Of a stretch of DNA of 64,000 nucleotides, positions 1 through 64,000 are shown in pieces. Source of the stretch: Erythrobasidium yunnanense. Taxonomy: Eukaryota > Basidiomycota > Cystobasidiomycetes > Erythrobasidiales > Erythrobasidiaceae. A program made the position numbers and the translations under genes. The notes beneath the pieces were generated by a model that made no database searches, was not told where the DNA came from, and saw nothing but the letters and a program-made list of their open reading frames with translations. Location of the stretch: NCBI GenBank assembly GCA_001600175.1, contig BCJC01000001.1:4449652-4513651 (forward strand). The letters run 5' to 3'. The first letter of the stretch is position 1. Each line of letters opens with the position of its first letter.

Positions 1-414
1 CCCACGAAAGCCTAGTGCTGCAAATCCTAAAAGATCTGCAGGACGGCATGCAGATCGAATAGACGAATGAAACTTCTAGAAAGCGTGTCAGGCAAGCGGA
101 GGGTTAGATAAAGCATGTAAAAAGAGCTGTGCGGTTGGGTTCCAACGGTTGGTCTTTGCGGCAGTCACTCACCTGGCGACCTCCTCACGGGATGTATACA
201 GAGCGTTATCAGGGGATCTTAATGCATCCTTCCGGTCCAGCCTATCAGGTAGGAAAGTAATGCTAGTCAGCGGCTTGCTGACCTTGACGATGATATGTGA
301 AGATGCGATGCGCATGTACAGCTATTGCTACAAACAACAATAACGACGTATCACCCTCATAACGATTAATCTCTATACTGCACCTGACATAACTGCTGCT
401 GTTCTCAACTTATG
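1..414. other. left-edge spacer, 3' flank of glycosyltransferase copy A
   Basis: No gene is seen. From about 190 to 414 the sequence is a diverged inverted copy of the region just after the stop of copy B (about 31362-31605). It shares blocks such as the stretch at 243-310 but carries substitutions and small gaps. Left of about 190 the similarity is lost. Short open frames here match nothing recognisable. Confidence 0.6.
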
Positions 415-3400
415 CTATACAAACGAAATCAGCGGGCGATGTTCGAACCAGCTCGCACATCCCTTGGCACCCGGTGCATCGTGGGCATGATACGTGAAGC
501 ATTTTCCGTTGAACTTCCATACGTCTGCCTTGAGACTGTGAAGGTCGAAAAGACACCATGCTCCACACTGCTCTTTCGCCGACTTGAAGAGCCATTCGTT
601 GTGCGAGGTGTCCTTGTCGCACATGGTCTCATTCAGTACAGCGGCTTTCCATCTCTCGCCTGCAGGGCTGTCTAGGAAGCAGCGGTCCTGAAGCTCTCCG
701 GCTTTACCAGTAAGCCTGACGCGACTGAGCTGCTTCTGTGTATGGGCTAATTGTGCAAAGATGGGATCTTCTGTAGCCATAGTCTGTAGACCAGAGTAAG
801 CGGCAGGGTTCTAGAGATTGAATAAGGAATCCCAAAATTAGCCCAGTTCCAAGGCTATGCCTGCTCGGCTGCGATTGAAGGGCACTTACGGGTACATCCA
901 GCTTGTGCTCATCGTATGGGCGTGTCCTCTTCGCTATGTCAAACTCGGAGGGGAAGGCCTGCAGCGTCATGTCTTGATCGAATGTCTGGACCACTTGTTC
1001 TCGGGCAGCGACTCCTAACTTTTGGCGGACTGCTTTGTTGCATGCGAGCTCCATCACAGCGTCGGCATACCCGTGAACTTCTTCCGTGAGATTGCCTGTG
1101 AGTGTAATGAGGTGCCCTGCTACAGCTCTCCCTTCGCCTAGATCACCCAGCTCTTCAGGCAGTCCGCCAGCAAACGAAGTTATAATGGGAACATTCATGG
1201 CCATAGCTTCCGCTACAGCAAGCGAGATGCCCTCCGTTGCCGAAGGCAAGAGGAAAGCATCGCTTCCACGCAGGACAGTCTCTGGCTTATCCACTGTTCC
1301 TAGCAGATGAACGTGCTTTTCCATCCCCGTGATCCTTATGCGCTCCTTGAGGGCATCTTTTAGTCCGCCATCTCCCATCATGTACATGACTGCTTCTGAA
1401 CTGTCGCAAGAGCTTCCTTTGGCGGTTTCCTCCGCCAGGCGACGGTTGACCTCGGCTAGGATATCCGGTACCAGCAGAGGCCGCTTTTGCGTATCGAGAC
1501 GCGCACTTGAAACTAAAGCCAGAGTCGTCTTTGGGAGCTTGAACACTGTATCCTGGATGTTTTGACGTTCTTCTTCGAGTGTCGGGTCGAAGCGTGAAAT
1601 GTTGATACCGAGCTTTGCGACACCGACTCGTTGCTCGGGATAGCCACGAGCGATCAACCAGTCTCGAAGATAGTTTGAGCATGTCAAGGTCCTAGAAAGA
1701 TAGCGTTGATTGATAAGGGCAAAGGATGGGAAGCCGTCCGTCTTCCAGCCATCGAACGATTCATTGTGCAACTAGAAGGTGTATATGACCGTGCAGGACA
1801 AGCCAGTCAGTGTCGATGACTTGGCAATGATCGCCGCTGAAACTCACGTAATCGATCCAAGCTACTCCCGGAGTTTGTTCGACCATCGAGGGCAGAATCT
1901 CGTAGATGAGTTGACAATTGCTCATCAAGACAGACTCGATCCCTCTCGAATCTATCAGGTATTTGATGTAACGAGGGAAGTCGCTCATGCGTAGGAAGGC
2001 AGGTAGTGTATGGATGTCGTTTGTGTACTGAGAGACTTGCGAGAATAGTGCCATGCCTTCAGGATATCTGAAGCGCGTAAGGACCATGGTGACACGGTAG
2101 CCGCGCTCAGCAAAGTGTCGAAGGATTTCGAGCATGCCCATCTCCGAGCCGCCGACTAGAAGCCATCCCTGGATGATCATGATGCTTTTGCCTATCGGGT
2201 GAGGAAGCGGGTTATGGAAGGGTGGCTCCCACGTCATGGGCTCTAGAGCAGCATGAGGTGGAACATGGATGTCTGGCCAAGACCCTGCGTCAAGGGTGGG
2301 GAATTTACTTGGATTTCCATCCGAAACGGTATCGTTGTCGGGGACGCTTGGAGGCCTGCTCACTTCGTGTCAGTATCGTTGGTCGGCCTCAACGGGCTAA
2401 TAAACTCACCAGCTTCCGACTTCGCCTATAGTCTAACGAACCGAAGGTGTCAGCTCCCGATTGACATGAGCAGTGAGCACAGCACTTACCCCTCCCCAAT
2501 GACCTTGTGACGCCAAGCAGAGCCACATCTCCCAAAGTACGACCCGGCCCTCTCGGTCACCGAACGTACATCCAGTAGCTTCTAGACTTGATAAGCGAAA
2601 GGCTGTCGCGTCAGGGATCGTGTTGTCCTTTTCAAAGACAGAATCAGCCTCAGCTACCTGCCTGTTGATGCCAGCTCTGGCGTAGCAGCGGTGAACTCAC
2701 CAGCAGATTTGCCGCACCGAAATGAACACCCCCCATCAGGCTGTCTCCTCCCTCGTAATGACCAACAATATCCCACATCGGTACTGACGCGAAAGCCCAG
2801 GCAGACTTCTCGAGTATCGTATGCTCGAGCATCGCAGGTGGATTGATGAACGCGCCATATGGAGCTCCAGATTTGAGCATCAATTTGCGTAATGTCTTTG
2901 AATATCCTCCGGATTTCCGTGAAGGCTTGCGATGTATTGTCACTCTTGAATCGAGCTTCGCCAGCTCTTCGAGGATAGCAAAGCTTTCCGGCTCCGAAGT
3001 CGCTTCGTCCACCAGAATGAACCAGCGCCATAGCTTCAATGACGACTGAGCCAGTGTTTGATAGCTCAAGTCGATAAGGTCGCGCGACGGGTTGAGAACG
3101 ATACTGCCGAGAGCAAAGACTGGAGTCTGCTGGTCCGACAGAGCTACGGGTGCCGAGGAAAACTGGTTGCGAGGACGCCAGAGAGATAAGGGATTCTGAT
3201 GAGGATGGAGGATGTGGTCTTGCACGCGAGGATGTGGGGAGAGCTGGAGTTGCTCTGTCGCGTAATAATGCTCTGGCTTGCGCAATAAGCGAGCACCAGT
3301 AAGAACCTTTTGCTTAATCGCTCTTCCTGCAGTGTTGCGAACTTCTGAGGAAATCAGCCCGCTTGAACACCACAACGGGACCAAGAGACCGAGGAAGAAG

Positions 3401-3500
3401 AGCATCCCAACGCGGCTCTGGCTGAACCGCAAGTTGCGGGTAGTGGAAGCTGCGAGATGCTTCATATTGAGAATGAGCTTGCGAGAAGAATCGTCGACAG
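190..3500 (-). repeat. left arm of ~3.3 kb inverted gene duplication
   Basis: The reverse complement of this stretch matches about 28270-31605 on the plus strand. It covers the whole coding region of a glycosyltransferase gene plus about 200 bases of 3' flank, and only about 30-40 bases before the start codon. Exons are nearly identical. Introns 1 and 5 are identical by eye, introns 2 and 3 differ at a few bases, and intron 4 is clearly diverged. No target-site duplication or transposon terminal repeat was seen at either end. The arms face each other across about 24.8 kb. Confidence 0.9.
415..3465 (-). CDS. GT2-like/GT4 fusion glycosyltransferase, copy A
   Basis: Exons read on the minus strand are 3465-2701, 2657-2490, 2432-2410, 2355-1848, 1771-890 and 810-415. 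They sum to 914 codons with no break. The start is the ATG at 3465, because homology with copy B begins just before it. Residues 19-38 form a signal anchor, so a Golgi type II enzyme is expected. Residues ~110-325 resemble a GT2 domain but lack the DxD acids: the position holding DDDD in the third paralogue reads INPP here. Residues ~377-780 are a GT4 (glycosyl transferases group 1) domain, with the EX7E pair at about E668 and E676 (TEGISLAVAEAM) and a nucleotide-site motif SSARLDTQKRP. The last ~130 residues are a six-cysteine tail of unknown function. Exon 3 is only 23 nt. The donor and acceptor sugars cannot be read from the sequence. Confidence 0.88.
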
Positions 3501-4259
3501 CAGACGAGCAGTGGTATACGCAGAGGCTGCCAATGCCGTATAGATGCGTCCAAGCAGAGGCTACCGGACGAAAAGCTCGTTCCCAGCGACTGACTTCTTC
3601 TTGATGATGATGATAGTTATCATATGGAAGCACAGACTTTATCAGGGTGTTGATACATTATTATTTTCGCAGAGCTTGGAAAAGCAAGCAGATCCCGGGC
3701 GGACATTCCTTGCCGGGCGCGTTGGCGCGCACACGCGACGCCGGGGATCGCGTACCCATACCAGGTCAGTTCAGGGTTTCGTTTGCCCTTCATTTCAAGA
3801 GCAAGAGTTAACTTATAGCATGGACTAAGTTGCTTATCGTTTCGATAAAATGATGGAATGCTGCAGCTAGCTGGTGAACGAGCGGAAGACAACATGTTCA
3901 GGAAAGGTGATCTCCTATGTACGATAAGCTGTGTTCATACTGTATGTTGCAGTAGCCCTGTTCCGAGTATCTTACGTGTCTTGCAAATGTGACGGCACTC
4001 TGGCAAGCTAGCTTCAGCTGGGTTGGCGTGTCAGACATGTACAGCCAGTGCAAGGAAACCCAGAGTCGACCTGATCTACATATTGTACGCGAGTATGCAG
4101 CACGCCCTTCCGCTTCTACACATTGGATACAAACTGCGTAGGACTGAGTACTATCATTCTTGGAACTGCTGGATCGAGAACGCTCCTGCAACGACAACCT
4201 GAACCCTTTCCAGAATCACTATCGCAAGCACATCCACACACACTGCCAACATACTGCAC
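3466..4259. promoter_or_regulatory. spacer: promoter of copy A and 3' end of GT92 gene
   Basis: This 794-base stretch lies between two minus-strand genes and should hold the promoter and 5' leader of copy A. Apart from the first 30-40 bases next to the ATG it is not shared with the region before copy B, so the two copies have different promoters. Open frames here match nothing recognisable. Confidence 0.5.
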
Positions 4260-5886
4260 TTAGAATCTCACATCCCTCGGGTCGAAGATGAGACGCTTGA
4301 TGGAAGCCATTGACGATCTCGAGCTCACAGACGGCCAGACGTTTCCACGCTTCAAGTACGCGTGCAGAGCGATAGTGTGTTGACCGTACCAGCTGTTCCG
4401 AATACCTTCATCGAGAACGATATATTGCGCCGGGGTCTCTGCAATTTCTTCTGCGTGCTTGTGAGATGCAAAGACATTCTGCGCATCCTGTACCATAGAT
4501 GGAACAAATTCGCGATAGCACATCGCCGGACCACCCTGCAGGAGTCGCCAGTTGTCCGCTGCGGTGACGCCTTGAAGGAGGGCACATATCAGTATTATGA
4601 TTGGTAAGCATAGTCTCGTGAACCCACGTTCCATCTTTTCCAGGCAATTTTCGAGAGAGCGCTGCTCGTAATCTGCACATATACTCGTTAGTATGGTGAA
4701 ACGGCTTCAGGCGAAGTTGCCCATAGCTACTCACGAGCCAGCATTAAAGGCTCAGTAACGATCGGATCCATGCCGTTCTCTTGGTGTATGGCATGAGCAT
4801 TGCGGATGCTATATGCGGCGCCCGTTAGGCCGTCAAACTCATCCTTTTTAGCAATGCAGTCGTGGGCGCCATTGAATGCAGCAGCCAGTCCAGATTTGGA
4901 ACCCCGAAGCGCGACCTGCGTAAGGCTCAGCATCGAGTCGTGTAGCGAATCTTGGAGATGCTCACTTTGCCCTCAGCTTGGGTGTTCCGCAAGACCTTCC
5001 GATAGGTTATACTATCGAGAACGGACGTTGATGCATCGGCTCTTACTACGCCCACATTGACATATTCTCCATTCCTTGTTAACGCTAAGCAGCGGCCACT
5101 CCTCACTGCAGGCGACAGCAGGTAATCGTGGAGCGGGTATGTCACCACTGATTCCCCAATTTGTGTAGGCTTTGTATCGGATCGGTAGAGTTGACTGAGG
5201 CGTAGGAATTCATCCGAATCAAAGTGAAAGAGCCATTCCGTGGAGTTGCCATAGGTTTCTTGACAATGGTCCATTAGCCGTCCTTGGAAAGCCCGATGAT
5301 TCGGGGCACTTCCGTCTATACAATACAATAGAGCTTCTCAGTCGCAATGTCAATCGATACAAGGTGGGTTGAACCCTACCTTTCCAGGCCATGGTATGCA
5401 GAGTCACGATACCTCGCTCGATATACGGACTCAAGACTTTGAAGGTATTTGTGAACTCGCCATAATCGTACAGGTAGAAATGCTGGACACCCCTTTGATG
5501 TTTGTCAATGCATTAGCCCTCTCTGTCAACCTTTTTGCACTCGGCTTGCCAAGTGTTACGTACATCAAGCGGTGATAGATAATCCACTCGTCCAGGTACT
5601 CGGCCTCCCACGATGTAATGCCGCAGACAGACGCATTGAAGAGTGGTCTATCGTGAGATTGGCTGTAGCTGCGAGAGTGCGCATCCAAGTTGGAATTGAT
5701 AATTTGGTAGGCCAACGTCGTGGATGATGGTGGTGGTGATCTTGCAGCCAGCTCTTCCCCAGAACACTCCAGCGACGAAGAAGAGGAGCTAAAGAAGATA
5801 GCGAACGAGCATAGGCTCAACACTGCGAGGGTCAACCATCTTGACATGTTCCAGAAGGGCTGTTCGCTGTCTTGCGAGTTGTGCAT
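4260..5886 (-). CDS. GT92-type glycosyltransferase, paralogue A
   Basis: A type II membrane protein with its anchor at residues ~17-32. It then shows the GT92 (DUF23) signature: YLDEWIIYHRLMGVQHFYLYD, a DxD-bearing WLFHFDSDEFL and a C-terminal block ending RNSWYGQHTI. Known GT92 enzymes are Golgi galactosyltransferases (for example plant GALS beta-1,4-galactan synthases and nematode GALT-1), so a galactosyl transfer is plausible but not shown. Several short introns are needed. Intron 1 starts at 5563 and ends before 5492, joining HRLM to GVQHF. A late intron near 4574-4630 joins MER to VTAADNW, and the paralogue at 35156-36790 has an intron at the same place. It lies next to copy A in the same orientation and back-to-back with the alpha-galactosidase gene. 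The reading frame appears intact. Confidence 0.82.
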
Positions 5887-6285
5887 AGACTGGAATATAA
5901 CAAAGACCTTGGAGCGTCAACTTCAAGAGCCAGCGGAGGGATCCATCGTAACCGAAAACATCAACGCGTCTTAGCGTGAGTTACGTTATGGCGCCGGGCA
6001 AGTTGCCTCTGTCACGCGTTCAAGATCAGCCGGCACGAAAAGGCATGCTGGGATGTCTCTACAGCGCGTCCTGTAGGGAAGAGGTTATCTTAGCCCTCTT
6101 TACACGAGCATGCCTTGCGCCTGAAAACCCTTCATATCAGAGTTAGAGCGGGAGGGAAACCAACACGGCATTCTGTGCAATAAGTCAATGCTAAGAGCTG
6201 ACAAGCAGAACGGTCCTGAATCCCTTCGTACTCATCATACTACCTCTTCCTGTCGAACACTGCCAGCTCAACGCGTTCCATAGAA
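5887..6285. promoter_or_regulatory. divergent promoter between GT92 A and GH27
   Basis: These 399 bases separate the start codons of two genes transcribed away from each other, so shared control of the transferase and the alpha-galactosidase is possible. No clear TATA box or repeated operator-like motif was recognised. Confidence 0.5.
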
Positions 6286-8485
6286 ATGGCCAGCTTGGTA
6301 TATCATCGACTAGATTCGGAGAAAGACTCGCTTCAAGCCCAAGGTCTTCTGTCAGATAGCAATAATGCTCCTGACGACAGAAGCTACGAGGATCTTCCCA
6401 ATACCGACAGAGAAGACTGGATTCCTGCTCCCACGAAATACGAACATGCTCGGTCATGGCGTAGACAAATTGTTATCAGCGCCGCTGTCCTGTTGGCGAC
6501 TGCCCTCGCTATCTCTGCCTTTCTGAAATATGGAGACATGATGCACCGGAACGAGGTTCTAGCTGCCAAACCCATGCTCGGCTGGAGTAGCTGGAACCGG
6601 TCAGTCTGGCCTGCTTGCAAGGCACTGACCTGACGAGGGCACACTGCTGAGTATGCGAGGTGTACCCCAGGTTCAAATGTGAAGTCAACGAATCCATCAT
6701 TATCGAGTCGGCAAAAGCTATCAAAGCTCAGGGATTGCTCGATCTAGGGTAAAGTTCCGTTTCTATCGCCTTCGTTGTCCTTGAAACTTACTGTCGTATC
6801 TCTACAAGATATGAATATATCGCTGTGCGTCAATCCTGCTTGCAGAGCGTTAGCTTAATACAGTGAGATCTGACGTATATAATTTTGGACAGATTGACGA
6901 TGTACTTTACGAATATATACACATGGCCCTCTACCGATGCTGAAAACCAATTGCGTGATTTCCCAGTGCTGGCAAGCCGATGAACGCGATCCCCAGACGC
7001 AGGCACCTCTGGAACATCCTGTGAAGTTTCCCAGCGGCTTCGCTAGCTTGACATCAACCTTGCACGACATGGGTTTCAAGGCGGGTATCTATAGTTCTGC
7101 AGGCACGCAAACGTGCGGCCGTCGATTCGGCAGTCTTGGCTTTGAGGATATCGATGCACAGGCAGTGAGTCTCCATCATACAAGTTACGTCAAGGGCCAC
7201 GATTGATCGCGTCTTCTCTTGCTCTCAGTATGCTGCGTGGGGTTTCGATCTTCTAAAGTTGGATAATTGGTGAGAAGCAATCCTTGATGCTGGCCAATAA
7301 TGCTATAGCTAGTGCTCTGCAGCTTCAACAACGACCTCGAGGGAACTCCGCAATTATCTCGAGATAGATATGCAGTCATGGCACAAGCATTGCGCAAGAC
7401 CGGAAGACCCATCTGGTACTATCTTTGCAATTGGGTCAGTCGCGGCCTTCCTTTTAGTACGCTAACCGCTTCTAATGCTCGTCAAACCATCTCAGGGACA
7501 TGATTCTGTTCAAGACGTGAGTGATGAGCTGCGAAAACTGACATCTAGCTGATGGCGAGTGCTGTTGTATCCAGTGGGCCAGCGAATTCGCCCAAAGTTA
7601 CCGCGTCACAGGTGCGTGAAATAGTGATCTTCGTGGACAAGGCTTCTGACACGTCAAGCAGGCGACGTAGGAATGAATTACGGTTGGTGGAGCACTTCTC
7701 TCGTTATTGTCGGTCGCTGACTTTCCTGCATCTTTTCAGACAGTTTCGATGAGACGGGATACAACCTTGCTATCATGCTTATAGCAGACCTAACATCATC
7801 AGTTATACACAAGTCTAAGCAAGGGAGCTGGGCCGACATGGATAGCTTGGAGGTAATGCCGAAGTACTTCAGAACAGCCGAGAGATAGACTAAATGTAGC
7901 ATCCGACTTCAGGTAGGAAACGATGGTTTGTCTACGAGCGAGTACCGGACACAGATGAGCCTGTGGGCTCTTGCCAAGAGTCCCTTGATGCTTGGTCATG
8001 ACCCAACAAACAGGTACGCTGCGACCATGAACATGCTAGCCGTGATTGACAGACCGTCGCATACAGTACCAAGGATACACTCGATATCATATCGAATCAG
8101 GCTGTGCTTGCTGTCAACCAGGATGAACTGGGAAAGCCTGGGTATCGTGTCTGGAAAAGGGAGGTTTCATCAGGCGGGGCTCTTCAGCTGTGGAAAGGCG
8201 AGCTGAGCGGAGAGTGCGTTTCCGATTGACCATCTTGGTGTTGTGACTTCGCTCATGTCATTCCACAGTGCCTACGTCTTGCTACTCATCAACTCGACGC
8301 CCTCCCTGCAAACGGTGTATATTGACCTATCAGACGAGTTTTTCAGCAAGAATGAGGTCGAGGGCCTCAAGACCCTGACAGCAAGTGATCTTTGGCACGA
8401 TGGAGAGTCTGTTCAGATCGCCAATGGCCAGCTTAAATTGGATGTACAAAGCCATGATGTGACGATGCTGAGATTACAAGCCTGA
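6286..8485 (+). CDS. membrane-anchored GH27 alpha-galactosidase
   Basis: Predicted to hydrolyse terminal alpha-galactosyl residues. The family signature is clear across about nine exons: GWSSWNR, joined over an intron to FKCEVNES; YEYI; GFKAGIYSSAGTQTCGRR; the nucleophile segment WGFDLLKLDNC; WYYLCNWG; the acid/base segment SWADMDSLEVGNDGLS; and SLWALAKSPLMLGHD. It ends in a C-terminal beta-sandwich. In SWADMDSLEVG the second Asp matches the catalytic Asp of the family's usual WNDPDML. Fungal GH27 enzymes usually have a cleaved signal peptide. This one has a ~60-residue acidic cytosolic tail and then a membrane anchor at residues 61-80, so it probably stays in the Golgi or at the membrane. 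The ATG at 6286 gives the tail plus anchor. All splice joins needed to keep the frame have GT and AG ends. Confidence 0.88.
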
Positions 8486-8969
8486 AGAAGGTGAGCGAGG
8501 ACGTAGTTAGAAGCCTTACAGAGCAGTATAGTCGCCCATTCGTTATTTGTGTTGTTGCATTTCCGTACAAATGGGGATTTCTCGACTTCTTAGGCTGGGT
8601 GAGAGATTGAGCTTTAGCCTCGCTGAGTGTCTCTTGGTAATGAGTCAGAGTATACTATAGTATCTCACAAGCAGACACTTTAAGCTCTTCGTTCTGTGAG
8701 ATGCACCCATGGTGGCGGCGTGCTTTGACGGCACCGACCTCTTCTATTGAGACACCTGTTCAGAACGGGCCTGGCCGTCTTTAGAAAAGCATAGTCATAA
8801 TTATGTAGAGAATAGAGGGTTAGACACAGCTTGTAAGCTCTCAACACGGCCCTTGGAATCAGCATCACGTTCTATTAGCCTGGTTAGTCGCGTAGCAAGC
8901 TCATTGAGCGAGTATGTTGCTGAGACATCGGTCTTTGACCCTTCAGCGCTTGCCCAAGTACAAGCACGG
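8486..8969. other. spacer between GH27 and hydrolase A
   Basis: It holds the 3' end of the GH27 gene and the presumed promoter of the alpha/beta hydrolase. The hydrolase frame stays open upstream to about 8853 but has no ATG there, only a TTG. Nothing else was recognised. Confidence 0.45.
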
Positions 8970-9875
8970 ATGTCTTCTGCCATCTTGATCCTGCGAGACG
9001 GTCGGGATCTATCCTACGCTTTTTACGGTGCTGTCGAGCGTGCTCAGCACGACGTCTTCTACTTTCACGGAGCCAATGGATGTCGTTTGAATGCACGTCA
9101 TCTCCATCAGGCAGCAGTAGACCTCAGTATACGCATAATCAGCGTGGACAGAGCGGGCATTGGCCAGTCTTGTCCTCATCCGGCAGGCTTTCCTCCATCA
9201 GATCTCCTTCGAGCATGGACTTCGGACATCATCGAGCTTGCGGATCATCTTCAGCTTGGACGATTCTCCATATTGGGCATGTCGACAGGCGGGTCATTTG
9301 CTCTAGCTTGCGCGAGGTTTCTGCCATTATCCAGGCTGCATAATATAGGAGCTGTAGCACCCGTTGCGCCTATACATGAAATTGGCTCGAAAGGTCTTGC
9401 GTTGGGTCTGAAGATCCAGAATTACCTCGTCTCGTATCTTCCTGAATGGGTCGTGGAGAAAGCCCTCGAAGCCCGTCTCGGACTGGCTGCGCGAGACCCG
9501 GACAAGTATGTCTTGATGAGGATACTTGTAGGAGGTGAGGAACAGCTCGCAAAGCTTTCGGAAGAGGAGAGATTGGAGCTGGAACAAAGACGAGAATCGG
9601 TTGCCGAGGCATATCGAACGGGCAGCGGAGGAATCGCCAAAGAGTTCAAGGCTCTCGTCGGTGATTGGGGTTTTGCATTGGGAGAAATCCTAGACGGAGG
9701 ACGCGTGCATCTTTGGGCTGGCGAAGACGACACGATTATGCCGCCAGGACTGGTCAAGAGGATGGCCGATAAGATTCCAGGATCGCGCTATCAAGCGTAT
9801 GAAGGAGAGACACATGACTCTCTCATCTCCGAAACTGGCAGAGACATGCTGAGGCAGCTTGTGCGGACTTCTTGA
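8970..9875 (+). CDS. alpha/beta hydrolase, paralogue A
   Basis: A single-exon protein of 301 residues if the ATG at 8970 is used. This start puts LRDGRDLSYAFYG at the N-terminus, matching the start of the paralogue at 37569-38507. The fold is shown by the oxyanion segment FHGANG, the nucleophile elbow GMSTGG (Ser105), an acid in WAGEDD (about residue 253) and the histidine in GETHDSL (about 282). No signal peptide or anchor is seen, so it is probably cytosolic. The substrate is unknown, and hydrolases of this type act on esters, lactones or peroxides. Its presence beside the glycosyltransferases, repeated at the other end of the cluster, suggests a role in the same pathway. Confidence 0.8.
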   Translation: MSSAILILRDGRDLSYAFYGAVERAQHDVFYFHGANGCRLNARHLHQAAVDLSIRIISVDRAGIGQSCPHPAGFPPSDLLRAWTSDIIELADHLQLGRFSILGMSTGGSFALACARFLPLSRLHNIGAVAPVAPIHEIGSKGLALGLKIQNYLVSYLPEWVVEKALEARLGLAARDPDKYVLMRILVGGEEQLAKLSEEERLELEQRRESVAEAYRTGSGGIAKEFKALVGDWGFALGEILDGGRVHLWAGEDDTIMPPGLVKRMADKIPGSRYQAYEGETHDSLISETGRDMLRQLVRTS

Positions 9876-10203
9876 ATTAGGCTGGGCAAGCAATCGAGCT
9901 CTGCGACAGCAAGTCGTAGGCGGCGGACAGCGAAAAATGTATAGTCGGAAGTGGAGTAGCATCGCCGTAGACAAGCTGCCGGTGTCGAAATGTCGGCTGG
10001 AAGCGCACTGACAGGGGGTTGAGAAGTGTGCAAAAGGGTTGTGAGCTAGTATAATAGGCTATATTGCAATTCGAGATATGGTAAAAGGTCGCTGTACTAT
10101 CCAAGACATCAGGGGAACGAGTGTTGACATGTGGTGACGACCAGGAATCACAGCTGAACGAATTATGCGGGTCTAAGTCCAACAACGACAACCGCTTATA
10201 ATT
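9876..10203. other. convergent 3' spacer
   Basis: These 328 bases lie between the 3' ends of hydrolase A (plus) and the LIM gene (minus). No gene was recognised. Confidence 0.5.
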
Positions 10204-12248
10204 CTATACTTCAGACCGCAGCTGAATCTTGTAACAGCTTTCACAATGCGGTTTGTTCTTGTACACGAGGAAGGTGCCATCTTCGAATGGGTTCTGGCAG
10301 TTCTGCAAATTATCGATCAAGGTTTAGCCGGAGCATATGACCCATAAGACAAGCAAGGCCGAACTCACGTCACAGACGAAACAATCTTCGCACCAATTTT
10401 TGTTCATCGCTCTTAGCACATCTCCTTTGATAGGTTTCTTGCAATTTGAGCATTTTGGCAGATGTAGTTTAAGATTGCAGTTCTCGCAGTATGCATGTCC
10501 TTTATGTACCGTAAACGGTTTGGCCAGATATTCATCTTCTCCTTGCTGGCCGGTGGCCGAAGAGCGTTTCTTTGGATCGATGAACGGATCGCCGCAGTTT
10601 GCGCAGAAGAAATGGAGCTCGTGAAAGGTCTTCGTACCGCCCAGGGCATCGTCTGTGATTGTAATATATGATTCGTCGACAATGGGAGTTTGGCAGTGCG
10701 AGCACCGTATGGAGAAAAGCTGGCAGGCGTAATAGGAATGAGTATTAGCTTGAGCTCCATAACGCACGAAAGAAAGGTTCGCCACACTTCATGATAGTCT
10801 ACGTGACAATATGGCTTGCCATCCTTCGTGAAGAACTCCAAATGCTCCAACTGCTTGCTGCATTCTGCGCACGTAAAGCAATCTGGGTGCCATCGTTTCC
10901 CCATCGCATTGACTGTTCGTCCATAGAGCACAGGCTTCGAGCATGCTGGACATGCTAGAGCGTAGTTAGATTTGCCCGAGAGAGATGAGGAAGGAGGGGC
11001 GGTGGAAGTGTGCATTGGCACAGAAGAGACGGGCAGAGGATGCTTCTCGTCGGGTACGGAAGAATCGAAATAATTCCCTGAGAAGGACGAGGTGGCCTTT
11101 AAGCTGGGAGAGGGAGGTGCAATGCCTATGCTGATGCTGGGCGGACCACGGCTTGTGGACTGCGCCGGCGGAGCATCATCATCTTCATCATCGAAACTGA
11201 ATGTCGGGACGACCGGAGAGGGTGACGCTGATCCCGGCAGCGAGATTGACGGAGGAAATTTCTGCTGAGACACGCCCTGCTCACTCATGTCTACTTTCTG
11301 CATGCGGCCATGTAGACTCTGTATGTCATTTGTAGCTCCACCTCTAACTTCTGCCTCCGCTTGTGCATAACTCGCGGGTCGTGGCCTACTACTTCCAGCG
11401 CTACTGTTACTACGCCCTGCCGCAGGGCCTGTATAGCTTTTTATAGGTGCACGAGGGGTATCGTCTGGAACTGAAGCTAAGCTAGGAGGCTTCGGTAAAG
11501 GTCGCCGCTGACTTGATGAGCTGGATATGGAAGCTTGCGATGCGGCTGAAGAAGAGCGAGAGAGGGCTGGCGAAGGTGATGGAGACGTAGAGAATGACTG
11601 TGAGAAGAATGTGCTTGGTGCAGAATTATGAGGTAGAGAGTGGGAAGATATAGGCGTCGGTGCGGTTGCTCGAGGACCGGTTGGAGCTGCCGGAAGAGGA
11701 CGCCTGCGCACTGTAGACGACGATGGCTGAGGAGGTACAGCTTGAGGAGTATATCGAGCATGCTGATGAGACATTGGCTGCTCATGCTGACTACTATAGC
11801 TTCTGGCTGGGCTAGCTACTGGCGCTGCAGGCAGTGTGTTCCTTCTCGGCTGTGGACTGGAGTATGTCCTGTCGCGTACATAGCCGTTCGAGAGCCCTGT
11901 CGATGATGTAGATGCACCCGGACCGTGCGAATCGCCGAGTTGCGGTCTTGGGCTGACCGGCCGCATGTGAATAGGTGATTGTGCTACATCTGGGGTTGAC
12001 AATACGCTGCTGGATCCAGATTGCGACCGTGATTGCGATTGCTGTAATTGATGCTGATGCTGGATCCACTCCAAGTCTTGGGCCGGCACAGCTGGCTGGG
12101 ATTGGCTGCGATGGCTACTGACACTACCGTGGCCATATCTGACAGGATTCCGAGGCGATACTGGCGGGAAATCGGGCGCGCCTGGCGCCAAAGGACACGC
12201 CGGCTGCTGAAAGGCCGTGTAGGGCTGGCTGAAACTGTAGGAGGTCAT
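10204..12248 (-). CDS. paxillin-like three-LIM-domain protein
   Basis: The N-terminal ~430 residues are low-complexity, rich in Ser, Pro and Gln, with patches typical of disordered scaffold proteins. Three zinc-binding LIM modules follow: CPACSKPVLYGR...CHVDYHE; CSHCQTPIVDES...CENCNLKLHLP; and CSNCKKPIKGDVLR...CESCYKIQL. Two short introns lie between the LIM parts (donor just after CHVDYHE near 10780, and after NWCEDCFVC near 10370). The final exon runs to the stop at 10204 and completes LIM3. The layout matches fungal Pxl1/paxillin-like proteins, which help assemble the actomyosin ring and Rho signalling at the cell cortex. It sits inside the glycan gene neighbourhood but has no obvious functional tie to it. 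Confidence 0.82.
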
Positions 12249-12337
12249 CGTGGTAATACTCCCTTAAGAGTCATGTCTGCATGATGTATAGCTTGCTTGA
12301 AGAGGGTATTGATCAAGGGTTAACCTGTGCTTGATCC
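12249..12337. promoter_or_regulatory. very short divergent promoter, LIM gene / SKI3
   Basis: Only 89 bases separate the two start codons (12248 on minus, 12338 on plus). The stretch must contain both core promoters and both leaders, unless transcription starts inside the opposite gene. Confidence 0.6.
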
Positions 12338-15300
12338 ATGTCCGCCCTCGTCAAAGGAAAGCTGAAGGCAGCTAAAGAAGCCCTTCAAGCTAAAGATTAC
12401 AAGAAAGCAGAACAAGCAGCAGCGTACATCATGCACATCCATCGAATTATCAGCGAAAGAACAACCCTATTCTGACGATTTCTGGCCTTGAAATATGACA
12501 GCGATGCTTTGACCTTTGATAGCGCAAACTACAATGCAAGAGTATTCCTCGCAGTCGCCAAACTCAACCTGGACAAGCCTGATGAGGCAGAAGAAGCGTA
12601 CAAAGTTGCGATAGAAACTCAGCCGACGACTCTGCTAGCATGGCAGGCAAGCAACCACAGCTGTTCCGCCAGAAGTTCGCAGCATTCTGATTAATGAATG
12701 CTACGTCGATGTGAACAGGGCCTGGCCAGCTTCTACGAAAAGACCGGACGATGGCAAGATGTCGTCAGAACATACACAAAACTGGCAGATCTAGCTGTCG
12801 AGGCGTGCGGATGATCTTACTCATACCTCAATCCATCTAGCTTACTCTCATACTGTGCTAGTAACGATGCGACCAAGTGCGCCGAAGCACTGCAGAAGAT
12901 CCTCAAAGTCCAGCGAGACCATGCAACGCCGGAAGAGGTATAACTCATCCCATCGACAGTATACAAACGCAACTGATATCCCGTGTGACAGGCCCTCGAA
13001 ACTCTCAAGCTCTTCCTCCCCGATTCCAAGTATTATTACACTCTATCCTCCCTTCCACCGCCGGACTTGACCGCACCCGAAAGCACCACGACATTTGAAG
13101 CACAGTCTCTTCTCCAAAACTCACTACCTATTTTGAGCGAGATAATCACCCAAACTGAAGCCAAAGAAAGCAAATCCATCACGGACGAGATTGAGCGGAG
13201 ACGAAAAAGATTAACTACGACTACATCTGCCGAGGAGACTCGTCGGATAGTTTTGAAGGAGATAATGACAAAGTCACCTCTGCCTGATCTGTACGATCAG
13301 ATCTTGCAGCATCATTCTGCACTTGACGATGTCCGGCGGCAAACAGAACGGAAACTCCTGAGACATCTGCATACTACGCTACTATCACTTCCCTCTCCCT
13401 TCCTAAGCATATCATCTACACTCTCCGAGTCTGCATTAGCGGAAAAGCAACACACAGCCAAAATATTCGCAAAGCAGAAAGACGCGATACGTGGCAGGAT
13501 CGAGGAGTTGGTGCAAGGTATGATGACGTTGAAGATTGAGGATGAGCTGGCATGGCAGATCGGGCTGGAGTGGCCGGATCTAAGAGATGAGAGGAAGGGA
13601 TGGGACGACTACAATCTCAAGAGATACCTGCAGATTTACCCAGAGTAAGCTGGCTGATGATTCTTAGTTCAGTATGTACATGGACTCATTCTGACGTGTG
13701 ATCTTGGCTGCAGTTCCGGACTGTCAAGATTACTGTGTCTACAGCTCGGGCTGCCTGATCCGCTCAAGGACGAGGACGACAGAGATGCACTTAAACCCGC
13801 AAATTTCTCTAGAGAGGAGCTGGGTCTGCTCATAGAGGTAAACACGCACAGCCGTTGCTAAAGCAGGCTGTATCTGATTCTGCAAGCCTCAGGACGCCTT
13901 CCAAGACGCTTCGGCTACTTCTCTACGAGCTCACGTTTTGTCAAGCAGCTTCTTTTTGGACAATAAAGATTTCCAGACTGCTATGGAGGTAGCAGAAGCG
14001 GGTCTTGCGTTTCTCAAGCGGCAAGAAGGCGAAATCGGTAGACGATCGCCTGGGTGGGCTCCCTCTACACTGCACATGACCACTACTGACTAGATCTCTC
14101 CAGCATCCAAGCTATTCTGGAAACTACGCTAGCGATCTCCTTAGTCCACCTTAATCCGCCTATCCACCATACTCGTGCCCTGCGCCTTCTCGACTCCCTT
14201 CTTTCGCAAAACCCAGACGACTACCGATGCATGTTCGCGAAAGGCCACATCTACTCGCAAGACGGTCGCTACGCAGCAGCCTATGATCTCTTCACGCGTG
14301 TCTTTGATACTGAGCCCGACGAAGGCAAGAACAACAACGATGACAAGATGCGGTTCGAAGCCAGAGTCGAACGAGTCTGGTGTTTGGGAAACATAGAGGG
14401 CAGAACGCAAGAAGCGCTAGAAGAGATGCATGCTGTTGCTACGATGCTGGACGACGATCCAGATGTGGAAAGGACTATTAAAGCCAAGAATTGGTGGAGG
14501 TATGGATTCTTGCTCAGCAAGATACAAGGTGGGCTCTTCACGAAACAGCCTTCGCCGAGGTCGGCCTCACACTGACGCGTATACACTTTGATCTAGACGA
14601 ACAGTATCATGAAGCCTCCCTCGACGCCTTTGTGACCAGTATCAAACGGGACAATACCTATGCCCCCTCTTTCACTTCTCTTGGTTTCTATTACCGCGAC
14701 GTGCTCTCGCCTCCCGACCACGAATACTCTCTTCAGTGTTTCCAGAAAGCATTTGAATTGGACGATACCCAAGACGTAGCCGCGGAAATACTGGCTCACG
14801 AATATGCACTGGAAGGAGAATGGGATCTAGTCGAGGTCGTTGCGAGAAGAGTTGTGCAGGTGGACAGGTTCGGGAGTGATAAGAACCCTGCTACTCAACA
14901 AGCTGCAGTAGGCGGTGTCAAGAACAAAAGAAAGCACTTCTGGGCATGGAAGGCTATAGGGGCCGCAGATCTAGTGAGTACCCAGACATACATGGCTGAT
15001 CTCCCTAAATATGATGCTAAAAGAATGGTTGCTTGTCGCAGAAATCGAAACGCTACACACAAGCTATAACCTCTCTGCAACCGGCTACCAGGGGCGATCC
15101 GTCCGATACCAATTGCTGGCTCCAGCTTGCACAAGCCTATCGGGGCGCTGGCAAACACGTCGCTGCCTTGAAGACGCTTGTCAAAGTGACTGCTCTGGAA
15201 AAGGACAACTGGCACGCTCTCTACCTCATTGGAGACATCCAGCGTCAGATTGGCTTATACGAAGCGTCCGTAGTGACTTTTCAAAAGCTATTGTATGTGA

Positions 15301-17491
15301 GACCTGGCGAGCTAGTTGTTTCGGCCGCTCTAGCAGAAACCCTCCTGCAGTTGGGATTGGCTCAAAGTCGAAACGGGTTCACAAAGCGCGCTATAGGCAC
15401 ACTTGTCGAATGCTTATCGCTCTCTTTGGACATCATAGAAGGGGGCTCAGCTAGCCGGATAGCCTGGAAGCTTGTCGGAGATGGCCTGCTCAAGTTGGGA
15501 GAGCTGGTTCAGACTACAGACAAAGACACGATCAGTACTCTCTTGGAGGGTCTTCTGGAGAAACTCGATGCAGAAGGTGTCGATTCCAGGAACCCTCTCC
15601 TTACAGTAGTCACTACAGCTGCTGTGCGACGCAACATCCAGAATACCGATGCCAATGCGGCTTGTATTGCGGTAGCAGTATTGTCTTACTCGCTCCGCAT
15701 GCTTTTGGATGCACAAGAAGCCGACTCCGCTGGTCCATCGTGGTTCGATCTAGGCCACGCCCTGCACCGCCTCAAGCCTTACTTTAAGGCCCTCGATCCA
15801 GCGGCAGAGACGACAGAGAAGCAAGTTAATCTTGAGAGTATCCAGTGTCTGAGGAATGCACTCCAGAAAGAGCCGCTCAACGGACAGTTCTGGAACTTGT
15901 TGGGCGTACTAGCCACGGATGCGACTCCAAAGCTCGCACAGCATGCTCTTATACGAGCATGTGAGCTGAACGTTCGGGTAGGTGAAATTCGCTACGTCCG
16001 CGGATGCCTGCTAAGACGGTGCATCTGACTGTAGAGCGCCGTACCCTGGACCAACCTCGGGCTCTTCTACATCAAGCATGAAGATTACGAGCTTGCAAAC
16101 AAAGCCTTCTTGCGCGCTCAAGTCCTAGATCCAGACTATCCAGAAGCATGGCTCGGGCAGGCTGCTTTAGCCAGGCTTCATGGTGACTTGGCTCAGGCAA
16201 GCGTCTTGGTGGATCATGCGGCTTCCTTGTCGAGCGGAGCAGTAGTAAGTAGCAGACCTCTCTAGCTTCGAGGCATATGCTGAGTACGACTTTCTGCACA
16301 ATACAGCCGGATGCCGATTTAGCGAGCGCGATGTTCAAGTTCGCAGACCGTGTCCAAGCACTTGACAAAGACGAGTTCGTACGTGCATACTATCTGACAT
16401 CCCGTTATACGACACAGAAGGGGGCTCTGGCGATAGCACATCAACTTCAGGGTCTTCTGGCAGAACGGATGGATGTGTCGCAAGACGCAGTATCGAGCTT
16501 CAGGAGAGCTGCTCAACTGCTAGAAGCAGAATACGAGATGGCGGAAAGTCCAGAGGTGGAGGAGCGCTACATCATTGCCAACTCCAGCTTGGGACGGGCC
16601 TATCTAGCGTGTGGCAGGAACGAGGAGGCCATCGATGCGCTCGATGCAGCACTCGGTCTCTTGCAGGACAGAGAGGCTTCCGCAGGCCTGATTCATACTA
16701 CATCACTCAAGCTTCAATGCATGCTGCTTAAGGGTCTGGCTCTGCACTTCAAGGGCGAGATCGAGGCAGCCTTGCAGACGTTCGAGGATGCCCAGAGTGC
16801 ACTGCAAGCGGCAGATGCACCGGCTCTCGAAGGGCAGTCGACGCTGTTATTGGCGAAGGTTCTCTGCAGTCTAGGTGGGGAGGAACAGCGCAGTGAAGCG
16901 GAGCGCCAATTGCTTGATAAGTACGTCTGCTCCTCCACAATATAGGAGATCTAGAAACGCTGACAAACCGATCAGTATATACGATTCTCAAACGAATGAG
17001 CCGAATCTTCCAGTAATCGCTGCGCTCTCGGCGCTAGCTATTGTCTCGGATAATGAGGATCTGCTCGAGGCTGCATTGGCCGAGCTCGTCAAACTTCCTG
17101 TTGATGAGCAACTCCACCAAGATCCTGCCCTGGACATCACCTATCTTCTGGCAGCCCGTCAAACGTTGACTGTACGTTCTACATGGAAATCGACATGCTG
17201 GGATTCTGCTGATCCTGTTTTGCTGTCGTCCTATTTCAGGGTGATCCTGCTCAAGCTGCAGCTATCCATGCTCGCGTAGTCCACTCTCAGCCGACCTCCC
17301 TTCTCGCCCAGCAGGGTCTTCGAGACCAGCTAGACGTCACAGGTAAACTGTCCGAGGAGGATGACGCAGGATCAGATGGAGGAGGCGCAGCGGAGGATGG
17401 AGCCCTTGTGTTCCATGAGGTCCATCGAACGCCTTGGAAGCCCGATCTCTGGAAACGCGTCGTAGCCGTGCCTGGCCTTGACAACCAGTGA
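12338..17491 (+). CDS. SKI3: Ski3-like TPR protein of the Ski complex
   Basis: A long TPR protein of roughly 1,400 residues in many exons. The start MSALVKGKLKAAKEAL at 12338 opens directly into a TPR helix pair, as in Ski3/TTC37. An intron follows and then ALKYDSDALTFDSANYNARV. Further TPR units are visible, for example PSFTSLGFYYRDV (near 14,670), ALYLIGDIQRQIGLYEASV (near 15,220), WTNLGLFYIKHEDYELANK (near 16,050) and later repeats around 16,600. The C-terminus (HEVHRTPWKPDLWKRVV) resembles the conserved Ski3 tail, and the stop is at 17489-17491. In yeast and animals Ski3 scaffolds Ski2 and Ski8, which feed mRNA from the 3' side into the cytoplasmic exosome. About fourteen short introns are needed, and individual joins in the middle were not all checked. 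Confidence 0.8.
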
Positions 17492-17764
17492 CTGGAAGGT
17501 CGCGTCAAACGATGACGCGTAGAGCGGTAGACAAGGACATTGGCTTCTCTCAGCCGGTGGTGACCTTCCAGCGGCTCTCTTCCGACTAGTCCCGATCGAC
17601 CTCTGACCGCATCGACTTCTTGCGACTTCCAGTGTCGCAGAGACTATGACGCAACACCACAAGTATAAAGAGCAATCCCAGCCTTGCTGTTGCTTCTTTC
17701 TTTCCTCCCTCCCAAAATCTCACCTTCCCTCTTCACACTCCACTCCGAAAAACAAAGCAACAAA
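17492..17764 (+). promoter_or_regulatory. TATA-containing promoter of small secreted protein
   Basis: TATAAA lies at 17664-17669, about 100 bases before the ATG at 17765. It is followed by a strongly pyrimidine-rich leader (17685-17745) and an A-rich context just before the start (CAAAATG). This layout is typical of highly expressed fungal genes. Confidence 0.6.
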
Positions 17765-18606
17765 ATGCGATTCGCCAGCTTCTGCGCTCTCGGAGCTACA
17801 GCTCTCACTATCTTCAGTATGTCCCAGTCTATCCCTACGGATCGGTGGCTCATGCTGTCTCCCTTTTGCAGGTTCCATGCCTGGAGCTTGCGGTGCTGCG
17901 GTGGTCGCCAAGAGAGACACTGCCAGCGACGTGCAGTCGATCCTCACCGATGCTACTGCTCAAGTCGAGCCCATCAAAGAGAAGCTCCTAGCAGCCTACG
18001 ACGGAGCCGACTTCGAAAACGAGAACTTCCTCAAGTCCTCCATTGTGCCCCTCCTCCAGGAACTTAACGGCGTCCTCTCCGACACTGCAGGCAAGATCAA
18101 CGCTCTTCGAGCAGACAAGACAAGAGTCAAGAGACAGATCGATACAGCCGCTGTCGCCGCCGCTCGTAAGTTGGCCCCTCCTTGCAGCCCGATGCAGAAC
18201 TTTAGCTCACTGCCCTTGTACTTCAGTCGCTGCCTTGATCAGACAGGTCGTCGCTGCTCTTCAACCTCTCATCAACTTCTTGTCCGGTATCGCTCGTATG
18301 TCGCCCAAGTCCTCCTGGTCCGTTGGAAGTCGCTGACACCTCTGTCCGCTCTTCAGTCGTCCGTCTCCTCCTCGGTGGTACTCTTGCATCGCTTGGATTG
18401 AATTTGAATACAATCGCTATCGGAGTCGGCATTCTGCTCGCTGGTGTAAGCCTCTTGTCATCCCCGCCTCATGCAGCCTCGCCGACTGAACATTTATTCG
18501 ATTACAGGTACTCAACGTCGTCCGCACCCTGCTTGCCGATCTCACTGGTGCTCTTTCTGGCCTCGGTTTCCTCGGTCTTCTAGCTACTCTAGGCTTATCT
18601 GCCTAA
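17765..18606 (+). CDS. small secreted hydrophobic protein
   Basis: The short protein, about 180 residues, has a signal peptide (MRFASFCALGATALTIFS) split by intron 1, whose donor is near 17818 and acceptor near 17872. It then has a possible Kex2-type KR site (VVAKRD), a helical middle (DVQSILTDATAQVEPIKEKL) and a very hydrophobic C-terminal third (VVRLLLGGTLASLGLNL and NVVRTLLADLTGALSGLGF). At least three further short introns separate these parts. It lacks the eight-cysteine pattern of hydrophobins. It loosely resembles surface-active or wall-associated small fungal proteins, but no family was recognised. The TATA box and CT-rich leader suggest strong expression. Confidence 0.7.
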
Positions 18607-19095
18607 AGCTAAAAGCGCCCATAGAAGCTCACCTGCTGGATAGGCTCAGGTTATACTGTCTCTTCCCATATCATACAAGAATACTCTCGATCCTTCCCTG
18701 TTAGTAATTGTAGCAAATAGTCGATTCGCATACAGCGTCGATCAAATAAAACAACCTTGAACCGCTTCACCTCCCAGCTCTTTCTTGCGTAGCAGAGGTA
18801 TGCATACCTTCAGTTGAGATGTCTTACACCTGTTTACGGCACAATAAGGTTCGGACGCGTTGCTTAGATTGCGTGCCTTGACAAACGCACAACCACCGCG
18901 TTGGATAATTTAGTAGACTCTACAACAGAATCGAACTACATCGAGTGTAAACTTACACAGTAAAAGAGCTTGGCCTTCGCCCTGAGGCCGTATGCGAGAC
19001 TCCCAGAAGCACAGAACTCTATATGCGCGCCAGATTGTTTGGCGCAATGTCCTTCGTCGATGGAGCCTGTGCTCATCTTACATCCCGTCACCGTC
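18607..19095. other. spacer before SGNH-like gene
   Basis: It holds the 3' end of the small secreted gene and the presumed promoter of the next plus-strand gene. A short open frame from 18970 runs into the gene in another frame and is not supported. Nothing else is seen. Confidence 0.45.
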
Positions 19096-20803
19096 ATGGC
19101 TACGCAAATATCAGAGGCGTACAGGCTCATCGCCGTTGCCGAAGACGAGAAATCGATTCACGAAGATGAAGAAGCCCTCGAGTAATATCATGTTCCGGCA
19201 GCAAGAGAAGACAGCACTACAAAGCGCAGAGTACCTAATATATGGCTGCTCGTCCTTGTCGGCCCAGTACTTGCGCTACTGGCGGTCGCAAGCGTGAGCG
19301 AGCAAGAGCGCTCTGAGCAATGTCTCAATTGACCAAGCGCAATCCTGACAGCTACGTAACGAGAAGCTCGGGCTACGTATGATTACTACCGCCCAAGCGA
19401 TTCAGGATGTGCGAGCTCTTCAAGATCCATATACAGTTCCTGGATGTGCGTTATCAAGGCTCGACTGCAGCACTGGAAAGTAGTTGCCCTGATAATGATT
19501 AACAGTCTCTTGGAGATCATCTAACAGGACGATGATGCGCTGGGTCCCATACCTGGATTGTCTTGACGATGAGGATGCCCGCATTCAACAAGGAAGATTC
19601 TCTACGAATGAGATACCAGATTACGCGTGGTCTCAAGCACCTCCTTCCTTCAGTTTGCTCCTACAAAGTAGTACACGAGCACTGGATCAACGACTTTCGC
19701 ACTTCAAGCATCGGAAGATAGTGATTGCCGGGTGTTCGTGAGTGAAGCCTTTCACGCAAGCACCTCGCTGAGCATACTAGCTGCTTCAGACTAGACCGTA
19801 ATGCGCTCGAGATGATGTGCACCAGGCTAGGAGCGGATAGGAATACATTTCGCAAGGTCGGGCACGGCTTGTCCGTCTGCCATTTCAAGGTAACAGCGGC
19901 GCCTCTCACAGTCTCTCACACTTTCCTCATCGCTTTCATGCAGGATCTCAACTTTACTATCGAAGTTTGGTTCCACTACGGCACGCAAATAGGCCAAGTC
20001 CAAGGCGAAGGTAGCGAGTATTACTCGTTCGAAGGCCGACTTGCAAAATACTACTTGCCCGAAGCGCGTCGCAATGCTAGCCATCCGGATCTCCTTCTTC
20101 TTGGTGCGTGCACGCAGACTGCTGAGAACCATGACGCTGATGCAAGTGCACCTCGGTCAGCATCAGGCGCCTGGGATCTTGACTTCTTCCGCAAAAGATT
20201 TAGCTCGCGAGAGAATCTTGAGCAAGAAGGCCGAGCTTCTCATCTTACGGTGCAGTACCTGACAGATATGCTGCCATGGGAAGCCTATGCATACTACCGA
20301 ACTAGGCTTCGTGATATGGTCGAATATCTACGAGAGAAGCTTCCAAATACTGCGATCATGTTCCGGACAGAAACCTTTTACGGATACGCGCAAGCCGCCC
20401 AGAGAGATAGTCACAATGCAGAGGTGCTTGCTATGCAGAACAGTGCCAAAGCCGTGATGCACAATCTCGATGTGCCGGTATTTACATGTAGGTCTCTTCC
20501 CATCCGGTATGAGTTATGAACAAGCTGACACTAGTATCGGCAGGGGCAGAGAAGCTGATTGGGGAGCGAGATATGTGTGAGTGCGAGACAAATCACCTCG
20601 AAGGCGCGCCACGACTGATGTCTGTACATATGATCAGACGATAACACCCATTTCAGGATTCCTTGTGAGTAGCACAAAGTCTGACGCGATCGTTCTTCGA
20701 CTAATCGCTGAGACTGATTTCAGCGGCAGCAAATTGGTTGTATAGCGATATGCTGCTGTACTACGCCGATCGAGCTATCCGAGCTTCAATAGCGAAGTCT
20801 TAG
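19096..20803 (+). CDS. SGNH/PC-esterase-like type II membrane protein
   Basis: The start at 19096 gives an acidic 29-residue cytosolic tail. An intron with GTAATA..GCGCAG ends then joins it to a membrane anchor, VPNIWLLVLVGPVLALLAVAS. The lumenal part carries SGNH-like blocks: RKIVIAGCSLDRNALEMMC, with the candidate nucleophile in GCS; PDLLLLGACTQ; and a C-terminal MYDNTHFRIP followed by ANWLYSDMLL, where the Asp-x-x-His pair (DNTH) fits the catalytic block of GDSL/SGNH and PC-esterase enzymes. Related fungal and plant proteins (Cas1, TBL) add or remove O-acetyl groups on polysaccharides in the Golgi, so glycan acylation is the likely role. The first block departs from the usual GDS, so family membership is inferred. 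About seven short introns occur. Confidence 0.68.
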
Positions 20804-21215
20804 GAACTCGACTGCTGTGCAGCTTTTGACGGTGTTACATTAGTCTTGTTGTTGCAGGATCGTGTCCGAGCCACATCGATACAGCCTTTCACAGTGAAGT
20901 CCGGGTCTCGTTAAATGCCAGCTACATATTCAGAGTAGATGCATGTCAGGACAATTGCGATACATTGAAGCATTTGCATATAAGCAACATGAGGAACTTA
21001 GATGATGGCTGACTACCACCGCTTGGTCGCTGAGGAAGGCACATCTACTGTGAAAATACCTATTGTAACGATTTCACAATCATTGAGTTCATGCGCTTTG
21101 AAAGACGACTGATATGCTAGCGGACTTACTGCTACAAAAGTGGATGCTTTTGGACGCTGTAGAAACACGGAAGGTCGAAGGACGCCAACTTCGACAGGTG
21201 AAGAGTCTACATGGA
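20804..21215. other. convergent 3' spacer
   Basis: These 412 bases lie between the 3' ends of the SGNH-like gene (plus) and the bZIP gene (minus). No gene was recognised. Confidence 0.5.
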
Positions 21216-23686
21216 CTAGATGCGACGGGCGTGCGTCTGTTGATGTGGAGGATACATATTGACAGGGCCACCCAGCATCTGCCCGATGGTAACGCTCTGC
21301 CCAGGAGGCATTCCGGGTACGCCCATACTCATCTGACAGTCTTTGTGACCCAGAAGAATAGCTCGGAGCTGTGTCGCTTCCTCTCGAATCTGAGCGGCTG
21401 TCTGTTGTAGAGTTTCATTCTCCTGCGTGAGTATTTCGACTTTGTGCTGTAACTCGTTCAGCCATTGCTTCTTTCGCTGCCGGCATTTCAGAGCAGCTAG
21501 TGAGTAAAAGCAGATATCAGTAGATACTCTAGCCTGATCAAGCTGATGCAAGAATCGTACCTTGTCTATTCCTCTCCAAGAAATTCTTGCGTTTCTCCTC
21601 CTCCGTTTCAAACTGCTGCTTCGGCCCACGCCCTGGCTTTATTTGTTTACTAGTAGAGAGTTTCTGGCTACCATCACCGTCGTCTCCGTCTTCTCCGTCG
21701 TCCTCGTCATACTCCAGCTTGATTTTAGCCGATTCGGAACGGCGTTGCGAGCTGCCTGCATTGGAGTAGGTATCTTCCTCGAGGAGCAGAGCAGACTCCT
21801 GACGAGTATCGTCACCTACGCTTCCCATCATTTGCGAGTCATCGAAAGTATCCTCGGGCGGTGTGTCTTCGTCCACAATCGGCTGATTGGCAGCAGCTGC
21901 TCTTCGCGTAGTTCGCTTCGGCTTCTTCGCTTCAGACTGGTTCCGCTTCGTAGCTGGTGCTTTTCGCTTCTGGCCGGAGGTACTCGCTGCAGAAGCATTT
22001 GTGGTAACTTGCGCAATATTCTGCTGATTTCTAGCCCTCGTTCTCTTGCTGCCGCTGCCGAGCGCCGTTACATCCTGATCAATACCTACATGACCAGGTA
22101 GAGCGAGGTTCGCAGATGTAGCGACATTGAGGGTGGTTGGCGCGATTGCATGGTGGCCAGCGGGGACAGGTCCGGCTACATTGTTAGGCCGTGGCGTAGC
22201 AAGTCCTGAAAGTCCTGCTGCAGCTGCTAGAATAGCATCGTCTGCATTGACTTCCAGACCGACGTCTGCTGGCGGAACCTGATTTTGTAAACTGTTGAAA
22301 GGGTTATTTGCGGGCTTGTGTGTCATACTGCCATCGCTATTACCATGTCCATGTGCTTGAGAAAGCAAGTATAGTGGATTTGGGTTGTTCGGACCACCCG
22401 CAGGCCCTGTCTGAGAAGGCAAAGGCCGCGGCGCGTTCTGCTGGAGAAGCTGGGGGCCAAGGTCGACGAAGCCACCAGACGGGTTGCCCATAAAGGACGC
22501 GGGCTGGCTTTGGACAGCATTCCTGTACATGTGATGGGGTGGCAGCGGCTTGGGTACAGCCTGAGCGTGCGAGAAAGAAGGTTGAAGATGCGGTATATGC
22601 TGATTACGAGGTGGAGAATAGGAAGAATTGTTGTGATTGTTGCTGATGTTGTTAGCATTGCTCGATGAGCTAGATCCACGGCTGCCATCACTGTTGTAGT
22701 GTGTTGCGCCTGGATGAGAAGCCTGATGGCGGCGTCCATCGTAGGATTGGCTGACGTTCTCAATATTGTCTGCGATGCGCTCGTCCATCTTGGGAATACC
22801 AGGAAGTCCAGGTGTGGAATTTGTCATCATGGCAAACAGAGCCTGCGTAGCGGGAGAGTGAGGAGCATAGTTGGAGATCCCGTTTCCAGGCGTCAGACCT
22901 GTTCTAATAGTGGAGGGATCGAAGGCAGAGATGTTGCTGTTCCCGTATGCGGGTCCATTGAGCATGGAGGGCGATAGAGGGCCAGATCGAAGCGAGTCTG
23001 TCCCGCCAAGACCCCAGTCGAAAAAGTCGTTGGAGGGAGTCGACATGGTCCCGAAAGGGGGCAGTTTCGACCTGTTGACGGTGGTATGCTGATTAGATGA
23101 TGTCGAGAGGGCGGCGTGTCTATGTGCGTACTGGTGTCCTGGTAGTGGCATTGCTGCGCCATGCGATGATTTGGGCGATATCGATCTAGCTCGCCGGTTC
23201 ATCTGGACCATCTCGTACGGCGTCTTGCCAGAGAAGGATCGCTCGAACGGGTTTGGTTCTGAATCCAAGTGCTTTGCTGCAGGATTGTTGACTAGCCATG
23301 ACGGCGTAGGTCTGATGGGCGGATCAGAGAGTGCTCTACTCCGGATGTCTGTATGTCGTCGTCGTCAGCTTCAGTGTTCAGCAAAGCAGACAGGCAGAGG
23401 GACAGATGGGATGATCGGGAAAGAACCTACTTTCATCGACCGGTTGGACATGAGGACTTTTCGCTTCGGTCTTGAGGTGCAGAGCCGACTTTGGTTGTTC
23501 ATCATCATCATCATCGTTATTCTGCTCCAGTCTGATAGGCTTCGGCTTGTTGGCCGACTGAGGTCTGGTCTTCAACCATGACGGGGTATCTGCAGCGCCG
23601 GCAAAGTAGAAGAAGTCGGGAGTCCCTAGCCCGCTCTTCAAGGTGTGAGGATGGTCAGTAGGCGAATCTGCATGGACAGCTGTCAT
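21216..23686 (-). CDS. Atf1/CREB-type bZIP transcription factor
   Basis: The bZIP runs EEEKRKNFLERNRQ, then after an intron (about 21500-21560) AALKCRQRKKQWLNELQ, then a leucine zipper with heptads (VEILTQENETLQQTAAQI). The NxxAAxxCR core is that of the ATF/CREB class, and the sequence is close to Atf1 orthologues of fission yeast and filamentous fungi. N-terminal pieces such as PDFFYFAGAADTPSWLK and EPNPFERSFSGKTPYEM fit the HRA-type region of Atf1, which is under stress MAP kinase control. Between lie long stretches rich in Asn, Ser, Gln and Pro and an acidic patch before the basic region. An intron near 23350-23425 separates exon 1. It sits inside the glycan neighbourhood, so a regulatory link is possible but unproven. 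Confidence 0.85.
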
Positions 23687-24338
23687 CTATTTTACGGGCG
23701 ATTATTCCCAATCTGAGTAAGCTTTTCTCTTCCTTGTTTGCGAACCTCATTTACCTTGCTGCAGCCTCAAGCACCATCCATCTACGATGTACCTTCTTGT
23801 ACCGTATGTTTTCCTTAGATGTACGGTATTCTGCTCCTCCTGTCTATCAATGACGACGACGTCACTTTTGAGGACGAAAGAGAAGGGCCGAAATTGCCGT
23901 GGCAAACACCTATATACTGACTTCATGAGAGCCGCAATTGCGAAGCGACTCGTTCTAACATACACCGACTATCTCACAAGACTGTCAGCAAGTCTGGGGG
24001 CTGCTCACCTTCCGTATCCTCTGCGGAAGGATGGGCAGTCTTCTAGCATTGTCGTCAGAACCTCTATGCTGGACCAGCTAGTTGAAAGGAAGGCACTCTC
24101 TAATCTAGTATAGCAAGCCTTCTTTGGACTCTGCTTATAAAAAGAAGAGCGTCGTGTTCTGGCCGGAATAGCCTGGTAGAGCCAAATGTTGCATCCAAGT
24201 CCAAAATCTGCGCCGCAAGCATTGCCTTATAGCAGGTTTCCGCGGCGCTCTGTTTGCCTTCTCCATTTAGATGAGCTTCCGCAGCCACTGCGCTCCTGCT
24301 TGACACGAAGCAAGGTAGGTAGCAACCAGCTATCCGTA
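23687..24338. promoter_or_regulatory. spacer: promoter of bZIP gene
   Basis: 652 bases between two minus-strand genes. It should hold the bZIP promoter. A 108-codon open frame on the plus strand (23787-24113) matches nothing and is probably chance. Confidence 0.45.
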
Positions 24339-25724
24339 TCACTCAGAAGAGCTGGAAGCAGATCTCAAATACTGCTTTGCCAGCTGATGCGCTTCTTCTG
24401 TTGAAGTAGCAACCTTGCCCAATTGACATTCGGATGTCCAGGAATGATAGTAATTGGACAGCTTGCCGATCCGATTATCAACGATGATGTGAGGGATACC
24501 TAGTAAGATGCTCAGGATATGTCCTGTAGAACTTGCCATGTCAGCCTACTGACAGCATACCACGAATGACCCGGCCGATTATCTCACCGTGAAGCCGATC
24601 GAGGATCACGAAGCGTCCTTGTCGCAGGTATTCTGCGCCTTTGACAAATCGTGCATACGCCAAACTGTCTATGTTGTGGGCCTTCTTGCCCAAGATTTTG
24701 TATTGCGAGTCGAACCAGTCGTCTTGCATACTTGTCAGGTTGGTACGCTCAGCCTCAAAGTCTGGCCAGCGCTCTCCTTCAATATCAGTCCGATGGAATA
24801 TGAGACTGTGAAAGACTGTCAGTTCCGGCCTTCGTTGCTGTCGTTCTGTCAAGGTATCTCACAGATCACGCTGAGGCTGAAACTTCGCATATATGTCTGG
24901 CCTCGATCCTATCATGAATGCAGCATCCGGAACACTGTATTAATGAAGTATCAGTGTTTCGTTCTGTTTTGGTCTTGCTCGACTTGTAGCACACGTACTA
25001 GCGGATATCAACTCCCAGTTTCCCGAAGCGACTACGAGCAAAAGTTTCGCTCGGCCTGTCACGAATGAACAGATGGAGGTTGGTATGGTCTGCAAGCATG
25101 GCTGCGACCAGCTCCACGTTCTTCTCCGAATCGAAATGGATAGATTGGGGGAAGAAGCGGATAGGAACATCGGGAAATGCTTCGACGACGCTAAATCGAG
25201 GTCGAAGTTCCCACATGTACAGATCGCCGAAATTACCACCCCCGTGTAGCAGAATCGCAATGTCTGGATAGAGCGACACGACATCTCGCAGATCTTCCTC
25301 GCGATAGGTCTGCCAGGATGCTTGATACACTGTCTCCTTTCCTAGAGCTGCCAGCAGAATCTTCTCCCCAACCCAGATTGCGGCATCACCCTTATTCTCG
25401 TGGTCGGGGTATCCAAGAAGAGCAACATGCCTATGGCCTTCTAGCGAGACTTCGTAGGCTGCTAGGAGAGCTTCTTGCTGGCGTTGTATGACTTTTTGAC
25501 ATCCATTGCTAGATCTGCGACTTTCGTGTCTCAGTGCGGTCCCGAGTCGTAGACGCGCCGTGCAAAGCCAGCAGGCGGTCGTTTCGCAGCAGAGGATGGG
25601 CCACTCACAAGACTAATTCATTCTTGAGCGAATGTGATGTGGTCGCCGGTCGTAACGCGTGCGTTGCAAGAAAAGCCAGTCCAAGAAGCACAGCCAGGAA
25701 AAGCACCGTCACTTGTTTCGGCAT
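24339..25724 (-). CDS. polysaccharide pyruvyl transferase-family protein
   Basis: Predicted to move pyruvate from phosphoenolpyruvate onto a sugar of a glycan as a ketal. The start MPKQVTVLFLAVLLGLAFLA at 25724 is a signal anchor, so the enzyme faces the Golgi lumen. Family marks follow in order: HVALLGYPDHENKGDAAIW, ILLHGGGNFGDLY, FPQSIHF, FIRDRPSE, DAAFMIG, and RLHGHILSILLGIPHIIVDN. The last is formed by splicing out an intron (GTGAGA..CTACAG) that interrupts RLHG. Fission yeast Pvg1 is a characterised fungal member that pyruvylates galactose on N-glycans, and bacterial relatives decorate exopolysaccharides. This gene is divergent from the GT8 gene and lies within the cluster. The frame seems intact with about five introns. 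Confidence 0.85.
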
Positions 25725-26201
25725 TCAGATCAGCCTGTGACGCCCGTAAGTTCATTGCAGGATGGGGTATGTACGTCGTGCAGAAGGATAGCGCAGTGCT
25801 TTTTGATTCTTCTTCTTATTGTCTTGCGATCTTTGGTGCCAGCTTCTTCTTTCAACGTTCCAAGACCATCTAAACGCGCAAGTCGCAAGCACTTACGGTC
25901 TACTGTTGTGTGTTGCAATTCGTCCAGATTCTATCATTGGCGTTGCTCGAGCGCTGACAGCGCGTTTCATTGCTGCAGCAGAGTACGCCGGAAAGAAACC
26001 CAAAGACGACATTTGCCAGAGAAAGGTTCGCCAGCAATTCATAGACTCTCGAGAGATCATCAGCTAACGTGCATTCGCCATGCACAAATTTTGCGAAACA
26101 GATCGGACCGGCAATATCCTTCTTACATGCTTTCCAAGAAATCTATAGCGCGACATATGCTCGTCAAGATCTAGTCCCACGCACTCCAGTACTCCTCGTC
26201 A
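25725..26201. promoter_or_regulatory. divergent promoter, pyruvyl transferase / GT8
   Basis: 477 bases between the start codons of two genes read in opposite directions, which suits co-expression. Open frames across it are in-frame extensions or chance. No distinct motif was recognised. Confidence 0.5.
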
Positions 26202-27378
26202 ATGTCAAGGCGTAGTCTCGCTCGCCCTGTCTTCGCGGCTGCTGTAACCCTCTTCCTCGTATGGTTTCTATGGCTGAAAGAACCACTCACATCGAAAGAG
26301 GCCATCGTTACGGTCGTAAGCTCTGGTATCTACCTACCAGGTTGATATAATGTCTTGCTTCCCTTAGATCGAACGGAAGGCTTACGTACTGTATGCAGGC
26401 GCGATTGTATTGGCATGGACCATACGCAAGCACACGCGAGCGCTAGATCTGATAGCGCTGGTACCCCAAGGCACTATGACGCCCACACAGCTTGAGATCC
26501 TGTCGAAAATTGGCTGGAAGACGCAAGAAGTGGAAACGATACCATTGCCTAGCTTGCAGCCAGGGGATCCGAGGTTCGAAGATATGCTCGACAAGCTGTA
26601 TGCCTTCGTTCGTCGTTTTCACAAACAGTATTCTGGAAGCTGCAGCTCTGTTAAATCCGTCTTTGCAGGGCATGGTCCAGTATAAGACTGTCGGTCTTAT
26701 AGATGCGGATGCCTACGTAACCGCGAGCTTAGATGAGGCCTTTGATCTTTTTAGAAGATCGAGTGTGCCGCTCGCGGCTTGCTTAGCGCGTAAGTAAAAC
26801 GTACGTTTTTCCCAGCCATTCACTGAGAGTTCGGTCTTTCGGCAGCGATCGCAGGCAGCCATAGTCACTCACATGACCATTTCTCTGGTCACTTCAATGG
26901 TGGCTTCATGCTTATCAAGCCCGACCTTCCAACCCATCAAGCTTTATTGACCCTGTCGTCTAACGCGTCCTACTATGACGTTTCTCTGGCGGAACAGGTC
27001 AATTCGCCTCATTGCAAGACTCTTGATTGTTCTGACATAGCATGGGTAATGCAGAATCTTCTGAATAGGTATTTTGAGGGACAATGGCTTGGGCTTCCGT
27101 CTCGCTACAATCTGCTCTATCGCTTCCGTGGCCGCCCGGACTACTGGGACAAGATACGGCCATCAGCGGCTATCGTTCACTTTGCTGGTCTGGAGAAACC
27201 GTGGCATGGCTGCAGACAAGATCGCTCGCTCTGCATTGCTATTCCTCCCGAGCTTCAAGCGTGGCAGAAGGAATTCACTGAGGCGTTCAAAGCTACCGAC
27301 CTTGCAAAAAGCGATTTCTACGGGGAAGAGGAGCAGCTCCACTTTGCAATCGACGAGCTCATTGGCCACGCCGTGTAG
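26202..27378 (+). CDS. GT8 glycogenin-like glycosyltransferase
   Basis: Exons 26202-26315, 26368-26607, 26669-26789 and 26846-27378 give 335 residues with the frame kept. The anchor is at residues ~9-25. GT8 marks are KLYAFGMVQYKTVGLIDAD, with the DxD in IDAD formed by joining exons 2 and 3; the acceptor-side block HFNGGFMLIKPDLPTH; and AIVHFAGLEKPW near the C-terminus, which holds the metal-binding histidine. GT8 enzymes use UDP-sugars with retention and include glycogenins, galactinol synthases and glucuronosyltransferases. A membrane-bound form points to polysaccharide or glycan synthesis rather than glycogen priming. The intron 2 donor (GTTCGT) is unusual and was chosen because it restores the KLYAF-GMVQY alignment. 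Confidence 0.82.
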
Positions 27379-28307
27379 AAGGAAGTGCATCGCCCATATA
27401 TGGGATGCAATTCTCGACACCGCAACTAATATCCGTACTATCGAAGGTCCCTCTGGCACATCCTGGTGTCGGAAGAGCACGCTATGTCGGCTGGATTCCC
27501 GCACCGATGCGTGACATGGCCAGCGGCTGACAGAGCCTAGTACAGACGTCGCAGGGAGTGAGCCTGGGTGTTCGCAACAGCTTCAGCGCGGACAAAGGGA
27601 CAAGAGATATTGCGTCCTTGTTTCGTTACGATATCTGCACCTGCCGTACCCGTGCTGCACTGAGGTAGAGAAGCTCACCACGAGTGCTGTGCTGGTGTAC
27701 TCTTATCGTCTAGAATGCCAATATGCGTGCTCCCCGGTCCGATTTGGCCAGCCGAAAGTCGTTTCAAAAGCCTGAGGTAGGAAGCTTGTCTGGCAAAAGG
27801 GCGAACAGGCTCTTCGTGTACGTGCATGAGCTGGCCGTCGTCTGTCGCTATGATGCGATGGAACGCGCCTTTGAATATCACCGGCTATACAAGTCGCGCT
27901 TGGAGGAACACGACAAAGGCTTTCTGATCGATATCGCTTGTACAGGAGACAACACGACAACCCTCAGTGTGAAGTTGCAGTAACTTATGTAGTAGCCACT
28001 CGTCCGAAAAGACGCGCGATCGCCTTCTGTACCTGCACGGCGAGGAATGTGTCGCTCCGCAGGGTTTTTTCAAGAAAAGGCTCGGATACTACCTGCTGCT
28101 GCTTGTTTGCCGTATTATTCTTTCCTACGACAGCACAACAACGCTCTTTACTATTCCACTGTTCATTACACACCACATCTCGACGTATCTTCCTTCATCT
28201 TATCCGGCGAAAGCTTTGCAGCTTTTACACGCCCAAAAGCCAGCGCAGGCTTTCTACAACGCGTTTTCCTGCTGCTTCTCCTTCTTTCTTGCGAGCTCAT
28301 CCTCAAC
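27379..28307. promoter_or_regulatory. spacer: promoter of copy B
   Basis: 929 bases between two plus-strand genes. It holds the 3' end of GT8 and the promoter of copy B. Open frames of 80-90 codons on both strands (27675-27983) match nothing. Only the last 30-40 bases resemble the region before copy A. Confidence 0.45.
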
Positions 28308-31300
28308 ATGAAGCATCTAGCAGCTTCCACTACGCGCAACTTGCGGTTCAGCCAAAGCCGGATTGGGATGCTCTTCTTCCTCGGTCTCTTGGTCCCGCTG
28401 TGGTGTTCAAGCGGCCTGATTTCCTCAGAAGTTCGCAACACTGCAGGAAGAGCAATTAAGCAAAAGGTTCTTACTGGTGCTCGCTTACTGCGCAAGCCAG
28501 AGCATTATTACGCGACAGAGCAACTCCAGCTCTCCCCACATCCTCGCGTGCAAGACCACATCCTTCATCCTCATCAGAATCCTGTATCCCTCTGGCGTCC
28601 TCGCAACCAGTTTTCCTCGGCACCCGTAGCTCTGTCGGACCAGCAGACTCCAGTCTTTGCTCTCGGCAGTATCGTTCTCAACCCGTCGCGCGACCTTATC
28701 AACTTGAGCTATCAAACACTGGCGCAGTCATCCCTGAAGCTTTGGCATTGGTTCGTTCTGGTGGATGAAGCGACTTCAGAGCCCGAGAGCTTTGCTATCC
28801 TCGAAGAGCTCGCCAAGCTCGATGCAAGAGTCAAAATACATCGCAAGCCTTCACGGAAATCCGCAGGATATTCAAAGACATTACGCAAATTGATGCTCAA
28901 GTCTGGAGCTCCCTATGGCGCATTTATCAATCCACCTGCGATGCTAGAGCATACGATACTCGAGAAGTCTGCCTGGGCTTTCGCATCAGTACCGATGTGG
29001 GATATTGTTGGTCATTACGAGGGAGGAGACATCCTGATGGGAGGTGTTCATTTCGGTGCGGCAAATCTGCTGGTGAGTTCACCGCTGCTACGCCAGAGCT
29101 GGCATCAACAGGCAGGTAGCTGAGGCTGATTCTGTCTTTGAAAAGGACAACACGATCCCTGACGCGACAGCCTTTCGCTTATCAAGTCTAGAAGCTACTG
29201 GATGTACTTTCGGTGACCGAGAGGGCCGGGTCGTACTTTGGGAGATGTGGCTCTGCTTGGCATCACACGGTCATTGGGGAGGGGTAAGTGCTGTGCTCAC
29301 TGCTCACGTCAATCGGGAGCTGACACCTTCGGTTTTGTAGACTATAGGCGAAGTCGGAAGCTGGTGAGTTTATCAGCCCTCTTGAGGCCGACCAACGATA
29401 CTGACCCGAAATGAGCAGGCCTCCAAGCGTCCCCGACAACGATACCGTTTCGGATGGAAATCCAAGTAAATTCCCCACTCTTGACGCAGGGTCTTGGCCA
29501 GACATCCATGTTCCACCTCATGCTGCTCTAGAGCCGATGACGTGGGAGCCACCCTTCCATAATCCGCTTCCTCACCCGATAGGCAAAAGCATCATGATCA
29601 TCCAAGGCTGGCTTCTGGTCGGCGGCTCGGAGATGGGCATGCTCGAAATCCTTCGGCACTTTGCTGAGCGCGGCTACCGTGTCACCATGGTCCTTACGCG
29701 CTTCAGATATCCTGAAGGCATGGCATTGTTCTCGCAAGTCTCCCAATACACCAACGACATCCATACGCTACCTGCTTTCCTACGCATGAGCGACTTCCCT
29801 CGTTACATCAAATACCTGATAGATTCGAGAGGGATCGAGTCTGTCTTGATGAGCAACTGTCAGCTTATCTACGAGATTCTGCCCTCGATGGTTGAACAAA
29901 CACCAGGAGTAGCTTGGATCGATTACGTGAGTTCCCGCGGCAGCTTTCCAAAGTTGCCAAGACTGACTGGAACCCTGTTCTGCACGGTCAAATACACCCT
30001 CTAGTTACATAATGAATCGTTCGATGGCTGGAAGACCGACGGCTTCCCTTCTTTCGCCCTTATCAATCAACGCTATCTTTCCCGGACCTTAACGTGCTCA
30101 AACTATCTTCGAGACTGGTTGATCGCTCGTGGCTATCCCGAGCAACGAGTCGGTGTCGCCAAGCTCGGTATCAATATTTCCCGCTTCGACCCTACACTTG
30201 AAGAAGAACGTCAAAACATCCAAGATACGGTCTTCAAGCTGCCCAAGACGACTCTGGCTCTGGTATCAAGTGCGCGTCTCGATACGCAAAAGCGGCCTCT
30301 GCTGGTACCGGATATCCTAGCCGAAGTCAACCGCCGCCTGGCAGAAGAGACCGCCAAAGGAAGCTCCTGCGACAGTTCAGAAGCAGTCATGTACATGATG
30401 GGAGATGGCGGACTAAAAGATGCCCTCAAGGAGCGCATAAGAATCACGGGGATGGAAAAGCACGTTCATCTGCTAGGGACAGTGGATAAGCCAGAGACTG
30501 TCCTGCGTGGAAGCGATGCTTTCCTCTTGCCTTCGGCAACGGAGGGCATCTCGCTTGCTGTAGCGGAAGCCATGGCTATGAACGTTCCCATTATAACTTC
30601 GTTTGCTGGCGGACTGCCTGAAGAGCTGGGCGATCTAGGCGAAGGGACAGCTGTAGCAGGGCGCCTCATTACACTCACAGGCAATCTCACGGAAGAAGTT
30701 CACGGGTATGCCGACGCTGTGATGGAGCTCGCATGCAACAAAGCAGTTCGCCAGACGTTAGGAGTCGCTGCCCGAGAACAAGTGGTCCAGACATTCGATC
30801 AAGACATGACGCTGCAGGCCTTCCCCTCCGAGTTTGAGATAGCCAAGAGGACACGCCCATACGATGAGCACAAGCTGGATGTACCCGTAAGTGCCCTTCA
30901 ATCGCAGCCGAGCAGGCATAGCCTTGGAACTGGGCTAATTTTGGGATTCCTTATTCAATCTCTAGAACCCTGCCGCTTACTCTGGTCTACAGACTATGGC
31001 GACAGAAGATCCCATCTTTGCACAATTAGCCCATACACAGAAGCAGCTCAGTCGCGTCAAGCTTACTGGTAAAGCTGGAGAGCTTCAGGACCGCTGTTTC
31101 CTAGACAGCCCTGCAGGCGAGAGATGGAAAGCCGCTGTACTGAATGAGACGATGTGCGACAAGGACACCTCGCACAACGAATGGCTCTTCAAGTCGGCGA
31201 AAGAGCAATGTGGAGCGTGGTGTCTCTTCGATCTGCACAGTCTCAAGGCAGACGTGTGGAAGTTCAACGGGAAATGCTTCACGTATCATGCCCACGATGC

Positions 31301-31605
31301 ACCGGGTGCTAGGGGATGTGCGAGCTGGTTCGAACATCGCCCGCTGATTTCATTTGTATAGCATAGGTTAAAAACAGCAGCAGTTATGTCAGGTGCAGTA
31401 TAGAGATTAATCGTCATAAGGGCCATACGTCGTTATTGTTGTTTGTAGCAATAGCTGTACATGCGCATCGCATCTTCACATATCATCGTCAAGGTCAGCA
31501 AGCCGCTACATAATTAGCATTACTTTCCTACCTGATAGGCTGGACCAGAAGCATGAATTGAAATACCCTGATAACGCTCTGCATGCTACATACGTCGCCT
31601 GAAGA
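28270..31605 (+). repeat. right arm of ~3.3 kb inverted gene duplication
   Basis: Inverted partner of 190-3500. Similarity starts just before the ATG at 28308, runs through the whole gene, and fades over about 240 bases of 3' flank, where substitutions and small gaps accumulate. No terminal repeats or target-site duplication were seen. Confidence 0.9.
28308..31361 (+). CDS. GT2-like/GT4 fusion glycosyltransferase, copy B
   Basis: Exons 28308-29072, 29116-29283, 29341-29363, 29419-29926, 30005-30886 and 30966-31361 have the same lengths as those of copy A (913 residues, intact). Domain order is the same: anchor 19-38, GT2-like region without DxD, GT4 domain with EX7E at about E668 and E676, and a six-cysteine tail. 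By eye fewer than about 25 residues differ from copy A (for example I19 for V, N/D in RDLINLSY, T/R in LGEGTAVAG). Most base changes in exon 5 near its start are silent, which points to purifying selection on both copies. The promoter is unlike that of copy A, so the two copies may be expressed under different conditions. Confidence 0.88.
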
Positions 31606-31729
31606 GATCTGCTCTGCTCGCCTACCTCCCTCTGGCCCAGTCTCTAGCATCAAGTAGCATCGTCCTGCGGTTCCATGGCAAGCTTTGGATTCGCATCAGC
31701 TGTTCCTACATCAAACAGTAGGTTAGATT
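31362..31729. other. spacer between copies B and C
   Basis: The first ~240 bases are the diverged 3' flank shared with copy A. The rest should hold the promoter of copy C. No gene was recognised. Confidence 0.5.
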
Positions 31730-34560
31730 ATGCTTCAAGGATCGCGAAAGGTTTCGCCGAAGATTCATCTTTCGCTGATCAGAGTCTTGATTTTGTCTTG
31801 CATCCCAGTCGGCAGTGTACATACAAGACGCGTATCCAAACCAATCCAAGCTGAACAGCAGAATCATGCGAATCAGCCAGCTGTGTCAGGCTTTCAAGCT
31901 TCGAGCGCAAGATATAGGCTGGTCCGGCCTTCCGTCATTTTCAGCAAGCGAATACTCGTAGGCGCTGTCCTTGTCTCAGCTCTACTTTTGCTGTCACTGC
32001 GCAATCAGCAGACGCTCGGTAAGCTTTCCCATCGCTGAGTGACAATAGATCAGGTGAACTGAACGTTCCTGCTTCAGATGGCTTTAAGAGCCCGCTGACT
32101 AGCAGGAGTGCATCATGCTCATTCCAAGCCTCTGATGATCCTCTGCCAGTATACACGCACCATCAGCAAATCGTTTACAGCAATCATCCAGTATCGGCGC
32201 ATCGACCAAAACATCAATTCCATGACTGCTCGCATCCAATACCCGTAGAAAATCCCATGCTTACTGTCATTACGGCCACTAAAGATCCTGGACGCCACTT
32301 CGAAGAGACCGCTGCGAGCGTGCTTTCGCAAAGTCTGCGGGATCTTCGCTGGCTGATTATAGACGATCATTCAGAGAGCTCGGAATCTTTGGCTAGGATG
32401 GAGACAGTAGCGGAGCGCGATCCCCGAGTACTTGTCCTGCGCAGCAATGCAACGGGTGGCCTAGTCTCAGCTCGGAATCAAGGCTTGCAAGCAGTTGCTG
32501 AAAGGGCCGATCTTAGGGCTCCCTTCGTCGCCTTACTTGATGACGATGATATACTCGAGCTCACAGCTTTGGAGAAGGCTGTCTGGATGCTCCTTTCGAA
32601 CAAGAATTGGTCGATAGCTGGATATCACTTCGTCAAGTTTGGGTATCAAAATACGACCGAAACGCGCGGTTTACATTCGGGGCGCAGTAACTATTACAGG
32701 GTGAGCGTTTTCGGCGGTGTTGAAACCTTCCGCATCATTACATTACATTGGCCGGTCTGATGAGAAAGTGACGATACACAGGAGAACTACATTGCAAATT
32801 CTGCCGTCATACGATATAAAGATATTGGCTCCTGCAGATACGATACCAGTTTCGCTACAGGCGGGGAAGATTGGGACTTCTGGCTTTGCCTGGCTGAGAA
32901 GGGCCATTGGGGCGGAACATTGCCAGAGCTGGCATATTGGTGAGTCTGTCGTGTTAAGCCGTGCTGTCATGATAAGTATTCTTACTTAATACTCCGTAGG
33001 TATCGAGTGAATGACCCAAACTTTCGGAAAAGTCGGTGGGGAAACACCTTCTCCAATCACCAAGGTCATGCAGCACTCGTAGAGCACATAAAGAACAAGC
33101 ATGACACTCTGCACGATCATCTAGCCAACTTTGCGGCAGGGCACGTCCTGCCCTCACAGCCTCTCGAGCCTGTAAACTGGCACGACCGCTTCGAGAACAA
33201 GATGGTCATGACTGGCTCGCGTGACAGTATTCTCTTCGTCTTACCTTGGATGGCAATGGGCGGTGCGGACATAGGAGCTTTGCGCATGCTGGAAGTTTTG
33301 ACGAACCAAGGCTTTCGCGTGACCGTGATTTGCACTCTGTACGATCCACCCACCAGTATAATACTGCAGCCGCTTTTCATGCAGTGGACACATGACATCC
33401 ATATCCTGCCTAGCTTCCTCCGGGGTTCAGACATGGCGCCTTACATCGCTTATCTAGCTCGTTCGCGATCGATCACTTCTATCCTGTTCAGCAATTCGAT
33501 GCTTTTATACGACCTTCTCCCGGTACTACGAGAAAAGCTGCCAACAACAATCGCGTTTGTCGATTACCTTCACAACGAGAGCGAAGACTGGAAATCAGGC
33601 GGCTACCCTCGATATTCCGTGCTCTACCAAAGATACATCGATAGGACGATTGCGTCCTCTGAATATCTGAAGGATTGGATGGTTCAGCGGGGTCACCAAG
33701 AGGATAGAATAGGTGTTGTCAAGCTTGGCGTCGATTTGGAAGAGATGAGAAGTGTCGGCAATCGCTCGAGCGTCCAGGCGGAGCTGCGAAAGGAGCTATA
33801 CAATATCACCGCTCCCACGACCATCGTGCTCACAGTCGCGCGCCTCGACAACCAAAAACGGCCCCTTCTTATACCCGAAATAATTTCAGAGCTCGTCTCA
33901 AGCCATGGCTTCCAAACGTGCGGCAAGCCAAGCAGCTCCTCGCATATGACGCTATTCATGGTCGTAGTTGGCACAGGCTCACTTAAAAGCCAGCTGGAAA
34001 AGGAGATCGCCAGGCTAGACCTTCAGGACTGCGTATTCCTAGCAGGGATGCAAGGCGACACTAAGCCTTACTATCTGTCGGCCGATGTCTTCCTTCTGCC
34101 GTCCTCGCACGAGGGCATATCGGTAGCGGTAAGTGAAGCGATGGCTGCAGGCTTGCCTGTAATAGCTACAAAAGCAGGAGCTCTACCGGAGCAGCTCGGA
34201 ACAGAGAGTGACCCTTTGCAAGCGGGTATACTGGTGACAGCCCATGATGGAGAGGAAAGTCTGCCGGTCGCTGGAGATTACGCTAAAGCTCTAGCTGACC
34301 TCCTGAAGAATACGAACGAAATGCAACGACTAGCAAGCAATGGCGTCGAGAGAACTCGCGAAATGGACTGGCGGAATTCGCTGCAGGCTATAGTCCCGGA
34401 GCTGGACCTCGCTCTCCTCGCACGTAAGCGACCAAGATCCCGCAAAGAGCTGGAGCTTCTGCCTCACCCTGCAGCGGAACTTGCGGCTCAGACACAGTTG
34501 CAAGAGTTTAATAGGTTCTTCGACCTCAAGAAGACTCAGCAAAGGCTGGGAGACTGGTAA
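31730..34560 (+). CDS. GT2/GT4 fusion glycosyltransferase, diverged copy C
   Basis: Exons 31730-32018, 32078-32700, 32782-32939 and 33000-34560 give 876 residues. A membrane anchor lies at about 74-90 (RILVGAVLVSALLLLSL). The GT2 domain is complete in its key parts: MLTVITATKDPG, the DxD block FVALLDDDDILELTALEKA (acids at about 251-254), and GGEDWDFWLCLAEKGHWGG. The GT4 domain follows, with TVARLDNQKRPLLIP and the EX7E pair at about E728 and E736 (HEGISVAVSEAM). The intron that splits DY-LHNES in copies A and B is absent here. The C-terminal six-cysteine tail of A and B is replaced by a short basic and Gln-rich end. Two catalytic modules on one chain suggest two successive sugar additions. 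Confidence 0.87.
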
Positions 34561-35155
34561 TTGCGATACGGCGATCAGCGGCGGCAAAGCTGTCAGATCC
34601 GAACACGTCTCCATGACAGTCACAGTCTGCCAGTCGTAGCCATCTTCACCGCCTAAAAAAGCACAGCGGTCCAGGTTGGCGCGAAGCGGCTCCAGCCGGA
34701 ACACTGCTTGGCTGTTGCTGGCTCGAGCACACGATCCTCAGGCTGCAGCCTGCAACCGTGCCTATATCATAACATGGCGTAGTCATGACTGCAACGCGAC
34801 GGCGGCAGGGCTGTACACAGCATGGCAGTCGCAGCGTTACGAAGCGCCGGGGACAGCCGGTTGAGGCGGCTTTCCAGATGATGCGAGCCACTCCGGAGGA
34901 CTTTCGCTCTGTTTAAGCTGCTAGACGAGCGATAGCTTTGTCGCCTAAAGTGCATTTAGACTGGCTTCATCGGGCTTCAAGATGTGGTGGCTAGATTTAC
35001 CAAAGTGCATCTATACTCTACTGTCTGCCGTACATGCAAGAGGAGCCGTAAGCCCATTTCTATGCCCAAAAATGTCCATTGTGAGGGGCCTGAATTCTAC
35101 CTTGATAAGAAAATACCCGACTGATACAACATCACGTCTCCCTACTTGCCAGCGG
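34561..35155. other. convergent 3' spacer
   Basis: 595 bases between the 3' ends of copy C (plus) and GT92 B (minus). The open frames here match nothing recognisable. Confidence 0.5.
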
Positions 35156-36790
35156 TCAAAAGTCCATCTTTACAATAGCTTTGAGGGCTGCCGGTTCATT
35201 GACAAGCGAAGGACGGCGTCCTCCCTGCAAGCCCGCATGAAATGCGATTGCATTCTGACCGTACCAACTGTTCCTCATGCTCTCATCCATTACTAATACC
35301 TTATGAGGTCTCTGCATGATATCGGCTAGATGTTCGCTCCCCTCGAAGACCTTCTGCTCTAGCTGGCTAGGTGTCGGGACGAAATTTCGATAACACATCG
35401 CTTCACCACCGTTTGTGACGCGCCAATTTGTAGTCGGATTGTCGAGATCTGAAGTAAGGGTCTCTTCAGCTAAGCAGCAGGGCTACTGGCTAGGGATTGC
35501 ACGCACGCTTGAGTCTGTCTAGACAATCCTGCAGGGAACGCTGGCCGAAATCTGCAAGTTTTGCACTCTGTCAGCTGGAGGAAGACGAGTGCGAGGAAAG
35601 TAGCGTTGCAGTCGACTTACGAGCTACCATGAGAGGCTCGCGAAGGAATGTATCAAGCTCCTGCTTTTCGAATTCTTTTGTTTCGACACCTCCTTGGACG
35701 TTGCGCAAGCTCTGAGAGGGACTAGCGACTCCAGCAAACGACCGATCAAAGGCTGGAACACAGTTGTGTGCAGTCGTGATCTTTCCCGCTAGTCCTTGAG
35801 GAGTGCCTCGGGCTGCTACCTGCATTGAATCTTCAGTTGCGAATATCGCGATAGCGTCATTGTGGAAATGCCGACCTTTCCAGCTCCGCGAGCCATGTTA
35901 GCAGCTGTCCGATGGTACACGGAGTCGAGTACAGACCGTGACGGAGCATCGACTAATCCAACATTCATGAATTGTCCATTCCGAGTCAGGAATAGGCAGC
36001 GACTTGCACTCAAGTCGGGCTGCATTAAATAGTCGTGCAGCGGGAACTGGTACTGTCCAGCGTCGAGCCGTGCGGGTTTGCCAGCCCACGGATATACTTG
36101 GCTGAACTGTAAAAACTCGTCCACATCGAAGTGGAAGAGCCATTGTGTTTTATTGCCATAGTTCGCCTGGCAGTGCGTGAGTAGCTTGCCATGGAACCAT
36201 TTGTGCTCTTTCTGCCCCTCCGCTGGCAGACGGGGGAGCACACTCGATCAGCTATGACTACAAAGTATCATTCAAAGTACACACCTTCGTCAGGCGGACC
36301 GTGAAGGGTAACCATGCCGCGCTCGATATAGGGCAGAAGGAGCTTTGTTGTGCTAGGCGATTTTTTGTGATCGTAAAGATAGAAGTGCTGCACTCCTCTA
36401 TATTCGATGCCATAAAGAAGCATGTCAGAGCTTGTCACGATTCCGAGTCCTTGCGCGTAGAAGTACTTACAGCAATCGATGATATGTGAGCCATTCATCG
36501 AGGTAGTCGTCCTCCCACGCTGCTATAGCACAGACAGTCAAATTGTACGACTGCCATCCATTCCCGTCCGTTGTCGAGCGAGGAGTTACATCCAATATCT
36601 CGCGCGCCAGGCTGTCAGGCTTTCCTCGAGAGTGAAGCAGAAGAAGGCTAGCTGGCGGTTGCCATTGCCAGTGGACGAGGGAGCTGGCCAACACAGCGAG
36701 GATGCATATGAAGCCCAGTTTCCATCTATGCGATGAGAAGAAGAATGAACGCTGAAATGCTGGACCAAGTGGTTCGTAGTCGCCAGGCAT
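35156..36790 (-). CDS. GT92-type glycosyltransferase, paralogue B
   Basis: Paralogue of the gene at 4260-5886, clearly more diverged from it than copies A and B are from each other. The anchor is at residues ~25-39. GT92 marks are YLDEWLTYHRLL, GVQHFYLYDHKKS, YIERGMVTLHGPPDE, WLFHFDVDEFLQFSQVY with the DxD, FPLHDYL, and MCYRNFVPTP...MRNSWYGQNAI. Introns occur at matching places, including the late one joining LKP to EETLTSD near 35470-35505. The family transfers galactose or related sugars in the Golgi, and the exact activity is unknown. It is convergent with copy C, and its anchor and motifs look functional. Confidence 0.82.
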
Positions 36791-37568
36791 AGTGAAACGA
36801 GGCTGCTTTCGCCAACGGAAAGCTGATGTTAGTCAGATATGTTGTAGATGCGCGATGAGAGTACAGTAGCAGGTCTCTGGCATTATCAGCAGGAAGTCAT
36901 TTCATCAAATAATCGCCTGCGGAGCGCTGAGAAAACAGACGCGCAGTAACGATTGCTGGGGAAAGACATGGCAGGGATTGTCAAAACAGGTCGCATTCCT
37001 CACCTCGCACGACGCGTAAATACCGTATTTATATGGCAGCAGTAAATATCGCCAAGGTCTGACGGGACGCGTTTTCTGCATGAGCCTTGAGCTATTGATG
37101 AAAGGCAAGCCTGTAATAATAAACGTACGAAGCATATCGAGTCGCTTCGAGAGTGAAAGCAGGGATGCAGATTACAATGAGGCCTGACTTGCTATGCATG
37201 TTAACGTTTCAGCCTACAAAGTATTGAAGTAGGCCTGACTTTGGCCAGAGCAACACTTTGGAAAGAAACCTGCTTGGCTTGACACGTTCTGTACAATACA
37301 ACATACATTCCTTTGACGTCCTCCTTCTGCCACAGGCTGATGCTTGCGCCATCGGGAGCTTCCCGTATCGTGGGGTCGCGATGAGTGACAGAGATGTTTC
37401 TCTTCAGCTTGGATGCTTGGTCTCCTCCTGCGTGCGTCTCCGGCAGTAGCGAGTATCGGCATTCGTTTTCCGAATTGAGATCTTTCAAGCAACTCGTCGA
37501 GAATGGCAGACTGAGCTCGCTTATCAGGCTGATAAGGCGCAGAACCTGAGAAGTCGCTGGTACGACAA
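36791..37568. promoter_or_regulatory. spacer: promoter of GT92 B
   Basis: 778 bases between two minus-strand genes. It should hold the GT92 B promoter and the hydrolase B terminator region. Open frames of up to ~125 codons (37214-37591) match nothing. Confidence 0.45.
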
Positions 37569-38507
37569 CTATTCTGCGCGGGTGAGATCACTCAGGACAG
37601 CTTGCGCCCGATTGAGGAGCAGTGTGTAATGGGTTTCTCCCTCAAACACCTCCAATATACTCCCGACTAGAGCTTGCGAAGCGTTTTTGGCCATTTCCAG
37701 AGGTATATGCTTATCCAATTCTCCATACCACAGCCTGATACCGGGATAACGTATATGCTCCAGCTTGAAGCCCCAGCTGGACGCCATGAGCTTGCACTCT
37801 TGCGCTATACCAGCAGATCCTTGTTTGAAAGCTTCTCTTTCATTCTCGACCAGCATATCGATCTGTTCATCGTTTTCGGCCAGCGCACGTTCGCTCTCGG
37901 GAGAATCTTCATCGAAGTTGGCTAGGAAGAGATCCCTCATCACATGCTCGCTCGCAGTCCTCGACACAGTGCCGATGAGCTTATCGATGATCTTTTCGAT
38001 GACAGACTCGGGCAGCCAGACCGTGAAGAGATTGAGGATATATCGCTGAAGACCGGCTCCTCCGACTCCTAGTAGCCAAGGAGCTACTAGTCCTACGCCT
38101 TTGACCCTGTCTCTAGCTAATAATTGTGCGCATGCTAGAGCATACGCTGCTCCTGCTGATGCCGCGAGCAGGTAGACTGCGTCGATACTGAGGTGATCAA
38201 GCAAGGCCGCAACGTCGCTGGGATAGTCGAGTATCGTTCGTTTTGGAAGTGGAGAAGATAGACCTATGGCGGGTCTGTCGAGCGATATGACCTGCAATCG
38301 CAATGAGGAAGCAGCGGAGTACAGCTGAGCAGCTTCAAGGCGGGAGCCAGGCATGCCGTGGAAGTAGACGATGTAGTGTGTTGGCTGTAGGCATCCGTAG
38401 GTTGCGTAACTTAGGTATCTTCCATCTTGCAGGGTAAAGACCTGCTCGACCCCATCGGCGTACGACAGTTGACGCGCCTTCGAAGGGCTCCTTAGGCTTT
38501 GATCCAT
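37569..38507 (-). CDS. alpha/beta hydrolase, paralogue B
   Basis: Single exon, 312 residues, paralogous to hydrolase A. The visible catalytic parts are HGMPGSR, the nucleophile elbow LLAASAGAAYAL (Ser117), an acid in YGELDKHIP and the histidine in FEGETHYTLL. The elbow has Ala where paralogue A has Gly (AASAGA against GMSTGG), a change seen in some lipase and lactonase relatives. No signal peptide is seen. The substrate is unknown. It marks the right edge of the duplicated cluster genes and is followed by the unrelated Rieske gene. Confidence 0.8.
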   Translation of the reverse strand: MDQSLRSPSKARQLSYADGVEQVFTLQDGRYLSYATYGCLQPTHYIVYFHGMPGSRLEAAQLYSAASSLRLQVISLDRPAIGLSSPLPKRTILDYPSDVAALLDHLSIDAVYLLAASAGAAYALACAQLLARDRVKGVGLVAPWLLGVGGAGLQRYILNLFTVWLPESVIEKIIDKLIGTVSRTASEHVMRDLFLANFDEDSPESERALAENDEQIDMLVENEREAFKQGSAGIAQECKLMASSWGFKLEHIRYPGIRLWYGELDKHIPLEMAKNASQALVGSILEVFEGETHYTLLLNRAQAVLSDLTRAE

Positions 38508-38861
38508 GCTCCCGACATATCATGAAGCTGCCACAGCAGAGATCTATAATGATTCGTGGCTTAGAGACCTTTCGTAGACTTGCTTGACAGGCAATGATGC
38601 CTGCGAAAAAGAAGGTGTCGTCTCGCAGAGTGTGCTATAGCGTTCAGCGTCCTGTCAGAAGAAGCGTGAGCAAGCAGAAGAGTTGCCTGTCAAATTTCGT
38701 CTCCATTGTTGATCGAGGTTAAGGACAAGGACAAGCTGCAGTCGTAACGTTTGCAGAAAAGGCATGTAAGGAGGATAGCGCCTGTGTACTACTGTACATT
38801 ACACGACTTAAGGGTGGTCTGTCTCTCTATGCTCTCTTGTCTGATCTCATCTCGTCGCCTT
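38508..38861. promoter_or_regulatory. spacer between hydrolase B and Rieske gene
   Basis: 354 bases holding the hydrolase B promoter and the 3' end of the Rieske gene. No gene was recognised. Confidence 0.5.
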
Positions 38862-39920
38862 CTAACCGACGATGAGCTTATCCTCTCCTTCCGCGAACGA
38901 GTACTCGGGGACTTCCAAGTTGAGCGGAGCAGGCCCTCTTCTGATTCTTCCAGAGATATCGTAGTGGGAACCATGGCAGGGGCAGTACCAACCACCGTAG
39001 TCACCAGCTTCTCCGATGGGGACACAACCGAGATGGGTGCACACGCCCAGCATGACTAGCCATTCTGGCCTCTGCGTCCTGTCGCTGTCCTTCTGAGGAT
39101 CTCGTAGCGACTTTACATCCACTCCGTTCGCTTCATCGATCTCAGACTTTGTTCGATGTCGGATAAAGACGGGCTTGCCTCGCCACTGCAGTTAACTTCA
39201 GTATAGCACTTGTAAACGGTCTCTATGGATATATCTCACCTTGATGATGACGTTCTTGCCTTCAGGGATCGAGTTCATGTCTACTTCGACCTTTGCGAGT
39301 GCAAGTACATCTGCGGATGCCGACATGTTCTTCAGGAAGTCTGAAACGAGGGATTTGGCTCCAGCAGCAGTGATGAGACCCATTGTTCCGATTGCAAAGT
39401 ACGAGAATCCCTTGCTGCTCGATTCAGATACACCCTTTGTGTATTTTGTAAAGTTGGGGACTTGGGATGCATGCGAGCCGATGTCTCTTGCCAGGGGTGT
39501 GCGTGGGACATGCTCTCCCTGTGCTTTTGCAATGTTGCTTCTTGAAGAGGTGGAAAAGAGTCTTTGGTTGTATGCGCCGGCGTTGGGAAGAGCTGAAATG
39601 GGACGGAGAGGCTCTTCATCAGAGAGCAGTCGCAAGAGCATAGCGTAAACGAGTATAAGCTCACCATTCATTGGTGTTCTGACTCGCATCTGGCCAGATG
39701 GTCCTACGCTGATATTGACGCTCCATTTGGGGACGGTCAAGTCTGCCCTATGGATGGGAGAAGGGCCATGGTCATGGCTGCCCATCTCGCCGTGATGTCC
39801 GCCAGCGAGAGCCTTCAAGTTGATGCCTTTTGCTACAGGGACCCCGAAAGCGTTTGCGCTCACTGTTGGGGTCAGGTTGTACATTGTGCGCGAAACCGAG
39901 CTGAAGCGTGAGAGCGACAT
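38862..39920 (-). CDS. RIP1: Rieske iron-sulfur subunit of respiratory complex III
   Basis: The 2Fe-2S ligands are clear: CTHLGC and CPCHGSHYD, followed by [14 protein letters not shown]. Upstream is the single membrane helix ([22 protein letters not shown]) and the flexible hinge ([16 protein letters not shown]). The protein sits in the inner mitochondrial membrane and passes electrons from ubiquinol to cytochrome c1. Two introns are seen: one after RVRTPMN (near 39600-39665) and one before [12 protein letters not shown] (near 39190-39240). The N-terminal part, ~85 residues with His-rich [19 protein letters not shown] before the usual FSTSS presequence region, is longer than in yeast. A shorter start at the in-frame Met of MRVRTPMN is possible. 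Confidence 0.92.
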
Positions 39921-40371
39921 GGCTGAGACAGCGGAAGGGATATCGTCAGCTTTCGTCCATTATACATCTTTCGTATCTTGCATCGCTGTTCTGCCCACCT
40001 GCTGTCTTCGCCGTCAGATTTTGGGTGTATCGAATCGAGGCAGAGGGTCAGGGAGGGCAACTTTGGGCAGAGGCCCAATCAGATCAGACAAGATTGTCAG
40101 ACAGACGGAGATTGAGCAGGCCAACGTAGGGCGATCCTGAGACACAATACAGCATATACTATACCATTGCAAGATCAGCAGCGAGGTCTTCATGCCTTGA
40201 CATTCCGACTCCGACTGCCTCAGCCTCAGCGATGCCTCAAGAAGTCATCTGCATCCGCATGAACTGGTTTGCGAGTGATATACTACAACACTGATGGTCC
40301 GGTCCAGCGAAGCTGCCCTCAAGAGCCAGACCCACTGCCTTTCCTACGTAGACCATGAATCGTACCTGCGT
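39921..40371. other. promoter-side spacer of the Rieske gene
   Basis: 451 bases between two minus-strand genes. It should hold the Rieske promoter. Nothing else was recognised. Confidence 0.45.
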
Positions 40372-40983
40372 CTATTCCGGAACCGCAACATACTTCCCAA
40401 AACCGGTCTTGTCTTTGTGATGTCTGCTGTTGATGATGGGTAGCCTCGGCTCCCTGATCTTCTCACTGCCAGGCTCGTGCTGCAGATCGTCCTTGAGCCT
40501 CCACGAGTAGGCGGGACGTTTGAGGTTGTGCTTGTCCAGGTATCTGGCTCCGATTTTACCAGCAGCCAGGCCACCAAAAGCAACATTGAGAACTCCTCCG
40601 ACAAGAAGTGGTGGTCCTCCTCCCAGTACTCCACCTAGGATCTCGGTGTTCTTTCGGACTGTCGCACCAACGTCATCCCGCTTCTTCTTCCTGACATCTG
40701 CAGGTTGAGCTGAGAAGGCGTCGTGCAAGCCGCCAGCCGCCTCTCCAGCGAAGAATCCGGCAAAACGCCCGCATTTCCTGCCCAGCTTCTTGGGGCCAGC
40801 TGTTCCCATACCAGCGGCTTTACCGAGAAAGTTTCCATAAGCTAAGCTGTTTCGCGCGTAGCGTTCTTTCTTTTCGGGAGAGAGGAGTTGCTTCTTAGTT
40901 CGAGGCTTTGGATCCTCCGGCAGATCGCGGTTGGCCAGATTGGTACTGTCGAGGGAGCTACTCCTTGCTGCTATGGCGGACAT
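40372..40983 (-). CDS. conserved-looking protein of unknown function
   Basis: 203 residues from the ATG at 40983. The frame continues upstream to about 41022, but only with a TTG. I do not recognise a family. The N-terminal third is basic and polar (PRTKKQLLSPEKKERYARN). The middle is rich in Gly and Ala (GKAAGMGTAGPKKLGRKCGRFAGFF-type pattern), with a possible weak membrane stretch (GGVLGGGPPLLVGGVLNVAFGGLAAG). The tail is basic. Codon use and the lack of internal stops over 200 codons support a real gene. It may be a membrane-associated or mitochondrial protein. Confidence 0.55.
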   Translation of the reverse strand: MSAIAARSSSLDSTNLANRDLPEDPKPRTKKQLLSPEKKERYARNSLAYGNFLGKAAGMGTAGPKKLGRKCGRFAGFFAGEAAGGLHDAFSAQPADVRKKKRDDVGATVRKNTEILGGVLGGGPPLLVGGVLNVAFGGLAAGKIGARYLDKHNLKRPAYSWRLKDDLQHEPGSEKIREPRLPIINSRHHKDKTGFGKYVAVPE

Positions 40984-41334
40984 CGTAATAGTATCTGGTT
41001 GGCAGAAAGACAAGGAGGCCAAGCTGAAGAGGCAGCTGGCTCAGAGTCCAATGGAAAAAGGGTCGCATTCCCTTGCGTCAGCTCACAAAGGCAGAATACC
41101 AAGGTGACCTGAACAACGCGCTGTGAGGATCGTATGCTGAGGACAGGTGAGGAGAGGTTGTACGAAGACAGCGAAAGCAGCGCAGGGAGACACGCAGGGC
41201 CTGTCTAGTTGATCTTTCAGCGCGCCAAATCGGGGGCTTTAGAGGCAGCATGTGACTGCGATTGCGCACCATAGCTGAAAGAGACATCGCATCGGCGTCT
41301 GCGGAAGGGCCGGCATGCGACAACCGGTTCGTCT
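40984..41334. other. spacer between two minus-strand genes
   Basis: 351 bases with the promoter of the small unknown gene. An 81-codon open frame at 41078-41323 matches nothing. Confidence 0.45.
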
Positions 41335-42292
41335 TCAGCTCGCAAAGATAACGTTCAAGCCTTTGTACTTGACGAAGGCGAAAACGGCAGCTAAGCTAGC
41401 GACGGCGGTCACCAGGTCCAGCTGGACTATCGCCCATAGCCAGAGTGTACCAAGAGCCGGACATCTCCGCATAACTGGAAAGGAAAGGCGTTAGTCAATC
41501 TTAGCAGCAGGAAGAAATGGCTCAGAGATATTCGAGCTCACCTCGCAAATACGATGCTGTGTTGACTAGGAAGACCATATACGATCCTCCTATTGCAGAG
41601 AACCCAAACAGGGTGATCTTCGTGAGCATATTTGAGGGGTAGTGCGAAGTGAGGTAGAGGATGAACACGAGGCCTTAGAATCGTAGCGGCATAGCGTCAG
41701 CTGTCTAGTCGGCTCTCACTTTAATATGGGACTTACCTGGCAAGACATCCATGGCGCGACCTAGCTCGCCCTTGAATGTCACATCCTGGCCGTATTGCGC
41801 GTGTATCATCATGTCCCTATGTGATATCTATCAGATGTCGCTTCTTGCGGCGTCACCCAAGGGATATACGTACATGCACAGCCAAAGCGTCCCAAATACG
41901 ATAGTGTAGAGGAATAAGCGAAACATCTCTTCGCCAAACTCAGATATCTCTGGACCTTCTTCTTCTTCCTCTTCATCATTACCTGATGAGCCCTCTTGCT
42001 GTCCAAGTTCGTCGGATCCAGCGTCATCTTGGGCAGACTGGTCGTTCGTTTCTTCGCCGTCTATAAGCTCGACCAGCTTCTTGGAAGGTGAAGCTTTGCG
42101 CTTTGTTAAGGTGGATGCATCGGCGTTGAGCGCATCTAGCTCGCTGGGCCGGACTATCTTGTATGCTTTGGCCTTGCCATTGCCAACGCGAGGTAGCTGG
42201 CCATTCAGGACATTCGTTTGGTTTATTATCTGGAATATATCGTCTTGATCAAGTTCATCGGTATGCGAGGCTCGCTTTTTGCCTTTTGACAT
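41335..42292 (-). CDS. fungal multi-pass membrane protein, DUF7719-like
   Basis: The N-terminal half is polar and acidic (MSKGKKRASHTDELDQDD, then a Glu-run EEEEEEGPEISEFGEEMF) and leads into about four membrane helices: FRLFLYTIVFGTLWLCMY, LVFILYLTSHYPSNML, LFGFSAIGGSYMVFLV, and LWLWAIVQLDLVTAVASLAA. The segments HAQYGQ and RRCPALGTLWLWAIVQLD recall the fungal DUF7719 family, whose function is unknown. Three introns (near 41815-41875, 41675-41740 and 41475-41545) keep the frame. The stop is at 41335-41337. The 113 bases to the next gene are very short. Confidence 0.65.
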
Positions 42293-42405
42293 GTCAGTAT
42301 CGATGGAAGAGCGAGAGCCGAAGAATGAGATGCGGTACTTGATTGCGACTGACTATTTACAAGATGACTGAACGACTACTATGAGTAGAATAATGCGCAG
42401 ACGGA

Positions 42406-44711
42406 CTATGTACGGACTAAAGCGTTAACGACATGCCCGACTTTCATGGCCTTCAGGTCGGTATATGTCTGTCCTGTACCGATGAAGAAGATAGGTTGCC
42501 CCGTCACGTATGTCATACTGAGTGCAGCTCCGACCTGCTCAACGAGCTCTTGTCAGTATCTCTCCATAGCCTGATAATCAAGGCCGGATTGCTCACCTTG
42601 TCGTCGATGATATCCATCTTGGTCAGGATCATTCCGTCGATGCCTCGTGCTTTGGCATTGCTGACTCCGGAAAAGTCGCGCAGAGAGCGATTGAACTTTG
42701 TCAATTGGTCGACAGCTTCGTTACCCACGACAGCCTCTCCGACAAACAGGATCTTGTCGGGGTTGTTGACAGAGACGAGCTAGATAAAGAAGTTCCTATC
42801 AGTATTTGATAGTGTAATCATCGAGCGGCGGACATGCCTTTGCTAGAGCTCGCATCAAAGGCTCATTGTCCTGCATTCGGCCGGCCGTATCGATAAGTAC
42901 CACATCAAAGCCATTCTCTTTGGCTAACGGAGCGCAACAGATTAGCCTAAGGTCTATTATAGCGATAGATGACTGCTCACCGTGCGCTATTGCATCTTTG
43001 GCGATGCCAGCTGCATCTTTACCGTAGCCTTTCTCAAAAAGCTCAATCCTGCCTTCGGCTTTCGTGTCATCGCCATATCCATCATCCGTCATGACCTTGA
43101 GCTTCCCCAAGTTTCGAACATGCACTCGAAGCTGTTCCACCGCTCCTGATCTGAAAGTATCGCATGCAGCGATGAGGACACGCAGCCTGTTCTGCAGTAG
43201 CCAGAATGCGACTTTACTGAGGTTGGTCGACTTTCCTACTCCATTCACGCCCACAAACGTTATCGTATAAGGGTTGGTAGCGGACCCTCCTGAAGCAGCG
43301 GCCTGTCTCTTGCGTGTAATGTCAAGAAGGATATCTGTGCTTGTTTTGCTCGTCAAGACCCGTGTAAGACTTGCTTCAAGCGCTCTTCTGAACTCCGCTT
43401 TCACTCCTCCATCCCCAAAGCCAGACGTCTTCTTTCCTATCAAGCTTTGCCCAACAGAGTCGCACACTTTGTCTGCGATATCTCTTGCGACATTCTTATT
43501 CATTAGATGCTCCCGCATGGCATTCAGGACTGGCTGCGCATCGGCTGACGTGATTGTCTTGCTGGTGAAGCCTGCTGACGTGCCCAATCTCGAGAAGAAA
43601 GAGGAGAATGCTGATTTACTTCCATCGGTTTTGCCATCTGATGTCGAAAGTTTGGAAGCCGCCAAAGAAGATAGAATACTGTCATCGTCTTCCCCGTTCG
43701 AGACTCCGCGCTTATCGCTGTAGTCGGCAACTTCGTAGAAGCCGTTCTGGTCTCGCTTGCCCATCGCCCTCGTATCGACAAGCGAGTCTATAGCATTGCT
43801 GTCGTCTAGCGCTGCATCTTGAGAAGAGAAGTCCAGCGAAGCCATGTCTTTCTCGCTGACTTTGCCAGAATCGTCCCATTTCCGCGCAGACTTCGAGGGT
43901 GTTGCAGATCTCTTCGGCGTGCCTTCCGTACTGTAAGCATGTCTCAGTTAGTTGCTCTGTGGACAAGAGACGGTAAATAAACGTACTCAGACGCTTCGCT
44001 TGCCGAACTCGCGCCTCCCTTCTTCCCCAACTTCGCACCCCGTGGACTCGGTGAGAGCCTTGCCTTGTTTCTAGCTTTGAGTGCAGCGATGTTTCTAGCT
44101 ATCGCCTCAGCATCCACGACCTTGCCATCGCTTGGCGAAAGAGTAGGAGTGGTTGCTCCATCAGACTCGGCTGAAGTAGCCGCATCACTCTCTAGCACGC
44201 CAGCAGGAGAGGTGCCGAGCTTCTGACCTCCTCCACGCCGTTGATTCTTGGAAGCTTCGAGCTCCAGCTCTCTGACTAGCTTGGTCACGATTGCGTCCCA
44301 GCCTTTCCACAAGCTACTCCAATCCAGAATCTGCTGTCTTCCGGCAGCTTCTGCGTTTGTGATAATTCGCACAGTGTCTCCAAACATGTTGATGAAGAGC
44401 GTCTTCATAGTTTGCAGCAACTTCTCCAAGAAACTGAGATGCAGGATCCGGGGCCAGACCACGACAAAGATGAGCCCGAGGTCATTGGCGAGTGTCCACA
44501 TCAGAGATTGACTGTCCTTATCGTATCTGCTGCATTCTCCAGCGCTGGCAGCTTGTTGCGAGCTCGAATTGCTGTCATTTAGGAGAACTTGCTGGACAAG
44601 CGAGCTGATGGCAGCGCCTTTGTCTTTGCTACTGCCGGCATTTCCATACGATTTCGTCCAGAGTACCAGACCAGAGGAGGTGCTGATGGAAATCTCGTCA
44701 AGAGCAGCCAT
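42406..44711 (-). CDS. SRP101: signal recognition particle receptor subunit alpha
   Basis: The N-terminal SRX longin-like domain (MAALDEISISTSSGLVLWTK and WPRILHLSFLEKLLQTMK) binds the beta subunit at the ER. A charged, low-complexity linker follows. The NG GTPase domain has G1 FVGVNGVGKSTNLSK, CDTFRSGAVEQL, G3 VVLIDTAGRMQDNEPL, G4 GMILTKMD, and a C-terminal FIGTGQTYTDLKAM. It docks SRP-ribosome complexes at the ER membrane. Introns lie near 43935-43985, 42900-42980, 42785-42830 and 42540-42595. The stop is at 42406-42408. Confidence 0.92.
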
Positions 44712-45068
44712 TCCCAGTCAAGTCGATAATGCAAGAAGAGATAGTCAGGAACCTAGAGAGGCAAGCTTGCAAAGATGGGCGGAAGAAAGAGTAACGAGTG
44801 GTCAATACTATCTGAAGATATCAAGTCGAATTCAAGGGAGAATGTCCGCATTCATCGTCTGTAGGCGGTCCAAGAATGTAGCTCCGGCTATAGAGAGTTT
44901 CGGACGCGCAGGGGTTACGACACGTTTCATCGCCTCTAAATGATACCGTCATCGCTAGATATGTGTACACTTGCTGAATACATCGAAAGACTGCAACTGT
45001 AGTCGATACTTACCCTCAGAGAGACAGATCTGAAGGTGGAACAACTCTATTATCGAACACAAACGCAT
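44712..45068. other. spacer between SRP receptor and Sec7 genes
   Basis: 357 bases between two minus-strand genes. It should hold the SRP receptor promoter and the Sec7 3' end. No gene was recognised. Confidence 0.5.
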
Positions 45069-48000
45069 CTACTCCTGGGTCTGCTCAGCTTCATCTCCAT
45101 TGACGGAACTCTCCACTTGGAACAGGTTGAGACACAGTCCAATGCGATGGAAGACTGGAGGTACCAAACAATCAGCCTTCTAACCTTGCCAGCATAGCTT
45201 GAAGCACGACGTACCACTTCGTACACTCTCTCGTACCTCTGAACTCATGTCTCTTGCCAGCAAGTCGACCGTCAAAGGGTAGAGCACGGAAATGTGCTCT
45301 TGTAGAACCTCATCGTCCCACGAGCAAATGCCTTGCAGGACTTCGGCTACCACGGGTGTCCAAGCTGATATATTCCGCGCTTGAGATTCAGAGTCCAATG
45401 CGATGAAGCCTTCAAGGATGTCGACTCCCAATCTGTCATACGCAAGATCAGATCAGGACTGCGGTAAATGTCTCGCGTTAGAGGTCACTTACGGCAAAAA
45501 GGCCTGTATAGTCTCTCCACGCTTAGCGACATGATCTGGCCGCGCGTCTGAGTACATCCTGAGCAGAACGTTGACGAGAGTAGCGGCGCTTGACGATTCT
45601 TGCTTGAGCAGATTCGGCAATTGCTTCATAAAGCCAACCTTCCACAAAGCCATTCGGAGGTCTTTATCCGCATTGAAGCGCTTGGCGAAGCGATATGAGT
45701 TGTCGAGCTCTGCCATCAACCGCAGCAGGTCGGCTGGCGGTATCGTCATGTAGACTTCCTCATTCTGCAGCAGTTCATGCGCCGTCTCGATGAGCAAGAG
45801 CTGTAAGACGCATTTGACAATGATTTGACGGAAGATCCGCCGTCGCTCGGTGAAGCCAAGCTGCCTTGTCGAACTGTTCGGATCAGGCGTTGAGAGGGCT
45901 GGGTTGTGAAGAGGTGTAGGATGCACGAAGCCGTTCATATTGGCTGTACGTGTATACTGTCAGCGATTGAAGCCAGTTTGTAAGAGGCTTGCCGTACCTG
46001 TGCTTTCAGACGGGCTTTCGGGAGCATCGGGATCCAGCGGCATGCGTAGGTTCTCGTCAAAGAGCTGTCCAGCTGTTGTCGTCTGGAAGAGTTGGACGAA
46101 AGTCGATACGATCTTCTCCCATAGAGGAGGGGTAAGCTTTCGGACATTTGACTCCAACAGCCGCTGCAGACACGATGTGCCTATCCGCGCCAGTGTATCG
46201 TTTTCTGTACGTTGTGAAATCAGACTACACTCTGTACGTAGGTGGACAGGTACATACCTTGGCAGATGCACTCTACTAACAGGCGAAGCAGAGGGTCCAG
46301 CATCCGAACGAGAGTATCGAAGTAGTGAGCGAAAAGATCGACCAGATCCCGAAGAGCTTGGATCATTGTCGTCGAAAGCCATACGCTCATGTCTTCGTGT
46401 GTGCTGAAGCGCGATACGTCTGACCGAGACCGCAGCACAGCAAAGATCGGGAAGAGGACTTCTTTGCAAACTGAATCCCAGAACTCGGCAGGGAACGTAT
46501 GCCCGTATCGCTTGAGAGTTTCGAACAGATAATCGAGCGCACTGTACAATGCAAAGTTAGCATAAATTCTCACCCTGTGTGCCACGGAAGTGAACATACC
46601 GCTTCCGGACCTCGAGATCCTCTCCGTTCATGATGATATCGTAGAAGCCAAAGAGAACAGGGAACCAGAAGCGTGTCATTGGGTCGTCCACTGCGCCTTC
46701 TTCGATTTTGGGCGGCCCAGCATCTGTTATCGGACATTGAGGGCTTTTGATCATCTGCGGTATGAGACCTCGTAGCATCTCTATAGCGTGTAAGCTGATT
46801 TTCTGGTATTTGCTGATCTTGCAGAAATCGGTGATGCATACGGCCAGGTCGGCGAAGGACCCATAGGTCACTATAAGCGAGAAGTGATCTCGGTTGAGGC
46901 GCTTTGCGATCTCGAAAGCCTGATTCGCCACGCGTTCTGCAAGGATTGTATGTTAGCAGAGCTAGCAATATGTGTATCTGCAAGTAGCCCACCTGTTGTG
47001 ACCTTCGACGCTGCGCAGAAGACGCCGAACATTGTACGCCAGCCTGAACGCAGGTTTTCTACCCGAGCCTGTATCATTTGTTGCATGCATTGCAGGATCA
47101 TGTCGCGCACATCTGGGTTCTTGTTGTGAACCATCGCATATTCGAAGGGTTTGAGGAAGTCTTTTTGGAAGTTGAAGTTCGTCAGTTCTTGCTTTTCCAA
47201 GAACCGCATAGCCAGCTGTCGAAGAGAGTCTAGGGCCAAGAAACTGACGTTTGCGTTGGTGTGACAGCAGACCTGAGAGGCGGACAACGATTAGCCAGTG
47301 CTCTCGGGTTATCTGGATATCATTACCTGATTGAAGTGTTCGCCTAATATTGCCCACATTTGCGCCCACTCTAATCTGATTCGACCCATATTGTAGTATG
47401 AGATCTCCACAAGCTTAGTCAGGCAGAAAACTCGAGGATGCTCAGCGCTGCCAGAGGATTGGATTTCCTCCCAAGAGATCTCGCTGAGGGAGCGTACAAA
47501 GTCGACGATAGCGCCCTGTTATGAATGGCTCACCAATCAGCGAGCATCTAGCTTGGCAGATGATCTACTCACCCCAGAAAAGGTGCTGCTAGAGCTGAAA
47601 ACTCGATCTGCAGCGTTTGTGATGTGCGAAGACATGGTTTCGTTGGCCACTTCATCAGTGGGACGGTTGGCTTTTGGCTTTAGCGAGTTTGTCCGTGAGC
47701 TAACACTGCTTGAGCTGTAGACAAAGCGATCAGACACCTAGTCGAATTGCTATACAAGCTCGACCCACTGTTTCCGGCCAACTTCAGGCACCGAGCGGGA
47801 GTCAACCCCTCTTGTAATGAGTTGGAAGCGTTCCAGTTGGCTGACGCAGATAATTACGTCTTTCCAGGACCCTTTGAGGTAGTTGCCATTGATCGCAGCG
47901 ACGTCCAGCATGCACTTGATAGCTTCTACATTCTTTGATCGCATTTGGCTGTAGTCATTCAGGAACGTATACTTCGCTAGCGTTGTGACGAAAGCATTCC

Positions 48001-51000
48001 GTTCGAGGTCCAGATCGAATAGACAGACGATCTTAATTGCTTGCCGGAAGCCTTCGAGACTGCGATCGACAAGATCGGACTCATCGCTATCTTGCAAGGG
48101 ATTCGAGATCCCGGCGAGTAGCGGCATCCAGACCACCTCGAACATCGGACGAACATGCTCTGCGTGCGATGCCGAGAAGAAGATATCGCTACTCCGTTGC
48201 TGCACTCCACCTTTGCGCTGCGATCGAACCATCGTCTTGAAAAGAGCTTCCGTCTTGTTGGCCATTCCTTCCGATTGTAACAAGTAGGCTTCGCGCTGGA
48301 AGTCCCTTCCGACACTCGATAGTGCGTTCGCTAGACCGGACCCAGCATTCTGGCCAGTGCCGGCAGCTGCTTCCACTTCGTCTTTCATTCGAATTTCGTT
48401 ATTTTGGATCTCATCGTAGATGGCACCCAGGAAGTCGTCCGGCAGGTTCTGTCCGTCGTTGATACCGCGATTATTCTTGAAGAAGTCTGCTTTGCTCATT
48501 CTACCTTTCTTGATGTTGGGCGAGTGTGCATCAGTGTTGAGCATAATTGTCGAGAAAGCAAGGATATAGGCAGTATCTAAATGCAGTTCCCAGTCAGCCA
48601 TCGAGCTGATCATGAAAGCGTGAAGCACTTACCGGCATTGGCGAAGATGGATGGATTGCCCGAGATGTAACGCTCTGCGAACTTGAGCATGTATCTGTCG
48701 ATTTTTTGCGCCTCGCCCGGCAGTCTGAACGATTGTAGGAACATGCGAAGGGCGTCGACAAAGGCCATGTTGGTGAAATCCATGAGATCAACGAAGGCGT
48801 GCATGATAGCCACACTATCGGGATCGCTGTGTTCAAGCGTGTCAGGAGATGATTCAAAGTAGTTTCGACAACAGCTCTCACCCTTCTCCAAGGTATTCAC
48901 CAATCATCGCTTTACTTAGACCGTCGGCATGGAGCAGGAAGGTAGCAATGTCTTGAGGCTGCCGAGACCTGATAAAGCCCGTCTCAAGCAAGAACTGCAC
49001 GCCTCGCTTCGGCTTGTAATTGAATTTCTTAATGCCTTCAAGGAGGGTCGTTTTCCGCAGCTTGGCAGTCTCGAAACGACCCGGATCGTCTAGCGAGCCA
49101 GGACCCGAGAACGCAGTAGAGGCTCCGTTCTGACCGTTGGTCATCTCGTAGGATCTGTCTGCGTCATCTTCGCTCTGCCGGCTATGTGTACCCTGAGAGG
49201 GTGTATCGATGCCCTGATCTGCGAGGTGTAGGCTGGAAGAGCTGCCATGTATGGCAGAAGTTGACCCATGGGTGGAAGCTGGTGATCTCCCGGCCCAGGC
49301 CACAAGAGAGCGAAGTACTGATACAAGGCACTCGAGACTTTGCCTTTTGAGCTGAGTTTCGATCGGCATGGAAGGACCAATGAGAGATGGATTGAGAGGT
49401 GGGATACTGAAGTCTGTAGTAGGCTGTCCGGAGGACACAGACAGTAGAGAAGAAGTCTGAGAAGTTGCAGGGATAGCAGGCAGGAAAGGCATTGCAGTAT
49501 TCCAGCTCGCCGTAGTTGCGGCTGAACTGTCGAGGTCTTTGCCCTCCTTCCCTTCCTTGCCAGTCGATGCGGGTGTGATGGTCGTGAATTGCGTAGTGCT
49601 GATGCGCGATATGATGTTAAGGAGCCTTTCGTAAACGTTGTCGAGCGAGGTTCGGTCGCAGTCGTAATTGATGTAGATTTCGACCAAAGCTTGAGGCTCC
49701 AAGCACAGTCGGCTGAAGATGTTGAGCAGCACCAACTTCTGCCGTACGGACGAGTTGCGCATTTCCAGTATAGGCAGAAAGATCTCGTTCATTAGGACCT
49801 CGATCTCTTTCTGTAATGCAACAGAAGTCAGTTCTTTACGTGAAGTATTCTGCAGGGCTACTGACCTTCAGCTTCGTGCGCATTCCGCTGAGTATCCGCC
49901 AGTAGATTTCGCAAGAGAGCTCAAAGACACTTAGCACCGATGAAACGGCATTCCTACTCAGGCAGAGCAGTAGATATTGCTTTACAGCTTGCACGAAGGG
50001 TATGAATTCCTTCGTCGAGGTGGAGAAGATGACGACGTTCGTGTCGATAAAGATGTGCATGTGCGCGTGCAAGATGGAGAGGATGAGGTGTAGGGACAGG
50101 AGTTTGGAGCGCATAGCATGCGACTTCATATCACGCTCGCTGAGGTGAAAGTATCAGCTACGACGTACACGGCCCAATTCGATGCAAAAAAAGCTCACCT
50201 TTCTACTCCCAGAGGCTTCATACCAAGCTTGCACAAAGCTCGGAAGACAAGATAGGCATCTTTTGTGTGCAACTCATTCAAGCTGAAGAATGGCGTAGGG
50301 GTATCTGGAGCAGGTGTACGTAGCCCATCCGGCCCATCTCTACCTTCCAAGGAAACATGAGAGGCCATGCTAGCTCTGATCATACCAAAAGCCTCAGTAT
50401 GACTCCCGACATGCATATGAGCTAGGTATCAGCACTTACAGAGTGAGCCTTTCTGGCTTTGCTGTCTCTACCGTGGCAGGGGCCTGCTCGCCTTGCTCTA
50501 CATCTGCCGACTTCTCAGATGCACTGGGCACCACAATATCTGGTAGAGCATCGCTTTTGTTGTTATTGGGCTCCGCACTTGCTTCAGCCGCCGCTTCACT
50601 ATCGGCACCATCAGCTGTCGCCGGACGGATTGTATCTGTGCTAGTCCTTGACGCATCGATAATTCCGTTCGTATCTGGTTGCTCTTCCTGCTTTACTGTT
50701 TCGGTTTCATCGGCTCTTGCATCTTCTTCGGCCGCTGCGCCATCTGCCGCTTCGCTGTTCTCGTGCACTGTTACATCTTGCTCTTCGTCATTTGATTGTG
50801 ATTGCTCGCCTCCTGCTTTTTCAGAGTCTGTACGGCTTGCTGCAGGTCTTGGGCTATTTGCATAGCTGTTCGAGCGACTCTTGCCCGATGCGCTTCGGGC
50901 AAGCTTGGCGTCTGGTCGCACGCGGGAGAATACGCTTCCCACAATCTGGTTCAGGGCACCTTGAGCGACCATCTGGTTTGTTGGCGACCGGGAGAGGAGG

Positions 51001-52103
51001 AAGATGTTGTAGACAGTCCGGACGGCTTTAAGCTAAGGCGAAACGAACAGTCAGCCACGCCTCGGCCTGACAGTAGAAAAGCTATCGCTCACCAGACTGC
51101 TCTGATGCACACTCAAACCTCGACCTTGTCCGTCTTGAAGCACCAAAGTGAGAAGGGCCTTTACGATTTGCAAGTTGACTTGATCCGGGCCGGTATTCGT
51201 TGCCGCTTGTATAGCTGCTGCAGCTGCACCTGATGGCGATTCTACGAAACACGCGCATATCGCATCCACCACAGCTTCGGATAGCTGCTCAGATTTTTGG
51301 TCGCGCGTGAAGCCCTCTTCCTGGGCATCCGATCCAAGACTCTCCTCGGAGATAGATGGAAGAGGTGGATTGAAGAAGCCGTATGAAACTAGCTTGCCGA
51401 TAGCATCGAGCGCGGTAATCATGAGCGTATTCGTCTTTGTTTCGCATGCCAGCTTGAGAGGCTCGAAGACATCCTCCCTCTTGTCCTCCGACACTCCTAC
51501 ACCAGCGCTAGGAGACTTGAGTATGTCGAGAGCCTTCTGAGCTGCTGCTCTGAGTGCAGGTATCCGCTTGGCGTCTTTCGAGTTGAGGATGGCCTCAAAC
51601 GATGATACGACCAGCACACCTTGCAGTATCGGCTTGCGATCAGTTGTTGTACTTGTGGAAGTACGCGACGAGTATGTAGTCGACGACCTTTCCATCGGAT
51701 GGGCTACTCCTTCGCGCGGCGGCGCCGTGTCGCCGTTCGCAGGCGCTTGAGCATAGGAGGGTTGTTGAGATGCAGATACAGGTCGCGAAGAGGTTGACGG
51801 TGCTGGCGCGCTCGAGCTGGCGTGCGCTTCTGAGTTCATGCCCGTTCCTGCGGCATGCACTGCGCTCGACGTCGCATTGAGGTCGACACCTTCGAGCTGG
51901 ACATCTTGAAAAGCTGCAGAATCTCGTCGACCTTGAACGTCGTCCTTGCTGGGCGTTGCTGGCGGCACCGAATTCACATCCACCTGGGTTTCTTGCGCTC
52001 CAATTCCATTCTCTTGCTGAACACTGACATCTACCGCCTGTTCCACCACCTCATGCTGATCTTCTGGCCCTTCTGGCGCTGGCAGCTCCTGCTCGTCGGC
52101 CAT
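45069..52103 (-). CDS. SEC7: Sec7/BIG-type Arf guanine-nucleotide exchange factor
   Basis: A very large protein (roughly 2,000-2,100 residues) that activates Arf GTPases at the late Golgi. Order seen: an acidic, Ser-rich N-terminus; the DCB region ([16 protein letters not shown]); a low-complexity insert; the HUS region ([25 protein letters not shown]); the catalytic Sec7 domain ([18 protein letters not shown], the glutamic finger [12 protein letters not shown] coded near 48700-48735, and [20 protein letters not shown]); then HDS regions to the tail. About a dozen short introns occur. The [12 protein letters not shown] start at 52103 is preferred, although the frame is open to 52250. Its job in Golgi traffic is compatible with, but not evidence for, a tie to the nearby glycan genes. 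Confidence 0.9.
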
Positions 52104-53682
52104 CCACTGATTCCTGTAATCCTGGGCGATTGGGCGCAGCAAAGGAGCGAAACAAGCGTGTTCCAAAGCTGCCGCTGACGACCAAGATACTACATGGTAT
52201 TCTATATGACTGTCTCTGAGCCTTCGTGGCTGTCGCACAAGACCAGTCATGCTTTGGGCGCGTCCTCAATGCGATGCGTACTGCGTACCACATCCATCCG
52301 ATCAGCTGCTGCGACAAGAGCACTACCACCACATATGTCCTTGTTGACATGAGTAAGAGCACGGGTGGTGCTCACAACAGCATCTTCTGCCTAAGCGAAC
52401 GCCTTGGGCAATCATTCAGGCCATGTACTTGTGCTGGAAGGACAGGACTCTATAGCCACACAGGGTGTCTGCCTCCATGGCAATGTCGCATACGAGCCTC
52501 CCGCTGGTGTTATCTGCGCGGGCGTGAGCGATACGATGCCATCCGAGCCCCTAAAGCTGCCGGAGGACCTGTCAGGGCCACGCTTTCTCCATACACTGTC
52601 TCCATGGAGCAACTGTTACCATTCTACCGTGCCGCAATGCCGTCTGCTCCACTGTAGGTGCACGATCAACCTGTCTGTCCAAAACTAAGCGGTACAAGCA
52701 GCAGCAAGCGCCGGAGTCAGTCTAACCGTGGCGTCCCTTGTCTTAATGCTATGTACAAGGCGGCGCTTTATCTACTTAGCCTATAGAACACGATAGAGAA
52801 TTCACAGCTGTAAAACGGACTTAGCAAGCGATACGCGAGTACGCGAGGACTGTTTTCAAGGACGCGCATATTGCTTCAGCTTGTCTTCCCTCCAGCTCAT
52901 CGCGCGAATTTGCAGAGTACTTCTTGTCTCATTTCGTCAAACTTGGACATCCTGCAATGGCTAGCCATTGCGATACCTTTCTTCGAAGTGCGCGATCCCA
53001 TATCAGCAAAGCGGCCTTTGTTCGCGACCAGCAGCATCCACACTAGCCCGACCTACCCAGGCATCTGTTCTGCAGATGCTCCCTTGGTATCCCTGCTGGA
53101 AAATCAGCTCTCTCGAACATCTTGCGATTTGTCACTGCATGAATCCGGCTTGGACAACTCGTCTTGTAACGCGCTAGACAGCTACCTGCTATATACAGCA
53201 GCTATTCACTGCCCCTCCTAGTACTGATGCCTATCGCGCCATCTTATCCAATCGTTTGTCCATACTGTCGACATGCGAACATTTTGCTGGCTGGCCTCAA
53301 CCTCGGTGCCTTGGGACACGTTTGAACGTCTCTACAATGGTAAGGGTTCCGCCGCGAGGTCGATCTTACGGTCAATGCCTGCCGACGAGAGCGAAGGAAG
53401 CTAGCGCACATGTGGGCACGACCTAGCAAAGGTTTTTCCTCAGGTGCATCAACGCGCTACCTTCAAGATAACACCCTCGATCCGCAAGTAATCCATATGC
53501 ACGTCTGAGAGACCATCGACTTGGCGCTTCTGATGCTCTTTCCTGATTGGTCCGGGTTATCTGATCAGCGATTGCACTCAGGGCCGAGCGACCGAAAATC
53601 TCTTTGAAGCCAAGCAGCTGAAATCTGCAGATTCTTGATGAACTCCTCGCTCTTGCAGTCTTACCACAGCATATAGTCGAAG
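52104..53682. promoter_or_regulatory. long divergent spacer between Sec7 and transporter genes
   Basis: 1,579 bases. It must hold both promoters. Overlapping open frames at 52226-52688 on the plus strand could form a small two- or three-exon gene (for example MRTAYHIHPISCC...), but no family is recognisable and the joins are not unique. Another open frame at 52871-53221 also matches nothing. An unidentified small gene cannot be excluded. Confidence 0.4.
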
Positions 53683-55970
53683 ATGACCAGCAACATCCAC
53701 AATCTACCAGCTGTCGGCGTGCCCGAAGAGAAGGGAGCTCTTGGGACTGATCTTCCATCTCCCGGCGAGAAAGATGTCTTCGCGAGCTTTGCCGAAGATC
53801 CAGAGATGAAGAATCTCACCCTCCTGGAACGAAAGATGGTGGTCGTCAACAGGGCGCTCAACTCATTTGGAATGGGAAGATATCAGGTCTGTCTCAGATG
53901 CACGTGATTGCGGGGCACGACGTGTCAACTGAAGCGTTACAATCATTCGTACTCTCCAGTGGTCCATCTTCTTCCTGTGCGGGTTGGGCTATCTGATCGA
54001 CCTCGCTTTCGCAAAGTAAGGGTTGGGTGCAATATAAGGGTACTCAAACAAGAACTCACTGGTGCATTTACAGGCTCTTCGGACTCATTCTTTCGCCAAT
54101 GGCCACTGAATTGAACATCTCGGCCAAGGCTCGAGGCAATCTATCTTCGTGTTTCAGTGCCGGTCTCTGTGTCGGCGCGATAACCTTCGGCATTTTGGTG
54201 GATGTCTTTGGGCGTAAATGGGCCTTCAATTCCAGTCTGTTCGTGACCTCTTTCTTTGGCCTCTTTCTTGGTGTTCCAGACAATTATACCGCCATCTGCG
54301 TCCTGGCTCTGTTCTGCGGATTGGGACTGGGAGGTGAGCGATTTCTTAAATCTAATGTGTCTAGATGCTCATATGCTGAGTTTAACCAGGCAACATCCCG
54401 ATCGATGCTACGATCGTGCTCGAGACCATTCCAGCTGTGAGTGCCCTTTTCAAGCTATATAAGTACACTTTTAATGCATGCTTCAGAGAAATCGCTGGCT
54501 TCTAGTGGTCTTGTCGGTCTTCCAGCCTCTCGGAGTTCTCTTATGCTCTCTCATCAGCTGGGGCCTTATTGTCGGTCGCGCTCTCATGCAAGGATCAATG
54601 CAAGGCACTGACTTCCTTTACCTGCAGCCATCCCGCACTTGTAATCTCAAGCTACCATCCTGCAAAGTTGTCGCAGAGGGCGTTGAATGCTGCCGAAAGG
54701 CCGATAACATGGGCTGGCGATTTTCATCATACACGATCGGAGGACTCTGCCTAACTCTCTTCATTGCTCGTTTTGTTATTTTCCGCTTCCGCGAATCGCC
54801 CAAATACCTTCTCATCAAAGGTCGCGACCAAGATGCGATCGATGTCATCCATAGCATTGCGAAGTTCAACAAGACGACGGTGGACATCAAGCTAGAGGAT
54901 TTGCAGAAGGTCGAGAGAGACTTCATCGAGACTGCCTCAGACAGTCAGGCAACATACAAGACTGAACAGCCAATCATCAAGAAGAAGCTCGCTATGTACA
55001 ATCTTTCCCACATGAAGGTGCTCTTCTCTAGCAAGAGACTAGCTTGGATCACCGTCCTCATCTTCTTTGTGAGTTGCACTCAGTAGATCTTGCAGCAAGC
55101 TGGCTGAATACAAATCCCGGCTAGATCTACATGTTTGATTACTTTGCGTTTTCTCTCGCCGGAACTTTCTTACCCACCGTAGGGCATGTCCATTCCGCTC
55201 TTCAGACCATTGCTTACTGTACATTCCTGGCCGGCAGATTCTGAGAGAGAAGGGAGCTGCCCGTGCCGTGTCTACTCGGGAGACCTACAGGAACTACATC
55301 AGTCAGTGACACACATCAAGCTTGTGCAGTTGTGGCCGCATTGGCTGACTCTCTGGTACCAGTCCAAGCATGTTCAGGTATTCCAGGTGTGGCCCTCGGA
55401 GCCGCTCTCACAGAGATCCGCGTCCTTGGCCAGAAGTGGTCCATGGCCATCACAGCTATTGGTAAGTCACCTATAGAAGCACTTGCGCCGCCCGTTGCTA
55501 CCATGCTTACATTACTTTTCGCCAGGAATGGGTGTTTCTTTGTGCCTATACGCTGTGATCAACAGCCAAGATGCGAACGTAGCCTTCAACGCACTGGAAT
55601 ACTTCTTCCAGTCCTCCTTCAACGCCATTCTGTACGGATCCGCGCCCCTGTACTTCCCGACGGCCGTCAGAGGCACTGGTGTCGGCACTGCTTCCTCTCT
55701 TGGACGCATGATTGGTATTGTGTCTCCGTAAGCCTTCACACTTAGCGAAGTAAGCCCTGGCTGACAGGTTTCATCGGCCTCAAGTCTGATTGGTGCTCAG
55801 ATATATGCTCAGGCGGATGGTCTGAACTCCATCCTATTTGTGGCAGGAGCTCCGATGGTATGGCATATTACGCTGAAGCAAGCTATCTTGCTGATAAACT
55901 CTCCTCTGCAGTTTGCGGCCGCCATCTTGTGCGCGTTCTTGCCCAACATTCGACGTGGACATACATACTA
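53683..55970 (+). CDS. MFS transporter, SVOP/SV2-like
   Basis: A twelve-helix major facilitator protein of about 550 residues. It starts at MTSNIHNLPAVGVPEEKG with an N-terminal cytosolic tail and the SVOP-type entry NRALNSFGMGRYQ. Family marks include GLCVGAITFGILVDVFGRKWAF, GLGLGGNIPIDATIVLE, RFRESPKYLLIKGRDQDAI, a charged central loop, GIPGVALGAALTEIRVLGQKW, and PLYFPTAVRGTGVGTASSLGRM. Basidiomycete and ascomycete members move small organic solutes across the plasma membrane, and this substrate is unknown. At least eight short introns are needed. Splice joins giving YI-IQACSGIPG and the C-terminal LPNIRRGHTY keep the frame. Confidence 0.82.
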
Positions 55971-56487
55971 GAGGTTCAGCACTCGGTCTTGTGCTCAGTA
56001 ACAGTAAAACGTCCCGAAGTTTTGAAAGCAGATGTAGACTGCAGTCACACGGAGGAAGGGAGATAGCGAATACAATTTTAAGTATAGGGAACAAAGGCAA
56101 GAAGCTTGTACAATAACTTCAGGAATGCGCTCCAAATACATACACGATCCGAGTGTCGGAAGTCGGTATACAAACAGAGCATTGCAAACCTCGCATAACA
56201 GGGCTCGGATCTCGTTCCGGCAGCGGCCCACAATAGTTGGCGAACTCCTGCATTGTTGCAGCATGCTACACGCTTCATTGACGCTCCTCCGTGTACGCCT
56301 ACAAGCTCGATTCTCGCCTATGTCCTATGTCAAAAGGACTGCTTACGAATGGTCGAGTGCATGAAGGGGATCGCCCACGTACTTTTCTGCTCCGGTGTCT
56401 GACAGAACTGTCTCTTTGCTGTTGTTGAGCAAGAAATAGTTCACCGAATTTGAGGTACATCAGTCTAGGAAACCAGCCCGCGCAAGC
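55971..56487. other. spacer between transporter and unknown gene
   Basis: 517 bases between two plus-strand genes, including the promoter of the next gene. Nothing was recognised. Confidence 0.45.
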
Positions 56488-57491
56488 ATGTCACGCAAGA
56501 TCTCAGCATTGAGTGCAACACAACCTGCAGCAGAGCCCGCAGTGTATAGGACCGTCTTTAGAGCTTCATGTAAAGGCTCATGTTCCAGCGCAAGTCGACG
56601 TGAGCTAGCTCAGCCTCCAGCACGGACGGTGTCGCAGAGTTCAGATAAGCCTGGAAATCCAGCACTTGGTGAGAAAGAAGTGACTGCCAGCCATACGCTT
56701 TCTCGGTCTCCGTCTGTCTCGAAGCAATCCCAGATTGAAAACCCTCAATACTGGGGTATGCCGGTGATTACGTACGAACCGCTTCCGCAAGATGTGGTGC
56801 TCGACTCCATACCTCTACCGGGAGCATCTGTACCGAAGATCTCGATGGCTCGTCATAGAGCGCATGTGGCCAAGAAGTATTCTTCCACGAAATGGTATAA
56901 CGGCATATATGGCGTTAAGTCCGGGCTGCAGGCCTTGAAGGGTACTCCGTCGGTCAAAGTGAGTGGCCAGGTGTCTTCTGATCGATTGTCTGGCTTATAT
57001 TCATGTCCGGATTCTAGATCATACATGCAAGGGTTTATCTTTTCTACGCAAGGACTCTTTGGCCCAGCGAATACATTGTCGATCTAGCTGATGCAAAGAA
57101 GAACTTGAGCTCGTATGGCGTCTTCCAGGGCGAGTTCATGAGGCTCTTCAAGTCGCACTTTGCGATTTCGGATGGCCGAGCGCGAGTCCTCTGCAAGGAG
57201 AAGCGTATGCCAGAGCCATGGATGGAGGTGCACATCGACGTCGCGGTCGAGAAAGAGACGCGCAATGGGAAGGAGGAGATCCGCGAAAGTGCTCTGGGAC
57301 TCTACAAGCCTATCGTACTCAATTCTTCGAAGATGGAGGAGATGAAACGGAACGGCGGGAAGTGTGGACCATGGATAGAAGAAGCAAAGAAGAATGAAGA
57401 TAGAGAGAGGAAAGATGAAGAAGAGAGACAGAAATGGAGCGACGGTAAGAGGCGTTGGCGGCTTCCACACCGTTCCCGCCAACAAGGCTAG
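56488..57491 (+). CDS. protein of unknown function, possibly mitochondrial
   Basis: About 315 residues in two exons. The intron (GTGAGTGG..TTCTAG, near 56961-57018) joins GTPSVK to IIHARVYLFYARTLWPSEY. The first ~60 residues are rich in Ser, Arg, Ala and Gln with few acids, like a mitochondrial targeting sequence. The middle (GMPVITYEPLPQDVVLDSIP; MARHRAHVAKKYSSTKWYNG; YIVDLADAKKNLSSYGVFQG) looks conserved and globular. The C-terminus is a charged helix (KKNEDRERKDEEERQKW). No family was recognised. It lies 125 bases before NOP56. Confidence 0.6.
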
Positions 57492-57616
57492 GCAAGCAGT
57501 CGCATTGTACTCGATATATCATTCATTGGAAGCTACTTTCTGAGGTATCGGCCTCGATATGACTTCTTGATGATATGGCTTCCCTTGAAATTCGACCAAC
57601 TCGAAATCAGGATACC

Positions 57617-59664
57617 ATGGCGACCCACGTAGGCTGACGATACAGGCTTCCGGCATTTGTTTAGCGTATTGACGTCCGCTTTCAGCTCCTCTTCGAGTCG
57701 TCGCTGGGCTATGCGCTCTTCACGTCGACTATGGCTGAGGAAATCGGCCAAAAGAGCAAGGCCGTCCAAGATCAGATTCAGAATCTCGCTACTTTCGGGA
57801 AGATGGTCCAGCTCAAGAGCTTCTTGCCGTTCAGGTGACTGCGCTGCGCCGTTTGGAGATACGTTTCGTACGCTCAAATTGCTGCTTTTTCTAGGGACGC
57901 TGCACATGCGCTGGAAAACGCAAATGATGTGTCTGAGGGTGATTAAAGCAGGTCTACACAGTCTTATAAGCATTATTAACAGTCCTTCACTGGCCCCAGG
58001 CGTCATCAACGACCACCTTCAATCGCTTCTCGAGCTCAATCTCCCTTCAAAAAAGTCGGCCGTCGTACTCGGTGTATCAGACCGTCAACTAGCAAGCAGC
58101 ATCAAGACCACACTCAACATTCCCTGCGATACCTCTGAGCGCTCCCTCGAGCTTATCCGTGGAATCCGTTTGCACGCAGAAAAACTGCTAAAAGGCTTGG
58201 AGCAAGGAGACGTAGGACGCTCGCAGCTCGGTCTTGGACATGCATACTCTCGCGGAAAAGTCAAGTTCAACGTCAATCGATCCGACAACATGATCATCCA
58301 GGCCATCGCTCTGCTAGACCAGCTCGACAAGGATGTCAACACTTTCGCTATGCGAGTGCGAGAATGGTACGGCTGGCACTTCCCCGAGCTAGTCAAGATT
58401 GTTCCCGACAACTACCAGTATGCACGCTGTGTCAGCTTGATCCAAGACAAGAACAATCTGCGGGACAAAGAGAAGGAGGACGAGTACGCAGAAAAGCTTG
58501 CCGAGATCCTTGACGACGACAATGTTCGTGCACGCAATGTCATCGATGCAGCAAGATCAAGTATGGGTACCGACATCTCTCCTATCGATCTCCTCAATGT
58601 CATCAACTTTTCCGAGCGTGTCACCAACCTGTTCGCATACCGCAAGTCGCTGCAGACGTACCTCAACGAGAAGATGTCGCTAGTCGCGCCCAATTTGGCG
58701 TCTCTTATCGGAGACACCGTTGGAGCCAGGCTTATCTCACATGCCGGGTCACTCACCAACTTGTCCAAATACCCTGCATCTACCGTACAAATCCTTGGAG
58801 CCGAGAAGGCGTTGTTCAGAGCGTTGAAAACTAAAGGTAACACACCCAAATATGGACTCATCTACAACGTAGGTCCCCTGTGATTTCCTTGTGATCTGCT
58901 GCCCTACTGTGCTTACACTATCTGCAGAGCACCTTCATCGGACGTGCTGGTTCAAAGAACAAGGGACGTATATCGCGCTTCTTGGCCAACAAATGCTCTA
59001 TCGCTTCGCGTATCGACTGTTTCGCAGGTGAGGCCTGTTGTTCGTTCTCTTGCTGGTACAAATGCTGATCAATTGTCAACCTACAGACTCGCCAACGACC
59101 AAGTTCGGTGAAGCGCTACGTGGACAAGTTGAGGAGAGACTAGCCTTCTACGAGACTGGGTCGCAACCGACAAAGAACAGCGCTGCTATGGAGTCTGTGT
59201 TGGCAGCTCTGCGAGCCGAGGCTGCGGAAGGTGCCGTAGTGGAAGTAGCGGTAGATACCACCGACAAGAAGTCAAAGAAGAGCAAGAAGCGCAAGTCTGA
59301 AGCCGTCGATGGTGGAGATGTGACGATGGAGGGTGTCGTTACAAACGAAGAATCAGTAGCTATCGACCCGAAAGACAAGAAGGTCAAGAAGAGTAAGAAG
59401 AGCAAGACGTCGGATGTCCCAGGTGCACCTCTGTCAGCTGCCCCGCCTGCCGACCAGAGTATGGCGGACGAAAGCATGGCTATCGACCAGTCTACAGTGA
59501 CGGAATCGGGCGAGAAGTCAAAGAAGAAGAAGAAGGAAAAGAAGGCTGCAGACGCACAGGCTATCGCAGAGCCGTCAGTGGCCGAGATGGTTGTAGACCC
59601 AGTAGAGGTAGATGCAAAGAAGGAGAAGAAGGACAAGAAGAAGAAGAGAAAGTCGGAAGCGTAG
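57617..59664 (+). CDS. NOP56: box C/D snoRNP core protein Nop56
   Basis: Exon 1 is only 12 nt (57617-57628, MATH) and joins [12 protein letters not shown] at 57686. Next come an exon ending at 57834 (FLPFR), an exon 57895-57938 ([15 protein letters not shown]), and a long exon from 58000. The conserved core is clear: [68 protein letters not shown], and the NOP domain motif [16 protein letters not shown] with [20 protein letters not shown]. The C-terminal tail has the Lys-rich KKSKK/KKEKK repeats of nucleolar Nop56. It binds fibrillarin and box C/D snoRNAs for rRNA 2'-O-methylation. The LLFE-type N-terminus separates it from Nop58. Confidence 0.93.
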
Positions 59665-60005
59665 TCACACTCTACCGTCTCTCCTTCTATCGTTCGTCTT
59701 GTTGATGTCGTGCCTGTTCGTTTCTGTACTATGTAAATTCAATACAGCCTACATGATAGTCATCGACTCAACATGTCAAGGAGGACCAACTCAGAGTGGA
59801 AAAGCCACATGAATTGATTGACATTTCGCGTCCATCAAGGACATGACAACAAGATACTGCCAAGACGAAGCTCACAGACAAATTTTGCTAATAATACACG
59901 TCACTACCAGGATGAAGAGACCTGCTTCCCTCTTTTGCCCGTTCTGAGAAAGATGATAGATGTCCAAAATGCTTCCGCTTCCAATGCTCGATACCTGTCT
60001 TCGCT
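59665..60005. other. convergent 3' spacer
   Basis: 341 bases between the 3' ends of NOP56 (plus) and the secreted protein gene (minus). No gene was recognised. Confidence 0.5.
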
Positions 60006-61528
60006 CTAGTGAGTAACGCCGATGGAGGTGTCGTTGTCGACGATGGCTGCGGCAGAAGCGTTCGCGACAACATCGACTGCACCCTTGACAGCAGCCTTGC
60101 CGTCAGCCACGGCCTTGGCAGTGACGGCAAGAGCAGCATCCAAGCAGAGGTTGACTCGTGCCTTGAGCTCAGCAGACAACGCTACGGAAGCCTTGACAGA
60201 AGCTTGAGCTTGAGCCTTGATGTCGGCGAGGAGCTGAAGGGAGGTCTTGACAGTCGCGGAGGTAGTTGCGATGGCCTTGGTCTCGGCATCAAGAGTGAGT
60301 GCAGCGGAAGCTTGGAGGATAGCGATGGCATGAGCCTTGACGACTGCCTCGAAGTCGACTGTGGCCTCAATAGCAGCACTGGCTTGAGCCTTGATATCAC
60401 CGACAACGCTTGCGGTCGCTTTGAGAGTTGCGCTCAGCGTAGCCTTGAGGTCGGCCTCAATTCTGGCGGAAGCATCGACGGAGGCATCGATGGCGCCGTA
60501 AAGAGATCCAACGAGAGATTGGCCGATGGAGACGACACCGTCGACAGCTACCTGAGTACCAGAAACGATGTCTTGGGCAGCATCGATAGTCACATCAACA
60601 AGTTTGCCGGTATCAAGGCAGAGACCGTTCTTGAGGCTCTGAAGCAACCACATAGTCAGCATATGTAAGGATCAAGGGGACTCGAACAGGCACTTACGAG
60701 AAGCTGGCCATCCTTGCAGACTCGAGGCTTGCAAAGCTTGGTAGTACTGTCGACGGCGCCAATCCGGGTGCAGAGAGACAGGTCGATGCATGCGCCGACA
60801 TAGGCAGCCTAAGCAGAACAGTCAGTAAGGAATAGAAAAGTGAGAGGCACTGAAGCTTACGAGATCGGAGTGAGCAGTCTGACCGAGGACCACAGTGCCG
60901 GCAGCGCAGACCTTGGGAACACAGACATTGTCGAAAACCTTGTTGGCTATGGTGTCACATTGCGAGGCCTTGACGCAGACTTTCTTGTCGCTGCCGGACC
61001 AGATGTAGTCGGTAGGACATTCGCAGATATCGGTGTCAATGCTCTGTATTCGCAGTCGAAGTCAGCCTATATTCGCATTGCATGATAGGACGAAGCACAT
61101 ACCAAGACAGACAGAGAAGGACATGCTTTAGGCAGGCAGACGCGTAGGCCCAGACCAGCGATTGACTTCCCGACAATCTCCTGGGTCTTGACGGCCAAGC
61201 ACGAGTCTACGCTGACGCAAGTGTTCGAGTCCAAGTTCAAGACTTTGGAAGAGTCGAGAGCGAGGCCTGCAACGTTTGCGACTGCGCCGAGGAGAGTCTT
61301 GCTTTGTACGAAGACGCAGGTGTTTAGGAGGGTGCATAGACCGGTCGAAGGCAGGCGATAGAATCCGACCTGGAAAGCAACGTGTCAGCAATGAAATCGT
61401 GGTGGACGAGGAGCCGCGCTTACTTGACAGCCCTGGTCGAGCAAGCTCCTCTGCGAGATGGGCAGAGCCGAGACTGAGCCGGCCAACAGGACGCTAGCGA
61501 CAGCGAGTTTGGATGACAGAGAGAACAT
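60006..61528 (-). CDS. secreted protein with Cys-rich and Ala-rich amphipathic halves
   Basis: The signal peptide is clear at the ATG at 61528 (MFSLSSKLAVASVLLAGSVS). The N-terminal ~230 residues carry many cysteines in a repeated spacing (CTLLNTCVFVQSK, CVSVDSCLAVKT, CLPKACPSL, CECPTDYIW, CVKASQC, CVPKVC, CIDLSLC, CKPRVCKDG), suggesting several disulfide-linked units. The C-terminal ~200 residues are a Cys-poor helix rich in Ala, Lys, Val and Asp with a loose repeat of the type LKATLSATLKATASV / DIKAQASAAIEATV. Four or five short introns separate the Cys-rich parts. I recognise no family. It may be a structural cell-wall or surface protein. Confidence 0.72.
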
Positions 61529-62015
61529 CTTGAAACGAGTGATAATGAGTGAGCGTGGAGTCAGAAAGTGTATTTGATGAGGCAGCAGGTCCGTATTCAA
61601 CTGAAGTAGTGGTGAAGAAACTGAAAGACTGTGAAAGCAGAAACTATTGACTGACTGAATTGAGAAGAGAAGAAAGAAGCAGAGTAGGAGCAGGCTTTTT
61701 ATGTTGCTTCGAACGACCCGAGGGGTCCTCCTCAGGGGTGGGAGAAGGAAAGGGGTCGGCCTGGAACGGTTGCCAGAGATTGTCAATTAACCCTGAAGAA
61801 TTTGTCTGAGAATCTCCAGGCCTGATGAAGCGGAGTTACAGAGGTATCGCGTCTCTGCAGAGCTCAAGGAGTGCCTGGACTTGACGACCTGGGAAGAGGA
61901 GGTGGGCCGCTCGATCTTTTTTCAGTTGCCTAACGCATGTTATGTAAAGCAATTGCGCATTGTTCGCTAATTGTTCGTATTGCTAGCTTCTCCATGCTTT
62001 TATCCTGCTTCATCA
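61529..62015 (-). promoter_or_regulatory. promoter of the secreted protein gene
   Basis: On the minus strand a TATA-like CATAAAAAG lies near 61694-61702, about 170 bases before the ATG. A pyrimidine-rich leader follows (the plus-strand purine run at 61659-61690). This resembles the promoter of the small secreted gene at 17765, so strong expression is likely. The remaining part up to 62015 holds the 3' end of the SND2-like gene. Confidence 0.5.
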
Positions 62016-62696
62016 TTACTTCGATACCTCCATCCGCTGATACCGCTTATCTCCCTTCTCATATCGAGCATTCATCTTCTGCTGTCGCTTGCTCATACCT
62101 TCTGTCGACTTTGTTTGCGCTTGTGCCTGCGACTGTGCTGCTTTCAGATTTGCTGCTGCTTGATCTTTCGCCTTGAAGAGGAAAGGAGCGGCGATCTTTG
62201 CGATCTTGTACGCTGCAAAGCCCGGAATCTGATGTGCAGATACTGTCAGATGCTTTGTACTTACAGAGAATCATGAGGGTACTTACCAATGCATAAAGCC
62301 ACCAAGCTTTTGAAGTAATTAAAGCGCCCGTCTGAGCTGCCCAAGTCACGAATACGACGTCCAGCATGTACTGCGTGAGTCCAGCTTGTCCGAGATCATC
62401 TCCTGCCGACTTTGCTCTCGGCGAGCCCATCGATACCAGCTGTGCATAGAGCGCTAAGGACGGTACTGAAGTGAGGATGTAGAGGAGGATATGGGAGCGG
62501 GTTCTTTGTGACGAGAAGAGGAGGAAGCAGAGTAGTTGGAGGAGCTGCGAGCGGACAAAGTCAGTCAGTTTCGGTCCAGCTTTCTTGACGCAGGCAGGTC
62601 GCATGAATGTACATGAGTAATGAGGAATCCGTATTTGAGCATGGCTAATGTCGACGCATTTTCAGCTGCAATACGCTTATCGCTCTTGTTGGCCAT
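62016..62696 (-). CDS. SND2: SND2/TMEM208 ER-targeting membrane protein
   Basis: Starts MANKSDKRIAAENASTL at 62696. The first intron (GTACAT..TCGCAG) joins GFLITH to LLQLLCFLLFSS, and the second joins WWLYAL to IPGFAAYKIAK. The order matches TMEM208/Snd2: the N-terminal KRIAAEN helix; hydrophobic segments (LLQLLCFLLFSS and ILLYILTSVPSLALY); the conserved acidic-Gly stretch DDLGQAGLTQYMLDVVFVTW; a further membrane segment; and the basic tail GMSKRQQKMNARYEKGDKRY. The family helps insert tail-anchored and other SRP-independent proteins at the ER. It is transcribed away from ENP2 with only ~51 bases between start codons. Confidence 0.87.
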
Positions 62697-62747
62697 CTTT
62701 GAGTAGGTCTAAGGTCATCCTTGTAATCACTTCAAGACTTTTGGTCC
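62697..62747. promoter_or_regulatory. 51-base divergent promoter, SND2 / ENP2
   Basis: The start codons of SND2 (minus, 62696) and the inferred start of ENP2 (plus, 62748) are only about 51 bases apart. If the ENP2 first exon is right, both leaders must overlap or be extremely short. Confidence 0.45.
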
Positions 62748-64000
62748 ATGGTCGTCAATCTCGCGTCGACGGGGTCTAATGCAAGCTTCAAGACATCTCT
62801 AAAGCACCTTTAAACATGATAATAACACTTTCCTTCAACAGGCTCGTGTTTATATTGTAAATGGTGCAAACCTGTCGGTACCGGACTGGCTCGCGCCCAA
62901 GAAGAAGGGCGAACGTCGCAGAAGAAACAAAGCTGACAGCGAACAGCAAGGACTACGCCTGATTCAGGTAGATTGACTGATTATGATGCCGGTCAGGTGA
63001 AGATTCTGACTCTCGTGGCCATTTTATCAGGACTTTGACTTTCCTGAAGCCAGCAACAAGATCAAGACTACCAGAGATGGCCAGTACTGTCTCGTTACTG
63101 GAACATACAAGCCGCGCTTGAAGATATACGACCTCGTCGAACTCGGACTGAAGAGCGAGCGAGTGACAGACTCTGAAAATGTAGACTTTGCAATCCTATC
63201 CGATGACTGGACCAAGACACTCCACTTGCAAGCAGATAGAAGCTTGTCGGTCCATACTGCGGCGTCAGTCTTCTATTCGACGAGGATACCGAAACATGGA
63301 AGAGCGCTCGCATACCATTTTCCTTCATGCGATGCTCTAGTCGGAGCGCAGGGCAATCAGATATACAGGTTGAACCTCGACCAAGGTCGTTTCCTCAACT
63401 CGCTTGAATGCCAGACATCCGTAGCAGGCGTGAATGCGCTAGACCTCAATCCAGCGCATGGCCTGCTAGCATGCGGTACAGAAGGCATAGATACGCCAGG
63501 GACTGTGGAATTCTGGGACTTGAGGTCGCGGCGGCGAGCTGGAATTCTCGAAATGCCTGCTTCGCAACTGCAAGGAGCAACTTCTTTCTCGGCAGACGGG
63601 GTTGATGCACCATTGTCAGTCACCTCTCTCGCATCGCGTACCGATGGTCTCAATCTCGCAGTCGGTACCTCTTCTGGCCACACCCTTCTATACGATCTAC
63701 GAGCCAACGCACCTTACACAATGAAAGACCAAGGCTACGGCATGCCCATCAAGAAGATCGAATGGTGCTATTCTTCAGCTTCTACAGACTCGAACGAAGC
63801 AGGTGGCTACGTAGCGACTGTCGATGCGAAAGTCATGAAGATCTGGGGCGCGCAGTCTTCCAACAATCTCATCTCCATCAACCCGCCCAACGACATCAAC
63901 GATATGCACATCTATCCTGGTTCCGGCCTCGTCATGCTCGCGAACGAAGCTTCGCCCGTCACTGCATACTATGTACCTCAGCTTGGCCAAGCACCGAAAT
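62748..64000 (+). CDS. ENP2: Enp2/NOL10 ribosome biogenesis WD40 protein, 5' part
   Basis: The N-terminal part continues past the right edge. From exon 2 the match is clear: ARVYIVNGANLSVPDWLAPKK, then after an intron DFDFPEASNKIKTTRDGQY, VTGTYKPRLKIYDLVELGLK, TDSENVDFAILSDDWTKTLH, RIPKHGRALAYHF, GAQGNQIYRLNLDQGRFLN, TPGTVEFWDLRSRRR, KDQGYGMPIKKIEW and NPPNDINDMHIYPGSGL. Enp2 is a WD40 protein of the 90S pre-ribosome (SSU processome) needed for 18S rRNA processing. The first exon is not certain. An ATG at 62748 with a short exon (MV) spliced before ARVYIV keeps the frame, but other starts are possible. Confidence 0.85.

Follow-up and report, generated by a model that had tools for sequence, protein, structure and literature searches.

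Gene content and organisation of the locus

Gene prediction with a splice-aware finder that had been trained on the window (the whole 64,000-nucleotide stretch of DNA that was analysed) yielded 21 gene models, which were then refined region by region. Between positions 415 and 38507, 11 genes were modelled that form the candidate cluster: three GT2/GT4-type fusions, two GT92 proteins, a GT8 protein, a Pvg1-type pyruvyltransferase, a GH27 protein, two alpha/beta hydrolases and, with weak support, an SGNH-type protein.

415..3465, minus strand: fusion 1, consisting of an anchor, a degenerate GT2-like domain, a GT4 domain and a Cys-containing tail; 913 aa, 5 introns; Pfam match to GT4 only
4260..5886, minus strand: GT92 a, 440 aa after removal of intron 4571-4627
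6286..8485, plus strand: GH27 alpha-galactosidase-type protein, 474 aa, 13 introns; type II membrane anchor at residues 60-82
8970..9875, plus strand: alpha/beta hydrolase 1, 301 aa, without N-terminal anchor; Pfam match
19096..20803, plus strand: SGNH/GDSL-type candidate, 437 aa, anchor at 27-54; weak family assignment
24339..25724, minus strand: Pvg1-type pyruvyltransferase, 366 aa; Pfam match, PDB match and anchor
26202..27378, plus strand: GT8, 335 aa
28308..31361, plus strand: fusion 2, 913 aa, an almost exact copy of fusion 1 in inverted orientation
31730..34560, plus strand: fusion 3, GT2 with catalytic motifs and GT4, 876 aa; start codon uncertain
35156..36790, minus strand: GT92 b, 439 aa
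37569..38507, minus strand: alpha/beta hydrolase 2, 312 aa; Pfam match

The original prediction had listed such a set within 38 kb; the ends of the outermost models, 415 and 38507, coincide with its limits, and nine of the ten proteins scanned match Pfam families above the curated cut-off. Given its 98.2% identity to fusion 1, fusion 2 was omitted from the scan. The matches above the cut-off are GT4 in both scanned fusions, GT2 in fusion 3 only, GT92 in two proteins, GT8, PS_pyruv_trans, Melibiase_2 together with Melibiase_C in the GH27 protein, and alpha/beta hydrolase in two proteins. The anchors expected in all proteins other than the alpha/beta hydrolases were also recovered: an N-terminal segment with a mean hydropathy above 1.6 is present in nine of nine such proteins, borderline in GT92 b (1.63), and in neither of the two hydrolases.

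The set is not contiguous, since unrelated LIM, TPR, DUF6987 and bZIP genes are interspersed within 415-38507, and it may continue past the left edge of the window. Two pairs are divergently oriented, namely GT92 a and GH27, separated by 399 bp, and the pyruvyltransferase and GT8, separated by 477 bp. Glycan-type genes account for nine of the 15 genes in 415-38507 versus none of the nine models lying to the right of this interval (Fisher p 0.007, which is descriptive only, the boundary having been taken from the finding itself). The probability of encountering six families in 12 genes by chance is below 1e-6 at background rates of 1 to 3%, these rates being the analyst's assumption. No promoter word of 6, 7 or 8 nucleotides separates the cluster from the other genes, as shuffled labels reached the observed value in 119 of 200 trials for 6-mers, 143 of 200 for 7-mers and 17 of 200 for 8-mers. 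The window contains no RNA families at gathering score and no tRNAs.

Pyruvyltransferase and associated enzymes

The pyruvyltransferase matches PS_pyruv_trans (PF04230, E 8.2e-21), and its sole solved relative in the PDB search is Pvg1 of S. pombe (5ax7; E 1.7e-58), to which it aligns over nearly the full length with 119 of 307 aligned residues identical (38.8%). For Pvg1, PMC4872226 describes D106, R217 and R337 as the proposed catalytic residues, a disulphide between C68 and C373, and H168 as an acceptor-site residue that concerns acceptor choice. In the alignment, the three proposed catalytic residues are kept as D80, R188 and R303, and the disulphide cysteines as C42 and C338. H168 is replaced by a glutamate, E139, so that the acceptor may differ; a match at this position was not treated as family-defining. 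Similarity and residues together mark the protein as a genuine Pvg1 relative, and it is the best-supported part of the locus. A search of bacterial and archaeal contigs for its relatives gave 14 pattern matches, none of them confirmed; such a single-protein query finds close relatives only and would miss a distant bacterial origin.

Both GT92 proteins match Glyco_transf_92 with partial model coverage (E 3.3e-15 and 2.1e-16), the score of GT92 a having been obtained from a sequence still holding its last intron, and the Asp-x-Asp motifs read in the two sequences are DSD and DVD. GT92 b has a weak similarity (E 0.00038, over 88 residues only) to the galactan synthase 8d3t (plant GalS); the likeness lies in the GT92 core, with the Asp-x-Asp of 8d3t aligned to that of GT92 b. 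A UDP-galactose donor and a beta linkage are predicted for both proteins from their family. The GT8 protein is closest to glycogenins in the PDB (best E 8.5e-07) and also matches the Skp1 alpha-galactosyltransferase 6mw5 (E 0.0032). The GH27 protein carries Melibiase domains (E 7.3e-57) and has the alpha-galactosidase 3a5v among its PDB matches (341.8 bits); its two catalytic aspartates, D217 and D277, pair with residues 130 and 185 of the 6f4c chain, as counted by eye.

The top Pfam match of the SGNH-type candidate, Lipase_GDSL_2, lies below the cut-off (E 0.044 to 0.046), and the searches returned no PC-esterase match in Pfam and no credible match in the PDB (best E 0.34), while GCS and DNTH motifs can be seen by eye. 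Two single-exon pieces were also modelled structurally, with poor results: mean pLDDT was 44.2 for one model and 41.4 for the other. The former, low-confidence model represents a fragment of the SGNH-type candidate; its first fold match is the O-acetyltransferase 6se1 (E 0.045), among many unrelated folds, and no match in this fold search reached E 0.001, and it provides a hint only.

Fusion proteins and their inverted duplication

Fusions 1 and 2 constitute a 3.3-kb inverted duplication, absent from the original prediction, with 94.8% identity at the DNA level and 98.2% at the protein level. Its arms are located as follows.

196..3487, minus strand: inverted duplication arm 1
28286..31584, plus strand: inverted duplication arm 2

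Active GT2 domains are recognised by an Asp-rich metal site and an ED motif. Fusion 3 has both, as DDDD and ED, and its GT2 domain matches PF00535 (E 5.4e-12). The GT2-like domain of fusions 1 and 2 has NPPA where fusion 3 has the Asp-rich DDDD, and ED falls opposite DR when the BLAST alignment is gapped or opposite VL in an ungapped reading, so that the loss of ED depends on gap placement. The first Asp is retained (IDD changed to VDE), and the region has no Pfam match and no credible PDB match. In the GT4 part, the E-x7-E motif is present in all three fusions and the GT4 Pfam domain in the two that were scanned. Comparison of fusions 1 and 2 gave a pairwise omega of 0.044, indicating purifying selection, which is also strong in the GT2-like domain (omega 0.09). 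The GT2 domain of fusions 1 and 2 is apparently catalytically dead yet constrained.

Of the introns compared between the two copies, two are identical and another has 15 mismatches. The longest identical run between the copies spans 165 columns, a length reached in 39 of 2000 random placements; gene conversion is not claimed, because the placement test ignores codon constraint.

In the PDB, fusion 3 is most similar to the inositol-phosphate glycosyltransferase 7qsg. Weak matches link its GT4 domain to the capsule polymerase Cps3D (8qoy, E 1.7e-10) and its GT2 domain to heparosan synthase B (8vh7, E 0.00012); given the better match to 7qsg, these are taken as generic GT4 and GT2 similarities. 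A single-protein query of viral contigs, which finds close relatives only, gave 14 pattern matches to fusion 3, none confirmed.

A putative pathway for a pyruvylated surface glycan

Gene content, anchors, conserved residues, and a GT2 domain that is both degenerate and constrained are directly supported by the data. The reading most consistent with them, to which we assign a probability of about 50%, is that the genes form a single pathway in the Golgi whose product is a surface glycan with pyruvylation and a beta-galactose cap; its location, substrates, order of steps and single shared product are what we infer. Fusion 3, with catalytic motifs in both domains, would extend the growing chain by two different sugars, and fusions 1 and 2 would transfer only the GT4 sugar, their apparently dead GT2 domain serving in structure or docking. 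GT8 would supply a sugar in alpha linkage, which may be alpha-galactose; the beta-galactose cap would come from the GT92 proteins, and the Pvg1-type enzyme would use phosphoenolpyruvate to attach a 4,6-pyruvate ketal. Trimming of uncapped alpha-galactose would fall to the anchored GH27, and the task of the SGNH-type protein may be to attach acyl groups or take them off. The product could be a negatively charged, galactose-capped surface glycan, which may take the form of a secreted polysaccharide, a glycoprotein chain or a lipid headgroup.

In S. pombe, alpha-galactose is described as capped with beta1,3-linked pyruvylated galactose (PMC6801904, PMC12892413). The overall plan proposed here would resemble this cap but rely on different transferases, with the genes sharing one locus. 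Both systems have an anchored Pvg1-type enzyme with identical proposed catalytic residues and galactose enzymes around it. S. pombe differs in having the GT31 protein Pvg3, in place of which GT92 is found here, together with Glu for H168, GH27, GT2/GT4 fusions and a single locus; the S. pombe pyruvylated-galactose genes are dispersed in the genome. The proteins and pieces scanned include no GT31 like Pvg3, a beta1,3-galactosyltransferase, and one could lie elsewhere in the genome. In Cryptococcus, GXMGal is likewise galactose-rich, with beta-galactose added to alpha-galactose, although by the GT31 enzyme Ggt2, and pyruvylation is no part of GXMGal as described in PMC11150766.

The combination of pyruvylation and galactose in the original prediction is well supported by the Pvg1 relative with its residues, two GT92 proteins, one weakly similar to a galactan synthase, and a GH27 with both catalytic aspartates, and their action on one glycan is a reasonable inference. 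The numbers of fusions (three) and hydrolases (two) are as predicted but exaggerate how much evidence is independent: the first two fusions are copies of a single gene, and the hydrolases may have no connection with the set. Against a single pathway stand the four unrelated interspersed genes, the lack of a distinguishing promoter word, the lack of a GT31 among the scanned proteins and pieces, the E139 change, the proximity of GT8 to glycogenins, and the anchorless hydrolases without a clear role.

There is a real but minor chance that the enzymes instead decorate several unrelated glycans (N-glycans, O-glycans, glycolipids), being neighbours through local duplication and chance. The interspersed genes of other functions and the absence of a common promoter word agree with this, as does the share of the count made up by paralogues (fusions 1-3, GT92 a and b, hydrolases 1 and 2); however, six glycan families are left after paralogues are collapsed, against none in the 25 kb to the right.

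The secreted polysaccharide originally proposed, made specific as a capsule or wall polymer of repeating units, with fusion 3 as the two-domain synthase that polymerises them, appears improbable. The weak matches of fusion 3 to 8qoy and 8vh7 would fit it, and a hydrolase is also present in the fungal exopolysaccharide clusters described in PMC11356417. Against it, fusion 3 is closest to 7qsg, nine of the proteins look like single-anchor Golgi enzymes, and the proteins and pieces scanned yielded no polymerase, multi-span polysaccharide synthase, flippase, exporter or UDP-sugar epimerase. The ascomycete galactosaminogalactan (GAG) cluster, as described in PMC11356417 and PMC4817252, is similar in serving one galactose-containing glycan and in including a hydrolase, but employs other enzyme families; no UDP-glucose 4-epimerase, GAG synthase, deacetylase or GH135 was detected among the proteins and pieces scanned.

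Extension of inositol-phosphoceramide (GIPC) or another lipid headgroup is very improbable: the GT31 enzyme Ggt1 adds galactose in Cryptococcus GIPC synthesis (PMC11150766), yet the set has no lipid-specific gene, and no GT31 occurs among the proteins and pieces scanned.

Returning to the single Golgi pathway, a more detailed form can be put forward tentatively, in which GT92 replaces the fission-yeast GT31, the anchored GH27 edits the product while it is in the Golgi, and a catalytically dead GT2 domain still has a function within a GT4 enzyme, whose gene was duplicated and has been preserved as two copies, each with its own promoter. The parts belong to known families; what looks unusual is their grouping and the duplicated enzyme with one apparently dead domain. 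Among the matches listed in the open-licence PMC literature, there is no fungal cluster with this gene set, and PMC6801904 describes ketal pyruvylation as scarcely documented in eukaryotes. A locus joining a Pvg1-type enzyme with likely galactosyltransferases would offer a short list of testable genes, and E139 would lead to a prediction on acceptor choice. Fusions 1 and 2 would provide a natural example of a transferase retaining an apparently dead catalytic domain.

Gene content and the case for a cluster

The window has a GC content of about 51.5% (base counts), and tRNA and Rfam scans found no matches in it. The genes are intron-rich: in the 21 models that the gene finder returned, introns measure 43 to 145 nt. 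Splice ends are partly built in, since the finder accepts no introns outside 40 to 260 nt and requires a GT or, rarely, GC start. The window looks like fungal nuclear genome. Refined models place 15 genes within its leftmost 38.5 kb.

Genes from left to right (coordinates where available, strand, product)
1, 415-3465 (-), fusion 1 (GT2/GT4-type)
2, 4260-5886 (-), GT92a
3, 6286-8485 (+), GH27
4, 8970-9875 (+), alpha/beta hydrolase 1
5, (-), LIM protein
6, (+), large TPR protein, presumably Ski3
7, 17646-18606 (+), DUF6987 protein (Pfam E 1.1e-07)
8, 19096-20803 (+), SGNH-type protein
9, (-), bZIP factor
10, 24339-25724 (-), Pvg1-type pyruvyltransferase
11, 26202-27378 (+), GT8
12, 28308-31361 (+), fusion 2
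13, 31730-34560 (+), fusion 3
14, 35156-36790 (-), GT92b
15, 37569-38507 (-), alpha/beta hydrolase 2

The small DUF6987 protein, encoded between the TPR and SGNH-type genes, has a hydrophobic tail. A distance of 415 bases separates the end of fusion 1 from the left edge of the window, so the cluster may extend leftwards.

The gene set described in the original prediction is borne out by gene models and Pfam: of the ten cluster proteins scanned (all but fusion 2), nine passed the curated cut-off and one, the SGNH-type protein, did not. Left of 38.5 kb, 9 of the 15 genes are anchored glycan genes (the cluster without its hydrolases), against 0 of 9 models to the right (Fisher p 0.007; the boundary was set by the finding itself, and one model on the right possibly contains two genes). 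If background rates of 1 to 3% are assumed, chance would very rarely place six families among twelve genes. Counted against a functional cluster are the four intruding genes and the failure to find a promoter word common to the cluster genes.

Right of the cluster, pieces of the nine models were scanned with Pfam, matching a Rieske-type cytochrome reductase, SRP receptor alpha, a Sec7-type protein, an MFS transporter (one piece matched, another did not), a Nop-domain protein, SND2/TMEM208 and a NOL10-like protein; pieces of two models gave no match above cut-off. A sugar-transporter-type major facilitator lies at 53683-55971, 15 kb right of the cluster. The predicted protein at 60006-61528 (-) begins with a hydrophobic stretch, contains Cys in its first part and ends in a long tail rich in Ala and Val; its C-terminal exon, the part scanned, had no Pfam match above cut-off.

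Duplicated fusion proteins

The least expected detail of the cluster is a duplicated pseudo-GT2/GT4 enzyme. In fusion 3 Pfam finds both a GT2 and a GT4 domain above cut-off. In fusion 1 (32.7% identity to fusion 3) the GT2-like region has no Pfam match, and its best PDB match (E 0.25) is not credible. The ALLDDDDILE of fusion 3 aligns with AFINPPAMLE, and the ED of GGEDWDFW is changed, being paired by BLAST with DR across a six-residue gap and standing opposite VL in an ungapped reading; splicing may be mis-modelled near the ED site, while the NPPA stretch is well within one exon. One Asp preceding these motifs is kept, and the GT4 E-x7-E motif is complete in all three fusions. Fusions 1 and 2 both end in a tail of about 140 residues with several Cys (415-810, -; 30966-31361, +); scanned in fusion 1, this tail matched no Pfam family.

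The genes for fusions 1 and 2 sit in the two arms of an inverted duplication:
196-3487, arm holding fusion 1
28286-31584, arm holding fusion 2

The arms are 94.8% identical over 3300 columns, with inner ends 24.8 kb apart. Homology ends 22 bases upstream of both start codons, and the two genes are therefore likely under different promoters. Between them dS is 0.177 and dN 0.0077, giving an omega of 0.044; the value for the degenerate GT2 region is 0.093 (8 nonsynonymous, 25 synonymous changes; Fisher p 2e-10), and constraint there is not clearly lower than in GT4 (p 0.14). The low omega indicates that selection kept both copies, degenerate domain included. This inverted 3.3-kb repeat, its copies some 25 kb apart, encloses the LIM, TPR, DUF6987 and bZIP genes, and recombination between the copies could flip the enclosed stretch.

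Both halves of the cluster show the gene order fusion, GT92, hydrolase; GT92a and GT92b are 40.5% identical and the hydrolases 34.4%. Ancient block duplication is given little weight as the explanation of this order, because relative orientations differ between the halves.

Pyruvyltransferase and accompanying enzymes

Of the three PDB matches listed for the pyruvyltransferase, Pvg1 (5ax7, E 1.7e-58) is the only significant one, the remaining two standing at E about 1; 119 of the 307 residues aligned with Pvg1 are identical. The disulphide cysteines of Pvg1 are kept, as are D106, R217 and R337, proposed as catalytic (PMC4872226). Modelling led to the proposal that Pvg1 H168 clashes with the N-acetyl group of LacNAc, and changing this residue gave higher activity on LacNAc-pNP (PMC4872226). 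The equivalent position (in 24999-25508, -) is Glu here, which suggests an acceptor other than that of Pvg1; we predict a terminal galactose with a different neighbouring residue.

GH27 is nearest to alpha-galactosidase 3a5v (341.8 bits), which we take to be a secreted fungal enzyme, and keeps both catalytic aspartates, but it also has an N-terminal tail and a single membrane segment (residues 60-82). GT8 is closest to glycogenins (best E 8.5e-07), with a galactosyltransferase among the listed matches (E 0.0032), and GT92b weakly matches a galactan synthase (E 0.00038). Hydrolase 2 is nearest to 9wlv, named pimeloyl-ACP methyl ester carboxylesterase (E 8.7e-18), which supplies no glycan link.

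Proposed glycan pathway

A role in pyruvylating galactose is well founded for the pyruvyltransferase, given its Pvg1 match and residues, and a pyruvylated-galactose product is plausible for the set as a whole; this product may be a secreted polysaccharide, as in the original prediction. No finding here tells a polysaccharide from a glycoprotein glycan as the product. In S. pombe N-glycans, alpha-galactose is described as capped by pyruvylated beta1,3-galactose (PMC6801904, PMC12892413), and Pvg3 as a GT31 enzyme (PMC11150766). Here, by contrast, GT92 is present and no GT31 was found among the cluster proteins and neighbouring pieces scanned with Pfam. The S. pombe capping logic suits this enzyme set. 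We infer the Golgi location, donors, linkages and order of action: GT8 would add an alpha-linked sugar, GT92 would add beta-galactose, the Pvg1-type enzyme would form the ketal, and GH27 may trim alpha-galactose left uncapped.
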